Shown here in pieces: positions 1 through 64,000 of a DNA stretch of 64,000 nucleotides. The translations under genes and the position numbers were made by a program. The notes under the pieces were generated by a model. It saw only the letters and a list, made by a program, of their open reading frames with translations, ran no database searches and was not told where the DNA came from. The stretch is from Sandaracinus amylolyticus (GTDB lineage: Bacteria; Myxococcota_A; Polyangia; Polyangiales; Sandaracinaceae), in the NCBI RefSeq assembly GCF_021631985.1, contig NZ_CP070225.1, forward strand, positions 9,114,001 to 9,178,000, in the 5' to 3' direction. Within the stretch, counting starts at the first letter, position 1; each line of letters opens with the position of its first letter.

Positions 1-27
1 ACGATCAGCGAGCTCGCCGCGAGCACG

Positions 28-252
28 TCACGTCCCGCCGCCGCCGGTCTCGTCGGTCGTCGTCGTCCCGGTCTCGCCGCCCATCCCTTCTTCACCGGTG
101 GTCGTCGTGCCCTCGGTGCCGGTCGTCGTCGTGTCGCCACCGGTCGTCGTCTCGGTGGTCGTGCTCTCCGCGGGCTCGCTGCTGCCGCCTCCGCCACCAC
201 ACGCTGCCAGCCAGAGCGCCGTCGCCAGGAGAGCCCATGTCGTTCGCGTCAT
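28..252 (-). CDS. small Thr/Gly-rich lipoprotein
   Basis: A 74-residue protein that begins with a short hydrophobic signal and a lipobox ending LAAC at about residue 18, followed by a run of glycines. The rest is almost only Thr, Gly, Glu and Asp, with repeated TTTT blocks, so no fold can be predicted and it is probably an extended, surface-tethered linker. The start is supported by GGAGGTGAGGGA just upstream of the ATG. It is transcribed away from panB. Lipid attachment is inferred from the lipobox; the function is unknown. Confidence 0.6.
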
Positions 253-453
253 TCCCTCACCTCCGAAGCCTCGGGCGCGCTCGTCGCGCCCGCGGGCCCG
301 TGCCTAGGCACGCGCGTCCCGCTCACAACGACCGCGGATGCGTACACTCCGGCTGACGTCGCGAACGGCTGCGTGCTAGATCGCTCGCTCGGAGAGCCGG
401 AGAGGCGCGGACCGGGAATCGGCTCGGCCGCGACCACGAACGCGAACCGCCCC

Positions 454-1344
454 ATGACGACCGATCGTGCTTCCGCGCGCGCGCCGGCGCGCGTGACCGT
501 GCCCGAGCTCCGTCGAATGAAGTCCCGTGGCGAGCGCATCGCGGTGGTCACCGCGTACGACGCCACCTTCGCGCGCATGCTCGACGAGGGCGGCGCCGAG
601 GTGCTGCTCGTCGGCGACTCGCTCGGCATGGTCGTGCAGGGCCTCGACACGACCCTGCCCGTGACCGTCGACGAGATGATCTACCACTGCCGCGCGGTCG
701 CTCGCGGCACCAAGCGCGCGCTGATCGTCGGCGACATGCCGTTCATGAGCTACCAGGTCTCGATCGAGGAGGCGCTGCGCAACGCGGGCCGCTTCCTCGC
801 CGAGGGCGGCGCGCACGCGGTGAAGCTCGAGGGCGGCGAGCCGATGGCCGAGACGATCGCGCGCGTCGTGAGCGTCGGCATCCCGGTGGTGGCGCACGTC
901 GGGCTCACGCCGCAGAGCGTGCACGCGATGGGCGGCTTCAAGGTGCAGGGCCGCGGCGAGGACGACGCGGAGCGCGTGCTGCGCGACGCGCGCGCGGTCG
1001 CCGACGCGGGCGCGTTCGCGGTGGTGCTCGAGGGCATCCCCACCGATCTCGCGCAGCGCATCACCGCCGCGATCGACGTGCCGACGATCGGCATCGGCGC
1101 GGGCGTGCACTGCGATGGTCAGGTGCTCGTGAGCTACGACCTGCTCGGGCTCACGCCCGACCTCAAGCCGAAGTTCGTGAAGCGCTTCGCCGAGCTCTTC
1201 GCGGATGGGCGCGCGGCGACCGAGCGCTACGTCGACGAAGTGAAGAGCGGCGCGTTCCCCGCGCCCGAGCACTCGTTCGGCGCAGCGCCCGCGAAGAAGA
1301 GCGACGCGCCGGCGAAGCCCGCGTACGGGCCCAGCGACGCCTGA
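454..1344 (+). CDS. panB: 3-methyl-2-oxobutanoate hydroxymethyltransferase (PanB)
   Basis: Catalyses transfer of a hydroxymethyl group from 5,10-methylene-THF to alpha-ketoisovalerate, giving ketopantoate, the first committed step to pantothenate and CoA. Family motifs are clear: [12 protein letters not shown] near the N-terminus, [11 protein letters not shown] with the metal-binding Asp, GDMPFMSY with the second Asp, VKLEGG, HVGLTPQ and [10 protein letters not shown] use the ATG at 454 rather than the in-frame GTG at 373, because the extra 27 residues are unlike the family and rich in shadow codons. There is an Ala/Lys-rich tail of about 25 residues. The next gene, panC, starts 10 nt downstream, so the two form a pantothenate operon. 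Cytoplasmic. Confidence 0.96.
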
Positions 1345-1354
1345 AGGAGCGAGG

Positions 1355-2218
1355 ATGACGAAGGTCGTGCACGAGAAGAGCGAGCTGCGCGCCGCGTGCG
1401 ACGCGATCCGCGCGTCGGGTGGTCGCCTCGGGCTCGTGCCCACGATGGGCGCGCTGCACGACGGGCACCTCGCGCTCGTCGCGGACGCGCGTCGTCGTGG
1501 GGCCACCCACGTCGCGCTCACGATCTTCGTCAATCCGCTGCAGTTCGGTCCCAGCGAGGACTTCGATCGTTATCCGCGCACCCTCGAGGCCGACGTCGCG
1601 CGTTGTCGCGACGCCGGCGTCGACCTCGTGTTCGCGCCGCCGCGCGACGGCATGTACCCGCCGGGCTTCCAGTCCGAGGTGCAGGTCACGAAGCTCACGA
1701 CGCGGCTCGAGGGCGCGTTCCGCCCCGGGCACTTCACGGGCGTCACGACCGTCGTCGCGAAGCTGTTCATGCTCGCCGGGCCCTGCGTCGCGTGCTTCGG
1801 GCGCAAGGACTACCAGCAGTGGAAGGTGATCGAGCGCATGGCGCGCGATCTCGACATGCCGATCGACGTGGCCTCCATGCCCACGGTGCGCGAGAGCGAC
1901 GGGCTCGCGATGAGCTCGCGCAATCGTTATCTGTCGCCGGAGGAGCGCGAGCGCGCGCTCGGCATCGCGCGCGGACTGCGCGCCGCGCACGCGGCGTACG
2001 GCGCGGGTGAGCGCGACGCGGCGAAGATCGCGGAGATGGTGCGCGCCGAGATCACGCCGCGCTTCGACTCCATCGACTACGTCGACGTCGCCGACGCCGA
2101 CACGCTCGAGCCGTTCACGCGCCCGATCGAAGGACGCGCGGTGATCACGGTCGCCGCGAAGATCGGCAAGACGCGCCTGATCGACAACACCGTGCTCGGC
2201 GAGGACACGTCGCCTTGA
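1355..2218 (+). CDS. panC: pantoate--beta-alanine ligase (PanC)
   Basis: Pantothenate synthetase: condenses pantoate with beta-alanine using ATP through a pantoyl-adenylate. Of 287 residues, the family length. The HxGH-type nucleotide motif is seen in VPTMGALHDGHL (residues 28-39), followed by FVNPLQFGPSEDFDRYPR, GRKDYQQ and the KMSKS-equivalent MSSRNRYL. The ATG follows AAGGAGCGAGG. It sits directly after panB, and its last four bases TTGA carry the start of the next gene, so the three genes are likely translated from one message. Confidence 0.96.
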   Translation: MTKVVHEKSELRAACDAIRASGGRLGLVPTMGALHDGHLALVADARRRGATHVALTIFVNPLQFGPSEDFDRYPRTLEADVARCRDAGVDLVFAPPRDGMYPPGFQSEVQVTKLTTRLEGAFRPGHFTGVTTVVAKLFMLAGPCVACFGRKDYQQWKVIERMARDLDMPIDVASMPTVRESDGLAMSSRNRYLSPEERERALGIARGLRAAHAAYGAGERDAAKIAEMVRAEITPRFDSIDYVDVADADTLEPFTRPIEGRAVITVAAKIGKTRLIDNTVLGEDTSP

Positions 2219-2781
2219 GCGAGGACGATCTGTTCCGGGGCGCGCTGGTGAGGCTCGCCGCGCCACGCCCCGAGGACGCCGCGATCATCGCGTCGTGGAG
2301 CGAGCGCTCGGCATATCCGAGGCTGATCGACACCGACCTCGCCGTACCGCGCACGCCGGGCGAGATCGGACGCGCGACGGTGCGCGCCGGAGACTCGCTC
2401 GAATTCCGCCTGCGCACCCTCGAGGGCGACACGCTCGTCGGCTTCGTCGCGCTCTTCGGCATCGAGTGGAACAACCGCTGCGCGACGATCGCGATCGGCA
2501 TCGGCGATCCCGCTCACCGTCGCAGAGGCTACGCGCGCGACGGCATGCAGCTCCTGCTGCGCTACGCGTTCACCGAAGCGAACCTCGAGCGCGTCGGGCT
2601 CGACGTGATCTCGTACAACGAGCCCGCGATCGCGCTCTATCGCAGCCTCGGGTTCCAGCAGGAAGGCGTGCGACGTCGCGCGGTGATGCGTGGCGGGCGC
2701 GCCTACGATCGCATCGACTTCGGTCTGCTCCGCGAGGAGTGGGCGAGCGCTACGGAATCGGTAGCGCTACGGATTCCGTAG
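2215..2781 (+). CDS. GNAT family N-acetyltransferase (RimJ/RimL type)
   Basis: A 188-residue single-domain GNAT acetyltransferase. The acetyl-CoA loop is recognisable around HRRRGYARDGM, preceded by the IAIGIGDP strand; NLERVGLDVISYNEPAIALYRSLGF is the classic C-terminal GNAT signature (given here only in part: NEPAIALYRSLGF). It resembles the RimJ/RimL branch that modifies protein N-termini or small amines, but the substrate cannot be read from sequence. The TTG start overlaps the panC stop (TTGA), so translation is probably coupled. The stop codon lies inside a 35-nt palindrome that looks like the operon terminator. Confidence 0.85.
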   Translation: MSEDDLFRGALVRLAAPRPEDAAIIASWSERSAYPRLIDTDLAVPRTPGEIGRATVRAGDSLEFRLRTLEGDTLVGFVALFGIEWNNRCATIAIGIGDPAHRRRGYARDGMQLLLRYAFTEANLERVGLDVISYNEPAIALYRSLGFQQEGVRRRAVMRGGRAYDRIDFGLLREEWASATESVALRIP

Positions 2782-2791
2782 CGCTACCGAT
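2757..2791. terminator. 35-nt perfect palindrome, bidirectional terminator
   Basis: Two 17-nt arms (ATCGGTAGCGCTACGGA and its exact complement) around one central base. The palindrome includes the GNAT stop codon TAG and ends 8 nt before the stop of the convergent aminotransferase gene, so it can end both transcripts. TTT follows on the plus strand. The inner TAGCGCTA is itself self-complementary and a further copy of GCGCTACGGAATC precedes the hairpin. Confidence 0.75.
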
Positions 2792-2798
2792 TTGCTGC

Positions 2799-3965
2799 TC
2801 AGCTCGAGTACGCGCGATCCGCTGCGGCGAGCGCCTCGCCCGCCGACGCGTTCGGCAGCAGCGAGCCCAGCGCGCCGAGCAGCGTCGTCACGTGACGGCG
2901 CGTGCACGACGCGCCCATCAGCCCGACGCGCCACGCCTTGCCCTTGAACGGACCGAGGCCGCCGCCGATCTCGATGCCGTGCTGCTCGAGCAGCGCCTTG
3001 CGCGTCGCCGCGTCGTCGACGCCCTCGGGCACGTGCACCGCGTTGAGCATCGGCAGCGAGCGCTCCGGCACGTAGCGCAGGCCGAGCGCCTCGAGCCCGG
3101 CGCGAAGCGCGCGGTGGTGCTTCGCGTGGCGCGCCCAGCGCTGCTCGAGCCCCTCTTCGTGCACCAGGCGCAGCGCCTCGCGCATCGCATACGTCATGTT
3201 CACCGGCGCGGTGTGGTGGTACGCGCGCTCGCCGCCCCAGTACGACTTGATCATCGAGACGTCGAGGTACCAGCTCTGCACCTTGCTCGTGCGCTTCTCG
3301 ATGCGCGCGATCGCGCGCGGCGAGAACGTCACCGGCGACAAGCCGGGCGGGCACGACAGGCACTTCTGCGAGCCCGAGTAACACGCGTCGATGCCCCACG
3401 CGTCGATCTCGAGCGGCGCGCCGCCGAGCGACGTGACCGCGTCGACGAGGAGCAGCGCGTCGTGCTCGCGCACCGTCTTGCCGATCTCCTCGAGCGGCTG
3501 GTGCGCGCCGGTCGACGTCTCCGCGTGCACGATGCCGACGACCTTCACGTTCGGGTTCGTCGAGAGCGCGGCGCGGATCGCGTCGGGGTCGATCGTGCTG
3601 CCCCACGGCGCTTCGACGCGATGCACCGTCGCGCCCGCCCGCGACGCGACGTCGCACATGCGCTCGCCGAACACGCCGTTGACGCCGACGATCATCTCGT
3701 CGCCCGGCTCGATCAGGTTCACGACCGCGGCTTCCATGCCCGCCATGCCGGTCGCGCTGATCGGGAACGTGAGCTCGTTGTCGGTGCGGAACGTGCGCTT
3801 CAGGAGCTCGCGCGTCTCGTTCATCACGCGCAGGTAGTACGGGTCGAGGTGCCCGACGGTCGGCGATCCGAGCGCACGCAGCACACGCGGCGGCACGTCG
3901 CTCGGGCCGGGGCCCATCAGGAGTCGCGTCGGGGGGTCCAGCTCGTCGAAGATGGTGCTCGTCAC
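2799..3965 (-). CDS. class V aminotransferase, alanine-glyoxylate / serine-pyruvate type
   Basis: A 388-residue PLP enzyme of the alanine-glyoxylate aminotransferase branch. The N-terminal [15 protein letters not shown] and GHLDP motifs and the [10 protein letters not shown] phosphate-binding turn are typical. The Schiff-base lysine is K201 in SGSQKCL, with VDAVTSLGG upstream providing the Asp that contacts the pyridine nitrogen. The C-terminal [17 protein letters not shown] is also diagnostic. Related proteins act on glyoxylate with alanine or serine as amino donor, or in phosphonate and photorespiratory pathways; the neighbours do not tell which. Convergent with the panBC operon and separated from it by the palindromic terminator. 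Confidence 0.92.
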
Positions 3966-4028
3966 GGCCCGCAGCTTCGCACGAAGAGCTCACGTGCGCA
4001 GTGCTCCACGCGTGTCACCCTCGGACCC

Positions 4029-4460
4029 GTGACAGACACGCTCTACTGGTCCGAGACCTACACCGATCAGTATGTCGAGGCGCTGCGCCGGGACGCTGAT
4101 TTCCAGAAGGCGGCGCGCAAGTTCGAGGGGTCGATGACGTTCCGCTGTCTCGACACGCCCGAGGGGACGGACGTCGAGGCGACGTACGTGATCGACAAGG
4201 GCGCGGTGAGCGTCACGCGCCGCGCCGAGAAGGCGCCCTCGAGCGCGCTCCGCGCCGCGCCGATCGAGAAGAGCGTGTTCGCGCGGACCACCGCTCCGTA
4301 CGCGCTGTGGTGCAAGCTCGACCGCGGCGAGATGAACGTGCTGCAGGCGGTCGCGTCGCCCGACTACCAGGTCGAGGGATCGAAGCTGAAGATCATGGCG
4401 AACATCGGCGTGCTCAACGCGATGAGCGCCGTCGCGTCGCGCGTGCCGAAGCGGTATTGA
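4029..4460 (+). CDS. SCP2 sterol-binding domain protein
   Basis: A 143-residue cytoplasmic protein that I read as an SCP2-like sterol-carrier fold. The central VEATYVIDKGAVSV strand pair, the long middle helix segment and the late NVLQAVASPDYQVEGS plus KIMANIGVLNAM match the usual order of that family (beta strands, then a ligand-covering helix). The GTG at 4029 is chosen because coding character begins there, although the open frame runs much further upstream. Followed 8 nt later by a TerB-like gene. The ligand is unknown; such proteins bind acyl chains or sterol-like lipids. Confidence 0.6.
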   Translation: MTDTLYWSETYTDQYVEALRRDADFQKAARKFEGSMTFRCLDTPEGTDVEATYVIDKGAVSVTRRAEKAPSSALRAAPIEKSVFARTTAPYALWCKLDRGEMNVLQAVASPDYQVEGSKLKIMANIGVLNAMSAVASRVPKRY

Positions 4461-4467
4461 TCGCGTC

Positions 4468-4812
4468 ATGGACTTCCGCGATCTCACGAACGACGAGACG
4501 ATCTGCCTGATGGGCCTCCTGCGCGAGGTCATCCAGGCCGACGACGACTACAGCCCCGCGGAGCGCGCGAAGATGCGCGAGCTGCGCGACGCGCTCGGCG
4601 ACGAGCGCTTCGACGCCGCGATCGACGAGGCGAAGCGTCGCTACGCGGGATCGCGCGCGGCGCTCAAGGAGCACGCGAAGACGATCACGCGCCCCGAGGC
4701 GCGGAAGACGATCTTCGCGCTGCTGGAGAAGGTCGCGGCGAGCGACGGCGTGACGGCGAGCGAGCGCAAGCCGCTCGACTGGGTCGCGTCGTGGTGGGAT
4801 CTGAAGACCTGA
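4468..4812 (+). CDS. TerB-like helical protein
   Basis: A 114-residue all-helical, charged protein. The pattern LMGLLREVIQADDDYSPAE followed by MRELRDALGDERF resembles the N-terminal half of TerB/tellurite-resistance-type domains, which carry acidic metal-binding residues (here E, D, D, D) after the first helix. No signal peptide or membrane segment. It follows the SCP2 gene by 7 nt and is probably co-transcribed. Assignment to TerB is by pattern only; the biological role is not known. Confidence 0.5.
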   Translation: MDFRDLTNDETICLMGLLREVIQADDDYSPAERAKMRELRDALGDERFDAAIDEAKRRYAGSRAALKEHAKTITRPEARKTIFALLEKVAASDGVTASERKPLDWVASWWDLKT

Positions 4813-4878
4813 CCGTCCGACCAGAGTCCCTCTTCGAGGTCCGCTCCTGGCGCCTATAGCCTCCGTTTGGAGGCCCTG

Positions 4879-5274
4879 ATGCGCTACGAGACCATCGAAG
4901 CGATCCAACACCGCGCGTGGCATCCCGCGGGATCGAACGGCGGGCACACGCGCTTCTGCTGGCACTGCGATCGCGAGGTGAGCGCCGAGCGCGCGGGACC
5001 GGGCTGGAGGCTCGGCGTTCCGGCGCTGGTGATCGCGGTGTTCGCGTCGGTGACGGTCGCGGTGCTCGCGGGGCCCTTCATGGTGCTCGCGCTCGTGCCG
5101 CTCCTGCTGTTCAGCGCGGCGCTCGGTCCGTACGTCGCGAAGATGCGCAGCGCGGCGAGCTGTCCGCGCTGCGGTCGCGAGGTGCCGTACACGACGCGCG
5201 AAGCGGCGTACTCGGCGCACGGCGGGAGCCGGCTGCACGACGGCGCGCACGTGCCCGAGCGGCCGATGCACTGA
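4879..5274 (+). CDS. membrane protein with two zinc-ribbon half sites
   Basis: A 131-residue protein with a CWHC knuckle near residue 29, two hydrophobic segments (about residues 45-65 and 68-85), and a second CPRC knuckle near residue 106. The two Cys pairs probably join into one zinc ribbon on the same side of the membrane, with the helical hairpin inserted between them. The ATG at 4879 is preferred over the upstream TTG at 4867, as GGAGG lies 5 nt before it. No family recognised beyond this layout. Confidence 0.6.
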   Translation: MRYETIEAIQHRAWHPAGSNGGHTRFCWHCDREVSAERAGPGWRLGVPALVIAVFASVTVAVLAGPFMVLALVPLLLFSAALGPYVAKMRSAASCPRCGREVPYTTREAAYSAHGGSRLHDGAHVPERPMH

Positions 5275-5278
5275 CACG

Positions 5279-8113
5279 TCACTCGCAGACGTCGCGCCAC
5301 TCGAACACGCGATCGCGACGCACGCCGGCGCGACCGAAGCCGTAGCGGTTCGTGGCCTCGACGCAGCCGGGCCACTTCTCGACGCTCTCCCACGCGCCGC
5401 GGGTGTACTTGTACTCGAACCACTCGCCGCGACCGACGCGCAGCGTGCCGCGCGCGAGCCCCGGCGCGACCACTTCGAGCGGCGCATGGGCCCAGCCGTT
5501 CGCGCTGCTCGCGACGTGGATCACGCTGCCGATCGGGGTGCTCTCCGGGAGCTCGACCTCGAGCACGACGTCGATCGGCGGGCTCGGCTCGCTGATCGTC
5601 ACGTCGTAGTCGAGCTCGATCGTCGCGCCCGCTGCGCCGGGATCCGGCATCCGCACGATCAACGAGCGCTCGTTGCGATCGTGCACGAAGCCGGGCAGCT
5701 CGACTCCGTCGACGCGAACGCTGCGCACCTCGCCGTCGACCCGCCAGACCCGCAGCTCGATCGTGCGCGCCCCTGGGTCGAAGTCTCCCTCGCGCGCGCC
5801 GATCACGAAGCGCGCGCCACCTTCGCGCTGCACCAGCGTCAGCGTGGTGCGCGACGTCGCGCCGTAGCCATCGCCCGCGTCCTGGACCAGCGTGAACGTG
5901 CTCTCGCGCGCCGACGGATAGAGATCGAGCAAGAGCGTCCCGCCGAGCGCGCGCGTGCTCGCGACGTCACCCGAGACCCGCGGGAGGATCGCGCCCTCGC
6001 GCACGAACGTGGGCAGCGCCGCGAGCGTCGCGCCGACCTCGATGGTGCGCGGACCCTCGACGATCGCGCCCGACTCGAGCTCGTACCAGCGCCCGCTCGG
6101 GATGTGCACCTCGCGCGACGTCGCGCCCTCGCGCGTGATCGGCGCGACGAGCAGGAACGGACCGAGCATCGCCTGATCGCCGACGTCGCGCAGCGCGCGC
6201 TCCTCGAAGTGCTCGTACAGCATCGGTCGCAGCACCGGCGCGCCCGTGCGCTCGTGCTCGTCGAACAGCGACTCGAGGTACGGCATCAGCGCGTAGCGCG
6301 CGCCGATGCGAGCGCGCGAGATGTCGAGCACCTCGCTCCCGAAGCTCCACGGCTCGGCATCCGGCGGACCGTTCGTCTGGTGCGCGCGGAAGAACGGCGA
6401 GATCGATCCCAGCGCCATCCACCGCGCGAAGAGCTCGGGCGTCGCATTGCCCGAGTACCCGCCGACGTCGCTTCCGACGAAGGGCACGCCCGACATGCTG
6501 GTGCCGAGCAACATCGGGAGCACCTGATCGAGCGACCACCACGTGCTCGGTGCATCGCCGGTCCACACCGCGGCCTCGCGCTGGATGCCCGCGTAGCCGG
6601 CGCGACAGAGGATGAACGGACGCCGCGTCGGGAGCGCCTCGCGCAGCCCCTCGCGCGTCGCGCGCGCCTGCAGCAGCGCGTACACGTTGTGGCCCTCGGC
6701 CATCGTGGTCGCGATGCCGTCGCCGTGGATCGGCAGATCGTTCGGCACGGTGTTCTCGCCGCCGCTCTCGGGGAACGTCGTGGGCTCGTTCACGTCGAGC
6801 CAGATGCCGTCGATGCCGCGCCGCGCGAGCCGCGCGACCTCCTCGCTCCACAGCGCACGCGCCGCGGGCATCGTGAAGTCGAGGAAGAGCGAGTCGCTCG
6901 CCCAGGTGTTCGCGACGTGCGGCGTGCCGTCGGGGTTGCGCAGGTAGAGCCCGCCCGCGATCGCGCGGTCGTGCACGCTCCAGCCGGGATCGATCTTCAG
7001 TCCGGGATCCGCGATCACGATCAGCGAGAAGCCACGCGCATCGAGGCGCGACGCGAGCCCTTCGGGATCGCCGAACCGCAGCGGGTCGAAGGTGAACGTG
7101 CGGAACGCGTCCATGTGCTGGATGTCGAGCCACAGCGCGTCGGCGGGGACGTCGTTCTCGCGGAAGTCGCTCGCGAGGCGATCCATGCGCGCGATGTCGT
7201 GATAGCCCCAGCGCGACTGGTGGAAGCCGAGCGACCAGCGCGGCGGGCGCGGGGTGCGGCCGGTGAGCGACGAATAACGACGCAGCACGTCGCGCGGATG
7301 AGGCCCCGCGATCAGCCACTGATCGAGCTCGGGGCCGGCGCTCCGAATTCCGTAGCGGTCGGGATCGCTCGCCGCGAGGTCGTACTCCTGGCGGTACGCG
7401 ACGTCGGTGAACAGGCCGTACGCAGTGTCTCCGCGGACCGCGACGAAGAACGGGATCGCGAGGTAGAGCGGATCGGACTCGGGCCCGAAGCCGCCGTGCG
7501 CGGGCTCGTAGGCGTCGGTGGTCCACACGATCGCGCGACGTCCTCGGCGACCGAAGGGACCGGTGCGCTCGCCGAGCCCGGTGAAGAGCTCGTCGCGCGG
7601 TGAGACGCGCACCACCTCGCGCGCGCTCGTCGCGACGTCGGGCGCGTCCTCGAGGAGCACCGTGCCCGCGCGATCGCGCACCACGACGCGCATGCCGTCG
7701 CGCTCGATCGTCGCGACGAAGGCGTCGCTGCAGATCGTCGCGAACGCGTCGTCTCCGTCGATCGTGATCGCGGCGGGCGCCATCTCGATCGCGGGCGTGA
7801 CCAGCGCGAACGAGCGCTCGATCGGGGTCGCGCCCGCGGGGACGTAGCGCACGCGCAAGAGCGCGTCGTCGAACGCCCAGAGGTGCACGTCACGCGTCGC
7901 GCCGCGCGCGATCACGTGGTGCGCGCGATCGCTCGTCTCGATCCACGAGGGCGCGCGGCCGCTCATCGAGCAGGCACCGTCGACCTCGATCGACGCGTCG
8001 ACGCCGGCGTCGTCGCGCATCGCGTCGATCCATCCGCCCGCGTCGCGCGCCGGTGATGGCTGCTCGCTCGCGCATCCCGCGAGCACCACGAACATCCCCA
8101 CGAGCCACCGCAT
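5279..8113 (-). CDS. secreted GH31 alpha-glucosidase lipoprotein with C-terminal starch-binding-like domain
   Basis: A 944-residue retaining glycosidase. Signal peptide with lipobox VLAGC at residues 11-15, then an Asp-rich linker. The N-terminal beta-sandwich is followed by the GH31 barrel, recognised by WLDVNEPT with the nucleophile near D440, GSDVGGYSG with the acid/base near D549, and SPFFRAHQTN. The C-terminal 100 residues (from about 845) have VIHVASSANGWAH and EYKYTRGAWESVEK, the look of a CBM20/CBM48-type carbohydrate module. Likely hydrolyses alpha-glucosides such as maltodextrin at the cell surface. There is no clear ribosome site; TAGAAC lies just before the start, suggesting a short leader. 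Confidence 0.88.
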   Translation of the reverse strand: MRWLVGMFVVLAGCASEQPSPARDAGGWIDAMRDDAGVDASIEVDGACSMSGRAPSWIETSDRAHHVIARGATRDVHLWAFDDALLRVRYVPAGATPIERSFALVTPAIEMAPAAITIDGDDAFATICSDAFVATIERDGMRVVVRDRAGTVLLEDAPDVATSAREVVRVSPRDELFTGLGERTGPFGRRGRRAIVWTTDAYEPAHGGFGPESDPLYLAIPFFVAVRGDTAYGLFTDVAYRQEYDLAASDPDRYGIRSAGPELDQWLIAGPHPRDVLRRYSSLTGRTPRPPRWSLGFHQSRWGYHDIARMDRLASDFRENDVPADALWLDIQHMDAFRTFTFDPLRFGDPEGLASRLDARGFSLIVIADPGLKIDPGWSVHDRAIAGGLYLRNPDGTPHVANTWASDSLFLDFTMPAARALWSEEVARLARRGIDGIWLDVNEPTTFPESGGENTVPNDLPIHGDGIATTMAEGHNVYALLQARATREGLREALPTRRPFILCRAGYAGIQREAAVWTGDAPSTWWSLDQVLPMLLGTSMSGVPFVGSDVGGYSGNATPELFARWMALGSISPFFRAHQTNGPPDAEPWSFGSEVLDISRARIGARYALMPYLESLFDEHERTGAPVLRPMLYEHFEERALRDVGDQAMLGPFLLVAPITREGATSREVHIPSGRWYELESGAIVEGPRTIEVGATLAALPTFVREGAILPRVSGDVASTRALGGTLLLDLYPSARESTFTLVQDAGDGYGATSRTTLTLVQREGGARFVIGAREGDFDPGARTIELRVWRVDGEVRSVRVDGVELPGFVHDRNERSLIVRMPDPGAAGATIELDYDVTISEPSPPIDVVLEVELPESTPIGSVIHVASSANGWAHAPLEVVAPGLARGTLRVGRGEWFEYKYTRGAWESVEKWPGCVEATNRYGFGRAGVRRDRVFEWRDVCE

Positions 8114-8195
8114 GCGGCGGTTCTACCAAGCGCCAGCATGCAAGTCACTCCAGGCAGAGTCACGCGACGGTCGCCCGCGAATCACGGGCATTTCG

Positions 8196-8873
8196 TCAGG
8201 GCTCGAGGGGATCGCACGAGCCGCTCATGCGCACTCGCTGCGCGAGCGATTCGTAGCGCAGCGTCGCCGCGATCGGGTCGGGGGGATCGCAGCGCATGAC
8301 CTGCTGCGGGCTCGCGACGTGCGCGAGCCAGTCGTGCGTCGCCTGATCGACGATCGCGCGCAGCCCGTTCGAGTCGCGGTAGCGCGTGCCCACCGGCGGC
8401 ACCGCGCCGCCGAACACGACGTCGATCATCGTGAGCGCGACCACCGCGTCGTTCGCCGCGAGGTCGCAGTAGCGCGCGGCGCCGCCGGCGCACAGACACG
8501 CGATGCGCGCTTCCTCGCGCACGTCTCCCTGCTCGCAGAACATCGCCCACGGCGCTTCGCTCGGCGGCACCACGCTCGAGAGGCGCACCTGACGGCACGG
8601 TCGCTCGGGGCAGCGATCGCAGTCGCCCTCGGGGAGCGCGAGCGGGCACGCGACGGCGCCCGAGGGCGCGTGGCGCAGCTGGCTCGCGGCGAGCGGCGCG
8701 GGCGTGCTGGGCAACGCCGCTCCGCTCGGGATCGCGAGCATCGGTGTCTCGACCCACGCAGCGAGGCTCCGCGGGTCGTCGATCGACGCGTCGACGTCGG
8801 TGACGTGCATCGGATCTGCACACGCGACGAGCACGCCCGCACCGACGATCGCGAGAACGCGAGAAGCCCCCAT
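8196..8873 (-). CDS. Cys-rich lipoprotein of unknown function
   Basis: A 225-residue secreted protein. The signal sequence runs to a lipobox LVAC near residue 18. The mature part has at least ten cysteines in pairs (CDRCPERPC, CLCAGG, CDLAAND), so it is likely disulfide-stabilised. I use the ATG at 8873 because the signal peptide begins there; the open frame extends to 9257 without signal-like sequence. No family recognised. It is divergent from the protease-like gene at 9108, and the 234 nt between hold no promoter I can defend. Confidence 0.6.
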   Translation of the reverse strand: MGASRVLAIVGAGVLVACADPMHVTDVDASIDDPRSLAAWVETPMLAIPSGAALPSTPAPLAASQLRHAPSGAVACPLALPEGDCDRCPERPCRQVRLSSVVPPSEAPWAMFCEQGDVREEARIACLCAGGAARYCDLAANDAVVALTMIDVVFGGAVPPVGTRYRDSNGLRAIVDQATHDWLAHVASPQQVMRCDPPDPIAATLRYESLAQRVRMSGSCDPLEP

Positions 8874-9107
8874 CGATGCACCTCCGGACGTGCATCCGCG
8901 ACCATCAGCAACCCACGATCCAGCACGCCGCATCGCATCGCGTCTCGGGATCGACGGATCGCGACGAGGCACGACGCGCCGGCACGGTGCACGTGTGAGG
9001 CGCCGGACCTCGTGACGGCGCGCACCGATCGCGCGGGTGTCGCGCTGCGTGCTCGCGATCCGCACATCGACGTCGCGTGGCACGTGGGCTGCTGAACGCC
9101 GAAGCCC

Positions 9108-9863
9108 ATGAACGCGAGTCGGAAGTCGGGGGTGGGGAGCATCGCCGCGATCGCGCTGGTGACGTGCGGCGGATGCGCGACGGAGGACGCGCCGATCGCC
9201 GAAGCGGCCGAGGCTGCGCCGATCATCGCGCACGCTGCCGGGGGCTGGATCGAGCACGCGCGATCACCGCTCGTGCCCTACTGCCATGGCGTGCTCGTCG
9301 CGCCGGACGTGGTCGTCACCGCATCGAACTGCGCCGACGAGGGCTGGTACGAGCTCTCGTTCGGCGTGGGGGATGCGCGCGATCCATCGATCCCGGTGGT
9401 CGCGGCGATGTGGCATCCGATGGGGGGTGAAGATCCCCGGCACGCGCTGGTCGCGCTCGTGCTCGAGCGTCCGGTGGTCGGCGTCGCGCCGGCGTCGCTC
9501 GAAGCGCCGGAGACGATGCCGTGCGGCGTGGAGCTGCCGACGTACCTCGTGACGACGCGAGGCACCGAAGGCGATCGGAAGATCTGGACGGCGTGCGCGC
9601 TCGAGCCGGAGTCGGAGAGCGACGTGCCCACGCTCGTGGCGATGGAAGGCTATCCGAACTGTCACGGCGACAGCGGCGCCGGTGCGTTCGTGCCGGGCGC
9701 GCGGGACCGTGTGCTCGGATGGGTGACGAGCGCGGGACGGCTCGGTCCGGTGCATCCCGAGCACGAGGTCTGCGTGACGAGCGTGGGGCTCGCGACGGTG
9801 GCGGCGAACCTCGACTTCCTCGACGCGGCGCGCGAGCGCTCGCGCGTCGGTGCACCGTTCTGA
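9108..9863 (+). CDS. trypsin-fold lipoprotein lacking catalytic His and Asp (pseudoprotease)
   Basis: A 251-residue exported protein with a signal ending in a GGCA lipobox. The chymotrypsin-fold landmarks are all present: CHGVLVAPDVVVTA, the GYPNCHGDSGAG nucleophile loop with S189, and LGWVTS after it. However, the TAAHC box reads TASNC, so the catalytic His is Asn (N74), and the DxAL strand reads HALVALVLE, so the catalytic Asp is also missing. A canonical triad therefore cannot form. It may act as a binding or decoy domain. The start is the ATG ahead of a Lys/Arg-bearing signal. Confidence 0.8.
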   Translation: MNASRKSGVGSIAAIALVTCGGCATEDAPIAEAAEAAPIIAHAAGGWIEHARSPLVPYCHGVLVAPDVVVTASNCADEGWYELSFGVGDARDPSIPVVAAMWHPMGGEDPRHALVALVLERPVVGVAPASLEAPETMPCGVELPTYLVTTRGTEGDRKIWTACALEPESESDVPTLVAMEGYPNCHGDSGAGAFVPGARDRVLGWVTSAGRLGPVHPEHEVCVTSVGLATVAANLDFLDAARERSRVGAPF

Positions 9864-9900
9864 TCATCGGGGCATCGCCGATGCAGGGCGATCGCTCGCG

Positions 9901-10101
9901 ATGAGCGATCCGAAGAAGAAGCGGCACGAGCCCGAGCTCGACGACAGCGTGGAGCGACCGAGCCCCGACTCGGGGCGTGACGACGAGCCCCGCACCCACG
10001 TGCGGGGCGAGGACGACGTGGAGCACGGTCCCTCGATCGACGTCGGCGGCCCCGAGGGGATCGAGCGCGGCGTCGGCATCGAGAGCGAAGAAGGTCGTTA
10101 G
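9901..10101 (+). CDS. small charged disordered protein
   Basis: A 66-residue, highly charged protein that starts with a PKKKR cluster and continues with acidic stretches (EPELDD, GEDDVEHG) and Gly-Pro turns. It has no hydrophobic core and is probably disordered. The ATG at 9901 is the last plausible start in the frame; ribosome-site quality is weak. It lies 37 nt after the protease-like gene. Its composition resembles the disordered stress-type proteins found further on in this window. Function unknown. Confidence 0.45.
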   Translation: MSDPKKKRHEPELDDSVERPSPDSGRDDEPRTHVRGEDDVEHGPSIDVGGPEGIERGVGIESEEGR

Positions 10102-10147
10102 CCACGCTCACGGTGGGATGGCGTGGGGCGTGCTGGGTGAGAAGAGC

Positions 10148-10990
10148 ATGGAGCTCTTCGGTAGCACCGCGCTCGACGCGCTGGTCGAGTGGACGCGCGC
10201 GCGCACGAACGACGAACGTCTCCGCCTCGCCGAGGCGACCTTGCCGACGCTGGTGAGGCTCGGCGCCGGGGCGCGGACGATCGGCGATCGGGGTCCGCGG
10301 CCCGCCGAGACGTTGATCCTCTACGAGCGCGAGGGATGCCCGTTCTCGCGGCGGGTGCGCGAGGCGCTCGCGATGCTCGACCTCGACGCGCGCATCAAGC
10401 CGGTGCCGCGGGGATCGGTGCGCCACGCGCGCGAGCTCATCGCGCTCACCGGGGACATCGAGATCCCGGTGATGGTCGATCCCGCGATGGGCGTGGTGCT
10501 CGCGGGCACCGACGCGATCCTCCCGCACTTGTTCCAGCACTACGGGCGAGGCCACGTGCCCCTGCGCCTCCGCGAGAACGTCACCTCGAAGCTCGCGTCG
10601 AGGCTGCGCTCGGGGCGCGGTCAGGACGGGCGTCCCTCGATCGCGCCGAGCCGCGCGCTCGAGCTCACCGGATACGAGGCGTCGCCTGCGACGCGCCTGG
10701 TGCGCGAGACGCTCGACGAGCTCGAGCTGCCGTACCTCTCGCGCCCGCTCGCGCCGCACAGCCCGCGGCGCCGCGCGTACTTCGCGGAGGAGGGCACGAT
10801 GGAGCTGCCCCGGCTCGAAGATCCCGCCGCGGGGATCACGCTCTACGGCGCCGCCGCGATCTGCAGCTACCTCGAGCGCACCTATGCGTTCGGTCCCGAG
10901 CGCGGGATCGATGCGGGCGCGCCCGACGAGCGCACCGTGCCCACGACGCAGGCGCGTCGCGCCACGCAGATCGAGGAGCGGCCCCGATGA
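10148..10990 (+). CDS. tandem GST-N (glutaredoxin-like) domain protein
   Basis: About 280 residues with two consecutive thioredoxin-fold GST N-terminal domains. The first (about residues 48-125) has LILYEREGCPFSRRVREAL, a CPFS active site in place of CPxC, and IPVMVDP before the conserved cis-Pro strand. The second (about residues 155-240) keeps the same layout (TRLVRETLDELELPYL, MELPRLEDP) but has SPAT where the cysteine would be. No GST C-terminal helical domain follows. The start could also be the ATG at 10118; I chose 10148 because GGTGAGAAG precedes it. Likely a redox or glutathione-binding role. Confidence 0.7.
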   Translation: MELFGSTALDALVEWTRARTNDERLRLAEATLPTLVRLGAGARTIGDRGPRPAETLILYEREGCPFSRRVREALAMLDLDARIKPVPRGSVRHARELIALTGDIEIPVMVDPAMGVVLAGTDAILPHLFQHYGRGHVPLRLRENVTSKLASRLRSGRGQDGRPSIAPSRALELTGYEASPATRLVRETLDELELPYLSRPLAPHSPRRRAYFAEEGTMELPRLEDPAAGITLYGAAAICSYLERTYAFGPERGIDAGAPDERTVPTTQARRATQIEERPR

Positions 10991-11247
10991 AGACGACGAC
11001 GATGGTGGTGATCTCGATGCTCGCGATCGGGGCGCTCGGGTGCCGCGGTGAGGACGCCCCGCGCCAGCCCTCGCAGTACGGCCGGTGGATCCCGATCGAG
11101 CCGACCGATCAGCCCGCGAGCGCGCCGGGCGCGCGCGACGATCCCCAGGGCACGACCCGTCTCGGGACCCTCGATCCCACGCTCTCCGGCGGTGAGCCCT
11201 CGCCGTTCGCGAGGCCCGACGAGGCGGCACCTTTGCCCGCGAAGTGA
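10987..11247 (+). CDS. small lipoprotein
   Basis: An 86-residue protein with a signal peptide and lipobox GALGC at residues 15-19. The mature part is Pro/Asp/Gly-rich with no recognisable fold. Its ATG overlaps the stop codon of the tandem GST-N gene (ATGA), so the two are translationally coupled. The dangling 3' part GCGAAGTGACGAG is directly repeated just after the stop. Function unknown. Confidence 0.6.
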   Translation: MKTTTMVVISMLAIGALGCRGEDAPRQPSQYGRWIPIEPTDQPASAPGARDDPQGTTRLGTLDPTLSGGEPSPFARPDEAAPLPAK

Positions 11248-11309
11248 CGAGTGCCCGCGAAGTGACGAGCGCGCCGCGCGAGAGAAGGCCCGCGCGGCTC
11301 CTCGTGTCG

Positions 11310-11846
11310 TCAGCTCGCGCCGCGGCCGTTGGGCTGGTGCGTGCTCACGCGGCCGTGCCCGCGCTCGTCGCGCGCGGTCTCGTCGGTCTCGCGCTCGCGT
11401 CCCGTGATCGCGTCCTTCGCGCGGCGCAGCATCGTCCGCAGCTTCATCACGCCGCTCTGATCCCAGTACTCGCCGACCTCGATGTCGACGCGGATCAGCG
11501 CGAGCCGTCCCTCCTCCGGCCCCTTGGGGAACCACAGCGAGAAGCTCGGCTTCCACACCTCGTGGATGCGCATCGGGTCCTCGATGATCGTCGCGTGACC
11601 GGACCACTGCACGTACGAGTCGTCGCCCTGCATCGTCACGAGCGCGCGCGGATCGCGCTGCACCTCGGTGACCGACGCGTGATCCTTCGCGGTGAGGAAC
11701 CAGATCGCGCCGTCCTCCTCGTCGAGCTCGGCGATCGTCATCGGGCGCGCGTGAAGGTGCTGGTCCTCGGCGATCGTCGTGAGCATCGCGAAGCGGAAGT
11801 CGCGTGCGACGTCGAGCAGCCGCGCGATCTCTGCGTTCTTCTCCAT
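11310..11846 (-). CDS. pyridoxamine 5'-phosphate oxidase-like general stress protein
   Basis: A 178-residue split-barrel flavin-binding protein of the PNPOx-like general stress protein 26 group. Family features are FRFAMLTTIAEDQHLHARPM, then IWFLTAKDHASVTEV and the late PSFSLWFPKGPEEG with LALIRVDIEVGEYWD (quoted in parts). Such proteins bind FMN or FAD but usually lack oxidase activity. AGGAG precedes the ATG, and a sigma-54-like promoter lies 36 nt upstream. It diverges from the gene at 11990. The last 30 residues are charged and disordered. Confidence 0.85.
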   Translation of the reverse strand: MEKNAEIARLLDVARDFRFAMLTTIAEDQHLHARPMTIAELDEEDGAIWFLTAKDHASVTEVQRDPRALVTMQGDDSYVQWSGHATIIEDPMRIHEVWKPSFSLWFPKGPEEGRLALIRVDIEVGEYWDQSGVMKLRTMLRRAKDAITGRERETDETARDERGHGRVSTHQPNGRGAS

Positions 11847-11881
11847 CGGCGGTTCTCCTGTGGTGAGAGGTGTCCACGCTT

Positions 11882-11897
11882 CGCAACGCGCGTTCCA
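11882..11897 (-). promoter_or_regulatory. sigma-54-type promoter for the PNPOx-like gene
   Basis: On the minus strand this reads TGGAACGCGCGTTGCG: 9 of 11 scored consensus positions (TGGCAC, 5 nt, TTGCW), with GG and GC exactly 10 nt apart. The start codon lies about 36 nt after the GC, leaving room for a 24-nt leader with AGGAG. Confidence 0.55.
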
Positions 11898-11945
11898 TGC
11901 AGCGGACGGGGCGGGACGCCGCGCGCGTGCTCGGTCGCTCGGGCG

Positions 11946-11961
11946 TGGCATCGCGACTGCA
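11946..11961 (+). promoter_or_regulatory. sigma-54-type promoter for the gene at 11990
   Basis: Reads TGGCATCGCGACTGCA, 9 of 11 consensus positions, GG-10 nt-GC spacing kept. It faces away from the site at 11882-11897, so this divergent region has one sigma-54-like site on each side. Confidence 0.55.
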
Positions 11962-11989
11962 CGCCAGAGCGCGGAGGTTCCATCGAGCC

Positions 11990-12478
11990 ATGTCCCGCCG
12001 ACGACGCGACCAGGACCGCACGATCGACAGCGACCCGGCGACGCAGCCCGGGCTGAGCGTGCCCAAGGTGTTCGAGCCGACGACCGATCCCGGCGCTCTG
12101 CACGAGGAGCAGGACGTCGAGCGGATGCTCGATCACGAAGCGCGCTCGGAGGACGACGCCGACGTGCATCGACACGAGCGCCCGCCGCTCGCCGCGACCA
12201 CCGATCCCCAGGCGGTCGAGGAGCTCGCCGGCGAGGCGATCCAGCTGGCCACCCAGGGCGGAGGCTCGCGACGCATCGACGGCGACGACTCGCTCGAGGA
12301 GCAGATCGATCGCGACGCGATGGAGGCGGGCATCGTGCCCCAGCTGGTCGGGCAGGCGACGCTCGACTCCGCCGCGGGCACCGACGAGGAGCAGCCCGAC
12401 GTCGACGAAGACGCGGAGACCCTGCCGCGTGCGCGCCCGGGCCGAACGTCGGTGCGAGGTCGTCGTCCGAGCCCCTGA
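11990..12478 (+). CDS. acidic, probably disordered protein of unknown function
   Basis: A 162-residue cytoplasmic protein with no hydrophobic core. It has an Arg-rich N-terminus (MSRRRRD), a middle rich in Asp, Glu and Ala, two possible amphipathic helices (QAVEELAGEAIQLAT and EEQIDRDAMEAGIVPQLVGQ), and an Arg/Pro-rich tail. GCGGAGG precedes the ATG by 12 nt. Placement after a sigma-54-like promoter and beside a PNPOx-type stress gene suggests a stress role, but no family is recognised. Confidence 0.5.
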   Translation: MSRRRRDQDRTIDSDPATQPGLSVPKVFEPTTDPGALHEEQDVERMLDHEARSEDDADVHRHERPPLAATTDPQAVEELAGEAIQLATQGGGSRRIDGDDSLEEQIDRDAMEAGIVPQLVGQATLDSAAGTDEEQPDVDEDAETLPRARPGRTSVRGRRPSP

Positions 12479-12507
12479 GGAGAGGGCAATTTCTGAGGAG
12501 AGCATCT

Positions 12508-12585
12508 GAGGAGAGCAGGAGGGTCAGGAGGGAAGGAGAAGTTGGCTCGTCGAGCGAAATCCCTCCTGCAACTCCTGCTCTCCTC
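12508..12585. terminator. large purine/pyrimidine inverted repeat between convergent genes
   Basis: A 26-nt purine-rich arm (12508-12533, starting GAGGAGAGCAGGAG) pairs with 12560-12585 with only three consecutive mismatches. The 26-nt loop contains its own GCTCG/CGAGC stem. Three CTGAGGAGAG-type direct repeats precede the first arm. It lies between two converging genes, so it probably ends both transcripts. Confidence 0.6.
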
Positions 12586-12630
12586 AGCGGAGTCTCTTCT
12601 CTGCGGCCCTCTGCGTCCTCTGTGGTGAGT

Positions 12631-13557
12631 TCACTCCGCGGCCATCGCGAGGTCGCTGTCGAGCCACTGAGGCTCGCGCTCGCCGCAGTCCACGAGGCGA
12701 CAGCCGGGCCGCTTCGCGTCGCCGAGGAAGGTCGAGAGATCCGCGAGCACGCGCTCCGGGCAGTCGAGGTGCGGGAAGTGCCCGCAGCGCTCGTACCCGT
12801 GCACCGTCGCGTGCAGCAGCTTCTCCGCGACGCGCCGCGCGTGCGCGAAGGGCAGCACCGGATCGAGCTCGCCCCAGAGCACTGCGATCGGCGGGAGCAT
12901 CGTGCTCGCGTCGACGACCTCCCAGAACGTCGCGCGCTGTCCGTTCACGTCGAGGCTCGCGTCGAGGATGCGCTGCAGCGCCTCGGCGGTGCCCGGCATC
13001 GCGGCGAGCACTGCATACCGCGCGAGCTCCTCGGGCTCGGGCCGCGCGAAGCGCGCGGGCCCGAGCGGCGACACCGCGAGGCGCGTCGCGATCCGCCGCG
13101 CGACGAGCGATCCCAGCAGCGCACGCGCGACCGGCAGCACGCTCATGCGCAACCACGGCGAGACCTCGCGACCGAGCCCGCCCGGCGCGATCAGGGCGAG
13201 ACGCTCCACGCGCTCCGCGTGATCGCGGAGCATCGCGAGCGCGACGCCGCCGCCGAAGGAGTGGCCACAGATCGCGGCGCGCGGCACACCGACCGCCTCC
13301 ATCCACGCCGCGATCGTCGACGCGAACCACGGCGGATCGTAGGGCGCCTCGCTCGGGCGTCCCGACCATCCGTGGCCCGGTAGATCGGGCATCAGCACGC
13401 GATGCGTGCGCGCGAGCGCGGGCGCGATCCGCCGGAACGTGCGGTGCGAGTCCGCGAGCCCGTGCAGGAGCACGAGCGGCGGGCCCTCGCCGAGCTCGCC
13501 CCACGCCACGTCGCAGTCGTTCACCCTCACGACCCGCGCGTGACCCAGCATCTCCAT
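12631..13557 (-). CDS. alpha/beta-fold hydrolase
   Basis: A 308-residue single-domain alpha/beta hydrolase. PLVLLHGLADSHRTFR gives the oxyanion HG motif, LMPDLPGHGWSGRP is the typical second strand loop, GHSFGGGVAL holds the nucleophile serine, WGELDPVLPF the acid and YERCGHFPHLDCPE the catalytic histidine. It resembles the lyase/esterase branch used for small esters or lactones; the substrate is not predictable. The ATG at 13557 is used; another in-frame ATG at 13551 is equally possible. The C-terminal 35 residues extend beyond the fold. Confidence 0.85.
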   Translation of the reverse strand: MEMLGHARVVRVNDCDVAWGELGEGPPLVLLHGLADSHRTFRRIAPALARTHRVLMPDLPGHGWSGRPSEAPYDPPWFASTIAAWMEAVGVPRAAICGHSFGGGVALAMLRDHAERVERLALIAPGGLGREVSPWLRMSVLPVARALLGSLVARRIATRLAVSPLGPARFARPEPEELARYAVLAAMPGTAEALQRILDASLDVNGQRATFWEVVDASTMLPPIAVLWGELDPVLPFAHARRVAEKLLHATVHGYERCGHFPHLDCPERVLADLSTFLGDAKRPGCRLVDCGEREPQWLDSDLAMAAE

Positions 13558-13570
13558 GCGACGACGTTCC

Positions 13571-13586
13571 AGCACTGGTCGTGCCG
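13571..13586 (-). promoter_or_regulatory. possible sigma-54-type site ahead of the hydrolase
   Basis: On the minus strand it reads CGGCACGACCAGTGCT (9 of 11 consensus positions, correct spacing). It lies only 14 nt before the annotated ATG, so either the real start is further inside the gene or the match is accidental. Confidence 0.3.
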
Positions 13587-13714
13587 AGCTGGATCGCGAA
13601 GAAATGCCGCGCGACAGCGTCGAGATCGACGCACGACGCCTCGCTCGCGCGGCGCGATGTCGCAGCCGCGGCCCTCGGCCTCGTCCGGTACGGCGGGTGC
13701 TCTTTCGCGCCGCG

Positions 13715-14074
13715 ATGGACGCCAGCACCCGAGCGATCGGCATCGCCAGCGCGCTCACCCTCGTCGCGACGCTCTGTTGGCAGCTCCGCGCGCAGTGGAG
13801 GAAGGGCACGAGCGAGGGCGTGTCGCGCTTCCTCTTCGCGGGGCAGCTCGGCGCATCGACCGGCTTCGCGATCTACAGCGCGCTGATCGAGGATGCGGTG
13901 TTCGTCGCCACCAACGTCGCGACCGGCGTCGCCGCGGTCGCGGGCTTGGCGATCACGATCGCGTTGCGACGACGGGCTCGCCGCGCGCGATCGTGGCGAG
14001 CCGGCGAGGCGCGCCGGCACGGCGCGGCCGCGAGCCACGGAGCCGGACGCGCCGCGCCGCTGGGATCCGCGTGA
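13715..14074 (+). CDS. SemiSWEET / PQ-loop-type three-helix membrane protein
   Basis: A 119-residue protein with three predicted membrane helices in the first 85 residues, then an Arg/Ala-rich cytoplasmic tail. The loop after helix 1 reads CWQLRAQWRKGTSEGVSRF, close to the PQ-loop signature (Gln, basic residues, then a Thr-Ser-x-Gly-x-Ser run) of SemiSWEET sugar carriers, which work as dimers of three-helix units. The Pro of the usual PQ pair is Trp here. The substrate may be a sugar, but this is inference. The start is ATG 13715; no strong ribosome site is visible. Confidence 0.65.
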   Translation: MDASTRAIGIASALTLVATLCWQLRAQWRKGTSEGVSRFLFAGQLGASTGFAIYSALIEDAVFVATNVATGVAAVAGLAITIALRRRARRARSWRAGEARRHGAAASHGAGRAAPLGSA

Positions 14075-14141
14075 TCCCGTTGCGCACGACGATTGCACAA
14101 CGCTGGTTCACGCGGCGCAGGAGCCCGCGAGGAGGTGGGGG

Positions 14142-15323
14142 ATGTCGACGCGGACGACGGTGAGGTTGCCGGCCGCCACCGTCGCCGCGCGCACCGCCGT
14201 CACCCTCGACGACGACGCGCGCTACGAGCCCGCCGTGGCGTTCGATCGCGCCCCCCTGCGCGCGAGCGCGTCGAGCTCGAGCAGCACGCACGTCCCGCCG
14301 ACCTCGAGCGCGCCGGTGCCGAGCCACGTGATCGCGCTCCGGGTCGGGCTCGCGCTGCTCTTCGTCGCGACCTGCGTCGTGCTCTGGCCCTTCTGGCCGT
14401 GGCTCACGCTCGCGGCGTGGTTCGCGGCGCTCGCGCGCCCGATGGTCGAGCGCCTCGCGCACATCACCCACGGTCGTCGCGCTGCGGCCGCCGTCACGAC
14501 GATGCTGCTGCTCGTGCTCTCGCTGGGCCCGCTCCTCGCGCTCGCGGTCTCGCTCTCCGCCGACGCCGCGGATCTCGTCCACGAGGTGACGCGCACGCGC
14601 TCGGGGCGTCAGGCCGTGATCGCGATCGTCTCGCCCGACGGCGCGATCCAGCGCCCGGATCTCGACGTGCCCACCGTCGTGCACGTGTTCCGCAGCCAGG
14701 GCGAGCGCGCGTGGACGATGGCGAGCAGCGTCGCAGGCGCGACCGCCGATCTCGTGCTCGGGCTCTTCGTGTTCTTCACCGCGGCGTTCTTCTGTCTGGT
14801 CGACGGGCCGCGCGCGTTCGACTGGGTCGAGCGCCACACCCCGATCGCGCACCGCCACGCGCTGCGCTTCGCGGGCGCGTTCGTCGAGACCGGGCGCGGG
14901 CTCTTCGTCGGCGTGGGGCTCACCGGGCTCGTGCAGGCGATCATCGCGACCGGCGCGTACTGGGCGCTCGACGTGCCGCGCCCGGTCGTGCTCGGCGTGC
15001 TCACGTTCGTCGCGTCGTTCATCCCCACCGTCGGCACCGCGCTGGTGTGGGTGCCGGTCGCGCTGGGGCTCGCGTTCACCGGTCGCGAGTCGGAGGCCGC
15101 GCTGCTCGCGGGCGTCGGCATCCTGGTCGTCGGCACCGTCGACAACCTGCTGCGCCCCGTGCTCGCGCGCTGGGGGCGGCTGCACATGCACACCTTCGTG
15201 GTGCTGGTCTCGATGCTCGGCGGCCTCGCGATCGCGGGGGGATGGGGCCTGATGCTCGGCCCGCTCGTGGTGCGCCTGACGCTCGAGGCGCTGCGCATCG
15301 CGAAGGAGGAGGAGATCGTTTGA
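14142..15323 (+). CDS. AI-2E family (PerM/YdiK type) membrane transporter
   Basis: A 393-residue inner-membrane protein. After a 65-residue Ser/Ala-rich cytoplasmic N-terminus come paired helices (VGLALLFVATCVVLWPFWPW), a soluble middle region, then a block of helices with LTGLVQAIIATGAYWALDVP, VLTFVASFIPTVGTALVWVP and the late GTVDNLLRPVL motif. These last two are the signatures of the AI-2E/PerM exporter family, whose members export autoinducer-2 or act in sodium/proton exchange; the substrate here is unknown. GAGGAGGTGGGG precedes the ATG. Overlaps the next gene by TTGA. Confidence 0.88.
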   Translation: MSTRTTVRLPAATVAARTAVTLDDDARYEPAVAFDRAPLRASASSSSSTHVPPTSSAPVPSHVIALRVGLALLFVATCVVLWPFWPWLTLAAWFAALARPMVERLAHITHGRRAAAAVTTMLLLVLSLGPLLALAVSLSADAADLVHEVTRTRSGRQAVIAIVSPDGAIQRPDLDVPTVVHVFRSQGERAWTMASSVAGATADLVLGLFVFFTAAFFCLVDGPRAFDWVERHTPIAHRHALRFAGAFVETGRGLFVGVGLTGLVQAIIATGAYWALDVPRPVVLGVLTFVASFIPTVGTALVWVPVALGLAFTGRESEAALLAGVGILVVGTVDNLLRPVLARWGRLHMHTFVVLVSMLGGLAIAGGWGLMLGPLVVRLTLEALRIAKEEEIV

Positions 15324-16228
15324 GCTCAAACGTTCGGCGCACGCTCGGTGCGCTCGCCACGCTCGCGCTCTTCGTGGTCGCGCTCGCGCTCGCCGCGCGC
15401 GTCCACCTCTCGCTCCCGGCCGGACGCCGCGCCGCGGCCGACGCGCTCGAGGCGCTGATCTCGCGCGAGATCCCGGGCACGATGCGCATCGGTGCGATCG
15501 ACGAGCTGCGCACCGACTACGTGCGCGCGCGCGACGTGGTGTTCGAGACGCCCGAGGGCGAAGAGGCGCTGCGCTTCCGGCGCATCGAGCTCGACCCCGA
15601 CGTGCGGCGCTTCCTGCGCGAGGGCGCGATCGCGACCCGCAGCGCGCGCATCCAAGGCGCCGTGCTCCGCATGATCGAGCGCGAGGGCGAGGACGGCCTC
15701 GGGCTGGAGCGCGCGTTCGACGACGACGACGAGGGCAGCGGCGGCGAGGAGCAGGGCCGCGGCGTGACGCTCGATCTCGCGAACGTCGCGTTCCACGACC
15801 TCGACAGCGAGTGGCGGATCGGCGAGCTGCCCGAGATGCACCTCGACGACGCGTCGGGCATCGCGCGCTTCTACACCGACGATCAGGGGCAGATCGCGAT
15901 GCGCTTCGATCGCATCCGCGGCGAGGCGCGCCTGCCGATGGATCTGCGCGTCGACGTCGAGCGCGCATCGGGGCGCATCCGCACCGGATGGCGCCAGCTC
16001 GGCCTCTTCGAGATGCGCCTCGCGGTGATGGGCTCCGAGGTCGACCTCGATCTGCACCTGGTGGACGGGGAGGGCGGCGTCCGCCCGCGGGTGCACAGCG
16101 ACACCGAGCCCGGCTCGCTCGCGATGCTCGCGATGCTCGGGGTCGAGCTCGTGACGACGGTCGCCGGCGCGCCCGACGCGGTGCAGGTCGACGACGATTC
16201 TGCCGGCCCCGACGAGGGCGCGAAGTGA
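15320..16228 (+). CDS. membrane-anchored periplasmic protein, AsmA-like in outline
   Basis: A 302-residue protein with one N-terminal membrane helix (about residues 8-28) and a long periplasmic part made of alternating strands. The segment after the helix (ISREIPGTMRIGAIDEL, YVRARDVVFETPEG) resembles the start of AsmA/TamB-type proteins, where a short helix leads into repeating strands that bridge membranes. An Asp/Glu-rich insert lies near residue 130. The TTG start overlaps the stop of the AI-2E-type gene and is preceded by a strong AAGGAGGAGGAG. The AsmA relation is a suggestion only. Confidence 0.6.
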   Translation: MSSNVRRTLGALATLALFVVALALAARVHLSLPAGRRAAADALEALISREIPGTMRIGAIDELRTDYVRARDVVFETPEGEEALRFRRIELDPDVRRFLREGAIATRSARIQGAVLRMIEREGEDGLGLERAFDDDDEGSGGEEQGRGVTLDLANVAFHDLDSEWRIGELPEMHLDDASGIARFYTDDQGQIAMRFDRIRGEARLPMDLRVDVERASGRIRTGWRQLGLFEMRLAVMGSEVDLDLHLVDGEGGVRPRVHSDTEPGSLAMLAMLGVELVTTVAGAPDAVQVDDDSAGPDEGAK

Positions 16229-16473
16229 CCGCCGCGATCGCGCTCTACCTCGGGCTGACGATCGTGCTCGCGTCGTGGATCGTGGTGCACGCGCTCGCCA
16301 CGACCGCGGCGTGGAGGCGCGAGGGCGCGAGCCCCGGATCGCGCGCGCTCGCGCTCGTGCCTCCGTTCACCGCGATCGCTGCGGCGCGGGCCGGGCACCG
16401 CCACGTCGCGGGCGCGTGGGCGGTGCTCGCGGTGATCTACGTCGTGCTGCTGGGGATCGCGTCCCAGCTCTGA
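16225..16473 (+). CDS. small two-helix membrane protein
   Basis: An 82-residue protein with hydrophobic helices near residues 4-25 and 58-80, joined by a basic loop containing TTAAWRREGASPGSRALALVP. The GTG start overlaps the previous stop (GTGA), so the three genes from 14142 form one coupled unit. No family recognised. It might help assemble the AsmA-like protein or the transporter. Confidence 0.55.
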   Translation: MTAAIALYLGLTIVLASWIVVHALATTAAWRREGASPGSRALALVPPFTAIAAARAGHRHVAGAWAVLAVIYVVLLGIASQL

Positions 16474-16478
16474 CGCGT

Positions 16479-17009
16479 CTACTCGGCCTCGCGCGCCTCG
16501 TCGTCGGTCGCCGGGTGGGAGCCGTCGTTCGTCGTGAGCGCCTCGGTCAGGAACGCGAAGCGCTGGCTGATGCCGGGGTCGACCGACGCGTGGAGCTTCA
16601 CCGCCTTGTGGATCAGCAGCAGGGCCTTGAACGCGTCGTGGTGCGCGAGCCGCCGTGCGTCGGAGAGCGGCGTCAGCGTGCGCTCGTACTTCGCGAGCAC
16701 CGCGGACTCACGCGCCTCCGCCTTCTCGGCGATGCGCATCAGCGACCGGAGCTTGCCCAGCGTGAGCCCGGGGACGCGCAACTGCCGCTCCTGCTCCCAC
16801 TCACGCAGCACGCGATCGGCTGTGTCCTCGAAGTTCTCGCGCGGCTTGAGCAGCTTCTGGCGCTCTTCCGGCGAGAGGACGCGCGCCGGCTTCCTCGTGC
16901 TCGCCCTCTTCGCGCTCGCTTTCTTCGTTCCGGTCTTCTTCGCGCTCGCTTTCTTCGTTCCGGTCTTCTTCGCGCTCGCCTTCTTCGTGGTCTTCTTCTT
17001 CGTCGCCAT
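16479..17009 (-). CDS. histone-H1-like Lys/Ala repeat protein with helical C-terminal domain
   Basis: A 176-residue protein. Residues 1-40 are Lys/Ala/Thr-rich with ten-residue repeats of KKASAKKTGT, as in bacterial H1-like DNA-binding tails (AlgP, Hc1). Two of the repeats are encoded by perfectly identical 30-bp units at 16911-16940 and 16941-16970. From residue 45 the protein is an acidic helical domain (VLSPEERQKLLKPRENFEDT, KAEARESAVLAKYERTLTPL) with no family I know. A nucleoid or RNA-binding role is likely from the tail. It converges on the small membrane-protein gene with 5 nt between stops. Confidence 0.65.
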   Translation of the reverse strand: MATKKKTTKKASAKKTGTKKASAKKTGTKKASAKRASTRKPARVLSPEERQKLLKPRENFEDTADRVLREWEQERQLRVPGLTLGKLRSLMRIAEKAEARESAVLAKYERTLTPLSDARRLAHHDAFKALLLIHKAVKLHASVDPGISQRFAFLTEALTTNDGSHPATDDEAREAE

Positions 17010-17262
17010 CGTCGCTTCCCCCCGAGATCGCGTGTTTTGCTGGGTTTTTGCCAGCTCACGGCGAGCCTAGCCGAGCGCTGGGGGGGCGCCAAGACCGGCT
17101 CGAGGTGGGGCCTAGGCGTCGTCTAGGTCCCCCCTCGACCTCGCCTGGGCCCCGCTCGGCGCCGGGTACACGGCACCGAGCCGAGCGAGAGGCGGGCCCT
17201 CGTCCGAGCCGAGCGATGCGCGCCCACGACGCTCCGCAACCACCGGCGCTACGATCGGCCCC

Positions 17263-17847
17263 GTGCCTTCGCCCTCGATGCCCCCCCTCGTCCCCGAGAT
17301 GCGCGCCGCCCACGTCCAGGAGAACCTGCGCTCGCTCGAGCGCCTCGGATCCGACGTCGCAGCGCGCGTCCGCGAGGCGATCGGGCCCGAGAGCGTCGCG
17401 GAGATCGAGGGCGCGCTGCGCACGAGCTGGCTCCCGGCTGCGCTCGACGTGGCGCTCACCGGGGCGCTCGGCCGCACCCTCGGTGACGAGGCGGTGCGGC
17501 GATGGTCGCGCGAGGCCCTCATCGCGTCCGCGTCGACCCCGCTCCTGCGCGGCTTCGTCGCGACCGCGATGCGCACGCTCGGCACGTCGCGCGCCGTGCT
17601 GAGGTGGGCGCCGCGCGCGTGGGACACGATCTATCGCAACGCTGGTGAGCTGCGCCACGAAGCGCGCGACGACGGCTCGGTCGTGCTCGTCTACGAAGGC
17701 CCGCGCGAGCTCGCCGGCGACGACACGTACCTCGTCGGCATCGCGGGCGCGTTCGAGGGCGCGCTCGAGATCTGCGGTGCGCCCGACGGCCGCTTCGAGA
17801 TCGTGCGCGAGAGCGCCCGCGTCGCGCGCTTCGTGCTCCCCGCGTGA
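17263..17847 (+). CDS. uncharacterised protein, possibly of the myxobacterial DUF2378 type
   Basis: A 194-residue cytoplasmic protein, mostly helical in the first 130 residues, then strand-rich (GSVVLVYEGPRELAGDDTYL). The arrangement of a helical body followed by a small C-terminal sandwich with a Tyr-x-Gly-Pro turn reminds me of the DUF2378/TIGR02265 proteins common in myxobacteria, but the match is from memory and weak. The GTG start is chosen for lack of an ATG before residue 5; the 253 nt upstream contain GC-rich symmetric sequence (CCTAGG-type palindromes) and no defensible promoter. Confidence 0.5.
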   Translation: MPSPSMPPLVPEMRAAHVQENLRSLERLGSDVAARVREAIGPESVAEIEGALRTSWLPAALDVALTGALGRTLGDEAVRRWSREALIASASTPLLRGFVATAMRTLGTSRAVLRWAPRAWDTIYRNAGELRHEARDDGSVVLVYEGPRELAGDDTYLVGIAGAFEGALEICGAPDGRFEIVRESARVARFVLPA

Positions 17848-17858
17848 CGCGTCGAAGA

Positions 17859-18095
17859 CTCGGCTCGCCCGCCCTCCGCGCGCTCCCGTCCGGCCGGACG
17901 AGCACTCCGGCGAGGGATCAAAATCGGCTCGCCCGCCGGGCCCTACCGTCCGCGCGCTTCGCGCGCTCCCGTCCGGGACCGGCGGGACGAGCACTCCGGC
18001 GAGGGATCAAAATCGGCTCGCCCGCCGGTCCCCTCCCGTCCGCGCGCTGCGCGCGCTCCCGTCCGGGACCGGCGGACGAGCACTCCGGCGAGGGT
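17859..18095. repeat. tandem array of three hairpin elements (repeat units 1-3)
   Basis: Three copies in the same direction of the dispersed hairpin element of this genome: 17859-17920 (lacking its inner hairpin), 17921-18009, and 18010-18095. The last two are about 89 nt apart and nearly identical. On the minus strand the hairpins are followed by CCGATTTTGATC, so for the minus-strand gene ending at 18096 they look like back-to-back intrinsic terminators. Outer stem: GCTCG-CCCGCCGGTCCC with its complement; inner stem: GCGCGC with TTC or TGC loop. Confidence 0.85.
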
Positions 18096-18338
18096 TCACC
18101 GCCGCGGCGGCGCAGCGGGCCGCTCGGGCGCGCTCACGCCGTCGCCTTCGATCGCGCTGCGATCGCCCGGCGCGCGCTCGTAGACCCACTGCGACGACAT
18201 CGCGACCGCGCGCTCGATCGCCTCTTCCTCCGGGCTCCCGTCGCGCACGAGCGCGTTGACCATTTCGATCGCCTTGCTGCGCGCGGGCTCGGGAAGTCTC
18301 GCGATGCGCGGGGACATCCGCTGGTGCGTGGTCGCCAT
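18096..18338 (-). CDS. small helical protein of unknown function
   Basis: An 80-residue soluble protein. Its helices include RLPEPARSKAIEMVNALVRDG and SPEEEAIERAVAMSSQWVYE, followed by a Pro/Arg-rich tail. The pattern of P-x-x-A-R ... A-x-x-x-V-N-A-L ... E-E-E-A-I-x-x-A resembles small DUF2188/ChaB-like stress proteins only loosely. AAGGAG lies 12 nt before the ATG and a sigma-54-like promoter 31 nt upstream. Its stop is directly followed (on its own strand) by the tandem hairpin array. Confidence 0.6.
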   Translation of the reverse strand: MATTHQRMSPRIARLPEPARSKAIEMVNALVRDGSPEEEAIERAVAMSSQWVYERAPGDRSAIEGDGVSAPERPAAPPRR

Positions 18339-18368
18339 CTCTCGTCGTCTCCTTCGTCCTCGATCGAG

Positions 18369-18384
18369 AGCAACACGCGGGCCC
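18369..18384 (-). promoter_or_regulatory. sigma-54-type promoter for the gene at 18338
   Basis: On the minus strand reads GGGCCCGCGTGTTGCT: a perfect TTGCT block, 9 of 11 positions overall, GG and GC 10 nt apart. It is 31 nt before the start codon. Confidence 0.5.
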
Positions 18385-18477
18385 GCTCGTGGGCGCGGCG
18401 CGACGCGAGCCAGCGCGCTCGGGGCGCACCGCCACGCGACCGCGACGCGAGCAGCCCCGAATGCAAGCCATCGCGAA

Positions 18478-18493
18478 TGGCACGTCGCCTGCT
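18478..18493 (+). promoter_or_regulatory. sigma-54-type promoter for the gene at 18563
   Basis: Reads TGGCACGTCGCCTGCT, 10 of 11 consensus positions with exact spacing. It lies 70 nt before the ATG and faces away from the site at 18369-18384. Confidence 0.65.
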
Positions 18494-18562
18494 CGGAAGC
18501 CGGGCACGCGACGAGCGCGGGAGAGCGCTGGGGCTCGTCGAATCCCACGGAGGAACGGGCAG

Positions 18563-18925
18563 ATGGACCAGGGGACGGCAAGGGCGGGAGCGACCGCGCA
18601 GACCACGAGCGATCGCGCGCGCCACGTGCACACGCCGCATCCGCTCGAGGGCACCGGCGGGCCGATCGCGCGTGCGGTCGTCGGCAGCGTGCTCCTCGTC
18701 TCCGGCATTCGTCGTCGCGGCATCGTCGGCGCGCTGCTCGCGACGGCCGGTGGCGTCGTGCTGCGCCGCGCGGCCGAAGAGCTCTACACGCACCTGCGCA
18801 GCGAGCTCTTCGCGCCGCGCCCCGACCTCGAGCGTCGCTACGGCGAGAGCTTCGATCGCGACGTCGTCGAAGAGGCGTCGTGGGAGTCGTTCCCCGCGAG
18901 CGATCCCCCGGGCTTCACGCACTGA
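18563..18925 (+). CDS. small membrane protein with C-terminal SFPASDPP motif
   Basis: A 120-residue protein with a Gly/Ala-rich hydrophobic hairpin (about residues 33-65: ARAVVGSVLLVSGIRRRGIV, GALLATAGGVVLRRA) and an amphipathic, charged C-terminal half. It ends in EEASWESFPASDPPGFTH; the SFPASDPP string is a widespread C-terminal motif of small stress-type proteins with unknown role. GGAGG lies 11 nt before the ATG. The strong sigma-54-like site upstream and the strong hairpin terminator downstream indicate a single-gene transcript. Confidence 0.65.
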   Translation: MDQGTARAGATAQTTSDRARHVHTPHPLEGTGGPIARAVVGSVLLVSGIRRRGIVGALLATAGGVVLRRAAEELYTHLRSELFAPRPDLERRYGESFDRDVVEEASWESFPASDPPGFTH

Positions 18926-18936
18926 GCTGTGTTTTC

Positions 18937-18962
18937 GGAAGGGGTCATGGATGACCCCTTCC
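18937..18962 (+). terminator. perfect 12-bp hairpin terminator
   Basis: GGAAGGGGTCAT and its exact complement with a two-base centre, 12 nt after the stop of the gene at 18563. The 75 nt that follow contain two more GC hairpins (CCGGCAAAGCCGG; GCGGGGCCCCAGCCCCGC) but no gene. Confidence 0.7.
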
Positions 18963-19115
18963 CCCCGCCCGGCAAAGCCGGATCGGGGCCCCCCATCCCT
19001 GAACGCTGCGCGCGGGGCCCCAGCCCCGCTTGCTCGCGCCAGGCGCGCTCCGATTCAGCGACAGATTCCGAGCGTCCACGTTTCTCACACTTCGTCGTCG
19101 TTGGGAGGGCCTACC

Positions 19116-20309
<1,194 letters not shown>

Positions 20310-20314
20310 GCCAT

Positions 20315-20394
20315 TGCGGGAGTGCTCGTCCCGCCGGTCCCGGACGGGAGCGCGCGAAGCGCGCGGACGGTAGGGCCCGGCGGGCGAGCCGATT
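20315..20394 (-). repeat. dispersed hairpin element, copy 4
   Basis: Inverse orientation of the unit seen at 17921. The inner stem GCGCGC is capped by GAA, giving the GCGAAGC sequence known to form an exceptionally stable mini-hairpin in DNA. The outer arms are CTCGTCCCGCCGGTCCC and its near-complement. It begins 6 nt after the kinase stop. Confidence 0.85.
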
Positions 20395-20548
20395 GCTCAG
20401 TCTTCGTGCGCGCCTGCGCGACACGCTGAACGCGTGACGGGGACGCGCTCGCGACGACGCCCGGGCAAGTCGCCACGCATGCGACGCATCGCCCCGATCG
20501 CGGTGTCGGTCGCCACGCCGAGCGCTTGGGAATCGTGGCTTTTCGAAG

Positions 20549-20564
20549 TGGCCCCGCGCTTGCT
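20549..20564 (+). promoter_or_regulatory. sigma-54-type promoter for the 47-residue microprotein
   Basis: Reads TGGCCCCGCGCTTGCT, 10 of 11 consensus positions, GG and GC 10 nt apart, 50 nt before the ATG. Confidence 0.65.
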
Positions 20565-20613
20565 CGGCAGAGCGTCACGCGCGCGTCGCGGGGAAGAGGG
20601 AGGAAGCACCAGA

Positions 20614-20757
20614 ATGATCGGACTCGACACCGAAGAGCGCGACCGCCCGGCGTACCAGCCCGAGCCCACCACCACGCGCCCCGCGCCGCCGCGCGACGAG
20701 AGCGTCGACGACGTGTGGGACGACGACGACTGGGAGGAGGACTGGCTCTTCCTCTGA
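20614..20757 (+). CDS. very acidic 47-residue microprotein
   Basis: A 47-residue protein, Pro-rich in the middle and ending in an Asp/Glu/Trp cluster (SVDDVWDDDDWEEDWLFL). AGGGAGGAAG precedes the ATG, a good sigma-54-like promoter is 50 nt upstream, and a hairpin terminator follows, so it is probably a real single-gene unit. Acidic Trp-containing tails like this bind basic surfaces or act as DNA mimics; that is speculation. It lies between the two Ser/Thr kinase genes. Confidence 0.6.
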   Translation: MIGLDTEERDRPAYQPEPTTTRPAPPRDESVDDVWDDDDWEEDWLFL

Positions 20758-20819
20758 TCGCGCTCGTTCGGCGCTCTCGACCCGAGGTGCCGCACGCGCG
20801 TGAGACCGCACACCCCCAC

Positions 20820-20852
20820 GAGGCGCCGCGCCCCACTCGGGCTCGGCGCCTC
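20820..20852 (+). terminator. 9-bp hairpin terminator after the microprotein gene
   Basis: GAGGCGCCG pairs with CGGCGCCTC around a 15-nt loop, 62 nt after the stop codon and before the promoter of the second kinase. Confidence 0.55.
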
Positions 20853-20919
20853 TCGATTCTCGACCTTCGCATGCGCGCCGATTTCCTTCGTGATCCCATC
20901 GATGACGCCGCGCCTCGCG

Positions 20920-20935
20920 TGGCACTCGCCGTGCT
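20920..20935 (+). promoter_or_regulatory. sigma-54-type promoter for the second Ser/Thr kinase
   Basis: Reads TGGCACTCGCCGTGCT, 10 of 11 consensus positions, 31 nt before the ATG at 20966. Confidence 0.65.
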
Positions 20936-20965
20936 CTCCAGATCCGCTGGGGCAGCAGCATCGCG

Positions 20966-21988
20966 ATGAGCGAGGACGGATCGATCAGCCGTGGGCCCGT
21001 GCCCGGCGATGTGCTCGAGGGCCGATGGCGCATCACCGCGCTGCTCGGTCGCGGAGGGCACGCCGGCGTCTATCGAGGCCAGCACGCGCGCCTCCGTTAC
21101 CCGGTCGCGATCAAGACGCTCTCGGTCGATCCGCGCTCTGCGATCGCCGACGACCTGCGCTCGCGATTGCTGACCGAGGCCGAGATCGGCGCGCTCGTGC
21201 GGCACCCCAACGTGCTGAAGATCTTCGACGTCGGGAGCACATCCGCGGGCGAGCCCTACCTCGTGATGGAGCTCGTCGAGGGCGAGACGCTGCGCGAGCG
21301 GCTCGATCGCGGACCGCTCACGATCGCGCAGGCCGTCGACGTCGCGCGCCAGGTGCTCGCCGGCCTCAGCGCGCTCGCGCAGCACGGCATCGTCCATCGC
21401 GACGTGAAGCCCTCGAACATCATGCTCAAGCCAGGCCGTCGCGGCGTGCGCGCGAAGCTGATCGATCTCGGTGTGGCGCGAAGGCTGCGCGGCAACGCCG
21501 GGGGCGATCAGGGCGAGGGGTTCCTGGTCGGCACGCCGAGCTACATGGCGCCCGAGCAGCTGCGCGCGCAGCTCGTCGATCCCCGCGCCGACGTGTACTC
21601 GCTCGGCGTCGTCCTCTACGAGTCGCTCACCGGCTCGGTGCCGCCGCGACCGACGTTCGTCGAGCGCTACGCGGTCGAGCCCGAGCTCGAGATCGACGAG
21701 CTCCCGCCGGTCCGGCAGAAGCGCCCCGAGTGCCCGCCCTGGCTCGAGTCGATCGTGAAGCGCTGCGTCGCGGTCGATCGCAACGCGCGCTACCAGAGCG
21801 CGGCCGCTGCGGCCGAGGCGCTCGCCGTGCTCGCGCGCGATCTCGGTCTGCCGAGCGGCGCGCGTGCGTGGGTCGAGGATCCCACCCGCGCGCCGATCCG
21901 CACGATCGACGACGCAGGTCCCGACGAACGCACCACCCGTCACATCCGGCGGGGTGGTGGCTCCCGGAGGGTTCCATGGCAGTCCTGA
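20966..21988 (+). CDS. soluble Hanks-type Ser/Thr protein kinase
   Basis: A 340-residue kinase with no membrane helix. Gly-rich loop LGRGGHAGVYRG, ATP lysine K50 in VAIKTL, catalytic loop IVHRDVKPSN with D146, and metal loop LIDLG with D167 (Leu where the usual motif has Phe, still compatible with activity). The P+1 loop is GTPSYMAPEQ. The C-terminal 60 residues are Arg/Gly-rich and disordered. It is preceded by a sigma-54-type promoter and its 3' end overlaps the GlsB/YeaQ gene by 13 nt, so kinase and membrane protein are made together. Confidence 0.93.
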   Translation: MSEDGSISRGPVPGDVLEGRWRITALLGRGGHAGVYRGQHARLRYPVAIKTLSVDPRSAIADDLRSRLLTEAEIGALVRHPNVLKIFDVGSTSAGEPYLVMELVEGETLRERLDRGPLTIAQAVDVARQVLAGLSALAQHGIVHRDVKPSNIMLKPGRRGVRAKLIDLGVARRLRGNAGGDQGEGFLVGTPSYMAPEQLRAQLVDPRADVYSLGVVLYESLTGSVPPRPTFVERYAVEPELEIDELPPVRQKRPECPPWLESIVKRCVAVDRNARYQSAAAAAEALAVLARDLGLPSGARAWVEDPTRAPIRTIDDAGPDERTTRHIRRGGGSRRVPWQS

Positions 21989-22260
21989 TTCTCTCGTGGA
22001 TCGTCGTCGCGTTCCTCTTCGCGCTCTTCGCGCACGCGCTGCTTCCAGACGATGGCGCGATCGACGTCGACGTGACGCTCGTCCTCGGGATGAGCGGTGC
22101 GCTGATCGGTGGGGCGCTCGCGAACCACCTGGTCGGGGAGCCCCTCTGGGGAGTGCACGCCGCGGGCTTCGCGGGCGGCGCGATGGGGGCCATCGGTGGT
22201 GTCGCGGCGGGCGCGCTGGGGCAGCGGCGCCGCGCTTCGCAGCCGCAGCGCACCTCGTGA
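21976..22260 (+). CDS. GlsB/YeaQ/YmgE-type small membrane protein
   Basis: A 94-residue protein with three hydrophobic segments: the N-terminal helix MAVLILSWIVVAFLFALFAH, then VTLVLGMSGALIGGALANHL and a Gly-rich helix AAGFAGGAMGAIGGVAAGAL. This is the layout of the transglycosylase-associated (GlsB/YeaQ) family, which responds to envelope and general stress; no enzymatic activity is proven for these proteins. CCCGGAGGG precedes the ATG. It overlaps the kinase gene by 13 nt. Confidence 0.8.
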   Translation: MAVLILSWIVVAFLFALFAHALLPDDGAIDVDVTLVLGMSGALIGGALANHLVGEPLWGVHAAGFAGGAMGAIGGVAAGALGQRRRASQPQRTS

Positions 22261-22277
22261 CGGCGTGATTCGAGTCA

Positions 22278-22360
22278 AATCGGCTCGCCCGCCGGTCCCT
22301 ACCGTCCGCGCGCTTCGCGCGCTCCCGTCCGCGACCGGCGGGACGAGCACTCCGGCAAGG
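22278..22360 (+). repeat. dispersed hairpin element, copy 5
   Basis: Same orientation as the array at 17921. Outer arms CGGCTCGCCCGCCGGTCCC and GACCGGCGGGACGAGC, inner GCGCGC-TTC-GCGCGC. It starts 18 nt after the GlsB/YeaQ stop. Confidence 0.85.
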
Positions 22361-22375
22361 ACAGCTCCCCCTCCG

Positions 22376-22391
22376 TGGCATCTGCCGTGCA
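22376..22391 (+). promoter_or_regulatory. sigma-54-type promoter for the DUF1328 gene
   Basis: Reads TGGCATCTGCCGTGCA, 9 of 11 positions, correct spacing, 58 nt before the ATG. It lies inside the left arm of an inverted repeat whose right arm (22421-22438) covers the ribosome site. Confidence 0.5.
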
Positions 22392-22448
22392 GTCGACCTC
22401 GTCCAGAGATCAACGGCATTCACGGCAGATCACGGAGGAGAGAGCAAC

Positions 22449-22619
22449 ATGCTGTACTGGTCGGTGGTGTTCTTCGTGCTCGCGCTGATCGCGGCGATCT
22501 TCGGCTTCGGCGGGATCGCGGCGGGCGCGGCGACGATCGGCAAGATCCTGTTCGTCGGGTTCCTCGCGCTCGCGGTGCTCAGCCTCGTCGCGGGACGTCG
22601 CCCGACGCTGCGCACCTGA
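22449..22619 (+). CDS. DUF1328 family small membrane protein (YtjA type)
   Basis: A 56-residue protein made of two membrane helices: [20 protein letters not shown] and a Gly/Ala-rich second helix ([20 protein letters not shown], in part). MLYW at the start, the FGFGGIA turn and the short basic tail RRPT are exact DUF1328 features. Members are common stress-induced inner-membrane peptides of unknown mechanism. GGAGGAGAG precedes the ATG. Confidence 0.88.
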
Positions 22620-22669
22620 TCGAACGAACGACCGGGCACGCGCGATGACGCGTGCTCGGTCGTGCTGCA

Positions 22670-25498
22670 TCAGCCGTACGACGACGTCCGCACGTCGCAG
22701 AGCTCCGCGACCTTCGTGACGAGCTCGTGGGTGTCCACCGGCTTCGTCAGGTAGGCCTCGAACCCTGCCTCGAGCGCGCGCCGCACGTCGTCGGGCTGCG
22801 AGAACGCGGAGATCGCGACCGCGCGCATCACGGGGTCGTGCTGCAGCGCGAAGCTCACGAGCGAGATCCCGTCCTCGTAGGGCATCGCGATGTCGCTCAC
22901 GAGGATGTCGAAGCGCGACTCCGCGAGCCGCGCCCGCGCCTGCGCCGCCGATGCCGCGAGCGTCACGCGCGCGCCGCGCAGCGAGAGCACCGAGCCGTAG
23001 AGCTCGCGCGCGTCGTCGTGATCGTCGACGAGCAGCACCCGCACGCCGACGAGGTCGGGCGTCTTCGCGCGCGGGGCGATGTTGATCCCGGGCGACGTGC
23101 CGGGCTCGCTCGAGGCGCGCCCGTCGGGCAGGCGCACCGTGAACGTCGCGCCGCGCCCGAGCCCCTCGCTCTGCACCGAGATCGTCCCGCCGTGCAGCTC
23201 GACGAGCTTGCGCGCGATCGCGAGGCCCAGCCCGAGCCCGCCGTGGCGACGCGTCGAGCTCGCGTCCGCCTGGCGGAAGCGATCGAACAAGAAGGGCAGG
23301 AACGAAGGATCGATCCCCGCGCCGGTGTCGATCACCTGCGCGATCGTCGCGTTCCCGTCGCGCGCCACACGCGCGGTGACGCGCCCGCCCTGTGGCGTGA
23401 ACTTCACCGCGTTCGTCAGCAGGTGGAAGAAGATCTGGCGCAAGCGCATCGCATCGCCGCGCACCGTCGCCGCGCGATCGACGTCGAGCGCGACCTCGAT
23501 CCCGCGCTCGGTCGCGCCGCTGCGCACGAGATCGACCGCCTCCTCCATCGGCCCCGAGACCGGCACGACCTTCGGATCGAGCGTGATCTTGTTCCGGAGG
23601 ATGCGCGACGTGTCGAGGATGTCGTCGACGATGCGGGCCTGCGCCTGCGCGTTGCGCTGGATGACCTCGAGCCCCTTGCGCACGCGCTCCTGCGCGGGCT
23701 TGGGATCGTCCATCAGCAGCTTCGACCACCCGAGGATCGTCGAGAGCGGCGTGCGCAGCTCGTGGGAGACGATCGAGAGGAACTCGTCCTTCAGCGCGTT
23801 CGCGCGCTGCGCCTCTTCGTAGAGCAGGACGTTCTCGAGCGCCGCGGACACGCGACGGCCGAGCTCCTCCGCGATGAAGCGATCCGCGAGATCGTAGGGA
23901 CGGCTCGAGCGGGTCGACTCGAGCGTGAGCGCGCCGGCGACCTCGCCGCGCACCGAGAGCGGCACGAAGATCCAGGCGCGCGTCCCGAGCGCCTCGAGCG
24001 CGCGCCGCGCGTCGTCGTCGCGCGCCGCCGAGCGCAGCAGCTCGGGCGTCACCTCGGGCACGAGATCGCTGCTGCCGGTGCGGAGCACCACGCCGAGCCC
24101 GTGCTTCACGCCCTCGTCGTCGCGGAAGAGATCGGCGATCGCGCGGGTGTCCGGCGAGTCGGTGCGCGAGTCCGCGGTCGCGATGCAGCGCACGCGTCCG
24201 GTCGCGTCGCGCAGGTGCACCGCGCACACGTCGGCCATCTCGGTCACGACCGAGCGCGCGAAGCCCTGCAGCATCTCCTCGCGCACCAGCGATGCACCGA
24301 GCGCGCGCGTGACCTCGCCGACGATCGCGAGCGCCTGCTCGCCGCGCTTGCGCGCCGTGATGTCGTCGAAGCGCAGCGCGACCTCGTCGGGTCCGAGCGG
24401 CGCGACCCAGCACTGGAACCACGAGCCCGGCCCGCGCGTCGGGCGCGCGACCTCGACGCTCTGCGCCTCGCCGCCGTCGAGCACGCGCATCAGCAGCCCC
24501 CAGAGGATCGACTGCTCGATCTCCGGCCACACCTCGCGCAGATCCGCGCCCGCGATGGTGCGCTCGCTCCCGAGCGTCGCGCTCGCGGCGTGGTTCGCAT
24601 AGACGCAGCGCAGTGTGATCGCGCCGGCGCCGTCCGCGCGCTCGGCGCGCAGCGCGAGGAAACCCTCGTGCGACGCGTCCTGGACCGTGCGGAAGCGACG
24701 CTCGCTCTCGGCGAGCGCGTCCGCCATGCGCCGCTCGTCGGTCACGTCGACGACGATCACCGCGATGCCGACCAGCGACTCGCCCGAGCGCACCGGGACG
24801 AAGCTCGCGAGCCCGTCGATCGTCGCGCTCGCGCCGCGCCATCGCACGTGCAGCTGCGGAGAGGGCAGCCCCGACGCCAGCACCTCGTGGACGATCTGCT
24901 TGACCCGCCCCGCGCTCTCGGCGTCGATGATCTCCTCGACCCGACGTCCGAGGTGCGCGTCGCGCGAGCGCCCGTTCATGCGAGCGAGGACGTCGTTCAC
25001 CTCGAGGTAGCGCAGCTCGCGATCGAGGATCGCGATGCCGATCGGCGCCATCCCGAGCAGCGCGTCGAGGATGGCGCGCTCGTGCGTCGGCGGCGTGCGC
25101 TGGATCGTGCCGGTTCGGTCGGGTCGTTCGCTCAACGTCGTCTCGCCGGGGCTGCGCTCGTCGTGGACGTCGGTCAGGGTTCCCACCCAACGGCTCAGCG
25201 TGCCGTCGCTCTCGCGCACTGCGCACGCGCGGAGCTCGTGCCACCGCCACGCACCGTCACGACGGCGCACGCGGACGCGCGAGACCTGGGTGTCGCCGAA
25301 TCCATCGGGCCGCGTCCCCAGTCTCGCGCCGACGTCGTCGGGATGCAGCACGGCGGGCCAGCCGAGCCGCACCGCGTCGTCCGTGCAGACGCCCGTGTAC
25401 TCGACCCAACGTGCGTTGACCGCGGTGAGCTGACCGCGCGGGTCGGCCTCCCACACCACGTGCGGAAGGACGTCGGCGAGGGGGCCCAGCACGTCGAC
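22670..25498 (-). CDS. hybrid sensor histidine kinase (PAS-PAS-PAS-GAF-HisKA-HATPase-REC)
   Basis: About 942 residues, soluble. Three PAS domains (roughly 5-115, 140-250, 265-390), a GAF domain (410-560), the phospho-acceptor helix with SHELRTP near H579, the ATPase N-box LLTNAVKF and G-boxes DTGAGIDP and GGLGLGLAI, then a receiver domain with LLVDDHDD and the phospho-acceptor Asp in VSDIAMP. Upstream GTG at 25567 is in frame but lacks a ribosome site and lies too near a sigma-54-like promoter; GTG at 25498 follows GGGGAGAG, starts just ahead of the first PAS domain and is preferred. Probably senses a cytoplasmic cue and passes phosphate to a separate partner. Confidence 0.92.
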   Translation of the reverse strand, partial: VDVLGPLADVLPHVVWEADPRGQLTAVNARWVEYTGVCTDDAVRLGWPAVLHPDDVGARLGTRPDGFGDTQVSRVRVRRRDGAWRWHELRACAVRESDGTLSRWVGTLTDVHDERSPGETTLSERPDRTGTIQRTPPTHERAILDALLGMAPIGIAILDRELRYLEVNDVLARMNGRSRDAHLGRRVEEIIDAESAGRVKQIVHEVLASGLPSPQLHVRWRGASATIDGLASFVPVRSGESLVGIAVIVVDVTDERRMADALAESERRFRTVQDASHEGFLALRAERADGAGAITLRCVYANHAASATLGSERTIAGADLREVWPEIEQSILWGLLMRVLDGGEAQSVEVARPTRGPGSWFQCWVAPLGPDEVALRFDDITARKRGEQALAIVGEVTRALGASLVREEMLQGFARSVVTEMADVCAVHLRDATGRVRCIATADSRTDSPDTRAIADLFRDDEGVKHGLGVVLRTGSSDLVPEVTPELLRSAARDDDARRALEALGTRAWIFVPLSVRGEVAGALTLESTRSSRPYDLADRFIAEELGRRVSAALENVLLYEEAQRANALKDEFLSIVSHELRTPLSTILGWSKLLMDDPKPAQERVRKGLEVIQRNAQAQARIVDDILDTSRILRNKITLDPKVVPVSGPMEEAVDLVRSGATERGIEVALDVDRAATVRGDAMRLRQIFFHLLTNAVKFTPQGGRVTARVARDGNATIAQVIDTGAGIDPSFLPFLFDRFRQADASSTRRHGGLGLGLAIARKLVELHGGTISVQSEGLGRGATFTVRLPDGRASSEPGTSPGINIAPRAKTPDLVGVRVLLVDDHDDARELYGSVLSLRGARVTLAASAAQARARLAESRFDILVSDIAMPYEDGISLVSFALQHDPVMRAVAISAFSQPDDVRRALEAGFEAYLTKPVDTHELVTKVAELCDVRTSSYG

Positions 25499-25567
25499 GT
25501 GCTCTCCCCGGCCCGGATCCTTCCGAGAAACGGTGACCGATTCGCGACGCACCTGGGGCGCTGCCAC

Positions 25568-25583
25568 AGCAAGGCGCGCACCA
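25568..25583 (-). promoter_or_regulatory. sigma-54-type promoter for the hybrid histidine kinase
   Basis: On the minus strand reads TGGTGCGCGCCTTGCT (9 of 11 positions, perfect TTGCT, correct spacing). It would start transcription near 25557, inside the longest possible frame, which supports the start at 25498. Confidence 0.45.
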
Positions 25584-25701
25584 CGCGAGGACGCCGCGCT
25601 TTCCCGGAGGATCAGGGCAGCGCGACGGGATCACTGCCGAGGCACACCGCCTCGGGTGGTGAAAAATGTCTCGGCCCGTGATGCATCCTGGAAAGACGGT
25701 A

Positions 25702-26124
25702 TCAGTCCGCCTGCGGCGTCAGCTGGCCGCCCGGGACGTTGTAGTCGTGCGTCGGATCGCTGACGTAGGGAGCGTTCCAGACGTGAGCCCACCAGTACAC
25801 GGGCAGGATGCCCCACGGCAGCAGCACCATGCCGGTGATCCACAGCCCGCGGTTCTCGCTGCGCGGGTTCTGCGCCGCGAACGAGATGAAGAAGAGGCAC
25901 AGCAGATACTGCATGAACGTCGCGACGAAGAGGCTCCAGTGGATGAGGCTCACGTGCTCGGGCGGCGAGGGCACCGCGAACGCGGCGAGCGCGGAGACCG
26001 CGAACGTCACGATGACCACGGCCATCACGATGCCGAGCACGAGGCGCGCGCTGCGGCTCCATCGGGTGATCGACTCGTTGCGCGTGGTGCGCGGCGCATG
26101 AGCAGGAACGGTCCGAGTTTCCAC
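25702..26124 (-). CDS. three-helix membrane protein of unknown function
   Basis: A 140-residue protein with a basic N-terminus and three hydrophobic helices: LVLGIVMAVVIVTFAVSALA, IHWSLFVATFMQYLLCLFFI and LWITGMVLLPWGILPVYWW. The linker between helices 2 and 3 carries AAQNPRSENRG. The order resembles PLDc_N/ SdpI-like small membrane proteins only in a general way. The GTG start follows GGAGG and a strong sigma-54-type promoter. Function unknown. Confidence 0.6.
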   Translation of the reverse strand: METRTVPAHAPRTTRNESITRWSRSARLVLGIVMAVVIVTFAVSALAAFAVPSPPEHVSLIHWSLFVATFMQYLLCLFFISFAAQNPRSENRGLWITGMVLLPWGILPVYWWAHVWNAPYVSDPTHDYNVPGGQLTPQAD

Positions 26125-26168
26125 GTGTCCTCCGCGAGACGTCGGAAAAGCAGTCGACCGGACCGAGT

Positions 26169-26184
26169 TGCAGAGGGGGTGCCA
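26169..26184 (-). promoter_or_regulatory. sigma-54-type promoter for the gene at 26124
   Basis: On the minus strand reads TGGCACCCCCTCTGCA: complete TGGCAC, then CTGCA, 10 of 11 positions, exact spacing, 45 nt before the GTG. Confidence 0.7.
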
Positions 26185-26260
26185 CGCGAATCGCGCGCGA
26201 TGCTTCCGGCGGAAGACGTGCGAAGTGAGGCGCGTGGCCTCGCTCGGATCGGGCGTGAGG

Positions 26261-26276
26261 GGGCATCGTGCTTGCT
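26261..26276 (+). promoter_or_regulatory. sigma-54-type promoter ahead of the BrkB/YihY gene
   Basis: Reads GGGCATCGTGCTTGCT, perfect TTGCT, 9 of 11 positions, correct spacing. It is only 15 nt before the ATG at 26291, so the real start may be further inside, for example GTG 26327. Confidence 0.45.
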
Positions 26277-26290
26277 CCGAGCACGCCTCG

Positions 26291-27313
26291 ATGTGGCGCC
26301 GCGTGCGCACCGGGATCGGCGAGGGCGTGCGCGGCGCGGCGCGCGCGTTCTTCGGCGTCGTGCGCGAGGCGGTCGAGTCGTTCCACCGCCACCGCGGCAG
26401 CCTGCTCGGCGCGGCGCTCGCGTTCTACACGCTGCTCTCGATCGCGCCCTTGCTGGTGGTCGCGGTCGCGATCGCCGGCATCGTCTTCGGCGAGGGCAAC
26501 GCGCGCATGCAGCTGATGCGCGTGATCGAAGGGTTCGCCGGAGAGCGCGGCGCGGCGATGGTGGGCGCGTGGACCGACGAGGCGCGCGCGGCGAGCTCGG
26601 AGGCGACGGTGATCGGCCTCGTGCTCTTCGCGGCCGGTGCGTCGCGCGTGTTCGCGCAGCTCGAGTCGACGCTCGACGCGGTGTGGGACGTGCCGGTGCG
26701 GGAGCACGAGACGGTGCGCGGCGCGGTGCGCTGGATGATCGGACGGCGCGTGGTCTCGTTCGTCCTGGTGCTCGGCTTCGGGTTCGTCATCGCGGGCTCG
26801 CTCGTCGCGCAGACGGTGCTCGATCTGATCACGGTCTCGCTCGCGGATCGCGGGATCGCGGTGCACCTCGCGCTGCGCGGCGCGCACGCGCTGTTCTCGA
26901 TCGGCGTGCTCACGCTCGCGTTCGCGCTCGCGTTCCGGCGCGCCCCGCATCGCCACGTCGAGCTGCACGAGACGTGGATCGGCGCGCTGGTCACGGCGCT
27001 GCTCTTCAGCGTCGGCAACGCCATGCTGAGCGCGTACTTCGCGCGGGTCGACATCGGCGCCGCGTACGGCGCGGCGGGCTCGGTGATCGCGGTGCTGCTC
27101 TGGCTCTCGTTCTCCGGGCAGATCCTGGTGTTCGGCGCGGAGCTCACGCGCGTGGTGGCGATGCGCGGAGGGCGCGTGCGCGCGACCAAGCGCGCGCCGC
27201 CGTGGGTCGCGGAGGAAGCTGCGGCGGACGTGCTCCCGCGCGCACGACCGAGGCGCGGTGCATCGCCGAGCGTGGCATCGCCCGTGCTGGGAACGGGCCG
27301 GAGGACCACGTGA
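26291..27313 (+). CDS. YihY/BrkB family inner-membrane protein
   Basis: About 340 residues with six membrane helices. The family signature FHRHRGSLLGAALAFYTLLS opens the first helix, AGASRVFAQLESTLDAVWDV is the conserved periplasmic helix, and AAYGAAGSVIAVLLWLSFSG with QILVFGAELTRV closes the core. Once called RNase BN, the family is now seen as membrane proteins of unknown transport role linked to stress and serum resistance. The C-terminal 35 residues are basic and soluble. Overlaps the USP gene by GTGA. Confidence 0.9.
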   Translation: MWRRVRTGIGEGVRGAARAFFGVVREAVESFHRHRGSLLGAALAFYTLLSIAPLLVVAVAIAGIVFGEGNARMQLMRVIEGFAGERGAAMVGAWTDEARAASSEATVIGLVLFAAGASRVFAQLESTLDAVWDVPVREHETVRGAVRWMIGRRVVSFVLVLGFGFVIAGSLVAQTVLDLITVSLADRGIAVHLALRGAHALFSIGVLTLAFALAFRRAPHRHVELHETWIGALVTALLFSVGNAMLSAYFARVDIGAAYGAAGSVIAVLLWLSFSGQILVFGAELTRVVAMRGGRVRATKRAPPWVAEEAAADVLPRARPRRGASPSVASPVLGTGRRTT

Positions 27314-27762
27314 ACATCGCGGCCATTCTCTGTCCCGTCGACTTCTCCGCGAGCTCCGAGGTGGCCGCGCGCTTCGCTGCGTCGATCGCGCGCGACCTGG
27401 GCGCCGAGGTCCACCTCGCGCACGTCGTGCCGCTCCCGATGCCCGCGATGCCGGTGCCCGAGATCGGCCTCGCGCCACAGGAGATGATGGGCCCGCCGCT
27501 CCCGCAGATGCAGCGCGAGGCGAGCGCGAGCCTGCGTCAGCTCGCGACCCAGCTCTGCCTCGAGCCGCACGTGCACGTCGTGACCGGCACCGCGGCGCGC
27601 GAGATCGTGAAGCTCGCGCAGAGCATCGGCGCGGGGATGATCGTGATGGGCACCCACGGTCGCACCGGGCTCGCGCACCTGCTGCTCGGGAGCACCGCCG
27701 AGCGCGTCGTGCGCACCGCGCCGATCCCGGTGCTCGTCGTGCCGCACCACCGCGAGAGCTGA
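27310..27762 (+). CDS. universal stress protein (UspA family)
   Basis: A 150-residue single USP domain. The first strand reads ILCPVDFSASSEVAARFAAS, the nucleotide-binding signature is GTHGRTGLAHLLLGSTAERV, and the end PIPVLVVP is canonical. The G-2x-G-9x-G-S pattern needed for ATP binding is present, so it belongs to the ATP-binding class. The GTG start overlaps the BrkB-type stop; CCGGAGG supplies the ribosome site. Such proteins help cells survive starvation and oxidative stress. Confidence 0.93.
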   Translation: MNIAAILCPVDFSASSEVAARFAASIARDLGAEVHLAHVVPLPMPAMPVPEIGLAPQEMMGPPLPQMQREASASLRQLATQLCLEPHVHVVTGTAAREIVKLAQSIGAGMIVMGTHGRTGLAHLLLGSTAERVVRTAPIPVLVVPHHRES

Positions 27763-27773
27763 CGATCGGTCCA

Positions 27774-27855
27774 GCTGGAGTGCTCGCTGGCGGAGGGCCC
27801 GCACGGGAGCGTGCCGCGCACGCGGACGGGAGGGCCCAGCGCCGGCGAGCCGATG
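27774..27855 (-). repeat. dispersed hairpin element, copy 6 (diverged with paired changes)
   Basis: Inverse orientation. The inner stem here is GCGTGC/GCACGC with CGC loop, and the outer stem has new pairs (GGGCCC with GGGCCC), so the sequence has drifted but the folding has not. It starts 12 nt after the USP stop. Confidence 0.75.
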
Positions 27856-27868
27856 GTTCGACACTCGC

Positions 27869-28504
27869 TCAGAACATCTGGTAGCCGGCGGCGAGCCCCA
27901 CGATCACGACGGTCGTGTCTCGATCGACGAAGATCGGGTGCACGTTCGCGCTGATCACGAGCCCTCGCCGTCGCGCCCGCGTGCGATCGCCGAGCGACAC
28001 CGCGAGCCGCGCCTCCATCCCGAGGTGCAGATCCGAGAGCCCGTCGCAGCGCGACGCGTCTTGGCCGCAGAGCCCGCCGATGCCGACGTCGAGCGAGGGG
28101 CCCGCGCCGAGCTGCACGCGCTCGAAGAGCGTCAGGTCGAGCACCATCGCGTTCGTCGACACCGCGAACGCGCCCTCGTCGCTCGCGATCACGTCGGCGA
28201 GCCAGAGCCGGTGCACCGCGTAGGTCGCGACGATGTCGTTGAGCTGCAGCCCGATGTGGATCGACACGCCGCCGCCGAGGCCACCTTCGTCGCCCACCGT
28301 CGCGCCGAGCATTCCGTCGGCGGCGAAGCGCACGCGATCGTCGGTGTAGTACTCGTCGGGCAGTGGCTCGAAGTACTGCTGCGCGTGCGCGCGCTGCGAT
28401 GGACCGAGCAGCGACGCGAGCATCGCGAGCGCGATCGTGATCGCTTCGCGCGCGCTGCGTCGCGTCGCGCCGCATGATCGCTTCGTCGCGTGGTGGCGCT
28501 TCAT
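27869..28504 (-). CDS. exported protein, probable outer-membrane beta-barrel
   Basis: A 211-residue protein with a signal peptide cut after AHA at about residue 41. The mature part has alternating hydrophobic/polar strands ([34 protein letters not shown]) and ends in Phe after [13 protein letters not shown], as outer-membrane barrels do. Two cysteines ([11 protein letters not shown]) may form a loop disulfide. Small enough for an eight-strand barrel. GGGAGGACGAGGG precedes the ATG, and a sigma-54-type promoter is 37 nt upstream. Confidence 0.6.
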
Positions 28505-28540
28505 GGGATCCCTCGTCCTCCCGCTCCCGATGCGAGGCGG

Positions 28541-28556
28541 TGCAGCACGCGTGCCC
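28541..28556 (-). promoter_or_regulatory. sigma-54-type promoter for the barrel-like gene
   Basis: On the minus strand reads GGGCACGCGTGCTGCA, 9 of 11 positions with exact spacing. It faces away from the site at 28646-28661. Confidence 0.5.
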
Positions 28557-28645
28557 CCGTGGATGGAGCGCGATTTCGCGGTCGATCCGCGGCACGGTGC
28601 GCCGTCGCGACGAGGTGCCGCGTGGCGCCGCGGCAGGTCCCCGGA

Positions 28646-28661
28646 TGGCCTCTTCGTTGCT
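28646..28661 (+). promoter_or_regulatory. sigma-54-type promoter for the second GlsB/YeaQ gene
   Basis: Reads TGGCCTCTTCGTTGCT, with complete TTGCT, 9 of 11 positions, correct spacing, 68 nt before the ATG. Confidence 0.55.
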
Positions 28662-28728
28662 GAGCACGAGGCAGCGCTCGCCGCGTCGCGCTCGCTGGAG
28701 GCGCGGCGTGCGAGCGACAGGAGGACCC

Positions 28729-28992
28729 ATGTTGATCACCATCGTGACCTGGATCGTCTTCGGCCTCGTAGTCGGCATCGCGCGCGCGGTCGTGCCGGGC
28801 TCGCAGCCGATGAGCATCCCCGGCACCATCCTCCTCGGTGTCGCGGGCTCGTTCGTCGGTGGCCTCGTCGGCAACCTGCTCGCGGGCAACTCGGCGCTGC
28901 AGGTGCACGCGGCGGGCTTCATCGGATCGGTGCTCGGCGCGATCCTGCTGCTCGTCGTGATGATGTTCGCCACGCGGCGCCGGCTCGCGTGA
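28729..28992 (+). CDS. GlsB/YeaQ/YmgE-type small membrane protein (second copy)
   Basis: An 87-residue three-helix protein: [19 protein letters not shown], then [20 protein letters not shown] and [19 protein letters not shown], ending in RRR. It shares the VHAAGFxG segment with the copy at 21976. Family members are induced by envelope or general stress. ACAGGAGGACCC precedes the ATG. The response-regulator gene follows 25 nt later and is probably in the same transcript. Confidence 0.85.
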
Positions 28993-29017
28993 TCTCCGCC
29001 GTGCGTCGCGCCCACCG

Positions 29018-29590
29018 ATGGACGCGACGCACGACGGAACGTCGTTTGCCAACGCGCACGGCCCCATGATCGTGAAGACCGTCAGGCCGCTCGAAGGTGC
29101 CCACGTCCTCGTCGTCGAGGACGACCCCGACATCCTCGAGCTCCACGCCATCTCGCTGCGCGAGGCGGGCGCGGACGTGCACGCCGTCGGCTCGGCGCAC
29201 GCGGCGCTCGACGCGCTCGACGCGGGCGCGTCGTTCGACGTGATCGTGAGCGACCTGTCGATGCCCGAGCTCGACGGCTTCGAGCTGATGCGCCGAGTGC
29301 GCGCGCGTGGCGGTCGCGCGGCGGTCGTGCCCGCGCTCGCGGTGACGGCGCTGGGCGACGACGACCACGTCGACGAAGCCGCACGCGCCGGCTTCCACGC
29401 GCACGTCCGCAAGCCACTCGCGCCCGACGATCTGGTGCTCGCGATCGCGTGTCTGGTGCCCGCACGGGGTCGGGGTCCGGGTCGGGACCGGAACGGACAC
29501 CGGGCCGGGTCCGGCCCCGAGACGGCCCGGGATCGCCGTCCAGCGGTGGAAGGCGATCCGACGCGACACGACGGCGATCCCTGGTCGTAG
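29018..29590 (+). CDS. single-domain response regulator with low-complexity tail
   Basis: A 190-residue protein with one receiver domain (about residues 27-148). The acidic pocket is VLVVEDDPD, the phospho-acceptor Asp is in VSDLSMPELDG, the switch Thr in ALAVTALGDDD and the Lys in HVRKPLAP. There is no output domain. The last 40 residues are Arg/Gly/Asp-rich and come from a GC-rich inverted repeat, so they look like a later extension. It is a possible phosphate acceptor for the orphan hybrid kinase at 22670. ATG at 29066 is an alternative start. Confidence 0.85.
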   Translation: MDATHDGTSFANAHGPMIVKTVRPLEGAHVLVVEDDPDILELHAISLREAGADVHAVGSAHAALDALDAGASFDVIVSDLSMPELDGFELMRRVRARGGRAAVVPALAVTALGDDDHVDEAARAGFHAHVRKPLAPDDLVLAIACLVPARGRGPGRDRNGHRAGSGPETARDRRPAVEGDPTRHDGDPWS

Positions 29591-29803
29591 AACCGCCAGG
29601 AGGCGATCCACTGCGGGAACGACCGAGCCCGCGCCGCCGGAACACGATCCAGGCGGCAGCGACCGATCCGGCGCTCCCGGAACGCGACCGCGCCGCCGAC
29701 GTTTTCTCCGGCCACCAGCGGGAGCCGGCGCGTCCCGGTCCGGTCCTCGCCCCCGGCCGGTCCCCCCGTTCCAGTCCCGACCCGGACCCCGCCCCCGACC
29801 CCG
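29465..29803. repeat. GC-rich inverted repeat with arms 269 nt apart
   Basis: The arm 29465-29496 (CGGGGTCGGGGTCCGGGTCG onward) is matched in reverse complement by 29766-29803, with one mismatch and one 6-nt insertion. The left arm encodes the tail of the response regulator and the right arm lies in the intergenic region. Short GGGTC/GACCC units recur inside. Confidence 0.7.
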
Positions 29804-29813
29804 TCCAAACACC

Positions 29814-29846
29814 AAGCCCGCGTTCCCCAGAGGGGAACGCGGGCTT
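29814..29846. terminator. perfect 15-bp hairpin terminator
   Basis: AAGCCCGCGTTCCCC pairs fully with GGGGAACGCGGGCTT around AGA. On the plus strand it is followed by CTTCTTC, and on the minus strand by GGTGTTTGG. It separates the response-regulator gene from the converging sigma-factor gene and can serve both. Confidence 0.85.
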
Positions 29847-29876
29847 CTTCACCGACTCACCAGGGTCTCGACGCGA

Positions 29877-30713
29877 TCAGGCGCACGCGCGGAGATGATC
29901 CGCGAGACGGTCCCGGAGCCGGCGCTCGAGCTGGCGCACGCGCTCGCCGCTCACGCCGATCTGCTCCCCGACCGCGCGCAGCGACGCGGGCTCGTCCGCG
30001 ACCAGGCGGTGGTCGAAGATGCACGCATCACGATCGCCCAGCTGCTGGCGGAAGTGGTTGATCGCCGAGACCGCGCGCTCGCGCTCCTCGTGCGCCGCCA
30101 CGACCTCCTCCGGGCCCGGCAGATCGTTCGCGAGCGTGTCCTCGACCGTGCGGCGGCTGCCGTCACCGGTCGCCGCGCTCAGGCTCACGTCGCGGTTCTC
30201 GAGGCGCGCGAGCAGCGACTCGACCTCGCTCGCGTCCACCCCGAGGCGCTCCGCGATCGCCTCGCGCGTCGGCTCGATGTTCTCGGCGAGCAGCGACGCA
30301 TGCGCGCGGCCCACGTTGAAGAAGAGGCGACGGCCCGCGCGGGTCGTCGAGCTGCGCACCACGCGCAGACGATCGCGGAGGAACGCGATCACGTACGCGC
30401 GGATCCAGAGCGACGCGTACGTCGAGAAGAGCACCCCGCGCTCGGGGTCGAAACGGTCGGCCGCGACGAGGAGGCCGACGTTGCCCTCCTGGATCGCGTC
30501 CATCATGCAGCGCTGCAGCGCGGGGTAGCCGCGCACGATCTTCACCACCAGACGCAGGTGGCTCTCGACGAGACGGCGACGCAGCGACTCTTCGCCGGTC
30601 GACTTCATCCGCGTCACCAGATCGCGCTCCTCCTCGCGGGTGAGCATGGGAATCCGGGTGACCGCGCGCAGGTATGCGCCGAGGGAGCCTTCGCGTGCGC
30701 TGTGGATCGACAT
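29877..30713 (-). CDS. RpoH-like (sigma-32 type) RNA polymerase sigma factor
   Basis: A 278-residue alternative sigma factor. Region 2 is clear (LVESHLRLVVKIVRGY, then DAIQEGNVGLLVAADRFDPE and FSTYASLWIRAYV). Just after it comes GRRLFFNVGRAHASL, equivalent to the RpoH box (RKLFFNLR), which separates heat-shock sigma factors from RpoD/RpoS types. Region 3 is present, and region 4 ends with the helix-turn-helix AVGEQIGVSGERVRQLERRL. CGGAGGAACG precedes the ATG. A strong sigma-54-like site lies 91 nt upstream, suggesting a sigma cascade. Region 4.2 is complete, so it should be active. Confidence 0.92.
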   Translation of the reverse strand: MSIHSAREGSLGAYLRAVTRIPMLTREEERDLVTRMKSTGEESLRRRLVESHLRLVVKIVRGYPALQRCMMDAIQEGNVGLLVAADRFDPERGVLFSTYASLWIRAYVIAFLRDRLRVVRSSTTRAGRRLFFNVGRAHASLLAENIEPTREAIAERLGVDASEVESLLARLENRDVSLSAATGDGSRRTVEDTLANDLPGPEEVVAAHEERERAVSAINHFRQQLGDRDACIFDHRLVADEPASLRAVGEQIGVSGERVRQLERRLRDRLADHLRACA

Positions 30714-30803
30714 CGTTCCTCCGAGACGTGCAGGAGCGCGGGCCTCCGGGGCGGCGCGCATCGAGAAACCATCGGGTTCGTCGGGGGGTGCGCGGGGCCG
30801 TTC

Positions 30804-30819
30804 TGCACGGCTGGTGCCA
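30804..30819 (-). promoter_or_regulatory. sigma-54-type promoter for the RpoH-like sigma gene
   Basis: On the minus strand reads TGGCACCAGCCGTGCA: complete TGGCAC and GTGCA, 10 of 11 positions, GG and GC exactly 10 nt apart. It predicts a leader of about 80 nt. Confidence 0.65.
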
Positions 30820-30897
30820 CGGCTCGGAGGGCCGAGATCACGTCGAGATCGCGAAAGACACGCCCTGAGTGCGTGTTCCCTGCTGTGGCACCGCGCC

Positions 30898-31686
30898 TCA
30901 TGCGAGGCGTCCGCGCGCACGCTCCACCGCGCGCGCCCGGCGCACGGCAACGACCACCGGGAGATGGTCCGACGCCTCACGAACGAGACCCTTGTTGGGG
31001 ACCTCCGCGGCGAGGACCTCGAGACCGGCGCCCACCAGGACGTGATCGATCCGCAGCAGCGGTCGCCACGACGGGTACGTGGCGCAGACGTAGCCCGGCC
31101 GCGCCAGCTGCTGCGCGTCGGAGAGCTTCGTCGTCAGACGTCGGTACGCGATCGACCCGCGCCCGCAGTTGAAGTCACCGAGCAGCACGGTGTGCGGCGA
31201 CGACGTCCGCTCGATCTCCGCCGCGACGTGGCGGGCCTGGCCCATGCGCTCGACCGGGCCGAGCCCGAAGTGCGTCACGACCACGTCGAGCTCGCCGCCC
31301 GGCGCGGCGACGCGGGTGTGCACGAAGCACCGCGGCTCGCTGACCGCGCGCCACGTCGGCAGCTTCTCGGTGCGCACGTGCTCGATCGGATGGCGCGACA
31401 GCACCGCGTTGCCGTAGTGCCCGCGACCGTCGTAGAGCGCGGCGCCGAACACGTGGCTCATGCCGAGGCGCACCGCGATCGCCTCGGCCTGATCGAGCCC
31501 ACCGCTGCGGGTGCGCCCCACGTCGATCTCCTGCAGGCCGATCACGTCGGCGTCGCAGGCGCGCAGCACGTCGGCGATGCGATCGAGCGCGCGCACTCCG
31601 TCGGTGCCGACGCAGCCGTGCGCGTTGTACGTCATCACGCGCAGCGTCGGCGGGTGCGGCATCAGCTCGACGTCGCCGTCGGTCAT
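30898..31686 (-). CDS. endonuclease/exonuclease/phosphatase (EEP) superfamily protein
   Basis: A 262-residue cytoplasmic enzyme of the DNase I-like fold. It holds the full motif set: LRVMTYNAHGC, VIGLQEIDVGR with the metal Glu, VVVTHFGLG, VLLGDFNCGRGS with the Asp/Asn pair, RIDHVLV and SDHLPVVV with the catalytic His. Members cut nucleic acids, phosphoinositides or sphingomyelin; no signal peptide is present, so a nucleic-acid or small phosphate-ester substrate is likely. It follows the YtxH-like gene by 31 nt on the same strand. Confidence 0.88.
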   Translation of the reverse strand: MTDGDVELMPHPPTLRVMTYNAHGCVGTDGVRALDRIADVLRACDADVIGLQEIDVGRTRSGGLDQAEAIAVRLGMSHVFGAALYDGRGHYGNAVLSRHPIEHVRTEKLPTWRAVSEPRCFVHTRVAAPGGELDVVVTHFGLGPVERMGQARHVAAEIERTSSPHTVLLGDFNCGRGSIAYRRLTTKLSDAQQLARPGYVCATYPSWRPLLRIDHVLVGAGLEVLAAEVPNKGLVREASDHLPVVVAVRRARAVERARGRLA

Positions 31687-31717
31687 CGCCTCGTCGCCGC
31701 GGGAGCGCGGACCTCGC

Positions 31718-32008
31718 TCAGGTCGGAGCCGTCGCGCCGTCGCGCCCGCCTGCGCGCAGCTGCTCGATCATCTCGTCGATGTCCTTCTTCAGCGCCTCGC
31801 GGGTGCGCGGCGTGAAGACCAGCGCCGCCGCGGCGCCGAACAACGCGCCCGCGGCGAACACGCCGGGAATCAGCGCGGTTCCGACGACCGGGACGATGCC
31901 GACGGCGGCGATCGCGTTGCCCACGCCGACCGCGCGGAGCGAGCGGACGGCTTTGCGGACCCCGGGGCGATTGCCGATCGACGCGATCGTCTTCGTGATG
32001 TGGATCAT
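31718..32008 (-). CDS. YtxH-like small membrane-associated protein
   Basis: A 96-residue protein. The middle is a long Gly/Ala/Val-rich hydrophobic stretch (AIAAVGIVPVVGTALIPGVF, AAGALFGAAAALVF), followed by TPRTREALKKDIDEMIEQLR. The hydrophobic hairpin with a charged amphipathic C-terminal helix and the TPRTR...LK motif is the layout of YtxH/general stress proteins. GGAGGTTCTGCG precedes the ATG; a sigma-54-type site lies 46 nt upstream. Probably co-transcribed with the EEP gene. Confidence 0.65.
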   Translation of the reverse strand: MIHITKTIASIGNRPGVRKAVRSLRAVGVGNAIAAVGIVPVVGTALIPGVFAAGALFGAAAALVFTPRTREALKKDIDEMIEQLRAGGRDGATAPT

Positions 32009-32053
32009 CGCAGAACCTCCCCTGCGCCGTATCGAACGGGTGCTCCGGTGCGG

Positions 32054-32069
32054 AGCAAGCGAGGTGCCG
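32054..32069 (-). promoter_or_regulatory. sigma-54-type promoter for the YtxH-like gene
   Basis: On the minus strand reads CGGCACCTCGCTTGCT, 10 of 11 positions with perfect GGCAC and TTGCT, exact spacing, 46 nt before the ATG. Confidence 0.65.
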
Positions 32070-32259
32070 CCCACGGATGCGCGAGGACTGCCCGCGCGGG
32101 AGCCCGGTTCGTGGGGGCAGCGCGCCACGCCGAGGGTCCCCGCGCCACGTCGGTTTCGCTTCGGAGTTGCGGAACTACGGGTAGCAGCGCGACAATGCGG
32201 CCCGTTCCGCCGTGCTTCCGCGCGATCGTGGAGCAAGGCGCGAGAGGAAGAGGACCTCG

Positions 32260-32808
32260 ATGGCTTCGAAGGACCCGATCGTCTGTCACGTCTGCGGCTT
32301 CAAGAACGCGTTCGATGCCACGCGCTGCGTCTCGTGCGGCGCGAAGCTCGAGGCGGTCTCCGCCGACTACTCGACGGAGGAAGAGGCCGCCCGCAGGAAC
32401 CAGCAGACGGGGTTCGAGCTCAAGTGGGTCGCGATCGCGTTCGTGATCTACTTCGTGTTCCAGGCGATCGCGCTCGCGGTGCTGCCCGCCGTGATCCCCG
32501 CGTACGACCCGTTCCAGAACGTGTGGGGGATCCTCATCTCGTCGCTGACGTGGTTCATCGGCGGCATCGTCGTCGGCTACGTCTCGCCGGGCCGCACGTT
32601 CCTCGAGCCCGCGCTCGCCGCGGTCATCGCGACGATCCCGACGATCAGCTACCTGATGTGGCGCACGCCCGGCGCGCCCGGCGACGGGTTCGACCCCTCG
32701 ATCATGGCGTACACGGTCGGCGGTCTCATCGGCGTGATGGTGTCGCTCTTCGGCGCGTTCCTCGGCGAGAAGGTGCAGGGCGCGACGCGCGGCCACCGGG
32801 CGCGCTGA
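32260..32808 (+). CDS. zinc-ribbon membrane protein of unknown function
   Basis: A 182-residue protein with an N-terminal double-CxxC zinc ribbon (VCHVCGFKNAFDATRCVSCGAK in parts: CHVC and CVSC), a charged linker, then four hydrophobic segments (WVAIAFVIYFVFQAIALAVL, ILISSLTWFIGGIVVGYVSP and two more). A C-terminal GEKVQGATRGHRAR tail follows. GAGGAAGAGG lies before the ATG. The family is unknown to me. The 250-nt divergent region towards 32008 has a sigma-54-like site only on the other side. Confidence 0.6.
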   Translation: MASKDPIVCHVCGFKNAFDATRCVSCGAKLEAVSADYSTEEEAARRNQQTGFELKWVAIAFVIYFVFQAIALAVLPAVIPAYDPFQNVWGILISSLTWFIGGIVVGYVSPGRTFLEPALAAVIATIPTISYLMWRTPGAPGDGFDPSIMAYTVGGLIGVMVSLFGAFLGEKVQGATRGHRAR

Positions 32809-32823
32809 TTTCCCCGCCCGAGC

Positions 32824-33477
32824 TCAGGGCCGCGACGCGCGCATCCCGAGCTGCGCGAGCCCGCACATCTCGACCAGCGCGCTCGCGCGCACCGCGATGA
32901 TCTCCTGGGACGCGGGGTCGTTCTCCGCGGGGAAGAGCCCGACGTCGACGATGATCGCCGCGGCGCCCACCTCGAGGTACTGCGGCCCGTTGTCCGGCCC
33001 GATGCCGCCCGCCGCGACCAGCGGCACGCTCGGACGCACCCGCGCGAGGCGCTCCACGTAGTCGAGCCCGCCCAGCGCGCCTGCGGGATAGATCGCGATC
33101 GGACCCTCGTGCGCGCGGCTCGCGGCGAGCAGCTCGCTCGGCGTCGCGACGCTCGGCACGATCCCGAGCCCGCGCTGGCGGCACGCCGCGATCAGCTCGG
33201 CGTCGAACACCGGCGAGATCACCCACTCCGCGCCGGCCGCGAGCGCCACGTTGAGGTGCTCGCTCTCGACGACCTCGCAGAGCCCGACCATCGCGTCGGT
33301 GCGATCTGCGATCTCGGCCGCGATCTCCGCGACGAAGGGGACCGAGACCGGCAGCGCCAGGAGCGTGATGCCGCCGCGGGCCGCCGCTTCGGCGCGCGCG
33401 ATGAGCGCTGCGCGCTCGGGCGCCTGGACGATCGCGGCGAGTCGCTTCTCGCGCAGGAGGTCGAGCGGGTCCGACAT
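32824..33477 (-). CDS. KDPG/KHG aldolase-fold protein without the catalytic lysine
   Basis: A 217-residue TIM-barrel protein that lines up along its length with Eda-type aldolases: AARGGITLLALPVSVPF for the first active-site strand, WVISPVFDAELIAAC, IVPSVATPSELL, IAIYPAGALGG and PLVAAGGIGPDN. In the enzymes the Schiff-base Lys sits in KFFPA and a Glu in VLEVTLR. Here these are IAIYPA and LLALPVS, so both residues are Ala. Aldolase activity by the known mechanism is therefore unlikely; it may be a binding protein or use another chemistry. Start ATG 33477. Confidence 0.75.
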   Translation of the reverse strand: MSDPLDLLREKRLAAIVQAPERAALIARAEAAARGGITLLALPVSVPFVAEIAAEIADRTDAMVGLCEVVESEHLNVALAAGAEWVISPVFDAELIAACRQRGLGIVPSVATPSELLAASRAHEGPIAIYPAGALGGLDYVERLARVRPSVPLVAAGGIGPDNGPQYLEVGAAAIIVDVGLFPAENDPASQEIIAVRASALVEMCGLAQLGMRASRP

Positions 33478-33601
33478 GGCGCCCCTGCGTACACGGCGCC
33501 CCTCGGCACGGTCAAGCCGCGGGGATCACGGGCCGATCCGGCGCGTATCTTCGCGCGACCGCACGATCCGACACTTCGCGGCGATCCGTCCGCGAACGAT
33601 T

Positions 33602-33621
33602 CAACGTTTCACGAAACGTTG
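33602..33621. promoter_or_regulatory. palindromic operator-like site ahead of the flotillin operon
   Basis: CAACGTTTC and its exact complement GAAACGTTG separated by AC. It is strikingly AT-richer than its surroundings and lies in the divergent region, 73 nt before the NfeD-like gene and 125 nt before the aldolase-like gene. A regulator dimer site is likely, but the regulator is unknown. Confidence 0.5.
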
Positions 33622-33693
33622 GAATGTGGGCGCGAAGACCCCGGTTGAGCGCCGAGACGCGAGGCTGGTACACCGGAGCACCGAGGGGGGCCG

Positions 33694-34281
33694 TTGATCT
33701 ACGTCTACGTATTCGCGCTGGTGCTGGGGGGCGTGCTGCTCGGCGCGTCGATGCTGCTCGGCGGCGGCGATGGCCACGCGGACGGCGGATCGCACGGCAC
33801 CGAGGGCGCGGCGAGCGCCGACGGGCACGATGCGCCGGGAGGGTTCGAGACGTTCCTCGTCGCGTTCCTCTCGCTCCGCTTCTGGACCTTCTTCCTCGCG
33901 TTCTTCGGGCTGACCGGCGTCGTGCTCGACGGGCTCGGCCTGGTGCCCAGCACCATCGTCGCGGCGATCCTCTCGCTCGCGATGGGCTTCGGCGCGGGCG
34001 GCGGCGCGGTGTGGCTGATGCGTCGCGTGCGTGCCGACGACTCGAACAGCGCCGCGACCTCGCAGGACTACGTCGGCAAGACGGCGCGCGTGCTCGTCGC
34101 GTTCGGCCCGGGGCGCACCGGCAAGGTCCGGGTCGAGGTGCGCGGCAGCACGGTGGATCTGCTCGCGGTGCCGATCGACGGCGCGTCGTTCGTGCTCGAC
34201 GAAGAAGTCATCGTGGTCGAGATGGAGGGCACGCGCGCGAAGGTCGCGCGCCTCACGCCCGACCGTCTCAGCAAGGCCTAG
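33694..34281 (+). CDS. NfeD-like / OB-fold membrane protein
   Basis: A 195-residue protein with an N-terminal membrane helix, a His/Gly/Asp-rich loop, two more helices (FLSLRFWTFFLAFFGLTGVV and IVAAILSLAMGFGAGGGAVW) and a C-terminal OB-like beta domain (YVGKTARVLVAFGPGRTGKV, EEVIVVEMEGTRAKV). This is the arrangement of YqiJ/NfeD1-type proteins that partner flotillins. TTG start with GAGGGGGG upstream. Two flotillin genes follow; the three probably form one operon that organises membrane microdomains. Confidence 0.75.
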   Translation: MIYVYVFALVLGGVLLGASMLLGGGDGHADGGSHGTEGAASADGHDAPGGFETFLVAFLSLRFWTFFLAFFGLTGVVLDGLGLVPSTIVAAILSLAMGFGAGGGAVWLMRRVRADDSNSAATSQDYVGKTARVLVAFGPGRTGKVRVEVRGSTVDLLAVPIDGASFVLDEEVIVVEMEGTRAKVARLTPDRLSKA

Positions 34282-34409
34282 AATTCCGCGCCCAGCACGG
34301 CGCGTTGATCGTCTACGCTCTCGGCTGCCTGCCGGCAGTCGGGGCGGCCGCGCGCGCGGGGGGGTCTGCGCCGCGGTGCGAGGTGCTCGATCGGAGGGAG
34401 AGCGAGAGA

Positions 34410-35771
34410 ATGCAGCAGTACGGATATCAGCCCTATCAGGACCCGTACGCACCGGTCCAGGCGCAGCAGTTCCCGATCGATCCGTCGTTGCTCTGGATGG
34501 TCGTCGGCGCTGCGATCGTGATCGCGATCGGCACCCTCGTGCTGATCCAGATCGTGAAGCAGTTCCTCTACGTCGCGCAGCCGAACGAAGCGCTCGTGTT
34601 CAGCGGCAAGCGCTACAAGATGGAGGACGGGACCGAGCTCGGGTACCGCATCGTGAAGGGCGGGCATCGCGCCTTCCGCATCCCGATCCTCGAGAAGGTC
34701 GATCGCCTCGACATGACGATCATCCCGATCGACATCGTCGTCGAGAACGCCTACTCGCGGGGCAACATCCCGCTGAAGATCCACGCGATCGCGAACGTGA
34801 AGATCCACAGCGACATGCGGTGGATCCGCAACGCGGTGGAGCGCTTCCTCGGTCGCGGCCAGCGCGACATCCAGGTTGTCGCGCAGCAGACGCTCGAGGG
34901 CGCGCTGCGCGAGGTGCTCGCGCAGCTCTCGCCCGAAGAGGTGAACGAGGATCGCCTCAAGTTCGCCGACAAGCTGATCCACGCGGCGGAGGACGATCTG
35001 CAGAAGCTCGGGCTCGGCCTCGACACGCTGAAGATCCAGAGCGTCAGCGATCAGACCGGGTACCTCGACTCGATCGGTCGTCCGGTGATCGCAGCGGCGC
35101 TGCGTGACGCGGAGAACGCCGAGTCGCAGGCGGCGCAGGAGACCCAGCAGGCGCAGGCCGAGGCGAACCGTCGCGCCGAGGTCTCGCGCGCGACCGCGCA
35201 GATGGCGATCCAACAGAAGCAGAACCAGCTCCGCACGCTGAGGGCGAACCTCGAAGGCGAAGCGCAGGCGGTGGAGCGCGAGGCCGAGGCTGCGGCGAAG
35301 ACCGCACGCGCGATGGCGGAGCGACAGCTCCAGGAAGTGCGCGCTGCGCTCGAGGCGCGACGCCTCCAGGCCGAGGTCGTGATCCCCGCGGAGTTCGAGC
35401 GCCAGGCGCAGCAGATCCTCGCGAAGGGCGCGGCCGCGCCCACCGCGGAGAACGGCGCCGCGGCGGCGGAGATCCTCGCGCTCATGAGCGACGCCTGGCA
35501 GTCGATGGGCCCGCAGGCGCGCGAGATCTACGTCATCCAGCACCTCGAGGAGATCGTCGGCACGGTCGTGCGCTCGCTCGAGAACGTGTCGGTCGACGAG
35601 GTGAACGTGCTCGACCAGGGCGACGGGAGCGCGCTCGCGAGCTACGCGGCGACCTACCCGAAGATGGTCGCGGCGGTGATGAGCGCGCTGCGCGAGACGA
35701 CCGGCGTCGACGTGCCGGCGATCCTCGGTGGTGATGGACGCGGCAACGGCGCGCCGCAGGGGAGGGCCTGA
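34410..35771 (+). CDS. flotillin-like SPFH domain protein 1
   Basis: A 453-residue protein with a Tyr/Gln/Pro-rich N-terminus, a membrane helix (about residues 28-52), an SPFH domain (55-245: YVAQPNEALVFSGKRYKMED, ENAYSRGNIPLKIHAIANVK in part) and a long Ala/Glu/Gln coiled coil (about 250-345) with repeated AQAEANRRAEV-type heptads. The C-terminal region (LMSDAWQSMGPQAREIYVIQ) helps oligomerise. Flotillins form scaffolds at the inner membrane. CGGAGGGAG precedes the ATG. Only 3 nt separate it from the next flotillin gene. Confidence 0.9.
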   Translation: MQQYGYQPYQDPYAPVQAQQFPIDPSLLWMVVGAAIVIAIGTLVLIQIVKQFLYVAQPNEALVFSGKRYKMEDGTELGYRIVKGGHRAFRIPILEKVDRLDMTIIPIDIVVENAYSRGNIPLKIHAIANVKIHSDMRWIRNAVERFLGRGQRDIQVVAQQTLEGALREVLAQLSPEEVNEDRLKFADKLIHAAEDDLQKLGLGLDTLKIQSVSDQTGYLDSIGRPVIAAALRDAENAESQAAQETQQAQAEANRRAEVSRATAQMAIQQKQNQLRTLRANLEGEAQAVEREAEAAAKTARAMAERQLQEVRAALEARRLQAEVVIPAEFERQAQQILAKGAAAPTAENGAAAAEILALMSDAWQSMGPQAREIYVIQHLEEIVGTVVRSLENVSVDEVNVLDQGDGSALASYAATYPKMVAAVMSALRETTGVDVPAILGGDGRGNGAPQGRA

Positions 35772-35774
35772 GCC

Positions 35775-37112
<1,338 letters not shown>

Positions 37113-37116
37113 ATCC

Positions 37117-37198
37117 TTGCGGGAGTGCTCGTCCCGCAGGTCCCGGACGGGAGCGCGCGAAGCGCGCGGACGGTAGGGGCCGGCGGGCGAGCCGATTT
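37117..37198 (-). repeat. dispersed hairpin element, copy 7
   Basis: Inverse orientation, inner GCGCGC-GAA-GCGCGC stem and GGGGCCGGCGGGCGAGCCGA end followed by TTTGTTG. It starts 5 nt after the second flotillin stop. Confidence 0.85.
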
Positions 37199-37221
37199 GT
37201 TGAGAGCAACGAGTGAGTGAA

Positions 37222-37257
37222 CGAAGGCCGCGTGCTCGAGAGGGCGCGCGGCCTTCG
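37222..37257. terminator. hairpin terminator after the flotillin operon
   Basis: CGAAGGCCGCG pairs fully with CGCGGCCTTCG around a 14-nt loop. It is a second stem behind element 7. Confidence 0.6.
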
Positions 37258-37325
37258 CGCTTCGTGTGGTACCGATCCTCGCGCCGCGCCCGTGGGGGGC
37301 GAGCGGCACTGCGATGGAGCGTGTG

Positions 37326-38087
37326 ATGAGCGTGAAGCGGACACCCGGTCGCGTGGTCTGGCGCGAGCTCACGACCGACGACGCCGACAAGGCGCAGGCC
37401 TTCTACTCGGCGCTCTTCGGATGGCGGTTCGTGGACTTCCCGATGGGCGAGGGCGCGCCGCCCTATCCAATCGCGCACGTCGGCGAGAAGGGCATCGGCG
37501 GCATCATGAAGAAGCCGGAGGGCGCGCCGTTCCCGCCGTTCTGGCTGAGCTACGTGTCGGTCGAGGACGTCGACGCCGCGGTCGCGCGCATGAACGAGGC
37601 GGGTGGGTCCACGATGATGCCGCCGACCGACGTGCCGGAGGTCGGTCGCCTCGCGATCGTCGCGGACTTCGCGGGCGCGGTGATCGGTCTGATCAAGTCG
37701 GTCAGCGACGATCCGGTCGGCGGCCGCCCGCAGCCCGGTGAGTTCTGCTGGGAGTCGATCATGACCTCGGATCTCGCGCGCGCGAAGAAGGTCTACACGA
37801 GCGTGTTCGGCTGGATCGAGACGCAGATGCCGGGCGGCAGCAGCACCGTGTTCGCGACCGGCAAGGGGATGGAGGACGGCGTCGCGGACCTCGGCAAGGC
37901 GGAGGGCATGCCCCCGTCGTGGGCGACCTACGTCGTGGTCGAGACGCTCGAGACCGCACGCGCGAAGGCGGAGAAGCTCGGCGCGAAGATCGTCGTGCCG
38001 CTCATCGAGGTGCCGAACGTCGGTCGCATCACGTTCATCCAGGATCCGACGGGCGCGCACATCGGGCTCTTCCAGCCCCAATTCTGA
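37326..38087 (+). CDS. double VOC (glyoxalase-fold) protein
   Basis: A 253-residue protein made of two VOC modules (about residues 8-125 and 135-253). Each starts with a WRELTTDDADKAQAFYSALFG / CWESIMTSDLARAKKVYTSV type helix-strand and ends with VADFAGAVIGLIKS or IQDPTGAHIGLFQP. The pattern matches the glyoxalase/hydroxylase group found next to actinomycete antibiotic genes; typical metal ligands are only partly kept, so the activity is unclear. ATG 37326 is used; ATG 37314 is possible. Confidence 0.8.
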   Translation: MSVKRTPGRVVWRELTTDDADKAQAFYSALFGWRFVDFPMGEGAPPYPIAHVGEKGIGGIMKKPEGAPFPPFWLSYVSVEDVDAAVARMNEAGGSTMMPPTDVPEVGRLAIVADFAGAVIGLIKSVSDDPVGGRPQPGEFCWESIMTSDLARAKKVYTSVFGWIETQMPGGSSTVFATGKGMEDGVADLGKAEGMPPSWATYVVVETLETARAKAEKLGAKIVVPLIEVPNVGRITFIQDPTGAHIGLFQPQF

Positions 38088-38166
38088 TCGTCGCGCGCAC
38101 GGCCTGCGTACCCCGCGCATCGCATGCGACCGCACGCTCGCGGTACGCTCGATCGCGGGGGAAACG

Positions 38167-38628
38167 GTGGCCATCTACTACAACCTCGCAGCGTTCCTGG
38201 GAGCGCGCGACGAAGCGGAAGCCTTCGTCGCGCACTTCCACGGGCGCACGATCCCGATCGAGCACGGGGAGCTCGTCCTCGACATCACGTTGCGCGAGAC
38301 GCCGAGCGGGTGGCTCGTGGGGCTCTGGCCGGTCGGCATGAGCTACGGCACCTGCGACGATCCGCGCCTCGTCACGCCCGAGGCGCGCGAGGCCGCGGCG
38401 CGATGGTTCGAGCGCGAGCTCCGCGGCGCGCCCACGTTCCGCGCGGCGGCGTTCGGCGCGGAGATCTACGACACGTTCCTCGACACCACGCTCGCCGAGC
38501 TCGTCGACGGCGGCGGGATGCCGGGGCTGGTGCTCGACATCCGCACCCACGTGTCGCTGCGATCGCCCGCGGGCACGAAGCCGTTCGGCCCCGGTCGTCG
38601 CTGGTGGCCGCGCACCAAGACGCCCTGA
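38167..38628 (+). CDS. hypothetical protein
   Basis: A 153-residue soluble protein: EAFVAHFHGRTIPIEHGELV, GWLVGLWPVGMSYGTCDDPR, EAAARWFERELRGAP. The fold appears alpha/beta without any motif I recognise. The GTG start lies after GCGGGGGAAAC. It converges on the D-aminoacylase gene with 4 nt between stops. Confidence 0.5.
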   Translation: MAIYYNLAAFLGARDEAEAFVAHFHGRTIPIEHGELVLDITLRETPSGWLVGLWPVGMSYGTCDDPRLVTPEAREAAARWFERELRGAPTFRAAAFGAEIYDTFLDTTLAELVDGGGMPGLVLDIRTHVSLRSPAGTKPFGPGRRWWPRTKTP

Positions 38629-38632
38629 GCGC

Positions 38633-40384
38633 TCACGACGGGCGCACGACGCGGCCCGGGGTCGCGCCGGTGAGCGCGCCGTTCGTCGCGATCGTCTCGC
38701 CGCGCACGATCGTCGCGCGATAGCCGATCGCGTCCTGCAGGAAGCGTTTTCCGCCCGCGGGCAGATCGCGCACCAGGCGCGGCGCGCGCAGCGCGAGGTG
38801 GTCGAGCTCGATCACGTTGAGATCGGCGCGGCGTCCGATCGTGATCTCGCCGCGATCGGCGAAGCCCGCCCAGCGCGCGGGCTCGCTCGTCAGCTTTCGC
38901 ACCGCCTCTTCGATCGTGAACCGACCGCGCTCGCGATCGCGCGCCCAGTGCACGAGGAAGTACGTGAACATGCTGGCGTCGCAGATGGTGCCGACGTGCG
39001 CGCCGCCGTCGCCGAGCGAGACCATCGCGCGCGGGTGGTGCAGCATCTCCGCGACGTCGTCGAGCGAGTAGCTGCCGTAGTTGTAGAGCGGGAAGTAGAG
39101 CAGCGCGTTGCCGCCCTCCTCGAGCAGTGCGTCGTAGACGACCTCGAGCGCAGGCACGCCGCGGCGCATCGCCTCGGCGAAGAGCGCGTCCTGGCGCTGC
39201 GGCTCGTAGCTCGGCGTCGAGCCCATGCGGAAGAGGCGCATCGCGACGAAGTCGACCGCGGCGAGCAGCTGATCGGCGAGCGGCGGGATCGGCGATCCAT
39301 CGCCCGCGACCTTTTCTGAACGCTCGCTCAACAACTTCGCCTTCACCTCGGGGCGCGAGAGGATCGCGACCCGCTCGGCGAGCGGAAGGTGCGCGATCGC
39401 CTTGTACGACGGGAACCCGATGAAGGGATGGAACGTCGCGTCGAGCCCGAGGATCACGCCGATCGGACGCGGCGCGACGAGCGCGTTCATCGTCACGCCG
39501 CGCGCGCTCGCGCGCTCGATGCGCGCGAGGATCTTGCGCCACTGATCGGTCGCCGAGTCGCGCTGCAGCGTCGAGATCGCGAGGGGCCGGCCCGCCGCCT
39601 CGGCCATCGCCTCGAGCGCGTCGAACTCGGGATCGAAGCGCTCCGGCGAGACGTGCATGTCGAAGTCGCTGACCGCCTGGAGCACACCGCGCCCGAGCCC
39701 CTCGAACGCGCGCGCGATGCCCGCGAGCTCGCGCGCCTCGGCGTCGGCGGCGGGCGTCTCGCTGCCGTCCTTCGCGCGATGGTTGTCGCTGCGGCCCGTC
39801 GAGAACCCGAGCGCGCCCCGATCGAGCGCGCTCCGCAGCATCGCGCGCATCTGCGCGACGTCGTCGTCGGTCGCGCGTCCGCCCGCCACCGCACGCTCGC
39901 CCATCACGTACACGCGCAGCGCGTCGTGCGGCACCTGCGCCGCGACGTCGATCGTGCGCGGCCGGCGATCGAGCGCGTCGAGGTACTCGCCGAAGTGCTC
40001 CCACTCCCAGCGGATCCCCTCGGCGAGCGCGCTGCCCGGGATGTCCTCGACCCCCTCCATCAGCGCGATGAGGCGCTCGCGATCGCGCGGCCGCACCGGC
40101 GCGAACCCCACGCCGCAATTGCCCATCACCGCGGTGGTCACGCCGTGCGCCGAGCTCGGCAGCATCTGCGCGTCCCACGTCGCCTGGCCGTCGTAGTGCG
40201 TGTGCACGTCGACGAAGCCCGGCGTCACGAGCGCGCCCTCGGCGTCGATCGTGCGCGTCGCGCGCTCCTCGAGCGCACCGATCGCCACGATGCGCCCGTC
40301 CTTCACGCCGACGTCGGCGCGCCGCGCGGGCGCTCCCGTTCCGTCGACCACCATCCCGTTCACGATCGCGAGGTCGTACGCCAC
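38633..40384 (-). CDS. D-aminoacylase / N-acyl-D-amino-acid amidohydrolase family protein
   Basis: About 583 residues of the amidohydrolase superfamily. The N-terminal [21 protein letters not shown] with [16 protein letters not shown] supplies the HxH zinc ligands; GNCGVGFAP, the middle EDIPG segment, [16 protein letters not shown] with the late Asp/His, and [10 protein letters not shown] at the end are typical of D-aminoacylases. These enzymes release D-amino acids from N-acyl forms or act on other amides. I use GTG 40384, because homologous sequence begins at [11 protein letters not shown] 40411 is an alternative. Ribosome site weak. Confidence 0.88.
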
Positions 40385-40451
40385 GCCGGCAGTATCGCGG
40401 AATCGCGCCACGCGTGTCGACGCGCCTCGCCCACGTTCACAGGCGCGAACG

Positions 40452-40664
40452 ATGCACGCGCTCGTGCTCGAGATGGCCGAGGTCTACGAACGACATCCGC
40501 TCGAGCGCACGACCAAGAGCGACGCGCGCAAGCTCGTCGGGATCGTGCTGTTCGCGCTCTTCATCCCGCCTCTCGTCGCGACGGTGATCCTGCTGCTCGC
40601 GGAGATCGGCGATCGCAATCGCATCGTCACCCCGGACGAGAGCGCGATCGAGAGCGCGAAGTAA
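40452..40664 (+). CDS. small single-helix membrane protein
   Basis: A 70-residue protein with a charged N-terminus, one membrane helix ([20 protein letters not shown]) and a charged tail. It is followed 13 nt later by a second small membrane protein. Unknown family. Coding status rests on codon use and the tight spacing. Confidence 0.45.
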
Positions 40665-40677
40665 GGAGCTCACGCGC

Positions 40678-40872
40678 ATGGCCGAGACGTTCGATCGCAG
40701 TCACGAGTACTTCGGCCGCGGGCTGAGCCCGCGCGCCATGAGGCGCGCGATGCTCGGTGTCCTGCTGCTCTTGATCGTGCCGACGCTGATCGTGATCGCG
40801 CTGATCGCGTGGGGTCAGGCGACGAACTACGTCGAGCACCACCCCGCCGCGCGCGAGGCCCTGACCCACTGA
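40678..40872 (+). CDS. small single-helix membrane protein
   Basis: A 64-residue protein with an N-terminal DRSHEYFGRGLSPRAMRRA segment, one membrane helix (LGVLLLLIVPTLIVIALIAW) and a His-bearing tail. AAGGAG lies before the ATG. It overlaps nothing and converges on the SDR gene with 1 nt between stops. Function unknown. Confidence 0.5.
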   Translation: MAETFDRSHEYFGRGLSPRAMRRAMLGVLLLLIVPTLIVIALIAWGQATNYVEHHPAAREALTH

Positions 40873-40873
40873 G

Positions 40874-41710
40874 TCAGTCCCTGCCCATCACGCGATCGAG
40901 CACGCCGCGCTTCGCGGCCGCGCCGATCGCGCCGAAGAACCCACCGCCGAGCGCGCGCTTGAGGCGCCACATCGCCTTCGCGTCGGACTGCGGCATCACG
41001 TAGAGCTGGCCGCGCTCGAGCCCGCGCAGCGCGTGCTCCGCGATCTCCTCGGCGCTCCACTTCGCCTGCGTGACGAGCTTCTCGGTGCGCCCGTTGAGCA
41101 TCCCGGTCGCGCGCGAGCCCTTGTGGATGTTGGTGCGGAAGAAGCTCGGGCAGAGCGCGGTCACCTGGATGCCGCTCGTCGCGAGCTCGGTCGCGAGCGT
41201 CTCGCTGAGCGCGATCACGCCCGCCTTCGTGACGTTGTAGGGCCCCATCATCGGCGCCGACACGACGCCCGCGATCGACGCGACGTTGAGGATCCATCCC
41301 GACTTCTGCGCCTTCATCTTCGGCACGAAGTAGTGGCAGCCGTAGATGACACCCCAGAGGTTGATGTCGACCTGCCACTTCCAGTCCTCGAGCGGGATCG
41401 CACCGACCTCGCCCGCGACCGCGACGCCCGCGTTGTTCACGAGCACGTCGACGCCGCCCCAGAGCGCGTCGGCGCGCTTCGCCATGCCCTCGATCTGCGC
41501 CGCGTCGCGCACGTCGACGATCATCGACTCGACCTGGGCGCCTTTCCCCTGCGCCAGCGCGACCGTCTCGCCGAGCCCCTCCTTCGACACGTCGCTCAGC
41601 AGCAGGCGCGCACCGCGCTCCGCCAGCGCGAGCGACACGGCTCGCCCGAAGCCGCTTCCCGCGCCGGTGATGACCGAACGCGCACCGCTGGGGATCTTGC
41701 TCGTCGTCAT
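40874..41710 (-). CDS. short-chain dehydrogenase/reductase (SDR)
   Basis: A 278-residue classical SDR: SVITGAGSGFGRAVSLALAE holds the TGxxxGxG cofactor site, VDVLVNNAGVAVAGEV the NNAG, VASIAG the Ser, and PYNVTKAGVIAL the YxxxK pair (Y with K four residues later). The Asp after the second strand (LLSDVS) suggests NAD preference. After the Lys, CPSFFRTNIHKGSR is the usual loop. The substrate is unknown; this branch acts on alcohols/steroid-like molecules. Start ATG 41710, AGGAGACTTCG upstream. Confidence 0.9.
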   Translation of the reverse strand: MTTSKIPSGARSVITGAGSGFGRAVSLALAERGARLLLSDVSKEGLGETVALAQGKGAQVESMIVDVRDAAQIEGMAKRADALWGGVDVLVNNAGVAVAGEVGAIPLEDWKWQVDINLWGVIYGCHYFVPKMKAQKSGWILNVASIAGVVSAPMMGPYNVTKAGVIALSETLATELATSGIQVTALCPSFFRTNIHKGSRATGMLNGRTEKLVTQAKWSAEEIAEHALRGLERGQLYVMPQSDAKAMWRLKRALGGGFFGAIGAAAKRGVLDRVMGRD

Positions 41711-41777
41711 TCGAAGTCTCCTGCTCGCGCCTCGCGCGGGCTCGCGAGCCTATCACGCACATGGCAGCATCCCAGTC

Positions 41778-42371
41778 ATGGCGGGGCAGGCCTTCTACGG
41801 ACCGCGCGTCGGAGAGGCGCTGCAGCTCGCGGCCGACGCGTTCGCAGCGCGCGCACGCAAAGGCAGCGGTGTGCCGTACCTGACGCACCTGCTCTCGGTC
41901 ACGACGCTCGTGATGGAGCACGGCGGCGACGAAGATCAGATCTGCGCGGCTGCGCTCCACGACTATCTCGAGGACATCCCGGGCGCGCTCGCGTCCGAGC
42001 TCGAGGCGCGCTTCGGCGCGCGCGTCACGCGGCTGGTGCGCGCGCTCTCCGACGCGACCGACGCGCAGAACAAGGCGCCGTGGAAGCCGCGCAAGCTCGC
42101 GTACCTCGCGCACCTGCGCGACGCGCCCGCCGAGGTGAAGCTGATCAGCGCGGCCGACAAGCTGCACAACGCGCGCAGCATCGTCGACGATCATCGACGC
42201 ATCGGCGACGAGGTCTTCACGCGCTTCACCGCCTCGCGCGAAGAGACGCTCTGGTACTACCGCGAGGTGGTGCGCGCGCTCGCGCACGAGTTCGATCATC
42301 CGCTCGTCGATCGACTGCGCGAGGCGGTGAACGACATCCATCGCGCGACCGGGATCGACGTCCGGATCTGA
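41778..42371 (+). CDS. HD-domain phosphohydrolase related to RSH-type ppGpp hydrolases
   Basis: A 197-residue stand-alone HD protein. ARKGSGVPYLTHLLSVTTLV, then CAAALHDYLEDIPG with the HD pair and ED motif, and VKLISAADKLHNARSIVDDH with the distal metal Asp match the hydrolase half of RelA/SpoT and small MESH1-type enzymes. No synthetase domain exists. It may degrade (p)ppGpp or another nucleotide. ATG at 41778 lies after CCAGTC without a strong ribosome site. Confidence 0.85.
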   Translation: MAGQAFYGPRVGEALQLAADAFAARARKGSGVPYLTHLLSVTTLVMEHGGDEDQICAAALHDYLEDIPGALASELEARFGARVTRLVRALSDATDAQNKAPWKPRKLAYLAHLRDAPAEVKLISAADKLHNARSIVDDHRRIGDEVFTRFTASREETLWYYREVVRALAHEFDHPLVDRLREAVNDIHRATGIDVRI

Positions 42372-42506
42372 GCCCGACTCATTTTCGCGATCGCGGATGT
42401 CCGAACTGGCCAGCTCAACGGTACGACTGGCCAGCGTGAGCGCGCTCGCCCGACCACGAGTTCGGTCTTTCCAGCGCACGAGTCGGTCGCGTTATCCTCG
42501 CGCCCG

Positions 42507-45257
42507 ATGTCGTACTGCCGTATCCGCGCGCTTCTCTTCATTTCGATCGTCGTCGCGCTGAGCGCGTGTGGCGACGACGACGATGGTCCTCCCGCGCCCG
42601 ACGGCGGCACGCCGTGCGTGCTCCAGGGCGTCGACTGGTCGCACGCGACGGCGGGCGTGACCGTCGGCACGACGCGCGACGTGAGCATCGAGCTGCGTCG
42701 CGACTTCTCGTGCAACGACGTGTCGCTCTCGTTCGAGATCGCCGGCACCGGATCGATCGAGGCGCTGCCCGCCGATCTCGTGTTCGAGCCCCTCGGGACC
42801 TCGCGCTTCCCGCTCGAGATCACCGGCACCACCGAGGGCGTGCTCACCGTGACCGCGATCGCGACGAGCGAGGACGGGCAGCGCGTCGAGGCCGATCTCG
42901 AGGTCGCGATCACCGGCACGACGCTGCCGCAGTGCGAAGGCGAGGCGAGCGGGAACGTCGCGCCCGGCGGTGCGATCGAAGCCGCGAGCGGCACGCTGCG
43001 CGGTGCGGCGATCGGGCTCACCGAGGGCGCGTCGCGCGACGACGAGTTCCACGTCGACGCGTTCGACGTCGCGATCGGATGCGCGAGCGCGCCGATCCTC
43101 CCCGAGGGTTACCGCGCGCTCGGCCCCGCGGTGTCGCTGGCCAGCACGGCGGGCAAGACGCGCTTCCCGCGCGAGCTCGATCTCGCGGTGCCGATCCGCC
43201 TCGCGCTGCTGCCCACGCACGCGCATCGCGGCCACGTCGAGGTCGCGTACGTCGGGCCCGGCGTGAGCGCGCCGCGCATCGTGCCGATCGCCGACCCGGT
43301 GTTCGAGGGCAGCGCGGGCGATGGTGTGTTCCGCTTCCGCGCGCCGCGCCTCGGCACCTATCAGGCGGTGGTGCGCGAGGACGCGCCGCAGCGTCGCGAT
43401 CGCCGCTTCGTCTATCGCGGCATCACCGGCGTCTCGATGGGTGGCAGTGGCAGTGGTCGAGTCGGGCTCGGCAATCCCGATCGATTCGACTTCGTCGCTC
43501 CGCTCGGTGGTCCGACGGATTGGCAATACATGCTCGAGTACATCCGTCGTTATCACCTCGGCGGGTTCTGCACGGAAGAAGAGCGCCAGTCGGGCACCGT
43601 GGACTGCAGCGCTGCCTCCCAGGATCGTGCGCCCGCGCGCGGCCAGTTCATGGAGCACGTGCAGCACTTCGAGAACTGGTGGTACGAGGACGCGTACGAC
43701 GGTCAGGGCGGTCGCTTCGATCGCCGCGAGTACCTCGAGATCTTCCGCGATCTCTCGGCGATGTTCGGCAACGCGAACACCGACGCCGGCATCGACGAGG
43801 ACGACCCCAACGTCGCGCCCCCGGGCACGCCCGACGCGGAGCGATATCGCCTCCCCGCCGAGCGCTGCGCGAACGTGATCCGCATCGAGCCCGAGCCGGT
43901 GGGCGGCGACGAGGTCGCGGCGACCGGCTGGTTCGACGACGAGTACAACCCCGAGGGTCGTTATCCGGTGATCAGCTTCTGCGATGGAGCGGAGATGCCG
44001 GGCGACACCGGACGGTGGAATCCCGAGGGCGACAACAACGCTCCTGCCGAGGTCGCCTATGCGGTCGACGTGAACGGCAATGGCCGTCGCGATCCCGGTG
44101 AGCCGGTGATCCGCAATGGCCGCGAGCCCTATCGCGACGTCGGGAGCGACGGAGCCCCGAGCCCGCTCGAAGAGGGCTACGACGCGATCACGAACCCCGA
44201 TCCCGCCGGCGACGACTACGACTTCCAGTACAACCCGCTGGGCACCGAGGGGAACTGGGATCGCGAGGAGGGCGAGCCCTTCGACGACTTCGGGCTCGAC
44301 GGAGTCGACGGCACCGCGCAGCTCGCCGACGGCGGCTACGACTCGGGCGAGGGCGACGGCGTGTTCACCCGCTCGCGCGGTGCGCAGCGCATGATCGACG
44401 CGTCGCCGCGCGGGATGCTGCGCGAGATGGACGATGCGACGGCGCGCGCGCAGGACGTGTTCGCCGACGGCGGCGTGCGCGACCTCTTCAACTGGGTGGT
44501 CATGGGCCACCACTCGATGGGCGCGTTCGCGTCGCGCGGCATCCCGGTGCGCTTCTTCAACGGGCACAACGCGCTCTATCTCGACGGGCGCGAGGACGAC
44601 TTCGACTTCGCGCGCGTGCCGTGGAGCGAGATCGGACGTCACTCGATGGTCCGCTACGGATCGATCGACGCGACCGAGGCCGAGAAGGTGAACGGCGACG
44701 GCGGTCACGTCGGGACGGTGCTGCAGATCCAGCACCGACTCTTCGCCTCGCTCGCGGCGATGGATCGCCGGTGGCCGGGCGGCGATCGCGTGGTGGTGCG
44801 CGACTCGCTCTGCCAGACGATCGGAACGGGCTGCGAGCACGTGAACTCGATCGAGCTGGACTTCGATGCTCCCACCGCGCAGCGCCGCGGCCCGGTGACG
44901 ATCATCCTGCCGCCCGGCTATTTCGATGCGCAGTACGCCGACTATCGCTATCCGGTCGTCTATTTCCTGCACGGATACGGCATGGAGCCGGGCGATCTGC
45001 TCGCGACCGGGCTCCTGCTCTGGAACTTCATGACCGATCCGCGACTGCCCGAGGCGCACCGGTTCCAGAAGGCGATCTTCGTGTTCCCCGACGGTCGGTG
45101 CCGCGGCGCGGAGTGCGTGAACGGGACGTTCTACACCGACGCGCCCGAGAGCACGCCGAACGGGCCCGCGATGGAGACCTTCCTGCTCGACGTGGTCGAC
45201 TACGTGGACGCGACCTATCGCACCCGCGCGCCCGAGACGATCGAGGTCTGGGAGTGA
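42507..45257 (+). CDS. 916-residue lipoprotein with esterase halves in reversed order
   Basis: Signal peptide with lipobox ALSAC at about residue 20, then Asp/Pro-rich linker and beta-sandwich modules. At residues 300-340, RGITGVSMGGSGSGRVGLG with S310 and PDRFDFVAPLGGPTDW is the nucleophile half of an esterase-D type alpha/beta hydrolase. The oxyanion half (VVYFLHGYG, H822-G823, then KAIFVFPDG and VVDYVDATYRTRAPE) comes only at the C-terminus, and the protein stops where the nucleophile strand would usually follow. In between lie about 480 residues with Asp-rich DVNGNGRRDPGEP calcium-type loops. It may be a circularly permuted esterase. GTGA overlap with the next gene. Confidence 0.75.
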   Translation: MSYCRIRALLFISIVVALSACGDDDDGPPAPDGGTPCVLQGVDWSHATAGVTVGTTRDVSIELRRDFSCNDVSLSFEIAGTGSIEALPADLVFEPLGTSRFPLEITGTTEGVLTVTAIATSEDGQRVEADLEVAITGTTLPQCEGEASGNVAPGGAIEAASGTLRGAAIGLTEGASRDDEFHVDAFDVAIGCASAPILPEGYRALGPAVSLASTAGKTRFPRELDLAVPIRLALLPTHAHRGHVEVAYVGPGVSAPRIVPIADPVFEGSAGDGVFRFRAPRLGTYQAVVREDAPQRRDRRFVYRGITGVSMGGSGSGRVGLGNPDRFDFVAPLGGPTDWQYMLEYIRRYHLGGFCTEEERQSGTVDCSAASQDRAPARGQFMEHVQHFENWWYEDAYDGQGGRFDRREYLEIFRDLSAMFGNANTDAGIDEDDPNVAPPGTPDAERYRLPAERCANVIRIEPEPVGGDEVAATGWFDDEYNPEGRYPVISFCDGAEMPGDTGRWNPEGDNNAPAEVAYAVDVNGNGRRDPGEPVIRNGREPYRDVGSDGAPSPLEEGYDAITNPDPAGDDYDFQYNPLGTEGNWDREEGEPFDDFGLDGVDGTAQLADGGYDSGEGDGVFTRSRGAQRMIDASPRGMLREMDDATARAQDVFADGGVRDLFNWVVMGHHSMGAFASRGIPVRFFNGHNALYLDGREDDFDFARVPWSEIGRHSMVRYGSIDATEAEKVNGDGGHVGTVLQIQHRLFASLAAMDRRWPGGDRVVVRDSLCQTIGTGCEHVNSIELDFDAPTAQRRGPVTIILPPGYFDAQYADYRYPVVYFLHGYGMEPGDLLATGLLLWNFMTDPRLPEAHRFQKAIFVFPDGRCRGAECVNGTFYTDAPESTPNGPAMETFLLDVVDYVDATYRTRAPETIEVWE

Positions 45258-46522
45258 AGGGCGCGATCGCGAGGGTGGGGCTCGCGATCGCGCTGCTCAC
45301 GGTCGGCTGCGGTGACGACGACGTCGCCGCGCCGATCGACGCGGGCTCGCTTCCCGACGCGGGGCCACCGCCTCCGCCGCCGAGCGAGCCGGGGCGCCAC
45401 GACGTCGAGGTGATCGACACGAGCCGTATCGTGCCGAGCGAGGGACTGCCCGCCGAGACGGCGGCGATGCACTCGAACAACAACCTCGACGTCGTGCGCT
45501 TCGAGGGCCGCGTCTACCTCGCGTGGCGCACCGCGCCCGATCACTTCGCGAGCCCCGAGGCGCGCATCCACGTCGTGAGCTCGGAGGACGAGCGGACGTG
45601 GCGACACGAAGCGTCGTTCCACGTCGGATCCGACCTCCGCGAGCCGCGCTTCCTGGTACTGCCCGGGACGCCCGCGCGCTTGTTCCTCTACGTCACGCGC
45701 CTCGGCACGAGCCGCTTCGACTTCGAGCCGCAGGGTGTGCACGTCAGCGAGCGCGCGAGCGACGGAACGTGGAGCGAGCTCGCGCTGCTCGAAGGGCTCG
45801 AGCGTCACCTCGCGTGGCGCACCCGCGTCGAGCGCGACGTGCCGTACATGACCGCGTACCTCGGCGGCGAGATGATCTACGACTTCGTCGACGAGCCGCG
45901 CATCGAGGTCGATCTGCTGACGACGAGCGACGGTCGCACCTGGACGCCGGTGAGCGAGGCGCGACGCAGCGTGTACGTCGGCGGCGGCAGCGAGACCGAC
46001 TTCGCGCTCGCCGACGACGGCTCGCTCCACGGCGTGATCCGGCTCGAGGCGGGCGATGCGAGCGGCTTCGGATCGCGGGTGTGCAGCGCGCCCGCGGACG
46101 ATCTCACGCAGTGGTCGTGCGTGACCGATCCTCGCAAGTACGACTCACCGCTGGTCTTCGCGCACGACGGCGAGATCTATCTGATCGCGCGCCGCAACGT
46201 GACCGAGACCGGCCACTACGATCTCATGACGAGCGGCGCGTTCGTGCGGCGCGTGCTCGACAACCAGCTCGCGTACTCGAGCGCGCCGAAGCGCTGCGCG
46301 CTGTGGCGCTTCGTGCAGGGCGAGCAGCGCATCGCGTTCGTGATCGATCTGCCGTCGCGCGGCGACACCTGCTTCCCCGCGATGATCTCGGGCGCGCGCC
46401 AGGACGAGCTCGTCGTCTACGACTACTCGAGCGACGTCGAAGGGCCCGACGTCGACTGGAACGACGGACAGACCGGCGACACGTTCGTCTACCGTCACGT
46501 GCTGCGCTTCACCGCGCGCTGA
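45254..46522 (+). CDS. exported lipoprotein with beta-propeller-like (BNR) repeats
   Basis: A 422-residue lipoprotein with signal and lipobox TVGC near residue 19. The mature part carries repeats of the form HVVSSEDERTWRHE, GVHVSERASDGTWSELA, LLTTSDGRTWTPV, which look like BNR/sialidase Asp-box blades (S-x-D-x-G-x-x-W). That predicts a six-bladed propeller, possibly binding or cleaving sugars. The GTG overlaps the stop of the permuted-esterase gene, so both are made together at the cell surface. Confidence 0.7.
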   Translation: MKGAIARVGLAIALLTVGCGDDDVAAPIDAGSLPDAGPPPPPPSEPGRHDVEVIDTSRIVPSEGLPAETAAMHSNNNLDVVRFEGRVYLAWRTAPDHFASPEARIHVVSSEDERTWRHEASFHVGSDLREPRFLVLPGTPARLFLYVTRLGTSRFDFEPQGVHVSERASDGTWSELALLEGLERHLAWRTRVERDVPYMTAYLGGEMIYDFVDEPRIEVDLLTTSDGRTWTPVSEARRSVYVGGGSETDFALADDGSLHGVIRLEAGDASGFGSRVCSAPADDLTQWSCVTDPRKYDSPLVFAHDGEIYLIARRNVTETGHYDLMTSGAFVRRVLDNQLAYSSAPKRCALWRFVQGEQRIAFVIDLPSRGDTCFPAMISGARQDELVVYDYSSDVEGPDVDWNDGQTGDTFVYRHVLRFTAR

Positions 46523-46998
46523 GCCACGTCTCCAACGATCGGCTCGCCGGCGCGGGGCCCTGCCGTCCACGTGCTCCGCACGCTCCCGTGCGTGCCCCGC
46601 GCCAGCGAGCACTCCCGCTGAGCACCGAGGCGCGCGCCGAGCGTGCCGAGCACCGCGATGCCGATCACGTCGGCGGCGAGATCGCCGCAGTCGAAGCTGC
46701 GGGTCGGCACCCAGCGCTGCGAGATCTCCTCGAGCACCACGAGCGCGAGCACCACCGCGCTGCCGATGCGGATCGGCACGCGCGCGATCGACACGCTGCG
46801 CCCGCCGGTCGCGAGCTCGACGACGAGCGCGAGCAGACCGATGAGGACGAGGTGCCCGAGCTTGTCGCCGAGCGGCACACCGTGGACGAAGACGAGCAGC
46901 GGCGTGATGCGATCGGCGTCGGCGAGCACGACGAGCGTCGCGAGCGCGAGCGACACGATCGCTGCGAGCGCGATCGCGCCGCGTCGTTCGGTGTGCAT
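46495..46998 (-). CDS. VanZ-like membrane protein whose C-terminus runs through hairpin element 8
   Basis: A 167-residue protein with four hydrophobic helices: AIALAAIVSLALATLVVLAD, then DKLGHLVLIGLLALVVELAT, SAVVLALVVLEEISQRWVP and DLAADVIGIAVLGTLGARLG. KLGH, EISQ and RSFDxxDLxxDxxG are VanZ-family features. Normally such proteins end near the last helix. Here reading continues through element 8 for about 28 residues and 28 nt into the 3' end of the converging lipoprotein gene before a stop. Function of VanZ proteins is unclear. Confidence 0.75.
   Translation of the reverse strand: MHTERRGAIALAAIVSLALATLVVLADADRITPLLVFVHGVPLGDKLGHLVLIGLLALVVELATGGRSVSIARVPIRIGSAVVLALVVLEEISQRWVPTRSFDCGDLAADVIGIAVLGTLGARLGAQRECSLARGTHGSVRSTWTAGPRAGEPIVGDVAQRAVKRST
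46537..46620 (+). repeat. dispersed hairpin element, copy 8 (diverged with paired changes)
   Basis: The inner stem is CGTGC/GCACG with TCC loop, and the outer stem GGCGCGGGG pairs with CCCCGCGCC. Compared with the consensus, both partners of several pairs have changed. It lies 14 nt after the propeller gene stop and inside the VanZ-like frame on the other strand. Confidence 0.75.
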
Positions 46999-47159
46999 CG
47001 CGGATCCTACGTCGCGAGGCGGTCGGTCTCTTCCCGTCGCGCACGAGTCGCCCCAGAGGGAATCAGGACGCGGCTCGCTCGGTTGCAACACGCACGAACC
47101 GAACGCCGCGCTCGCGCGTCTCACGTCGTCGGTCGCATCGACGCGCCACGGAGGTTTCG

Positions 47160-47645
47160 ATGTCCGCGCTCCTCGCCTTCGACGCCACGCTGCAGCGTGC
47201 TCTCCTCGATCTCGTCGTCGCCACGCTGTGGGCCGACGGCGAGGTGGCCGATCGCGAGATCGCGGCGGCGCGCGGGGCGCAGATCGCGCTGGGCCTGGTG
47301 CATCCGAGCGAGGATGCGGCGAGCGCGATCGGTCTCGGCCCGAGCGAGACGTGGCGCACGCTCGCGGGCGCATCGGATCGCGAGCGCCTGCTCGCGTACG
47401 CAGCGGCGGTGTGGACCGCGCTCGCCGATCGTGTGATCGATCCCGGTGAGTCGCGCTTCCTGCGCGAGGTGCGGCACACGCTCGCGCTCGACGACGGCGC
47501 AGTGCGGTTCGCGGACGCGCTCGCGCGCTGGGTCGATGCCGACGCGCGCGGTGCATCGCTGCCCGCGCACCGCTCGTTCGCGCAGCTGCTCGTGCAGGGC
47601 GCGCGTCGGGTCGCGCAGGTCGAAGCGCGTCGCGCCGCGGCGTGA
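47160..47645 (+). CDS. TerB-like helical protein (second copy of the type)
   Basis: A 161-residue helical protein. LLDLVVATLWADGEVADREI followed by AVWTALADRVIDPGESRFLR has two acidic A-D-G-E / D-P-G-E turns, similar to TerB-type domains that bind a metal with such turns after their first and later helices. Related in style to the protein at 4468. ACGGAGG precedes the ATG. Role unknown. Confidence 0.55.
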   Translation: MSALLAFDATLQRALLDLVVATLWADGEVADREIAAARGAQIALGLVHPSEDAASAIGLGPSETWRTLAGASDRERLLAYAAAVWTALADRVIDPGESRFLREVRHTLALDDGAVRFADALARWVDADARGASLPAHRSFAQLLVQGARRVAQVEARRAAA

Positions 47646-47725
47646 GCGGTCGCGGGGTTTCTCGGCCCCCTTCGCCGGATTCCCCTTGACTGGTCTGTAG
47701 AATCGGCGCCCGAGGGGTGTCGCCG

Positions 47726-49621
47726 ATGCTTCGATCTCGTGACCTTGCTTGTGTGGCCGCGCTCGTCGCGTCGCTGGTTCCATGTGCATCCGCCTCGGCG
47801 CAGCGCTGCCTGCCCGGCGACACGGACGACAACCCGGCCCAGAACCGCTACTGCGGCACCGATCTCCGCACCGGGTTCGGCGGGATGGCGGGCTTCGGCA
47901 CGAACACCAGCTGCCTCTCGCAGAACGACGACGGCAGCTCACCGCCGATCGACATCCGGCCCTACTTCCCGATGGGCCTGCGCTTCTTCGATCGCACGCA
48001 CAACCAGATCTACGTCAACACCAACGGCAACATCACGTTCAGCGGCCGCGTCCGCACGTTCACGCCGAACCCGTTCCCGGTCGCGAACCAGCCGATGATC
48101 GCGCCCTTCTGGGCCGACGTGGACATCCGCAGCGCCGACGGCTCGTGCGGGGAGTTGGTCGGCCAGACGTGCACCGAGTGCGCGCCGTGTCAGCCGTTCA
48201 CCAACAACCAGGTGTGGTGGCACTTCGAAGAAGGCCTCGCGGTGTTCACCTGGGACGAGGTCGGCTACTTCGACTGCGGCGCCGATCGCCGCAACAGCTT
48301 CCAGCTGATCCTCGAGGCGGCCGACGTCTGCGGCGAGAGCGCGGGCGACTTCAACGTCGAGTTCCGGTTCAACCGCTGCGAGTGGGACACCGGCACCGCG
48401 AGCGGCGGCACGGGCGGCTTCGCCGCGCTCGACGGACGCACCTGCACGACCGATGCGGATTGCCCGTTCACGGTGATCCCGCTGCGTCCTGCCGGGCAGT
48501 GTCGAGCGGGTCGCTGTCAGACCGGCACCGCCGCGCAGTCGGGCTTCGACGCCGGCAACATGACGAACTTCTTCGAGATCCTCGGGTCGCGCGCGACCCA
48601 GACGATCAACCGTCGTCTGTGCGAGGAGTCGAACGTCGACATGCCCGGTGTGTGGCGCTTCCAGCTGCGCGGCGGCGCGGTGCAGTGCCCGACCGCCGGC
48701 CAGGAGTGCGACACCGAGATGGAAGGCGCGTGCGCTGCGGGCCGCATCTCGTGCGCGTGCAGCGGCGCGTCGTGCACGACGTCGTGCGTGCCCCAGGTGA
48801 CGCCGCGCGCCGAGCGCTGCAACCAGCTCGACGACGACTGCGACGGCAGCGTCGACGACGAGGACGAGGGCGCGCTCTGCGCGTCGGGCCAGCGCTGCGT
48901 CGACGGCTCGTGCGTGGGCACGTGCTTCGAGGGCGGATGCCCCGCGGGCTTCACCTGCACCGAGACCGGCTGCGTCGAGAGCGCGTGCGTCGGCGTGACG
49001 TGCCCGCCGGGTGAGCGCTGCCGCGGCGGTGAGTGCGTCGATGCGTGCGGCGGCGTGACCTGCCCCGCGCCCACCGTGTGCATCGGCGGTGCGTGCGTCG
49101 ACACCTGCGCGAGCGTCATGTGCGACGAGTGCACCGCGTGCGACGACGGCTCGTGCGTCGCGCGCTGCGATCTCGGTGGCTCGTGCGGTACCGGCGAGGA
49201 GTGCCAGGCGAGCACCGGACGCTGCGTGCCGAGCGGATGCGCGACGGTCTCGTGCAGCCCGGGCATGGTCTGCCGCGCGGGCGCGTGCGTCGATGCGTGC
49301 GTGGGCGCGACGTGCCCCGAGGGCGAGGTCTGCCGCGCCGGCGCGTGCGTCGCGATGCCGCCCGAGGTCGATGCGGGCACCCCGCGGCCCGATGGCGGCG
49401 TCGGCGGCGTCGACTCGGGCACGCCGATCAACCCGCTCGACGCGGGCGCGACCGAGCCCGACGCGGGCCGCCGCCGTCGTCCGCCGAGCACCGGCGATGG
49501 CTGCTGCACCGTCGCGGCGGGCGCGGAGCGTGGTCGTCAAGACGGCGCGCTCGCGCTCTCGATCGTGATCGGGCTCGCGGCGATCACCCGCCTGCGTCGT
49601 CGTCGTACGATGCGCGGGTGA
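47726..49621 (+). CDS. nidogen-domain, Cys-rich surface protein with MYXO-CTERM-like tail
   Basis: A 631-residue exported protein (signal cut after ASA). Residues 60-250 form a nidogen-like domain: YVNTNGNITFSGRVRTFTPN, MIAPFWADVDIR and AVFTWDEVGYF are its hallmarks. Residues 325-540 hold many short Cys repeats of the type CRAGACVDACVGATCPEGEV. The tail has a Pro/Arg linker, GDGCCTV, a hydrophobic helix (GALALSIVIGLAAITRL) and RRRR, as in MYXO-CTERM sorted proteins, though the Cys motif is shortened. ATG 47726 is preferred over GTG 47717; GAGGGGT supports it. Confidence 0.8.
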   Translation: MLRSRDLACVAALVASLVPCASASAQRCLPGDTDDNPAQNRYCGTDLRTGFGGMAGFGTNTSCLSQNDDGSSPPIDIRPYFPMGLRFFDRTHNQIYVNTNGNITFSGRVRTFTPNPFPVANQPMIAPFWADVDIRSADGSCGELVGQTCTECAPCQPFTNNQVWWHFEEGLAVFTWDEVGYFDCGADRRNSFQLILEAADVCGESAGDFNVEFRFNRCEWDTGTASGGTGGFAALDGRTCTTDADCPFTVIPLRPAGQCRAGRCQTGTAAQSGFDAGNMTNFFEILGSRATQTINRRLCEESNVDMPGVWRFQLRGGAVQCPTAGQECDTEMEGACAAGRISCACSGASCTTSCVPQVTPRAERCNQLDDDCDGSVDDEDEGALCASGQRCVDGSCVGTCFEGGCPAGFTCTETGCVESACVGVTCPPGERCRGGECVDACGGVTCPAPTVCIGGACVDTCASVMCDECTACDDGSCVARCDLGGSCGTGEECQASTGRCVPSGCATVSCSPGMVCRAGACVDACVGATCPEGEVCRAGACVAMPPEVDAGTPRPDGGVGGVDSGTPINPLDAGATEPDAGRRRRPPSTGDGCCTVAAGAERGRQDGALALSIVIGLAAITRLRRRRTMRG

Positions 49622-50976
49622 GCCGACCGACGATCGAGCGAGAGGACGCGTCGCGCACGCCGCGCGGCGCGTCGGCGATCACCTTCCCACCGCGCTTCCT
49701 CTGGGGCACCGCGACCTCGTCGCATCAGGTCGAGGGCGAGCAGACGCAGAGCGACTGGGCGGCGTGGGAAGCGCGGCGCGGGCGCATCCACGGCGGCGAT
49801 CGCGCGGGGCGTGCGTGCGAGTGGTGGGCCGGTCGCGCCGAGGAGGACTTCGAGCGCGCGCGCACGATGGGACACGGCGCGATCCGTCTCTCGCTCGAGT
49901 GGAGCCGGCTCGAGCCGCGTCCCGGGGTGTTCGACGAGGCCGCGTTCGATCGGTACGCGCGCATGCTCGAGAAGGCGCGCGCGATCGGGCTCACCACGAT
50001 GGTGGGCCTCGACCACTTCACGCTGCCGTACTGGCTCGCGGTGCGCGGCAGCTGGCTCGCCGAGGAGGCGCCCGATCGCTTCGCGCGATATGCGGATCGC
50101 TGCGCGCGACGGCTCGGGGATCTGGTGCCGCTGTGGACGACGCTGAACGAGCCGTCGGTGCTCGCGTTCATGGCGTACGTCGGCAAGGCGTGGCCGCCCG
50201 GGCTGGGCAACCCGGTGCTCGGCGCGCGGGCGCTGCGCGCGCAGCTCGTCGCGCACGGCGCCGCGTACCACGCGGTGCACGACGCACGTCGCGACGCGCA
50301 GGTGGGCCTCGTGCTCAACCTGCCTGCGATCGATCCCTACGACTCGACGAGCGCGCGTGATCGTGCGGTCGCGACGGCGCAGGACTGGGCGTTCAACGGC
50401 GTGGTGCTCGACGCCCTCGCGCACGCGCGGCTGCGCTTCCCGCTCGCGCTGCGCGAGGAGAGCGCGCCGGTGCTGCGTGGACCGAACGGACCGGCGCTCG
50501 ACTTCGTAGGGCTCAACTACTACGGGCGATACCGCGTGCGCTTCGATGCGCGCCATCCCGCCGAGCTCTTCGGTCGTCGCGACGCGCGCGAGACCGTGCA
50601 CACCGAGTCGAACGACTGGGGCGAGATCCACCCCGAGGGCCTCACGCGCCAGCTGATGCGCCTCGCGCGCGCGTTCCCGCGGATGCCGCTCTACGTGACC
50701 GAGAACGGCATGTTCGATCCGAGCGACACGCGCCGTCCGAGCTACCTCGTGTCGCACGTGCGCGCGGTGCACGACGCGATCGCGCAGGGCGCCGACGTGC
50801 GCGGCTACTTCGTGTGGTCGCTGATCGACAACTTCGAGTGGGCGGAGGGCTGGTCCACGCCCTTCGGTCTGCTCGCGCTCGACCGCACGACGCAGGCGCG
50901 CACCGCGCGTCGCAGCGCGGACGTGTACTCCGCGATCTGCCGCGCGAACGGAGTGAGCGATGCCCTCGAAGCGTGA
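49618..50976 (+). CDS. GH1 family beta-glucosidase-type glycosidase
   Basis: A 452-residue retaining glycosidase. FPPRFLWGTATSSHQVEGEQ opens the barrel, IRLSLEWSRLEP follows, WTTLNEPSVLAF holds the acid/base Glu, LYVTENGMFDP holds the nucleophile Glu, and GYFVWSLIDNFEWAEGW closes the site. No signal peptide, so it is cytoplasmic and probably hydrolyses imported beta-glucosides. The GTG overlaps the previous stop (GTGA) although the two proteins are unrelated in function; the next gene overlaps it by 17 nt. Confidence 0.93.
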   Translation: MSRPTIEREDASRTPRGASAITFPPRFLWGTATSSHQVEGEQTQSDWAAWEARRGRIHGGDRAGRACEWWAGRAEEDFERARTMGHGAIRLSLEWSRLEPRPGVFDEAAFDRYARMLEKARAIGLTTMVGLDHFTLPYWLAVRGSWLAEEAPDRFARYADRCARRLGDLVPLWTTLNEPSVLAFMAYVGKAWPPGLGNPVLGARALRAQLVAHGAAYHAVHDARRDAQVGLVLNLPAIDPYDSTSARDRAVATAQDWAFNGVVLDALAHARLRFPLALREESAPVLRGPNGPALDFVGLNYYGRYRVRFDARHPAELFGRRDARETVHTESNDWGEIHPEGLTRQLMRLARAFPRMPLYVTENGMFDPSDTRRPSYLVSHVRAVHDAIAQGADVRGYFVWSLIDNFEWAEGWSTPFGLLALDRTTQARTARRSADVYSAICRANGVSDALEA

Positions 50977-51547
50977 GCCCGAGGAGACGCGCGCGTTCGC
51001 GTCGCGCGAGGCGTGGCGCGAGTGGCTCGAGGCGAACCACGTCACGTCGCGCGGGCTCTGGGTGCGGCTCGCGAAGAAGGGCGCGGGCACCGCGTCGATC
51101 ACGTACCCGGAGGCGCTCGAGATCGCGCTCTGCTTCGGATGGATCGACGGGCAGAAGAAGGGCGATGGAGACGCGTGGTGGCTGCAGCGCTTCACGCCGC
51201 GCGGGGCGCGCAGCATCTGGTCGAAGATCAACCGCGCGAAGGCCGAGGCGCTGATCGCGAGCGGTGCGATGCGCGAGGCGGGGCTGCGCGAGGTGGAGCG
51301 CGCGAAGTCCGACGGACGATGGGACGCGGCGTACGACTCGCCGAGCACCGCGAAGATCCCCGACGACCTCGAGGCCGCGCTCGCGAAGAGCGCGAAGGCG
51401 CGCGCGTTCTTCGCGAAGCTCGACGCGACGAACCGCTACGCGATCCTGCATCGCCTCCAGACCGCGAAGAAGCCCGAGACCCGCGCCCGTCGCATCGAGC
51501 AGTTCGTCGCGATGCTCGAGAAGGGCGAGAAGATCCACGAGCGATGA
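50960..51547 (+). CDS. YdeI/OmdA family protein
   Basis: A 195-residue soluble protein. AFASREAWREWLEANHVTSR, then GLWVRLAKKG and EALEIALCFGWIDGQKKGDG with WWLQRFTPRGARSIWSKINR are the signature of the YdeI/OmpD-associated family. In several bacteria the family is linked to resistance to cationic peptides or salt, but the activity is not known. The start overlaps the GH1 gene. Confidence 0.88.
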   Translation: MPSKREPEETRAFASREAWREWLEANHVTSRGLWVRLAKKGAGTASITYPEALEIALCFGWIDGQKKGDGDAWWLQRFTPRGARSIWSKINRAKAEALIASGAMREAGLREVERAKSDGRWDAAYDSPSTAKIPDDLEAALAKSAKARAFFAKLDATNRYAILHRLQTAKKPETRARRIEQFVAMLEKGEKIHER

Positions 51548-51581
51548 CGCTCGTGACATCCTGTGCGCGAGGGGACTGCGC

Positions 51582-51896
51582 ATGCGTCTGAACGTGAGCT
51601 TTCCGCCGCCCGGGTTCTTCCTGAACGATCCGCGCCTGGTCGTGAGGCTCGGCGAGCGGATGCTCTACGACGGGAGCTTCCGCGACGGGTTCTCGGTGAG
51701 CGTGGAGATCGAGCCGGGCGAGCACGTGCTCGAGACCGCGATCCATCTCGCAGGCAGCGCGCGCACCCAGCGCTTCGAGCTCAAGCTCGACCCTGCATCG
51801 GGCTATCACCAGGTGACGGTGATCGACGCGAAGCTCACGTACAGCCGGCTGAGCGGCAACTTCGACAAGCGCGTCTCGCTCTCGACCCGCGGCTGA
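51582..51896 (+). CDS. small beta-sandwich-like protein
   Basis: A 104-residue protein composed of alternating strands: LVVRLGERMLYDGSFRDGFS, VSVEIEPGEHVLETAIHL, QRFELKLDPASGYHQVTVID. It looks like one immunoglobulin-like or PEGA-type sandwich (a G-E-H-x-L turn after the third strand). No signal peptide. It follows the YdeI gene by 34 nt and stands before hairpin element 9. Confidence 0.55.
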   Translation: MRLNVSFPPPGFFLNDPRLVVRLGERMLYDGSFRDGFSVSVEIEPGEHVLETAIHLAGSARTQRFELKLDPASGYHQVTVIDAKLTYSRLSGNFDKRVSLSTRG

Positions 51897-51900
51897 GTCC

Positions 51901-51984
51901 CAGCGGGAGTGCTCGTCCCGCCGGTCCCGGACGGGAGCGGGCGAAGCTCGCGGACGGTATGGACCGGCGGGCGAGCCGACTTTT
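51901..51984 (-). repeat. dispersed hairpin element, copy 9
   Basis: Inverse orientation. Inner stem GCGGGC-GAA-GCTCGC with one G-T pair; outer arms GTCCCGCCGGTCC and GGACCGGCGGGCGAGCC. It is followed by CGACTTTTCGAC. It starts 4 nt after the stop. Confidence 0.85.
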
Positions 51985-51992
51985 CGACTCGC

Positions 51993-52997
51993 TCAGTCGC
52001 GTCCGTCGCACTCGCGGGCGCGCAGGTTCGCGTCGCGATTGCCCGCGGCGTCGACCGCGCGGACGACGACGTCCACGCGATCACCGGGCGCGACCGTGAC
52101 GACCTGCGAGGTCGCGCCGGGCGCCGTGATCGCGACCGGGCGCGAGAGGTCGAGCGCCGTGTCGCGAGGACCGACGAACACCTGATAGACGATCGCCTCG
52201 GGCGGAGAGACGTCGTCGACCGCGGGGCGCCACGACACGACGCACTGGGTCGGCGACGGCGACTCGGTGTCGCGCGCGCCCTCGAACACCGGCGCCGTGA
52301 CGTCGCGCTCGGGAGGCGGCGGCTCGCAGCCGCAGTCGATCACACACGACCCGCACGACTCGCTCACGCCGCACGCGCCGTCGCCGCACACGTCGCACGC
52401 GCCGGCCGGGGGGCCCACCGGCGCGCCGCAGGTCGCGGGATCGAAGCGCGACTCGGCGCCCTCGTCGATCCACTGGCAGATGCGCTCGATCTCCGCGTCC
52501 GAGAGCGGCGTCCCGCCGAGCGGCATGCGCTCGCCGGTGAACGGGTCGGGCCCGATCTTCTTCCAGAGCAAGCTGTCGCGGCAGCTGCAGGGCTCGATCA
52601 CCCGGCCCGAGGTGCTGCCCGCGAGCAGGCCGAGCAGGGTGTCGAGGCGCAGGCCCGCCGCGGGATCGGTCGCGCCGTGGCAGCCGGTGCAGCGCGCGTC
52701 GAAGATCGGCTGGATCTCCTCGCCGTAGGCGACGTTGGGCGCGAGACCGCTCTCGCACGCGTCGGTGCACGGGCCGCAGTCCGCGGGGCACGACGCGCAG
52801 TCCTCGCCGGCTCCGCACAGCGCGTCGCCACACACCCCGGGCGTCGGCGGGGGCGCTCCGCCGTCGTCGGCCGGGGCGGGGCAGCCCTGTCCTGGACAGC
52901 CGCTCGGGCCGGGGATGAGCTCGACGCGATCGAGCGAGCAGCCGAGGGCCGACGTCGCGCCGAGCGAGATCAGGAGCACGCAGATCCGGTGATGCAT
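51993..52997 (-). CDS. lipoprotein with one c-type heme site and Cys-rich repeats
   Basis: About 334 residues. Signal with lipobox ALGC, Pro/Gly-rich linker, a Cys knot (CGDALCGAGEDCASCPADCG), then a cytochrome-like segment with CTGCHG for heme c, GERMPLGGTPLSDAEIERIC with the Met ligand candidate, a second Cys module (CGDGACGVSESCGSC) and a C-terminal fibronectin-III-like domain. Probably an extracytoplasmic electron-transfer or sensor lipoprotein typical of myxobacteria. The ATG 52997 starts a better signal than ATG 53024. Confidence 0.8.
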   Translation of the reverse strand: MHHRICVLLISLGATSALGCSLDRVELIPGPSGCPGQGCPAPADDGGAPPPTPGVCGDALCGAGEDCASCPADCGPCTDACESGLAPNVAYGEEIQPIFDARCTGCHGATDPAAGLRLDTLLGLLAGSTSGRVIEPCSCRDSLLWKKIGPDPFTGERMPLGGTPLSDAEIERICQWIDEGAESRFDPATCGAPVGPPAGACDVCGDGACGVSESCGSCVIDCGCEPPPPERDVTAPVFEGARDTESPSPTQCVVSWRPAVDDVSPPEAIVYQVFVGPRDTALDLSRPVAITAPGATSQVVTVAPGDRVDVVVRAVDAAGNRDANLRARECDGRD

Positions 52998-53119
52998 GAG
53001 TCGAGATCCGCGGGCCTCGTTCATCGAGGCCGCACGGCTCGCTCAGCACGGATCAGTCCACCGCGGAGGACGCCGAATTCTCTAGCGAATTCCAGGGCTC
53101 AGAGCCGCGCATGCGGTGC

Positions 53120-53144
53120 TCCCGGAGCGCGTCGCGCTCCGGGA
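53120..53144. terminator. perfect 12-bp hairpin terminator
   Basis: TCCCGGAGCGCG pairs with CGCGCTCCGGGA around a single central T, 10 nt beyond the stop of the SDR gene. A GAATTC repeat pair (GAATTC, 6 nt, GAATTC) lies further on at about 53076-53093. Confidence 0.65.
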
Positions 53145-53154
53145 TCTCCAGGCC

Positions 53155-54129
53155 TCACTCGGCGTCGGCGGGGACGCTCGACCGCGCGCTCCGACCGAGG
53201 CGCGACAGCAGCGCGCGGGTCTCCTCGACCACGCGCGCCGCGAGCGCCTCGTCGCGGCTCGTCGCCGACCCCCGACGAAGGCTCCCGTCGGCATCGAGGA
53301 ACGCGCCGTTCGGGATGGTGTCCGCCGCGTCGCCGAGGAATCGCGCGACCACGCGGCCCGCGCGCTCCGGCGTGCTCCAGCCTCGAACGAGCCGCGCGAG
53401 GAGCGGCATCACGTAGCGCCACACCAGCATCGTGAGCGCGCCGAAGCCCATGTCGCGGGCGAGCCCGGTTCCCGGCACGAAGCCGGGGTTCATCGATGCG
53501 AAGCGCACGCGCGAGGCAGGGACCTCGCGGGCGAGGTGCCGCGCGACCAGCACGTTGCACAGCTTCGAGCTCGCGTACGCGTCCTGCCCCGGGATGCTCG
53601 AGCCGCCGGGCGTCCACCTCCCCGCGGCCGCGTCCTCCGCCGACAGGTAGCGCCCCCCGCGGAACCCCATGCGCCTGGCGAAGGGATCGTCGGGATCTTC
53701 CACGCCCGACGCCACGAAGAGCACCCGCGCGCCGTCGTCGAACGAGGGCAGCAGCGCCTCGGTGAGCGCGAACGACGCGACGTGGTTCACCGCGAACGTC
53801 GTGTCCACGCCGTCGCGCGTCCGGGTCGCGCGGATGTCCTGGACGCCTGCGTTGTTCACGAGCCCTCGCAGCGGGACCCGCCGCGACAGCGTCGCGATCG
53901 CGCCCGCCGCCCGCGCGACCGACGCGAGGTCGCCGAGGTCGCACTCCACGACCTCCGCGCCGCCGCCCCGCGCCTCCACCAAACCTGAAACATCCCTCAT
54001 CTTCTCGCGGTCACGGCCCACCAGCACCAGCACGTTGCCGGGTCTTGCGAGCTCCAGCACGATACTTCGGCCGATTCCCGAGGTCGGCCCGGTCACCACG
54101 AACAGCCTCGATTCCGAAGAAACCTTCAT
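53155..54129 (-). CDS. short-chain dehydrogenase/reductase, retinol-dehydrogenase-like
   Basis: A 324-residue SDR with FVVTGPTSGIGRSIVLELAR (TGxxxGIG), LVGRDREKM (Arg for NADP), VECDLGDLASV, LRGLVNNAGVQ, VNHVASFAL and AYASSKLCNVL with the YxxxK pair (Y and K four apart). This resembles retinol dehydrogenase/ protochlorophyllide reductase-like SDRs. The gene ends with codons for PADAE, shared with bioB. It is divergent from a TetR gene with only 21 nt between start codons, so that regulator probably controls it. Confidence 0.88.
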   Translation of the reverse strand: MKVSSESRLFVVTGPTSGIGRSIVLELARPGNVLVLVGRDREKMRDVSGLVEARGGGAEVVECDLGDLASVARAAGAIATLSRRVPLRGLVNNAGVQDIRATRTRDGVDTTFAVNHVASFALTEALLPSFDDGARVLFVASGVEDPDDPFARRMGFRGGRYLSAEDAAAGRWTPGGSSIPGQDAYASSKLCNVLVARHLAREVPASRVRFASMNPGFVPGTGLARDMGFGALTMLVWRYVMPLLARLVRGWSTPERAGRVVARFLGDAADTIPNGAFLDADGSLRRGSATSRDEALAARVVEETRALLSRLGRSARSSVPADAE

Positions 54130-54150
54130 GTTGCTCACGGAGAGAGATCT

Positions 54151-54798
54151 ATGAGCGCGAGGAAGCGGCGACCATTCGCTTTGCGGATGCCGAGCGCGGG
54201 CGCGCTCGGCCCTCGGAAAGTCGCGCGACAGGCGCGCGCCGTCGCGACGGTGGAGGCGATCCACGAGGCGGCCATTCAGCTTCTGACCGAGGTCGGCTAC
54301 GACGGGCTCACGACGACGCTGGTCGCGCAGCGGGCCGGGGTGTCGGTCGGGACGCTCTACCAGTACTACGGCGACAAGCACTCGCTCGCGGTCGCGCTGG
54401 TGCGTGACTACCTCGGGCACGTCGAGGCCGCGCTGCGGGGCGTGCTCGAGGAGGAGCGGAGCCTGCCGACGCTCGCGCGGCACCTGGTGCGGCGCTTCGT
54501 GACGCTCGAGATCGAGCACCGCGAGCTCTGCGGCGCGCTGCGCACGGTGTTCGTGCTCCCCGACGTGCAGCAGGCGCTCGCCGCGGCGACGGGCGCGATC
54601 ACCGAGGTCCTCGCGAAGCGCATCGTGGACGCGAAGCCGGAGTGGCCGGCGTCCCGGGCGCGCGAGGTGGCGACCATGTGGTCGACGATGATCAGCGGCA
54701 CGACGGGGGAGATGCTGGGGCGCTCGCCGCAGTCGCTCTCCGAGCCGTGGTTCGCGGAGGCGCTCGAGGTCGCGGTGCTCGCGCTGCTGCGGGGGTGA
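54151..54798 (+). CDS. TetR family transcriptional regulator
   Basis: A 215-residue regulator. The helix-turn-helix is seen in AAIQLLTEVGYDGLTTTLVA and QRAGVSVGTLYQYYGDKHSL, typical of TetR. The C-terminal ligand domain is helical with RRFVTLEIEHRELCGALRT. It probably represses the divergent SDR gene. ATG 54151 follows GGAGAGAG; ATG 54188 would leave a larger operator region and fits the usual N-terminal length better. Confidence 0.9.
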   Translation: MSARKRRPFALRMPSAGALGPRKVARQARAVATVEAIHEAAIQLLTEVGYDGLTTTLVAQRAGVSVGTLYQYYGDKHSLAVALVRDYLGHVEAALRGVLEEERSLPTLARHLVRRFVTLEIEHRELCGALRTVFVLPDVQQALAAATGAITEVLAKRIVDAKPEWPASRAREVATMWSTMISGTTGEMLGRSPQSLSEPWFAEALEVAVLALLRG

Positions 54799-54854
54799 CC
54801 GCGGCCCCGATCACGCTCGACTCGGTACCGCGCGAGCGAGACGTCGGGCAACGG

Positions 54855-54885
54855 GAGACCGGAGCTGCGCGAGCAGTCCGGTCTC
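54855..54885. terminator. hairpin terminator between convergent genes
   Basis: GAGACCGGA pairs with TCCGGTCTC, and inside it CTGC-GCGA-GCAG makes a stem capped by a GCGA tetraloop. It lies between the TetR and bioB stop codons. Confidence 0.7.
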
Positions 54886-54890
54886 GGTGC

Positions 54891-55952
54891 TCACTCGGCG
54901 TCGGCGGGGATGCGCGCCGAGAGCGCGATCGTGCCCGGCTTCGGCTGCGGGCCGCGCTCGCGCGTGCCCTGCACCGTGGGGTCGGGCGATGCGTAGGGGA
55001 GCATCGGCTTCATGCCCGCGTCGCGCAGGAGCTCGCGATCCGCGGAGACGTCGGGGTTGCCGGTGGTGAGCAGCTTGTCGCCGTAGAAGATCGAGTTCGC
55101 GCCCGCCATGAAGCAGAGGATCTGCGCCTCGCGCGAGAGCTCGGTGCGGCCCGCGCTGAGGCGGACCATCGCCTTCGGCATCACGATGCGCGCGGTGGCG
55201 ATCGCGCGGACCATGTCGATCGGATCGATCTGGGGCTGGTCCTCGAGCGGCGTGCCCTCGACCGGAACCAGCGCGTTGATCGGCACGCTGCCGGGCTGGG
55301 GATCGAGCGCCGCGAGGGTGCGCAGCATCTCGCAGCGATCACGCGTCGACTCGCCCATGCCGAGGATGCCGCCGCAGCACAGCGAGATGCCCGCCTTCGC
55401 GACGTTCGAGATCGTCTTCAGGCGATCGTCGTAGGTGCGCGTGCTGATGATCTCGCCGTAGTGCTCGCGCGAGGTGTCGAGGTTGTGGTTGTAGGCAGTG
55501 AGGCCCGCGTCCGCGAGCTTCTTCGCCTGGTCCTCGGTGAGCATGCCGAGCGTCGCGCACGCCTCGAGGCCGAGCTCGCGCACGCCCTTCACCATGTCGA
55601 CGACGCGATCGAACGCCGGGCCGTCCTTCACCTCGCGCCACGCGGCGCCCATGCAGAACCGCGTCGAGCCCGACTCGCGCGCGCGGCGCGCCGAGGAGAG
55701 CACTTCGTCGACGGTCAGCAGGCGCTCGGGCTCGACGCTCGTGTCGTGCTTGCTCGACTGCGGGCAGTAGCTGCAGTCCTCGGGGCAGCCGCCGGTCTTC
55801 ACGCTGAGCAGCGTGCAGAGCTGGACCGAGTCCGGCGGATGGAAGCGGCGATGGACCATCTGCGCGCGGAGCAGGAGATCGGTGAGCGGGAGCTCGTGGA
55901 TCGCGAGGACCTCGTCGAGGGTCCAGTCGTGACGGATCTCGGGTGACTGCAT
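54891..55952 (-). CDS. bioB: biotin synthase (BioB)
   Basis: Radical-SAM enzyme that inserts sulfur into dethiobiotin. Of 353 residues, close to the family length. [16 protein letters not shown] holds the CxxxCxxC iron-sulfur cluster site, [41 protein letters not shown] and [10 protein letters not shown] carry the second-cluster and substrate residues. The C-terminal [16 protein letters not shown] is characteristic. It stands alone, without other bio genes in this window. The ATG at 55952 begins [10 protein letters not shown]; the frame is open far upstream but not BioB-like. Confidence 0.96.
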
Positions 55953-56018
55953 GGGTGCGCAGGCGTACCGCGCGCGGTGCACCCCAGGCAAGCACACGGC
56001 TGTTCTATCCTCACCGAC

Positions 56019-57155
56019 GTGAGGGCGTGGACGGCGGTGGGGATCGCGCTGGCGACGGCGTGTGGGAACGACGCTCCCCGGCTGCCCGAGATCGCGGCCC
56101 CGCCGATCGAGCGGGTGGTGGAGGACCCGAGCGATGCGCCGCTCGCGGGGCTGAGCGCGGAGGAGCTCGCGCGCTTCGACGAGGGCGATGCGCGCTTCGA
56201 GCTGCCGTTCCGCGAGGCGCAGGGGCTGGGGCCGCTCTACGTGCACCGCGCCTGCACGAGCTGTCACGAGGACGACGCGCGAGGGCCGGGCGCGGTGCGG
56301 CGGATCGTGCGGCGCGGAGAGGATGCGCCGGCGCTGCCGTGGGGCGACGTGGTGCGGCCTCGGACGACCGCGGGGGCGACGATCGCGGTGATCGCGCCGG
56401 TGCATCCGTCGATCGGCGAGGTGGTGCGGCTGGCCCCGGCGGTGTTCGCGCGCGGGCTGATCGAGGCGATCCCCGATGCGGCGATCGAAGCCAACGAGCG
56501 CGCGCAGCGCGGTGTGATCAGCGGGCGGGTGGCGCGGCTCGCCGACGGGCGCATCGGGCGGTTCGGGCACAAGGCGCGCACCGCGACGCTCGACGAGTTC
56601 GTGGCGGACGCGCTGCTCGGCGACATGGGGCTCACGTCGCCGATGCGCCCCGAGGAGCTGCCGGGGCCCGAGGGGATTCGCGACGATGCGAAGCCGGGCG
56701 TCGACGTCAGCGACGAGGAGATCGCGCTGCTCGCGGACTACGTGCGGCTGCTCGCGATGCCGCGACGCGAGGCGCGCGATGCGCGGGTGTTCGAGGCGGT
56801 CGGATGCGCGACCTGCCACGTGCCGAGCACGCGCACCCGCGACGATCACGAGGTGCCCGCGCTGCGCGCCGTGGACGCGGCGATCTACAGCGATCTCTTG
56901 CTGCACGACATGGGCGACGCGCTCGCGGACGGGATCGCAGAGGGCGCAGCGAGCGGGCGCGAGTGGAGGACCGCACCGCTCGTCGGAGTGCGTCACCTGC
57001 GCGGGCTCATGCACGACGGACGAGCACGCACGGTGCGCGAGGCGATCGACGCGCATGCCTCCGAGGGCTCGGAAGCGAACGCGGTGGTGGAGAGATTTCG
57101 CGCGCTGGGTGAGGACGAGCAGCTCGCGCTGATCGCATTCGTCGAGGCGCTTTGA
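56019..57155 (+). CDS. diheme oxidoreductase (DUF1111/DHOR-type) lipoprotein
   Basis: A 378-residue exported protein with signal and TACG lipobox. Two heme c motifs, CTSCHED (about residue 79) and CATCHVP (about 265), and the conserved [28 protein letters not shown] and [15 protein letters not shown] segments place it in the DUF1111 diheme (thiol oxidoreductase-like) family. These are often found beside imelysin-like proteins in iron-linked loci, as here. GTG 56019 is used because the signal starts there; TATCCT lies 10 nt before it. Confidence 0.85.
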
Positions 57156-57177
57156 CCTCGTGATACCGTCGGGCGCG

Positions 57178-57825
57178 ATGAAGCGGCGGGAGCTCGTCGT
57201 GGCGCTCTTCGTGCTCGGTGCGGCGCGCTCCGTCGGCGCACAAGCGCGTCCGACCGCGGCGGAGCTCGCGGCGCGCGTCGATGCGTTCTACGGGCGCACC
57301 CGCACGATCCGCGCGCGCTTCACGCAGTTCTTCTTCGCACGCGCGTACGGCAGGACGAGCACCTCGCGCGGCAGCATCGTGATCGAGCGTCCCGGGCGCG
57401 TGCGCTTCGACTACGACCCGCCGAACGGGAAGATCTTCGTCGCCGAGGGCGAGCGCTGGCTGATGTACGAGCCGTTCGACGGCGGTCCCGGTCAGTTCTC
57501 GCGCGGCACTTCGAGCGCGCTGGTCGCGGCGCTGGGGATCCTCAGCGGCGCGATCGCGCTCGATGCATACCGCGCGTCGGTGGGCGATCGTTCGCCCGGC
57601 GCGCCCGCCGACACCGACGTGCTCGAGCTCGTTCCCCTGCAGCGCGATCCGCACCATCGATGCGTGCGTCTCCACGTCGACCCGCGTGGTGCGGTGCGGC
57701 GCGTCGGCCTGCTCGATCACGAGGGCAACTGGAACACCTTCGCGCTCGACGCGCTCGTGTTCGACGAGCCGATCGATCCGAGCACGTTCACCTTCACGCC
57801 GCCCGCCGGGGCGCGCGAGATCTGA
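57178..57825 (+). CDS. LolA-like outer-membrane lipoprotein carrier
   Basis: A 215-residue periplasmic protein with a signal cut after [58 protein letters not shown] are LolA-type strands, and the Arg in the conserved strand is kept. LolA ferries lipoproteins to the outer membrane. Since the neighbouring genes encode lipoproteins it could be a dedicated carrier, but a general role is equally possible. Start ATG 57178, no strong ribosome site. Confidence 0.85.
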
Positions 57826-58841
57826 TGCGCGGGGCGTGGCTCGGGCTCCTGCTCGTCGCGTGCGGGGCGCGTGAGGAACCGCCGATCATCGCGCCCGACG
57901 AGCAGGCGACGCGCGCGGTGAAGTCGTACGTCGACGCCGAGGTCGCGGAGCTCGCGCGCGCCTGCGACGCGCTCTGCGCCGCCGCGCCCGCGCCCGATTC
58001 CGATGGATGGTCGATCGAGCGGGATCGCGACGCGGTCGAGCGCATGCGCACCGAGTGGCGCCGCGCCCGTCGGGCCTACGAGCACGTCGAGGGCGCGATC
58101 GCGATCCTGTTCCCCGACACCGACGCGTCGGTCGACGGACGTTACGAGCACGAGGTCGAGCTGCGCCGCGACGACACGCCCTTCGACGCGAACGGCTTCG
58201 TCGGCATGCACGCGATCGAGCGCGTCCTGTGGGCCGACGCGATCCCCGCGCCCACCGAGCGCTTCGAGCGTGCGCTCGCGAGCTACACGCCGCCGAGAAC
58301 GCCGTCGAGCGAGGCCGAGGCGCGCGCGTTCCGCGACGAGCTGTGTGCGCGTCTGACCGGCGACGTGCGCGCGATGGAGCGCGCGCTCGGGCCGCTCGCG
58401 CTCGATCCCGCGACCGCGTGGCGCGGCATCGTGGGCTCGATCGAGGAGCAAGCGGAGAAGGTGCGGCTCGGCACGACCGGCGAGGACGAGTCGCGATATG
58501 CGCAGCACACGCTCGCGGACATGCGGGCGAACCTCGAGGGCGGGCGCGCGGTGCTCGACGCGTTCGCGCCGATGCTGGCAGCGACGCCCGATGCGGCGCG
58601 CGAGCGCGACGCGATCGATCGCGAGCTGCGCGCGCTCGAGCGGGTCTACGCGGAGAGCGGCGACGACGCGCTGCCGCCCGTGCCTCGGGAATTCGATCCC
58701 GACGCGCCGAGCGAGCGCACGCCCTACGGCCGGCTCTTCGTGCTGCTCGCGAGCGCGAGCGATCCCCGCGCCGAGAGCTCGCTCGCCGCACGTCTCCGAC
58801 ACGCCGGTGAGGCGATGGGGATCGCGCCGATCGCGCGGTGA
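57825..58841 (+). CDS. imelysin-like (peptidase M75 family) lipoprotein
   Basis: A 338-residue lipoprotein with lipobox LLVAC near residue 13. The helical mature part has the GMHAIERVLW box (HxxE of imelysin/EfeO proteins, including the G-x-H-x-x-E pattern), RRAYEHVEGAIAILFPDTD ahead of it, and a second half (ANLEGGRAVLDAF) as in the two-bundle fold. Members bind iron or act in iron uptake. It overlaps the LolA stop by one base (TGATG) and is followed by a P460-like gene 6 nt on. Confidence 0.82.
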   Translation: MRGAWLGLLLVACGAREEPPIIAPDEQATRAVKSYVDAEVAELARACDALCAAAPAPDSDGWSIERDRDAVERMRTEWRRARRAYEHVEGAIAILFPDTDASVDGRYEHEVELRRDDTPFDANGFVGMHAIERVLWADAIPAPTERFERALASYTPPRTPSSEAEARAFRDELCARLTGDVRAMERALGPLALDPATAWRGIVGSIEEQAEKVRLGTTGEDESRYAQHTLADMRANLEGGRAVLDAFAPMLAATPDAARERDAIDRELRALERVYAESGDDALPPVPREFDPDAPSERTPYGRLFVLLASASDPRAESSLAARLRHAGEAMGIAPIAR

Positions 58842-58847
58842 ACGATC

Positions 58848-59459
58848 ATGCGCTCCGCCATCGCATCGCTCGTCGTCGTCGTGATCGCGGGCGCGCTCAC
58901 CGGCGCGCTCGTGATCGCGGCGAGCGCGATCGAGCTCCCCGAGGTCGCGAGCGCGCCCTCCGATGCCGGCGTCGCAGCCGACTCCGGTGCCGGTCCGTTC
59001 GTCGCATTCGCTCGCGATTTCGCGGGGTTCCGGCGCTGGGAGCGCCACGCGGTCGAGGGCGCGATGATCCCGATCGGCGCGCCCGAGGGACCGACCTACG
59101 TCTACGCGAGCCGACGCGCGCCCGAGGGCGCGCACCGCTGGCCGGTGGGCACGATCCTGGTGAAGTCGATCGAGGTCGGCCCGCCGAGCGCGTGGACGAT
59201 CCACGCGATGGTGAAGCGCGGCGTGCCCTACAACCGCGACGGCACGATCGGCTGGGAGTTCTTCGAGCTGCGCTTCCCCGAGGGCGAAGAGGACGCGCCG
59301 GTGATCGTGTGGCGCGGCCCCGGCCCTCCGAGCGGTCACGGCTACGCGGCGATGCACCGCGACGCGGGCACCGAGCCGATCGCGCTCGTGTGCAACGACT
59401 GCCACGCCGCGGCATGGCAGAGCGACGGCGCGATCACGCCCGCGCTCTCGCTCCGCTGA
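58848..59459 (+). CDS. cytochrome P460-like exported protein
   Basis: A 203-residue exported protein with N-terminal helix. FAGFRRWERHAVEGAMI, TYVYASRRAPEGAHRWPVGT and KRGVPYNRDGTIGWEFFELR look like the P460 beta-sheet fold, and the C-terminal CNDCHAAA is the single heme c motif. Relatives oxidise hydroxylamine or bind NO, though many are of unknown activity. It is the fourth gene of a compact unit (diheme protein, LolA-like, imelysin-like, P460-like) that probably works in periplasmic iron or redox handling. Confidence 0.75.
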   Translation: MRSAIASLVVVVIAGALTGALVIAASAIELPEVASAPSDAGVAADSGAGPFVAFARDFAGFRRWERHAVEGAMIPIGAPEGPTYVYASRRAPEGAHRWPVGTILVKSIEVGPPSAWTIHAMVKRGVPYNRDGTIGWEFFELRFPEGEEDAPVIVWRGPGPPSGHGYAAMHRDAGTEPIALVCNDCHAAAWQSDGAITPALSLR

Positions 59460-60377
59460 TCACGAGAACGCCGATGCCGCGCGGCGCACGCGCTCCGCGC
59501 CCTCGGGGTGCAGGCCGCGGAGGATCGAGAGGAACACCGGGTGCGACATGCCCGAGCCGAGGTACGTCCAGCGGTTCGCGGCGCGCTGCACCACGTGCAC
59601 TTCCTCGCGCTGATCGGGCGCGAGCCGCGCGCCGCGCGCCCGCTCCAGCGCGTCGAGATCGAGCTCGACCTGCTTCGCGAGCAGCCCGTCGAGCGCGCCG
59701 CCGATCTCGAGGTACTCGTCGATGCTCGCGCCGACGTCGCGCGCGTCGAGCTCCGCGGCGAGCTCGCGCGTGATCAGCGTGTCGAGCTGCGCGTGTTGTG
59801 CTTCCTCGATCCAGTGGCTCTTGAGGAGCCGCGCGAACTGCGGCTCGAGCGCGGCGTCGCCGTGGATCGACTCGGCGTAGTGGCGCTGGGTCATCCACTC
59901 GATGTGCAGGATCGTGATCGCGACCGCGAGCGGGCCGTGCGAGAGCACCTCGCGCGCGACGTCGGCGGGCGGGCCGATCACCTCGCACTCGAGGCCCGAG
60001 CTGCGCGCGAAGTGATCGCGGAACCGCTTGAAGAGGTGGATGTGCTTCGCCTCCTCTTCGACGAAGTGCAGGAGCGCGCGGGTGCGCACGTCGTCGCCCG
60101 CGAGCTGCGAGCGCGCGTGGTCGAGCACGAAGGGCAGGATGAACTCCTCGACCAGCCCGAAGATGCACAGGTACGCATGCCCGCGGATCTGGTTGAGCAG
60201 CAAGCGATCGCGCGGCGCGAGCGATCCGAGGCCCGCGGTGCGCGCGAGCGACTCGGGCAGGAACGGTCGCCGGAGATCGAAGGGCACGTCCTCGTGGAGG
60301 ATCTCTTCGAGGGTCCAGCGCGTGCGCTGCGACGCGTCGAGCGCGTCCTGGTAGGTGAAGACGGGACCGGTGCTCAT
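59460..60377 (-). CDS. AurF-like diiron protein
   Basis: A 305-residue helical, soluble protein. The ferritin-like iron sites are visible as VEEEAKHIHLF (E-x-x-H) and HWIEEAQHAQLD, where H-x3-E-x2-H repeats the ligand spacing of AurF, the p-aminobenzoate N-oxygenase; FGLVEEF and ILHIEWM supply further Glu ligands. Such enzymes use O2 to oxidise amines or open rings. GGAAGGAG precedes the ATG. It follows a DUF4242 gene and a SARP-like regulator on the same strand. Confidence 0.8.
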   Translation of the reverse strand: MSTGPVFTYQDALDASQRTRWTLEEILHEDVPFDLRRPFLPESLARTAGLGSLAPRDRLLLNQIRGHAYLCIFGLVEEFILPFVLDHARSQLAGDDVRTRALLHFVEEEAKHIHLFKRFRDHFARSSGLECEVIGPPADVAREVLSHGPLAVAITILHIEWMTQRHYAESIHGDAALEPQFARLLKSHWIEEAQHAQLDTLITRELAAELDARDVGASIDEYLEIGGALDGLLAKQVELDLDALERARGARLAPDQREEVHVVQRAANRWTYLGSGMSHPVFLSILRGLHPEGAERVRRAASAFS

Positions 60378-60460
60378 CGGGGCTCCTTCCGCCCGAGTGA
60401 CGTCGGGCTGCCTCGATGTGCCGCGGGTGCGTTGGCGCCGGCGTGGGAGCGCGCGTGGAA

Positions 60461-60709
60461 TCACCCGATGCGGCGCGCGGTCCACACCCGCAGGTAGGGC
60501 ACGCCCGCGAGATCGTTCGCCTCGCGCACCGACTCCGCGTCGGGCGCGTCGTACTCGCAGATCATGCGGCGCCCGTCGTTCGACACGATCGTGCGCACGT
60601 GGGTGACGTTGCGGAGCTCGTAACAGAGCGCGTTGCGGCGCGCTCTCTCGACGAGCTCCTCCAGGTCGACCGGGACGTCGAACTCGCGCTCGACGATCAC
60701 GCGCTCCAC
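60461..60709 (-). CDS. DUF4242 family protein
   Basis: An 82-residue alpha/beta protein: VIVEREFDVPVDLEELVERA, then MICEYDAPDAESVREANDLA. This strand-helix-strand pair with RVWTA at the end is the DUF4242 ferredoxin-like fold (a small family suggested to bind nickel). GGAGGTGCC precedes the GTG start, which lies inside the last codons of the upstream regulator gene (13 nt overlap), so they are coupled. Confidence 0.75.
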   Translation of the reverse strand: MERVIVEREFDVPVDLEELVERARRNALCYELRNVTHVRTIVSNDGRRMICEYDAPDAESVREANDLAGVPYLRVWTARRIG

Positions 60710-63624
60710 GAGGCACCTCCATGCTCCAGCGCTCGTGCTGCGGCGCGACGCGCCCGCTCCGAGACGACGCGCGAGGTCGCGTCGCGCAGCGCGGCGAGCG
60801 CGTCGGAGTCGCCGGCGCGGACGAGCGCCGCGAGCGCTCCGGTGATCTCGCTCGGGGCATCGATGCGGCGCGCGAAGTCGAGCGCGGTGAGGGCGTGACG
60901 GCGCGCAGCATCGAGCTCGTTGCGATCGAGCTCGACCTCGGCGGCGCGCACCAGCACGTAGGCGCAGCGTCGCTTGCTGTCCGCGGCGATCAGCGCGGTG
61001 ATCGCCTCGTCCAGCGCGCGCTCGTGGCCGCGCTCCAGCGCGTGATCGATCAGCGCGCGGAGCGCGCGTGCATGGGGGCGCTCGCTTCCTTCGCGGGTGC
61101 GCTCGCCGAGCGCGATCAGACGCTCGACGCGGCCGCGTGCTCGGTCGAGCGCGCCGCGCTGCAGATCGACGTCGATCTCGCGCTCGAGCGCGACGAATTC
61201 CTGGAGGCGATCTCCGTCGCGCCGCGCGATCCCGAGCGCGCGCTCGAGGTGCTCCTCCGCGGCGTCGAGATCGCCCTTGTGCGCGCGGAGCATCGCGCGG
61301 GTGAGCGAGACCGCGAACGACTCGACGTGCTCGCGCGCCGCGATCGCCTCGGCCTCGAGGATCAGCGCTTCCGCGCGCGGCAGGTCGCGCTCGATCGACA
61401 CCAGACAATGCGCGGCGTCGCCGAACCCGAGCACGCGCTCGCGCGCGCTGCCGAGCCGCGAGGTGGCCTCGATCGCGTGCGAGAGGCTGCGCACGTCGCG
61501 CGCTTCGCCGTCCTCCCACTCGAGGAACGCGCGCAGGTAGAAGCCGATCCGCGCGTGATCGGTCGCGCCGAGATCGAGCGCGCGCTCGGTGAGCTCGGCG
61601 AGCCTCGCCATCGCCTCGCCGCGATCCTCGGGGCGACGCGCGCGAAGCGCGAGGTGGAGCAGATCGATCGCGCGGGTGGTGCGCTCGGGATCGGCGAGCT
61701 TGTCGACGTACGAGAGGCCGCGCCGCGCGAGCGCGAACGCATCGGCCGCGGCGTAGAGCCGCATCGATCGCTCGCCCGCGTCGCGACAGGCGCGCGCCGC
61801 GAGCGCGAAGTCGCCCGCGAGCGCGGCGTGGTGCGCGATCGTCGACACCGCCGAGCCGTCGACGTCGGGCCGCGCCGCGACGAGCCGTGCGACCTTGCCG
61901 TGCATGAGGCGGCGGCGCGGCTCGGAGAGCGCGTCGTACACCGCGCGCCGAACGATCTCGTGCGCGAACCGGTACGCCGGCGCGCGCTCGATCTCGGCAC
62001 CGAGCGGGACGATCCAACCGTGGCGCTCGAGCTCCTCGATGGTGCTCACGAGCGCGTCCTCGGACACCGCGAGCGCGCCCTCGAGCATCGGCAGATCGAA
62101 GCTCGCGCCGAGCACTGCGGCCCAGCGCAGCGCGTCGCCGGTGTCCGCGGGGAGCGCATCGAGTCGATCGCGCACCACCCGCGTGATCGAGCGCGGCACG
62201 GCGCTGGAGGTGCGCGGCGCGCGCGCGAGCTCGAGCGCGAAGAGCGGGTTGCCGCCGCTCTGCTCGTAGAGATCGTCGAGGTCCGAGCCCACGAGCTGCG
62301 CGGTCTCCTCGCGGTCGAGCGGCGCGAGCGCGAGCTCGTGCACGAGATCGGCCTGGCGCAGCGCGCGCAGCACCCGCGAGACGAACGGGTTGTCGCCGAG
62401 CTCGCCCTCGCGCGCCGTGAGCAGCAGCCTCACGCCGCGCTGCACCACGTGGTGCGCGAGCGCGATCGAGGACTCGTCGAGCCAGTGCACGTCCTCGAGC
62501 ACGACCCACGGCGAGTCCTTCGAGGCGAGCGCCTCCGACGCCGCGTGGAACAGACGCTCGCGCCCCTGCGCCGACGTTTCCTCGGGCGCGACCGCGGGCG
62601 TGAGCAGCGGCGCGAGCGTGGTCGCGATCGCGGCGTCGAGCCCGGTCGCGTCGAGGGCGCGGAACGCGTCGATCCACGCGCCGAAAGGCCAGCCCGGATG
62701 CACCTCGAGCGCGCGTCCCTCGAGCACCGTCGCGCCGCGATCGCGCAGCGCGCGCACCAGCTCCGCGCAGAGCCGCGACTTGCCGATCCCCGGCTCGCCG
62801 GTGATGACGACGACCGGCGGCGCGCCCGCGTCGATCGCCGCACGCACTGCGTCGAGCTCGGCGCGCCGACCGATCAGCGGCGCGAGCGCTTCGCCGGCAC
62901 GATCCCGCGGCGACGACGACACGCGGGCATCGGGCGCGGGCAGCGCGGGCGCACCGAGCAGGCGGCGATCGGTGCGCGATTGCGCCTCGGCCTCGCGGTA
63001 GCGCCCGCTCGCGTGCAGCAGCTCCTGCAGGCGAGCCCGCGCCGCGGCGTCGGTGGGATCGAGCTGCACGAGATCGCGCGCGTAGGGCAGCGCGCGCTGC
63101 GGGTTGCTCCGCGCGCGCTCGAGCAGCGTCGTCAGGATGCGCACCCGCAGCCTTCGCACCTCGTGGCGCTCGGCGACGCACCACGCGTGGAACACCGGGA
63201 AATCCTCGAGATCGAGGCCCTCGAGCAGCTCGCCGCCGAAGCGCTCGAGCGCGCGCTCGAGCACCGGTGTCGCCACGGCCTCGACGTCGCTCCCGACCAT
63301 CGCGCGCACCTCGAGCACGTCGATGTGCACGTCGGCGAGATCGAGCGAGACGTGCTCGCGATCGGCGCGCAGCCGCTCTCGCCCTTCGGAGTCGACCACG
63401 TCGCGCAGCTTGGTGAGGCTCCACCGCAGCGCGGCACGGCGATCGTCGGTGACGTCCCAGAGCAGATCGCTCAGCCGATCGCGGCGGTGCTCGCGCCCGG
63501 TGAGCGCGAGGTACGCGAGCAGCGCGCGCGTCTTCTTCGAGGGCGGCAGCGGGACCCGCGTCCCGTCGACGCTCGCGTCGATCTCGCCGAGCAGTCGCAG
63601 GTGCAGGCCGGGAGAGAGAGCCAC
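60697..63624 (-). CDS. SARP/BTAD-type regulator with AAA ATPase and TPR-like region
   Basis: A 975-residue cytoplasmic regulator. Residues 1-90 are a winged helix (LLGEIDASVDGTRVPLPPSK, then LSDLLWDV), 95-235 the BTAD bundle, about 245-500 an ATPase with GEPGIGKSRL (Walker A, near 280) and WVVLEDVHWLDESS (Walker B near 390), and the rest repeats of helical pairs. This is the AfsR/MalT-like layout for regulators of accessory metabolism. GTG 63624 is used as CGGAGG precedes it. It probably controls the DUF4242-diiron genes that follow. Confidence 0.9.
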   Translation of the reverse strand: MALSPGLHLRLLGEIDASVDGTRVPLPPSKKTRALLAYLALTGREHRRDRLSDLLWDVTDDRRAALRWSLTKLRDVVDSEGRERLRADREHVSLDLADVHIDVLEVRAMVGSDVEAVATPVLERALERFGGELLEGLDLEDFPVFHAWCVAERHEVRRLRVRILTTLLERARSNPQRALPYARDLVQLDPTDAAARARLQELLHASGRYREAEAQSRTDRRLLGAPALPAPDARVSSSPRDRAGEALAPLIGRRAELDAVRAAIDAGAPPVVVITGEPGIGKSRLCAELVRALRDRGATVLEGRALEVHPGWPFGAWIDAFRALDATGLDAAIATTLAPLLTPAVAPEETSAQGRERLFHAASEALASKDSPWVVLEDVHWLDESSIALAHHVVQRGVRLLLTAREGELGDNPFVSRVLRALRQADLVHELALAPLDREETAQLVGSDLDDLYEQSGGNPLFALELARAPRTSSAVPRSITRVVRDRLDALPADTGDALRWAAVLGASFDLPMLEGALAVSEDALVSTIEELERHGWIVPLGAEIERAPAYRFAHEIVRRAVYDALSEPRRRLMHGKVARLVAARPDVDGSAVSTIAHHAALAGDFALAARACRDAGERSMRLYAAADAFALARRGLSYVDKLADPERTTRAIDLLHLALRARRPEDRGEAMARLAELTERALDLGATDHARIGFYLRAFLEWEDGEARDVRSLSHAIEATSRLGSARERVLGFGDAAHCLVSIERDLPRAEALILEAEAIAAREHVESFAVSLTRAMLRAHKGDLDAAEEHLERALGIARRDGDRLQEFVALEREIDVDLQRGALDRARGRVERLIALGERTREGSERPHARALRALIDHALERGHERALDEAITALIAADSKRRCAYVLVRAAEVELDRNELDAARRHALTALDFARRIDAPSEITGALAALVRAGDSDALAALRDATSRVVSERARRAAARALEHGGASWSA

Positions 63625-63699
63625 GCGCGCCTCCGTGGAAGGAGCGTGTGCAAGGGCGCGGCCCGGCGCGCAACGAGGCACGCCGGGCCGCGTCGCGGA

Positions 63700-64000
63700 T
63701 CACTCCACGACGAGCGCCGACTCCATCCGGATCGGCGTCGTGAGGTGGAAGCGGTTCGGCGAGCGCGCCTTCACCTCGTCGTGGATCTCGCGCAGCGCAT
63801 CGGCGCTCGCGCCCGGCGCGCTCACGCGGATCGTGTAGTGGAACACCGTCGCGCCGGGAGGCAGCGAGGGGTCGAGCCCGAACGCGCCGCGCAGATCGAA
63901 CGAGCACGCGGTGTCGATCCGGAGCGACGCGATGCGGATGCCGCGCTGGGTCGCGCCCGCGACGAAGCCGACCATCATGCAGGAGCCGAGCGCCGCGAGG
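63700..64000 (-). CDS. OsmC-like protein, 5' end outside the window
   Basis: The C-terminal 100 residues of an OsmC/OhrA-type protein; translation on the minus strand runs to the window edge with LAALGSCMMVGFVAGATQRG, which carries the first redox cysteine in its usual ALGSC context. The later FHYTIRVSAPGASADALREI segment is typical. Such proteins reduce organic hydroperoxides or bind them. The start codon is beyond base 64000. Only 75 nt separate its stop from the SARP gene start. Confidence 0.75.
   Translation of the reverse strand, partial: LAALGSCMMVGFVAGATQRGIRIASLRIDTACSFDLRGAFGLDPSLPPGATVFHYTIRVSAPGASADALREIHDEVKARSPNRFHLTTPIRMESALVVE

Follow-up and report, generated by a model that had tools for sequence, protein, structure and literature searches.

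The region from 8.9 to 32.1 kb of the window, which is the whole 64,000-nucleotide stretch of DNA analysed here from the soil bacterium Sandaracinus amylolyticus, is likely to be an island in which about 17 sigma-54 (RpoN) promoters are gathered; most of them would form one regulon under an activator encoded at 7.47 Mb of the genome. Clustered sigma-54 promoters in front of small stress genes had been claimed in a preliminary description; the clustering of the promoters has been borne out by placement, spacing controls and conservation, and by a single RpoN gene in the genome. Equally, the proposal of one regulon for many of these promoters is backed by a common upstream dyad, which the preliminary description had not seen. 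The comparison of sequences thus points to a real sigma-54 island which is probably largely one regulon.

Placement, spacing and conservation of the promoter sites

The 15 sites described earlier have all been recovered with coordinates and strands unchanged (Table 1). Compared with TGGCAC-N5-TTGCW, six of them deviate at one position and nine at two; none of the 15 has lost the -24 GG or the -12 GC. Added to these have been 14082+, 27273+ and the divergent pair 8907-/9078+, with which the cluster starts near 8.9 kb. Genes have been called with a home-made codon-usage script, so that start codons and distances are approximate.

Table 1. Predicted sigma-54 sites, enhancer-like dyads and two regulatory genes (positions in the window)
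Feature	Position	Strand	Remarks
sigma-54 site	8907..8922	-	2 mismatches; upstream of 8196-8810(-); absent from earlier list; identical in G001
sigma-54 site	9078..9093	+	1 mismatch; upstream of trypsin-like 9132-9863(+); absent from earlier list
sigma-54 site	11882..11897	-	2 mismatches; upstream of PNPOx-like 11310-11846(-)
enhancer-like dyad	11908..11922		between sites 11882- and 11946+
sigma-54 site	11946..11961	+	2 mismatches; upstream of 11990-12478(+), no family given
sigma-54 site	13571..13586	-	2 mismatches; upstream of alpha/beta hydrolase 12631-13557(-)
enhancer-like dyad	13668..13682		upstream of site 13571-
enhancer-like dyad	14024..14038		upstream of site 14082+; within called end of 13715-14074
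weak sigma-54-like site without GG	14082..14097	+	upstream of AI-2E transporter 14142-15323(+)
sigma-54 site	18369..18384	-	2 mismatches; upstream of small gene with end at 18096(-)
enhancer-like dyad	18421..18435		common to divergent sites 18369- and 18478+
sigma-54 site	18478..18493	+	1 mismatch; upstream of 18563-18925(+), then Ser/Thr kinase 19116-20309(+)
sigma-54 site	20549..20564	+	1 mismatch; upstream of small acidic 20614-20757(+)
enhancer-like dyad	20820..20834		upstream of site 20920+
sigma-54 site	20920..20935	+	1 mismatch; upstream of Ser/Thr kinase 20966-21988(+) and GlsB-like 21976-22260(+)
sigma-54 site	22376..22391	+	2 mismatches; upstream of DUF1328 22449-22619(+)
hybrid histidine kinase	22670..25492	-	PAS, GAF, HisKA, HATPase, receiver; might act as input kinase
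sigma-54 site	25568..25583	-	2 mismatches; upstream of hybrid histidine kinase
enhancer-like dyad	25639..25653		upstream of site 25568- (hybrid histidine kinase)
sigma-54 site	26169..26184	-	1 mismatch; upstream of small membrane protein 25702-26040(-)
enhancer-like dyad	26227..26241		common to divergent sites 26169- and 26261+
sigma-54 site	26261..26276	+	2 mismatches; upstream of BrkB/YihY 26291-27313(+) and Usp 27310-27762(+)
possible extra sigma-54 site	27273..27288	+	within BrkB, 22 bp 5' of Usp start; G001 copy has one mismatch fewer
sigma-54 site	28541..28556	-	2 mismatches; upstream of 27869-28423(-), no family given
sigma-54 site	28646..28661	+	2 mismatches; upstream of GlsB/YeaQ-type 28729-28992(+) and receiver protein 29018-29590(+)
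RpoH-like sigma factor	29877..30647	-	186.5 bits to RpoH, cut-off 323.1; possible second regulon tier
sigma-54 site	30804..30819	-	1 mismatch; upstream of RpoH-like sigma factor
enhancer-like dyad	30885..30899		upstream of site 30804- (RpoH-like sigma)
sigma-54 site	32054..32069	-	1 mismatch; upstream of YtxH-like 31718-32008(-) and EEP protein 30898-31686(-)
enhancer-like dyad	32114..32128		upstream of site 32054-

With up to two mismatches, the window contains 22 matches versus 12.07 (standard deviation 3.34, largest 20) in 100 dinucleotide shuffles; the raw count is only moderately high, and it is the placement which is extreme. Between 11.3 and 32.3 kb, 16 of the 17 matches are intergenic and at most 250 bp 5' of a called start, in agreement with the earlier statement that the sites lie directly upstream of genes. 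Promoter-placed matches in the same region number 0-3 with altered spacers (N1-N4 and N6-N9) and on average 1.06 (maximum 8) with 100 permuted motifs. Upon strand flipping, 10 matches are still promoter-placed, a weaker control since many matches lie between divergent genes. The window has no promoter-placed match from 32.3 to 64 kb, and 11 have been counted in 318 kb taken from elsewhere in the genome.

On the genome-wide level, 124 matches with at most one mismatch compare with 309 for the reversed-pattern control, so that raw frequency alone is no proof; 7 of these 124 fall into a 23-kb part of the window. One hundred of the 124 are listed, comprising the 7 of the window, 90 that have been scored and 3 at other loci; among these listed matches, the 90 scored sites are promoter-placed in 72 cases, otherwise intergenic in 12 and coding in 6. 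The genome encodes one RpoN (a single Sigma54_DBD match).

In the sister genome G001, 17 sites have together kept 186 of their 187 sigma-54 core bases (site 8907-, with gaps in the aligned stretch, is excluded from this count), compared with 2087 of 2501 (83%) other aligned intergenic bases. Placement, spacing, conservation and the one RpoN gene together strongly support a cluster of predicted sigma-54 promoters. Chance matching in a GC-rich genome, for which the modest excess over shuffles and the genome-wide deficit against the reversed pattern might speak, is contradicted by placement, exact spacing and conservation, leaving it a negligible probability. Identity between the two genomes also rises 80-110 bp upstream of the sites, which is not unique, as bins at 181-200 bp (40-50 positions each) are equally high. 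An Rfam search of the window has given no match.

A common upstream dyad and its candidate activator

The motif GNGGC-N5-GCCNC is the probable common enhancer of the cluster promoters. It has been found post hoc within the cluster itself, as the top of several thousand dyads in a palindromic dyad scan against background. Word and spaced-word searches of the cluster have given mainly GC-rich words. The exact dyad, as a predicted upstream enhancer site, is located 15-130 bp upstream of 11 of the 18 cluster promoters (9 unique dyads) and is absent from this interval at the other 7, whereas 6 of the 72 promoters scored elsewhere in the genome, among the matches listed, have it (Fisher p = 5.6e-6). 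Within the cluster, other spacings from N1 to N9 give 0-1 and permuted half-sites a mean of 0.94 (maximum 4). In an out-of-sample set, the DUF1328 promoters of relatives, which played no part in choosing the motif, 12 of 19 have the exact dyad (permuted mean 0.47, maximum 3), and 2 of 15 GlsB promoters of relatives have it. Spacing N2 reaches 6 of 19 in the DUF1328 promoter set, for which we have no explanation. In a comparison of the genome of the window (G000) with G001, none of the 72 fixed bases of the nine dyads has changed, against 10 of their 63 free bases.

The window contains 16 dyads where 10.28 would be expected, and 7 of 100 shuffles reach 16; it is only the placement of the dyads, not their count, which is exceptional. 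A loose composite search for site plus dyad in 38 genomes has given no excess over the reversed control (13 versus 12 in G000) and is consequently not counted as support. As inverted repeats rich in GC, with a loop of five bases, the dyads might be hairpins or terminators instead of protein binding sites; this is very improbable, since Watson-Crick pairing of the variable outer position is seen in only 10 of 32 dyads, the nine window dyads are not flanked by a T-run, and some dyads sit between divergent promoters.

The candidate activator gene (G000:C1 7470404-7472383, minus strand) is located outside of the island. Aligned with its G004 counterpart, whose domains are named by Pfam, the protein consists of a receiver, an AAA domain with GAFTDA, a Fis-type HTH and another receiver, an architecture of the NtrC/AtoC type; its best NCBIfam match is AtoC with 464.8 bits, under the cut-off of 714. 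The exact dyad together with a promoter is found 5' of the activator gene or operon in G000, G002, G007/G009 and G013; in G013 the dyad has a GlsB-type gene on one side and the kinase-activator operon on the other. At locus L315, a relative of the activator and a DUF1328-like gene with site and dyad are arranged divergently. In G004 and G015, the dyad has not been found upstream of the copy of the activator gene. The association with the activator gene or operon in several lineages makes the 7.47 Mb protein the likely driver of the island.

On the other hand, real sigma-54 promoters might respond to different activators, making the island a gathering of sigma-54 genes and not one regulon. A PF00158 search of the genome has given 87 matches, not one of them in the window, which would fit such a gathering. 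So would the cluster promoters at which the exact dyad is missing, and a second sigma-54 island, that of G004, another genus, where the activator orthologue resides within the island and GNGGC-N5-GCCNC occurs at 0 of 14 promoters, a different dyad being found instead. As the dyad is far commoner at the cluster than at the 72 other promoters (among the matches listed) and is conserved base by base, we consider different activators unlikely.

With a matching enhancer upstream of many promoters, one regulator probably switches on most of the island. In such a single regulon, sigma-54 RNA polymerase would wait in the closed state at TGGCAC-N5-TTGCW-type sites until the activator, bound at the dyad, opens the promoters using ATP, whereby one dyad would serve each of the divergent pairs 18369-/18478+ and 26169-/26261+. 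The receiver-AAA-HTH-receiver protein, perhaps phosphorylated in response to stress, would fill this role, and its own gene, with the same promoter-dyad pair, would be under the same control. Targets would include small membrane and stress-type proteins and two Ser/Thr kinases, with the hybrid histidine kinase as a target providing a possible feedback and the RpoH-like sigma factor a possible cascade.

Gene content, relatives and known systems

Pfam families in the island include Usp, GlsB-type, DUF1328, Pyrid_ox_like and BrkB, names that stand for sequence membership and do not by themselves establish function. The families assigned earlier agree with Pfam, with the exception of YtxH, which is under the cut-off (25.2 versus 37.5 bits). 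Usp, GlsB/YeaQ, DUF1328, BON, hemerythrin and CsbD are families overlapping with the sigma-S, sigma-B and EcfG general stress regulons. The gene content (Usp, GlsB-like, DUF1328, PNPOx-like, BrkB and the RpoH-like sigma) suggests a general stress role of the regulon. Unlike in those regulons, the island promoters are of the sigma-54 type, and 0 of 12 RpoS matches in the genome are over the cut-off, which argues against an RpoS-type general stress response. DUF1328 appears also in a sigma-S paper (PMC5437024). Genes 3' of the 72 other sigma-54 promoters, among the matches listed, have no dominant stress class. Upstream of the G002 orthologue of the RpoH-like gene, the sigma-54 site is kept and the exact dyad has not been found.

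In order-level relatives, DUF1328 has a sigma-54 site on its 5' side at 21 of 29 loci; for GlsB-type genes the figure is 15 of 30, these loci being taken from among the matches listed. Spacer N9 reaches 10 of 30 in this GlsB set, again without explanation. Among 20 stretches around DUF1328 in relatives, 18 contain 0-4 sites each and just two, both from G004, are island-like. At 24 DUF1328 loci from outside the order, a site has been found in 6 (permuted motifs reach up to 6) and a dyad in none.

NmpRSTU of Myxococcus xanthus is reported to combine an NtrC-type response regulator with sigma-54, to use dyads with a five-base gap, to control its own operon and to have a Usp target, with NmpR binding seven promoters at the consensus GCGCA-N5-TGCGC in an oxygen-utilization regulon (PMC11841059). 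The island, as judged from sequence, shares the NtrC-type regulator with sigma-54, the five-base gap, the dyad at the regulator's own operon and Usp; it differs in its dyad and in the many promoters in one place. A low-oxygen or energy-state regulon like that of NmpR instead of general stress might be considered, as NmpR targets Usp too and the NmpR report discusses hemerythrin, a protein that occurs in the island of G004 (PMC11841059). However, the NmpR consensus is not enriched in the island (3.39 per kb with 2 mismatches versus 3.6 in the background), which has led us to reject membership in the NmpR regulon, and no cytochrome oxidase family is among the island proteins scanned; a regulon of this kind seems rather doubtful.

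Nla28 of M. xanthus is a sigma-54 activator described as regulating stress-associated genes (PMC9765219), as the candidate activator might; its tandem 8-bp half-sites and its starvation and developmental setting would set it apart from the island. In the Borrelia RpoN-RpoS pathway, sigma-54 and an activator control a second sigma factor, which is RpoS as determined experimentally, whereas in the island an RpoH-like factor would take this place as judged from its promoter (PMC4014564).

Possible meaning for the stress response of myxobacteria

A literature search by title and abstract opening, with most subscription papers outside its scope, has identified no paper on the island or the dyad. 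Large myxobacterial genomes encode scores of sigma-54 activators with roles mostly not established, and to our knowledge the organisation of the general stress response in myxobacteria is not settled. Tentatively, a gene set controlled in other bacteria by sigma-S, sigma-B or EcfG could, in the order around Sandaracinus, have come under the control of sigma-54 and of a single NtrC-type activator dedicated to it. The outcome would be a general stress response gated by ATP, with an RpoH-like sigma factor downstream as a further target; several lineages would have retained the enhancer, and at least one sister genus would have replaced it. The island offers a concrete candidate regulon, for which promoter sites, an enhancer motif and the gene of a likely activator are at hand, and the dyad motif can be used to find regulon members elsewhere.

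Placement and conservation of sigma-54 promoters

All 15 sigma-54-type sites (TGGCAC-N5-TTGCW) that the preliminary description had claimed in the window were found as described. Between 11.3 and 32.3 kb, 17 matches have two mismatches or fewer, and 16 of them are promoter-placed, that is, intergenic and within 250 bp upstream of a called start; all other spacer lengths between 1 and 9 give 0-3 such matches each in this region, and permuted motifs give a mean of 1.06 and a maximum of 8. After strand flip, 10 matches are still promoter-placed, because many sites sit between divergent genes. Control stretches of the same genome (318 kb) hold 11 promoter-placed matches, with those of 0 or 1 mismatch being promoter-placed in four out of four cases and coding in none. 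Of 90 further sites in the genome with at most one mismatch, 72 are promoter-placed, 12 otherwise intergenic and 6 coding. These controls and the genome-wide placement argue, at the level of sequence, that the motif is a marker of real promoters in this genome; the number of predicted sigma-54 promoters in the window is unusual.

The genome comprises 10.96 Mb in two contigs, with a G+C content of 70-74% in the window. In G001, a genome of the same genus, the island is collinear on the opposite strand with 87-93% DNA identity, and 16.46-18.10 kb is without counterpart. Upon alignment of 17 intergenic sites between the two genomes (1231 intergenic positions unaligned), 186/187 core bases, 81/85 spacer bases and 2087/2501 other aligned intergenic bases are identical. 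In the stretch 81-110 bp ahead of the -24 element identity returns to 90-93%, and a second rise, based on few positions, is seen at 181-200 bp.

An enhancer-like dyad upstream of the promoters

A scan of the cluster for palindromic five-base dyads gave GAGGC-N5-GCCTC as top candidate (6 versus 0.58 expected), with four more in three other loci of the genome, and the motif was relaxed to GNGGC-N5-GCCNC after inspection. Counted if exact and 15-130 bp upstream of a site, with sets compared by Fisher tests, the dyad precedes 11/18 cluster promoters (9 unique dyads), 3/10 promoters of the three other loci and 6/72 other sigma-54 promoters of the genome. The DUF1328 promoters of relatives, which had no part in motif choice, possess it in 12/19 cases (10/17 without sister-genome duplicates), as do 11/18 cluster promoters of G001 and 2/15 GlsB-type promoters of relatives. 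Symmetry extends to the free positions of 33 dyads: the base after the left half is a purine in 30 of them, and the base before the right half is a pyrimidine in 28. Between the two genomes, the nine cluster dyads have changed at 0/72 fixed versus 10/63 free bases (p = 3.2e-4), and four window dyads outside the cluster at 3/32 fixed and 3/28 free bases. The dyad count over the whole window alone is not exceptional (16 versus 10.28 expected), and a loose composite search for site and dyad gave no excess. Separately, locus L190 (G000:C1:2270001-2290000) of the source genome harbours four sigma-54 sites in 20 kb; a GlsB-type gene is among the genes that they precede, and one site has a perfect GAGGC-N5-GCCTC dyad.

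Target genes and sequence context

Downstream of the promoters lie PNPOx-like, alpha/beta hydrolase, Ser/Thr kinase, GlsB-type, DUF1328, hybrid histidine kinase, BrkB-Usp, GlsB-receiver, RpoH-like sigma and YtxH-EEP genes, along with genes for several small proteins without family assignment. The RpoH-like protein scores 186.5 bits to the RpoH model, below the cut-off of 323.1, and its best match outside the genus is 46% identical (38 genomes); upstream of its orthologue in G002, of the same genus, lies a site with two mismatches and without exact dyad. RpoS was not found over cut-off in the source genome. Order-level relatives carry a site upstream of DUF1328 in 21/29 loci, a set that includes G000 and G001, and upstream of GlsB-type genes in 15/30, with permuted motifs reaching at most 8 in each set; outside the order, DUF1328 has a site in 6/24 loci, with permuted motifs reaching 6, and no dyad. 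An NfeD-like and two SPFH/Band 7 genes (33694-37112) adjoin the island with no sigma-54 site upstream.

Copies in the window of a dispersed, GC-rich repeat (about 89 bp)
Position	Assignment	Remark
17890-18098	repeat	tandem
20306-20394	repeat	
about 22272-22368	probable copy, by eye	just upstream of DUF1328 promoter

The repeat has at least 46 matches in the source genome, from a scoring of 40 out of 1000 candidates, and G001 holds many as well. The third stretch is absent from G001 and may have shifted the DUF1328 promoter away from its enhancer. The ORF called at 47160-47645 is probably wrong, since a tRNA-Arg (acg) is predicted within it at 47458-47552.

A candidate activator and related systems

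No match to the sigma-54 activator domain (PF00158) was obtained in the window. G004, from another genus of the family, possesses a second island with 14 promoter-placed sites in 40 kb (L141 and L142, G004:C112:1-40000), which comprises DUF1328, GlsB-type, kinase, PP2C, BON, hemerythrin, SOUL, DUF488, dehydrogenase and EEP genes as well as two activators. Its dyad differs (CGATC-N4-GATCG, 7 versus 0.5 expected), the exact GNGGC-N5-GCCNC dyad occurring at 0/14 promoters. One of these activators is a receiver-AAA-HTH-receiver protein, whose orthologue in the source genome (55% over 654 residues) has a site and exact dyad upstream. The same pair stands upstream of the activator gene or of its operon in the relatives G002, G007/G009 and G013, in G013 with the dyad between the kinase-activator operon and a GlsB-type gene; the activator copies in G004 and G015 lack it. 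Among the best 41 loci of activator relatives in named genomes (L312-L352), site and dyad occur in 8, two of them (L312 and L329) being the G002 and G013 loci already mentioned; dyad spacings of 3, 4, 6 and 7 give 0, 0, 2 and 0, and the remaining 39 loci show the pair in 2. At L315, it lies before a putative DUF1328-like gene divergent from the activator. Promoters, conservation, dyad and the association with one activator clade can be read from the genomes themselves, and the receiver-AAA-HTH-receiver protein is the likely activator of the island. In an Alphaproteobacteria MAG record (L381), an activator relative 45% identical is accompanied by two sigma-54 sites, each with the identical exact dyad GAGGCATAACGCCTC.

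The island would share its mode of working with other NtrC-type sigma-54 regulons; the closest published systems found are those of NmpR (PMC11841059) and Nla28 (PMC9765219) in M. xanthus. The enhancer sets the island apart from the NmpR regulon. It further differs in having about 17 promoters physically grouped over a set of stress-type genes, a dyad of its own and an RpoH-like factor among the predicted targets. Activator binding, the signal, induction by stress and a regulatory cascade are inferred for the island as a whole.
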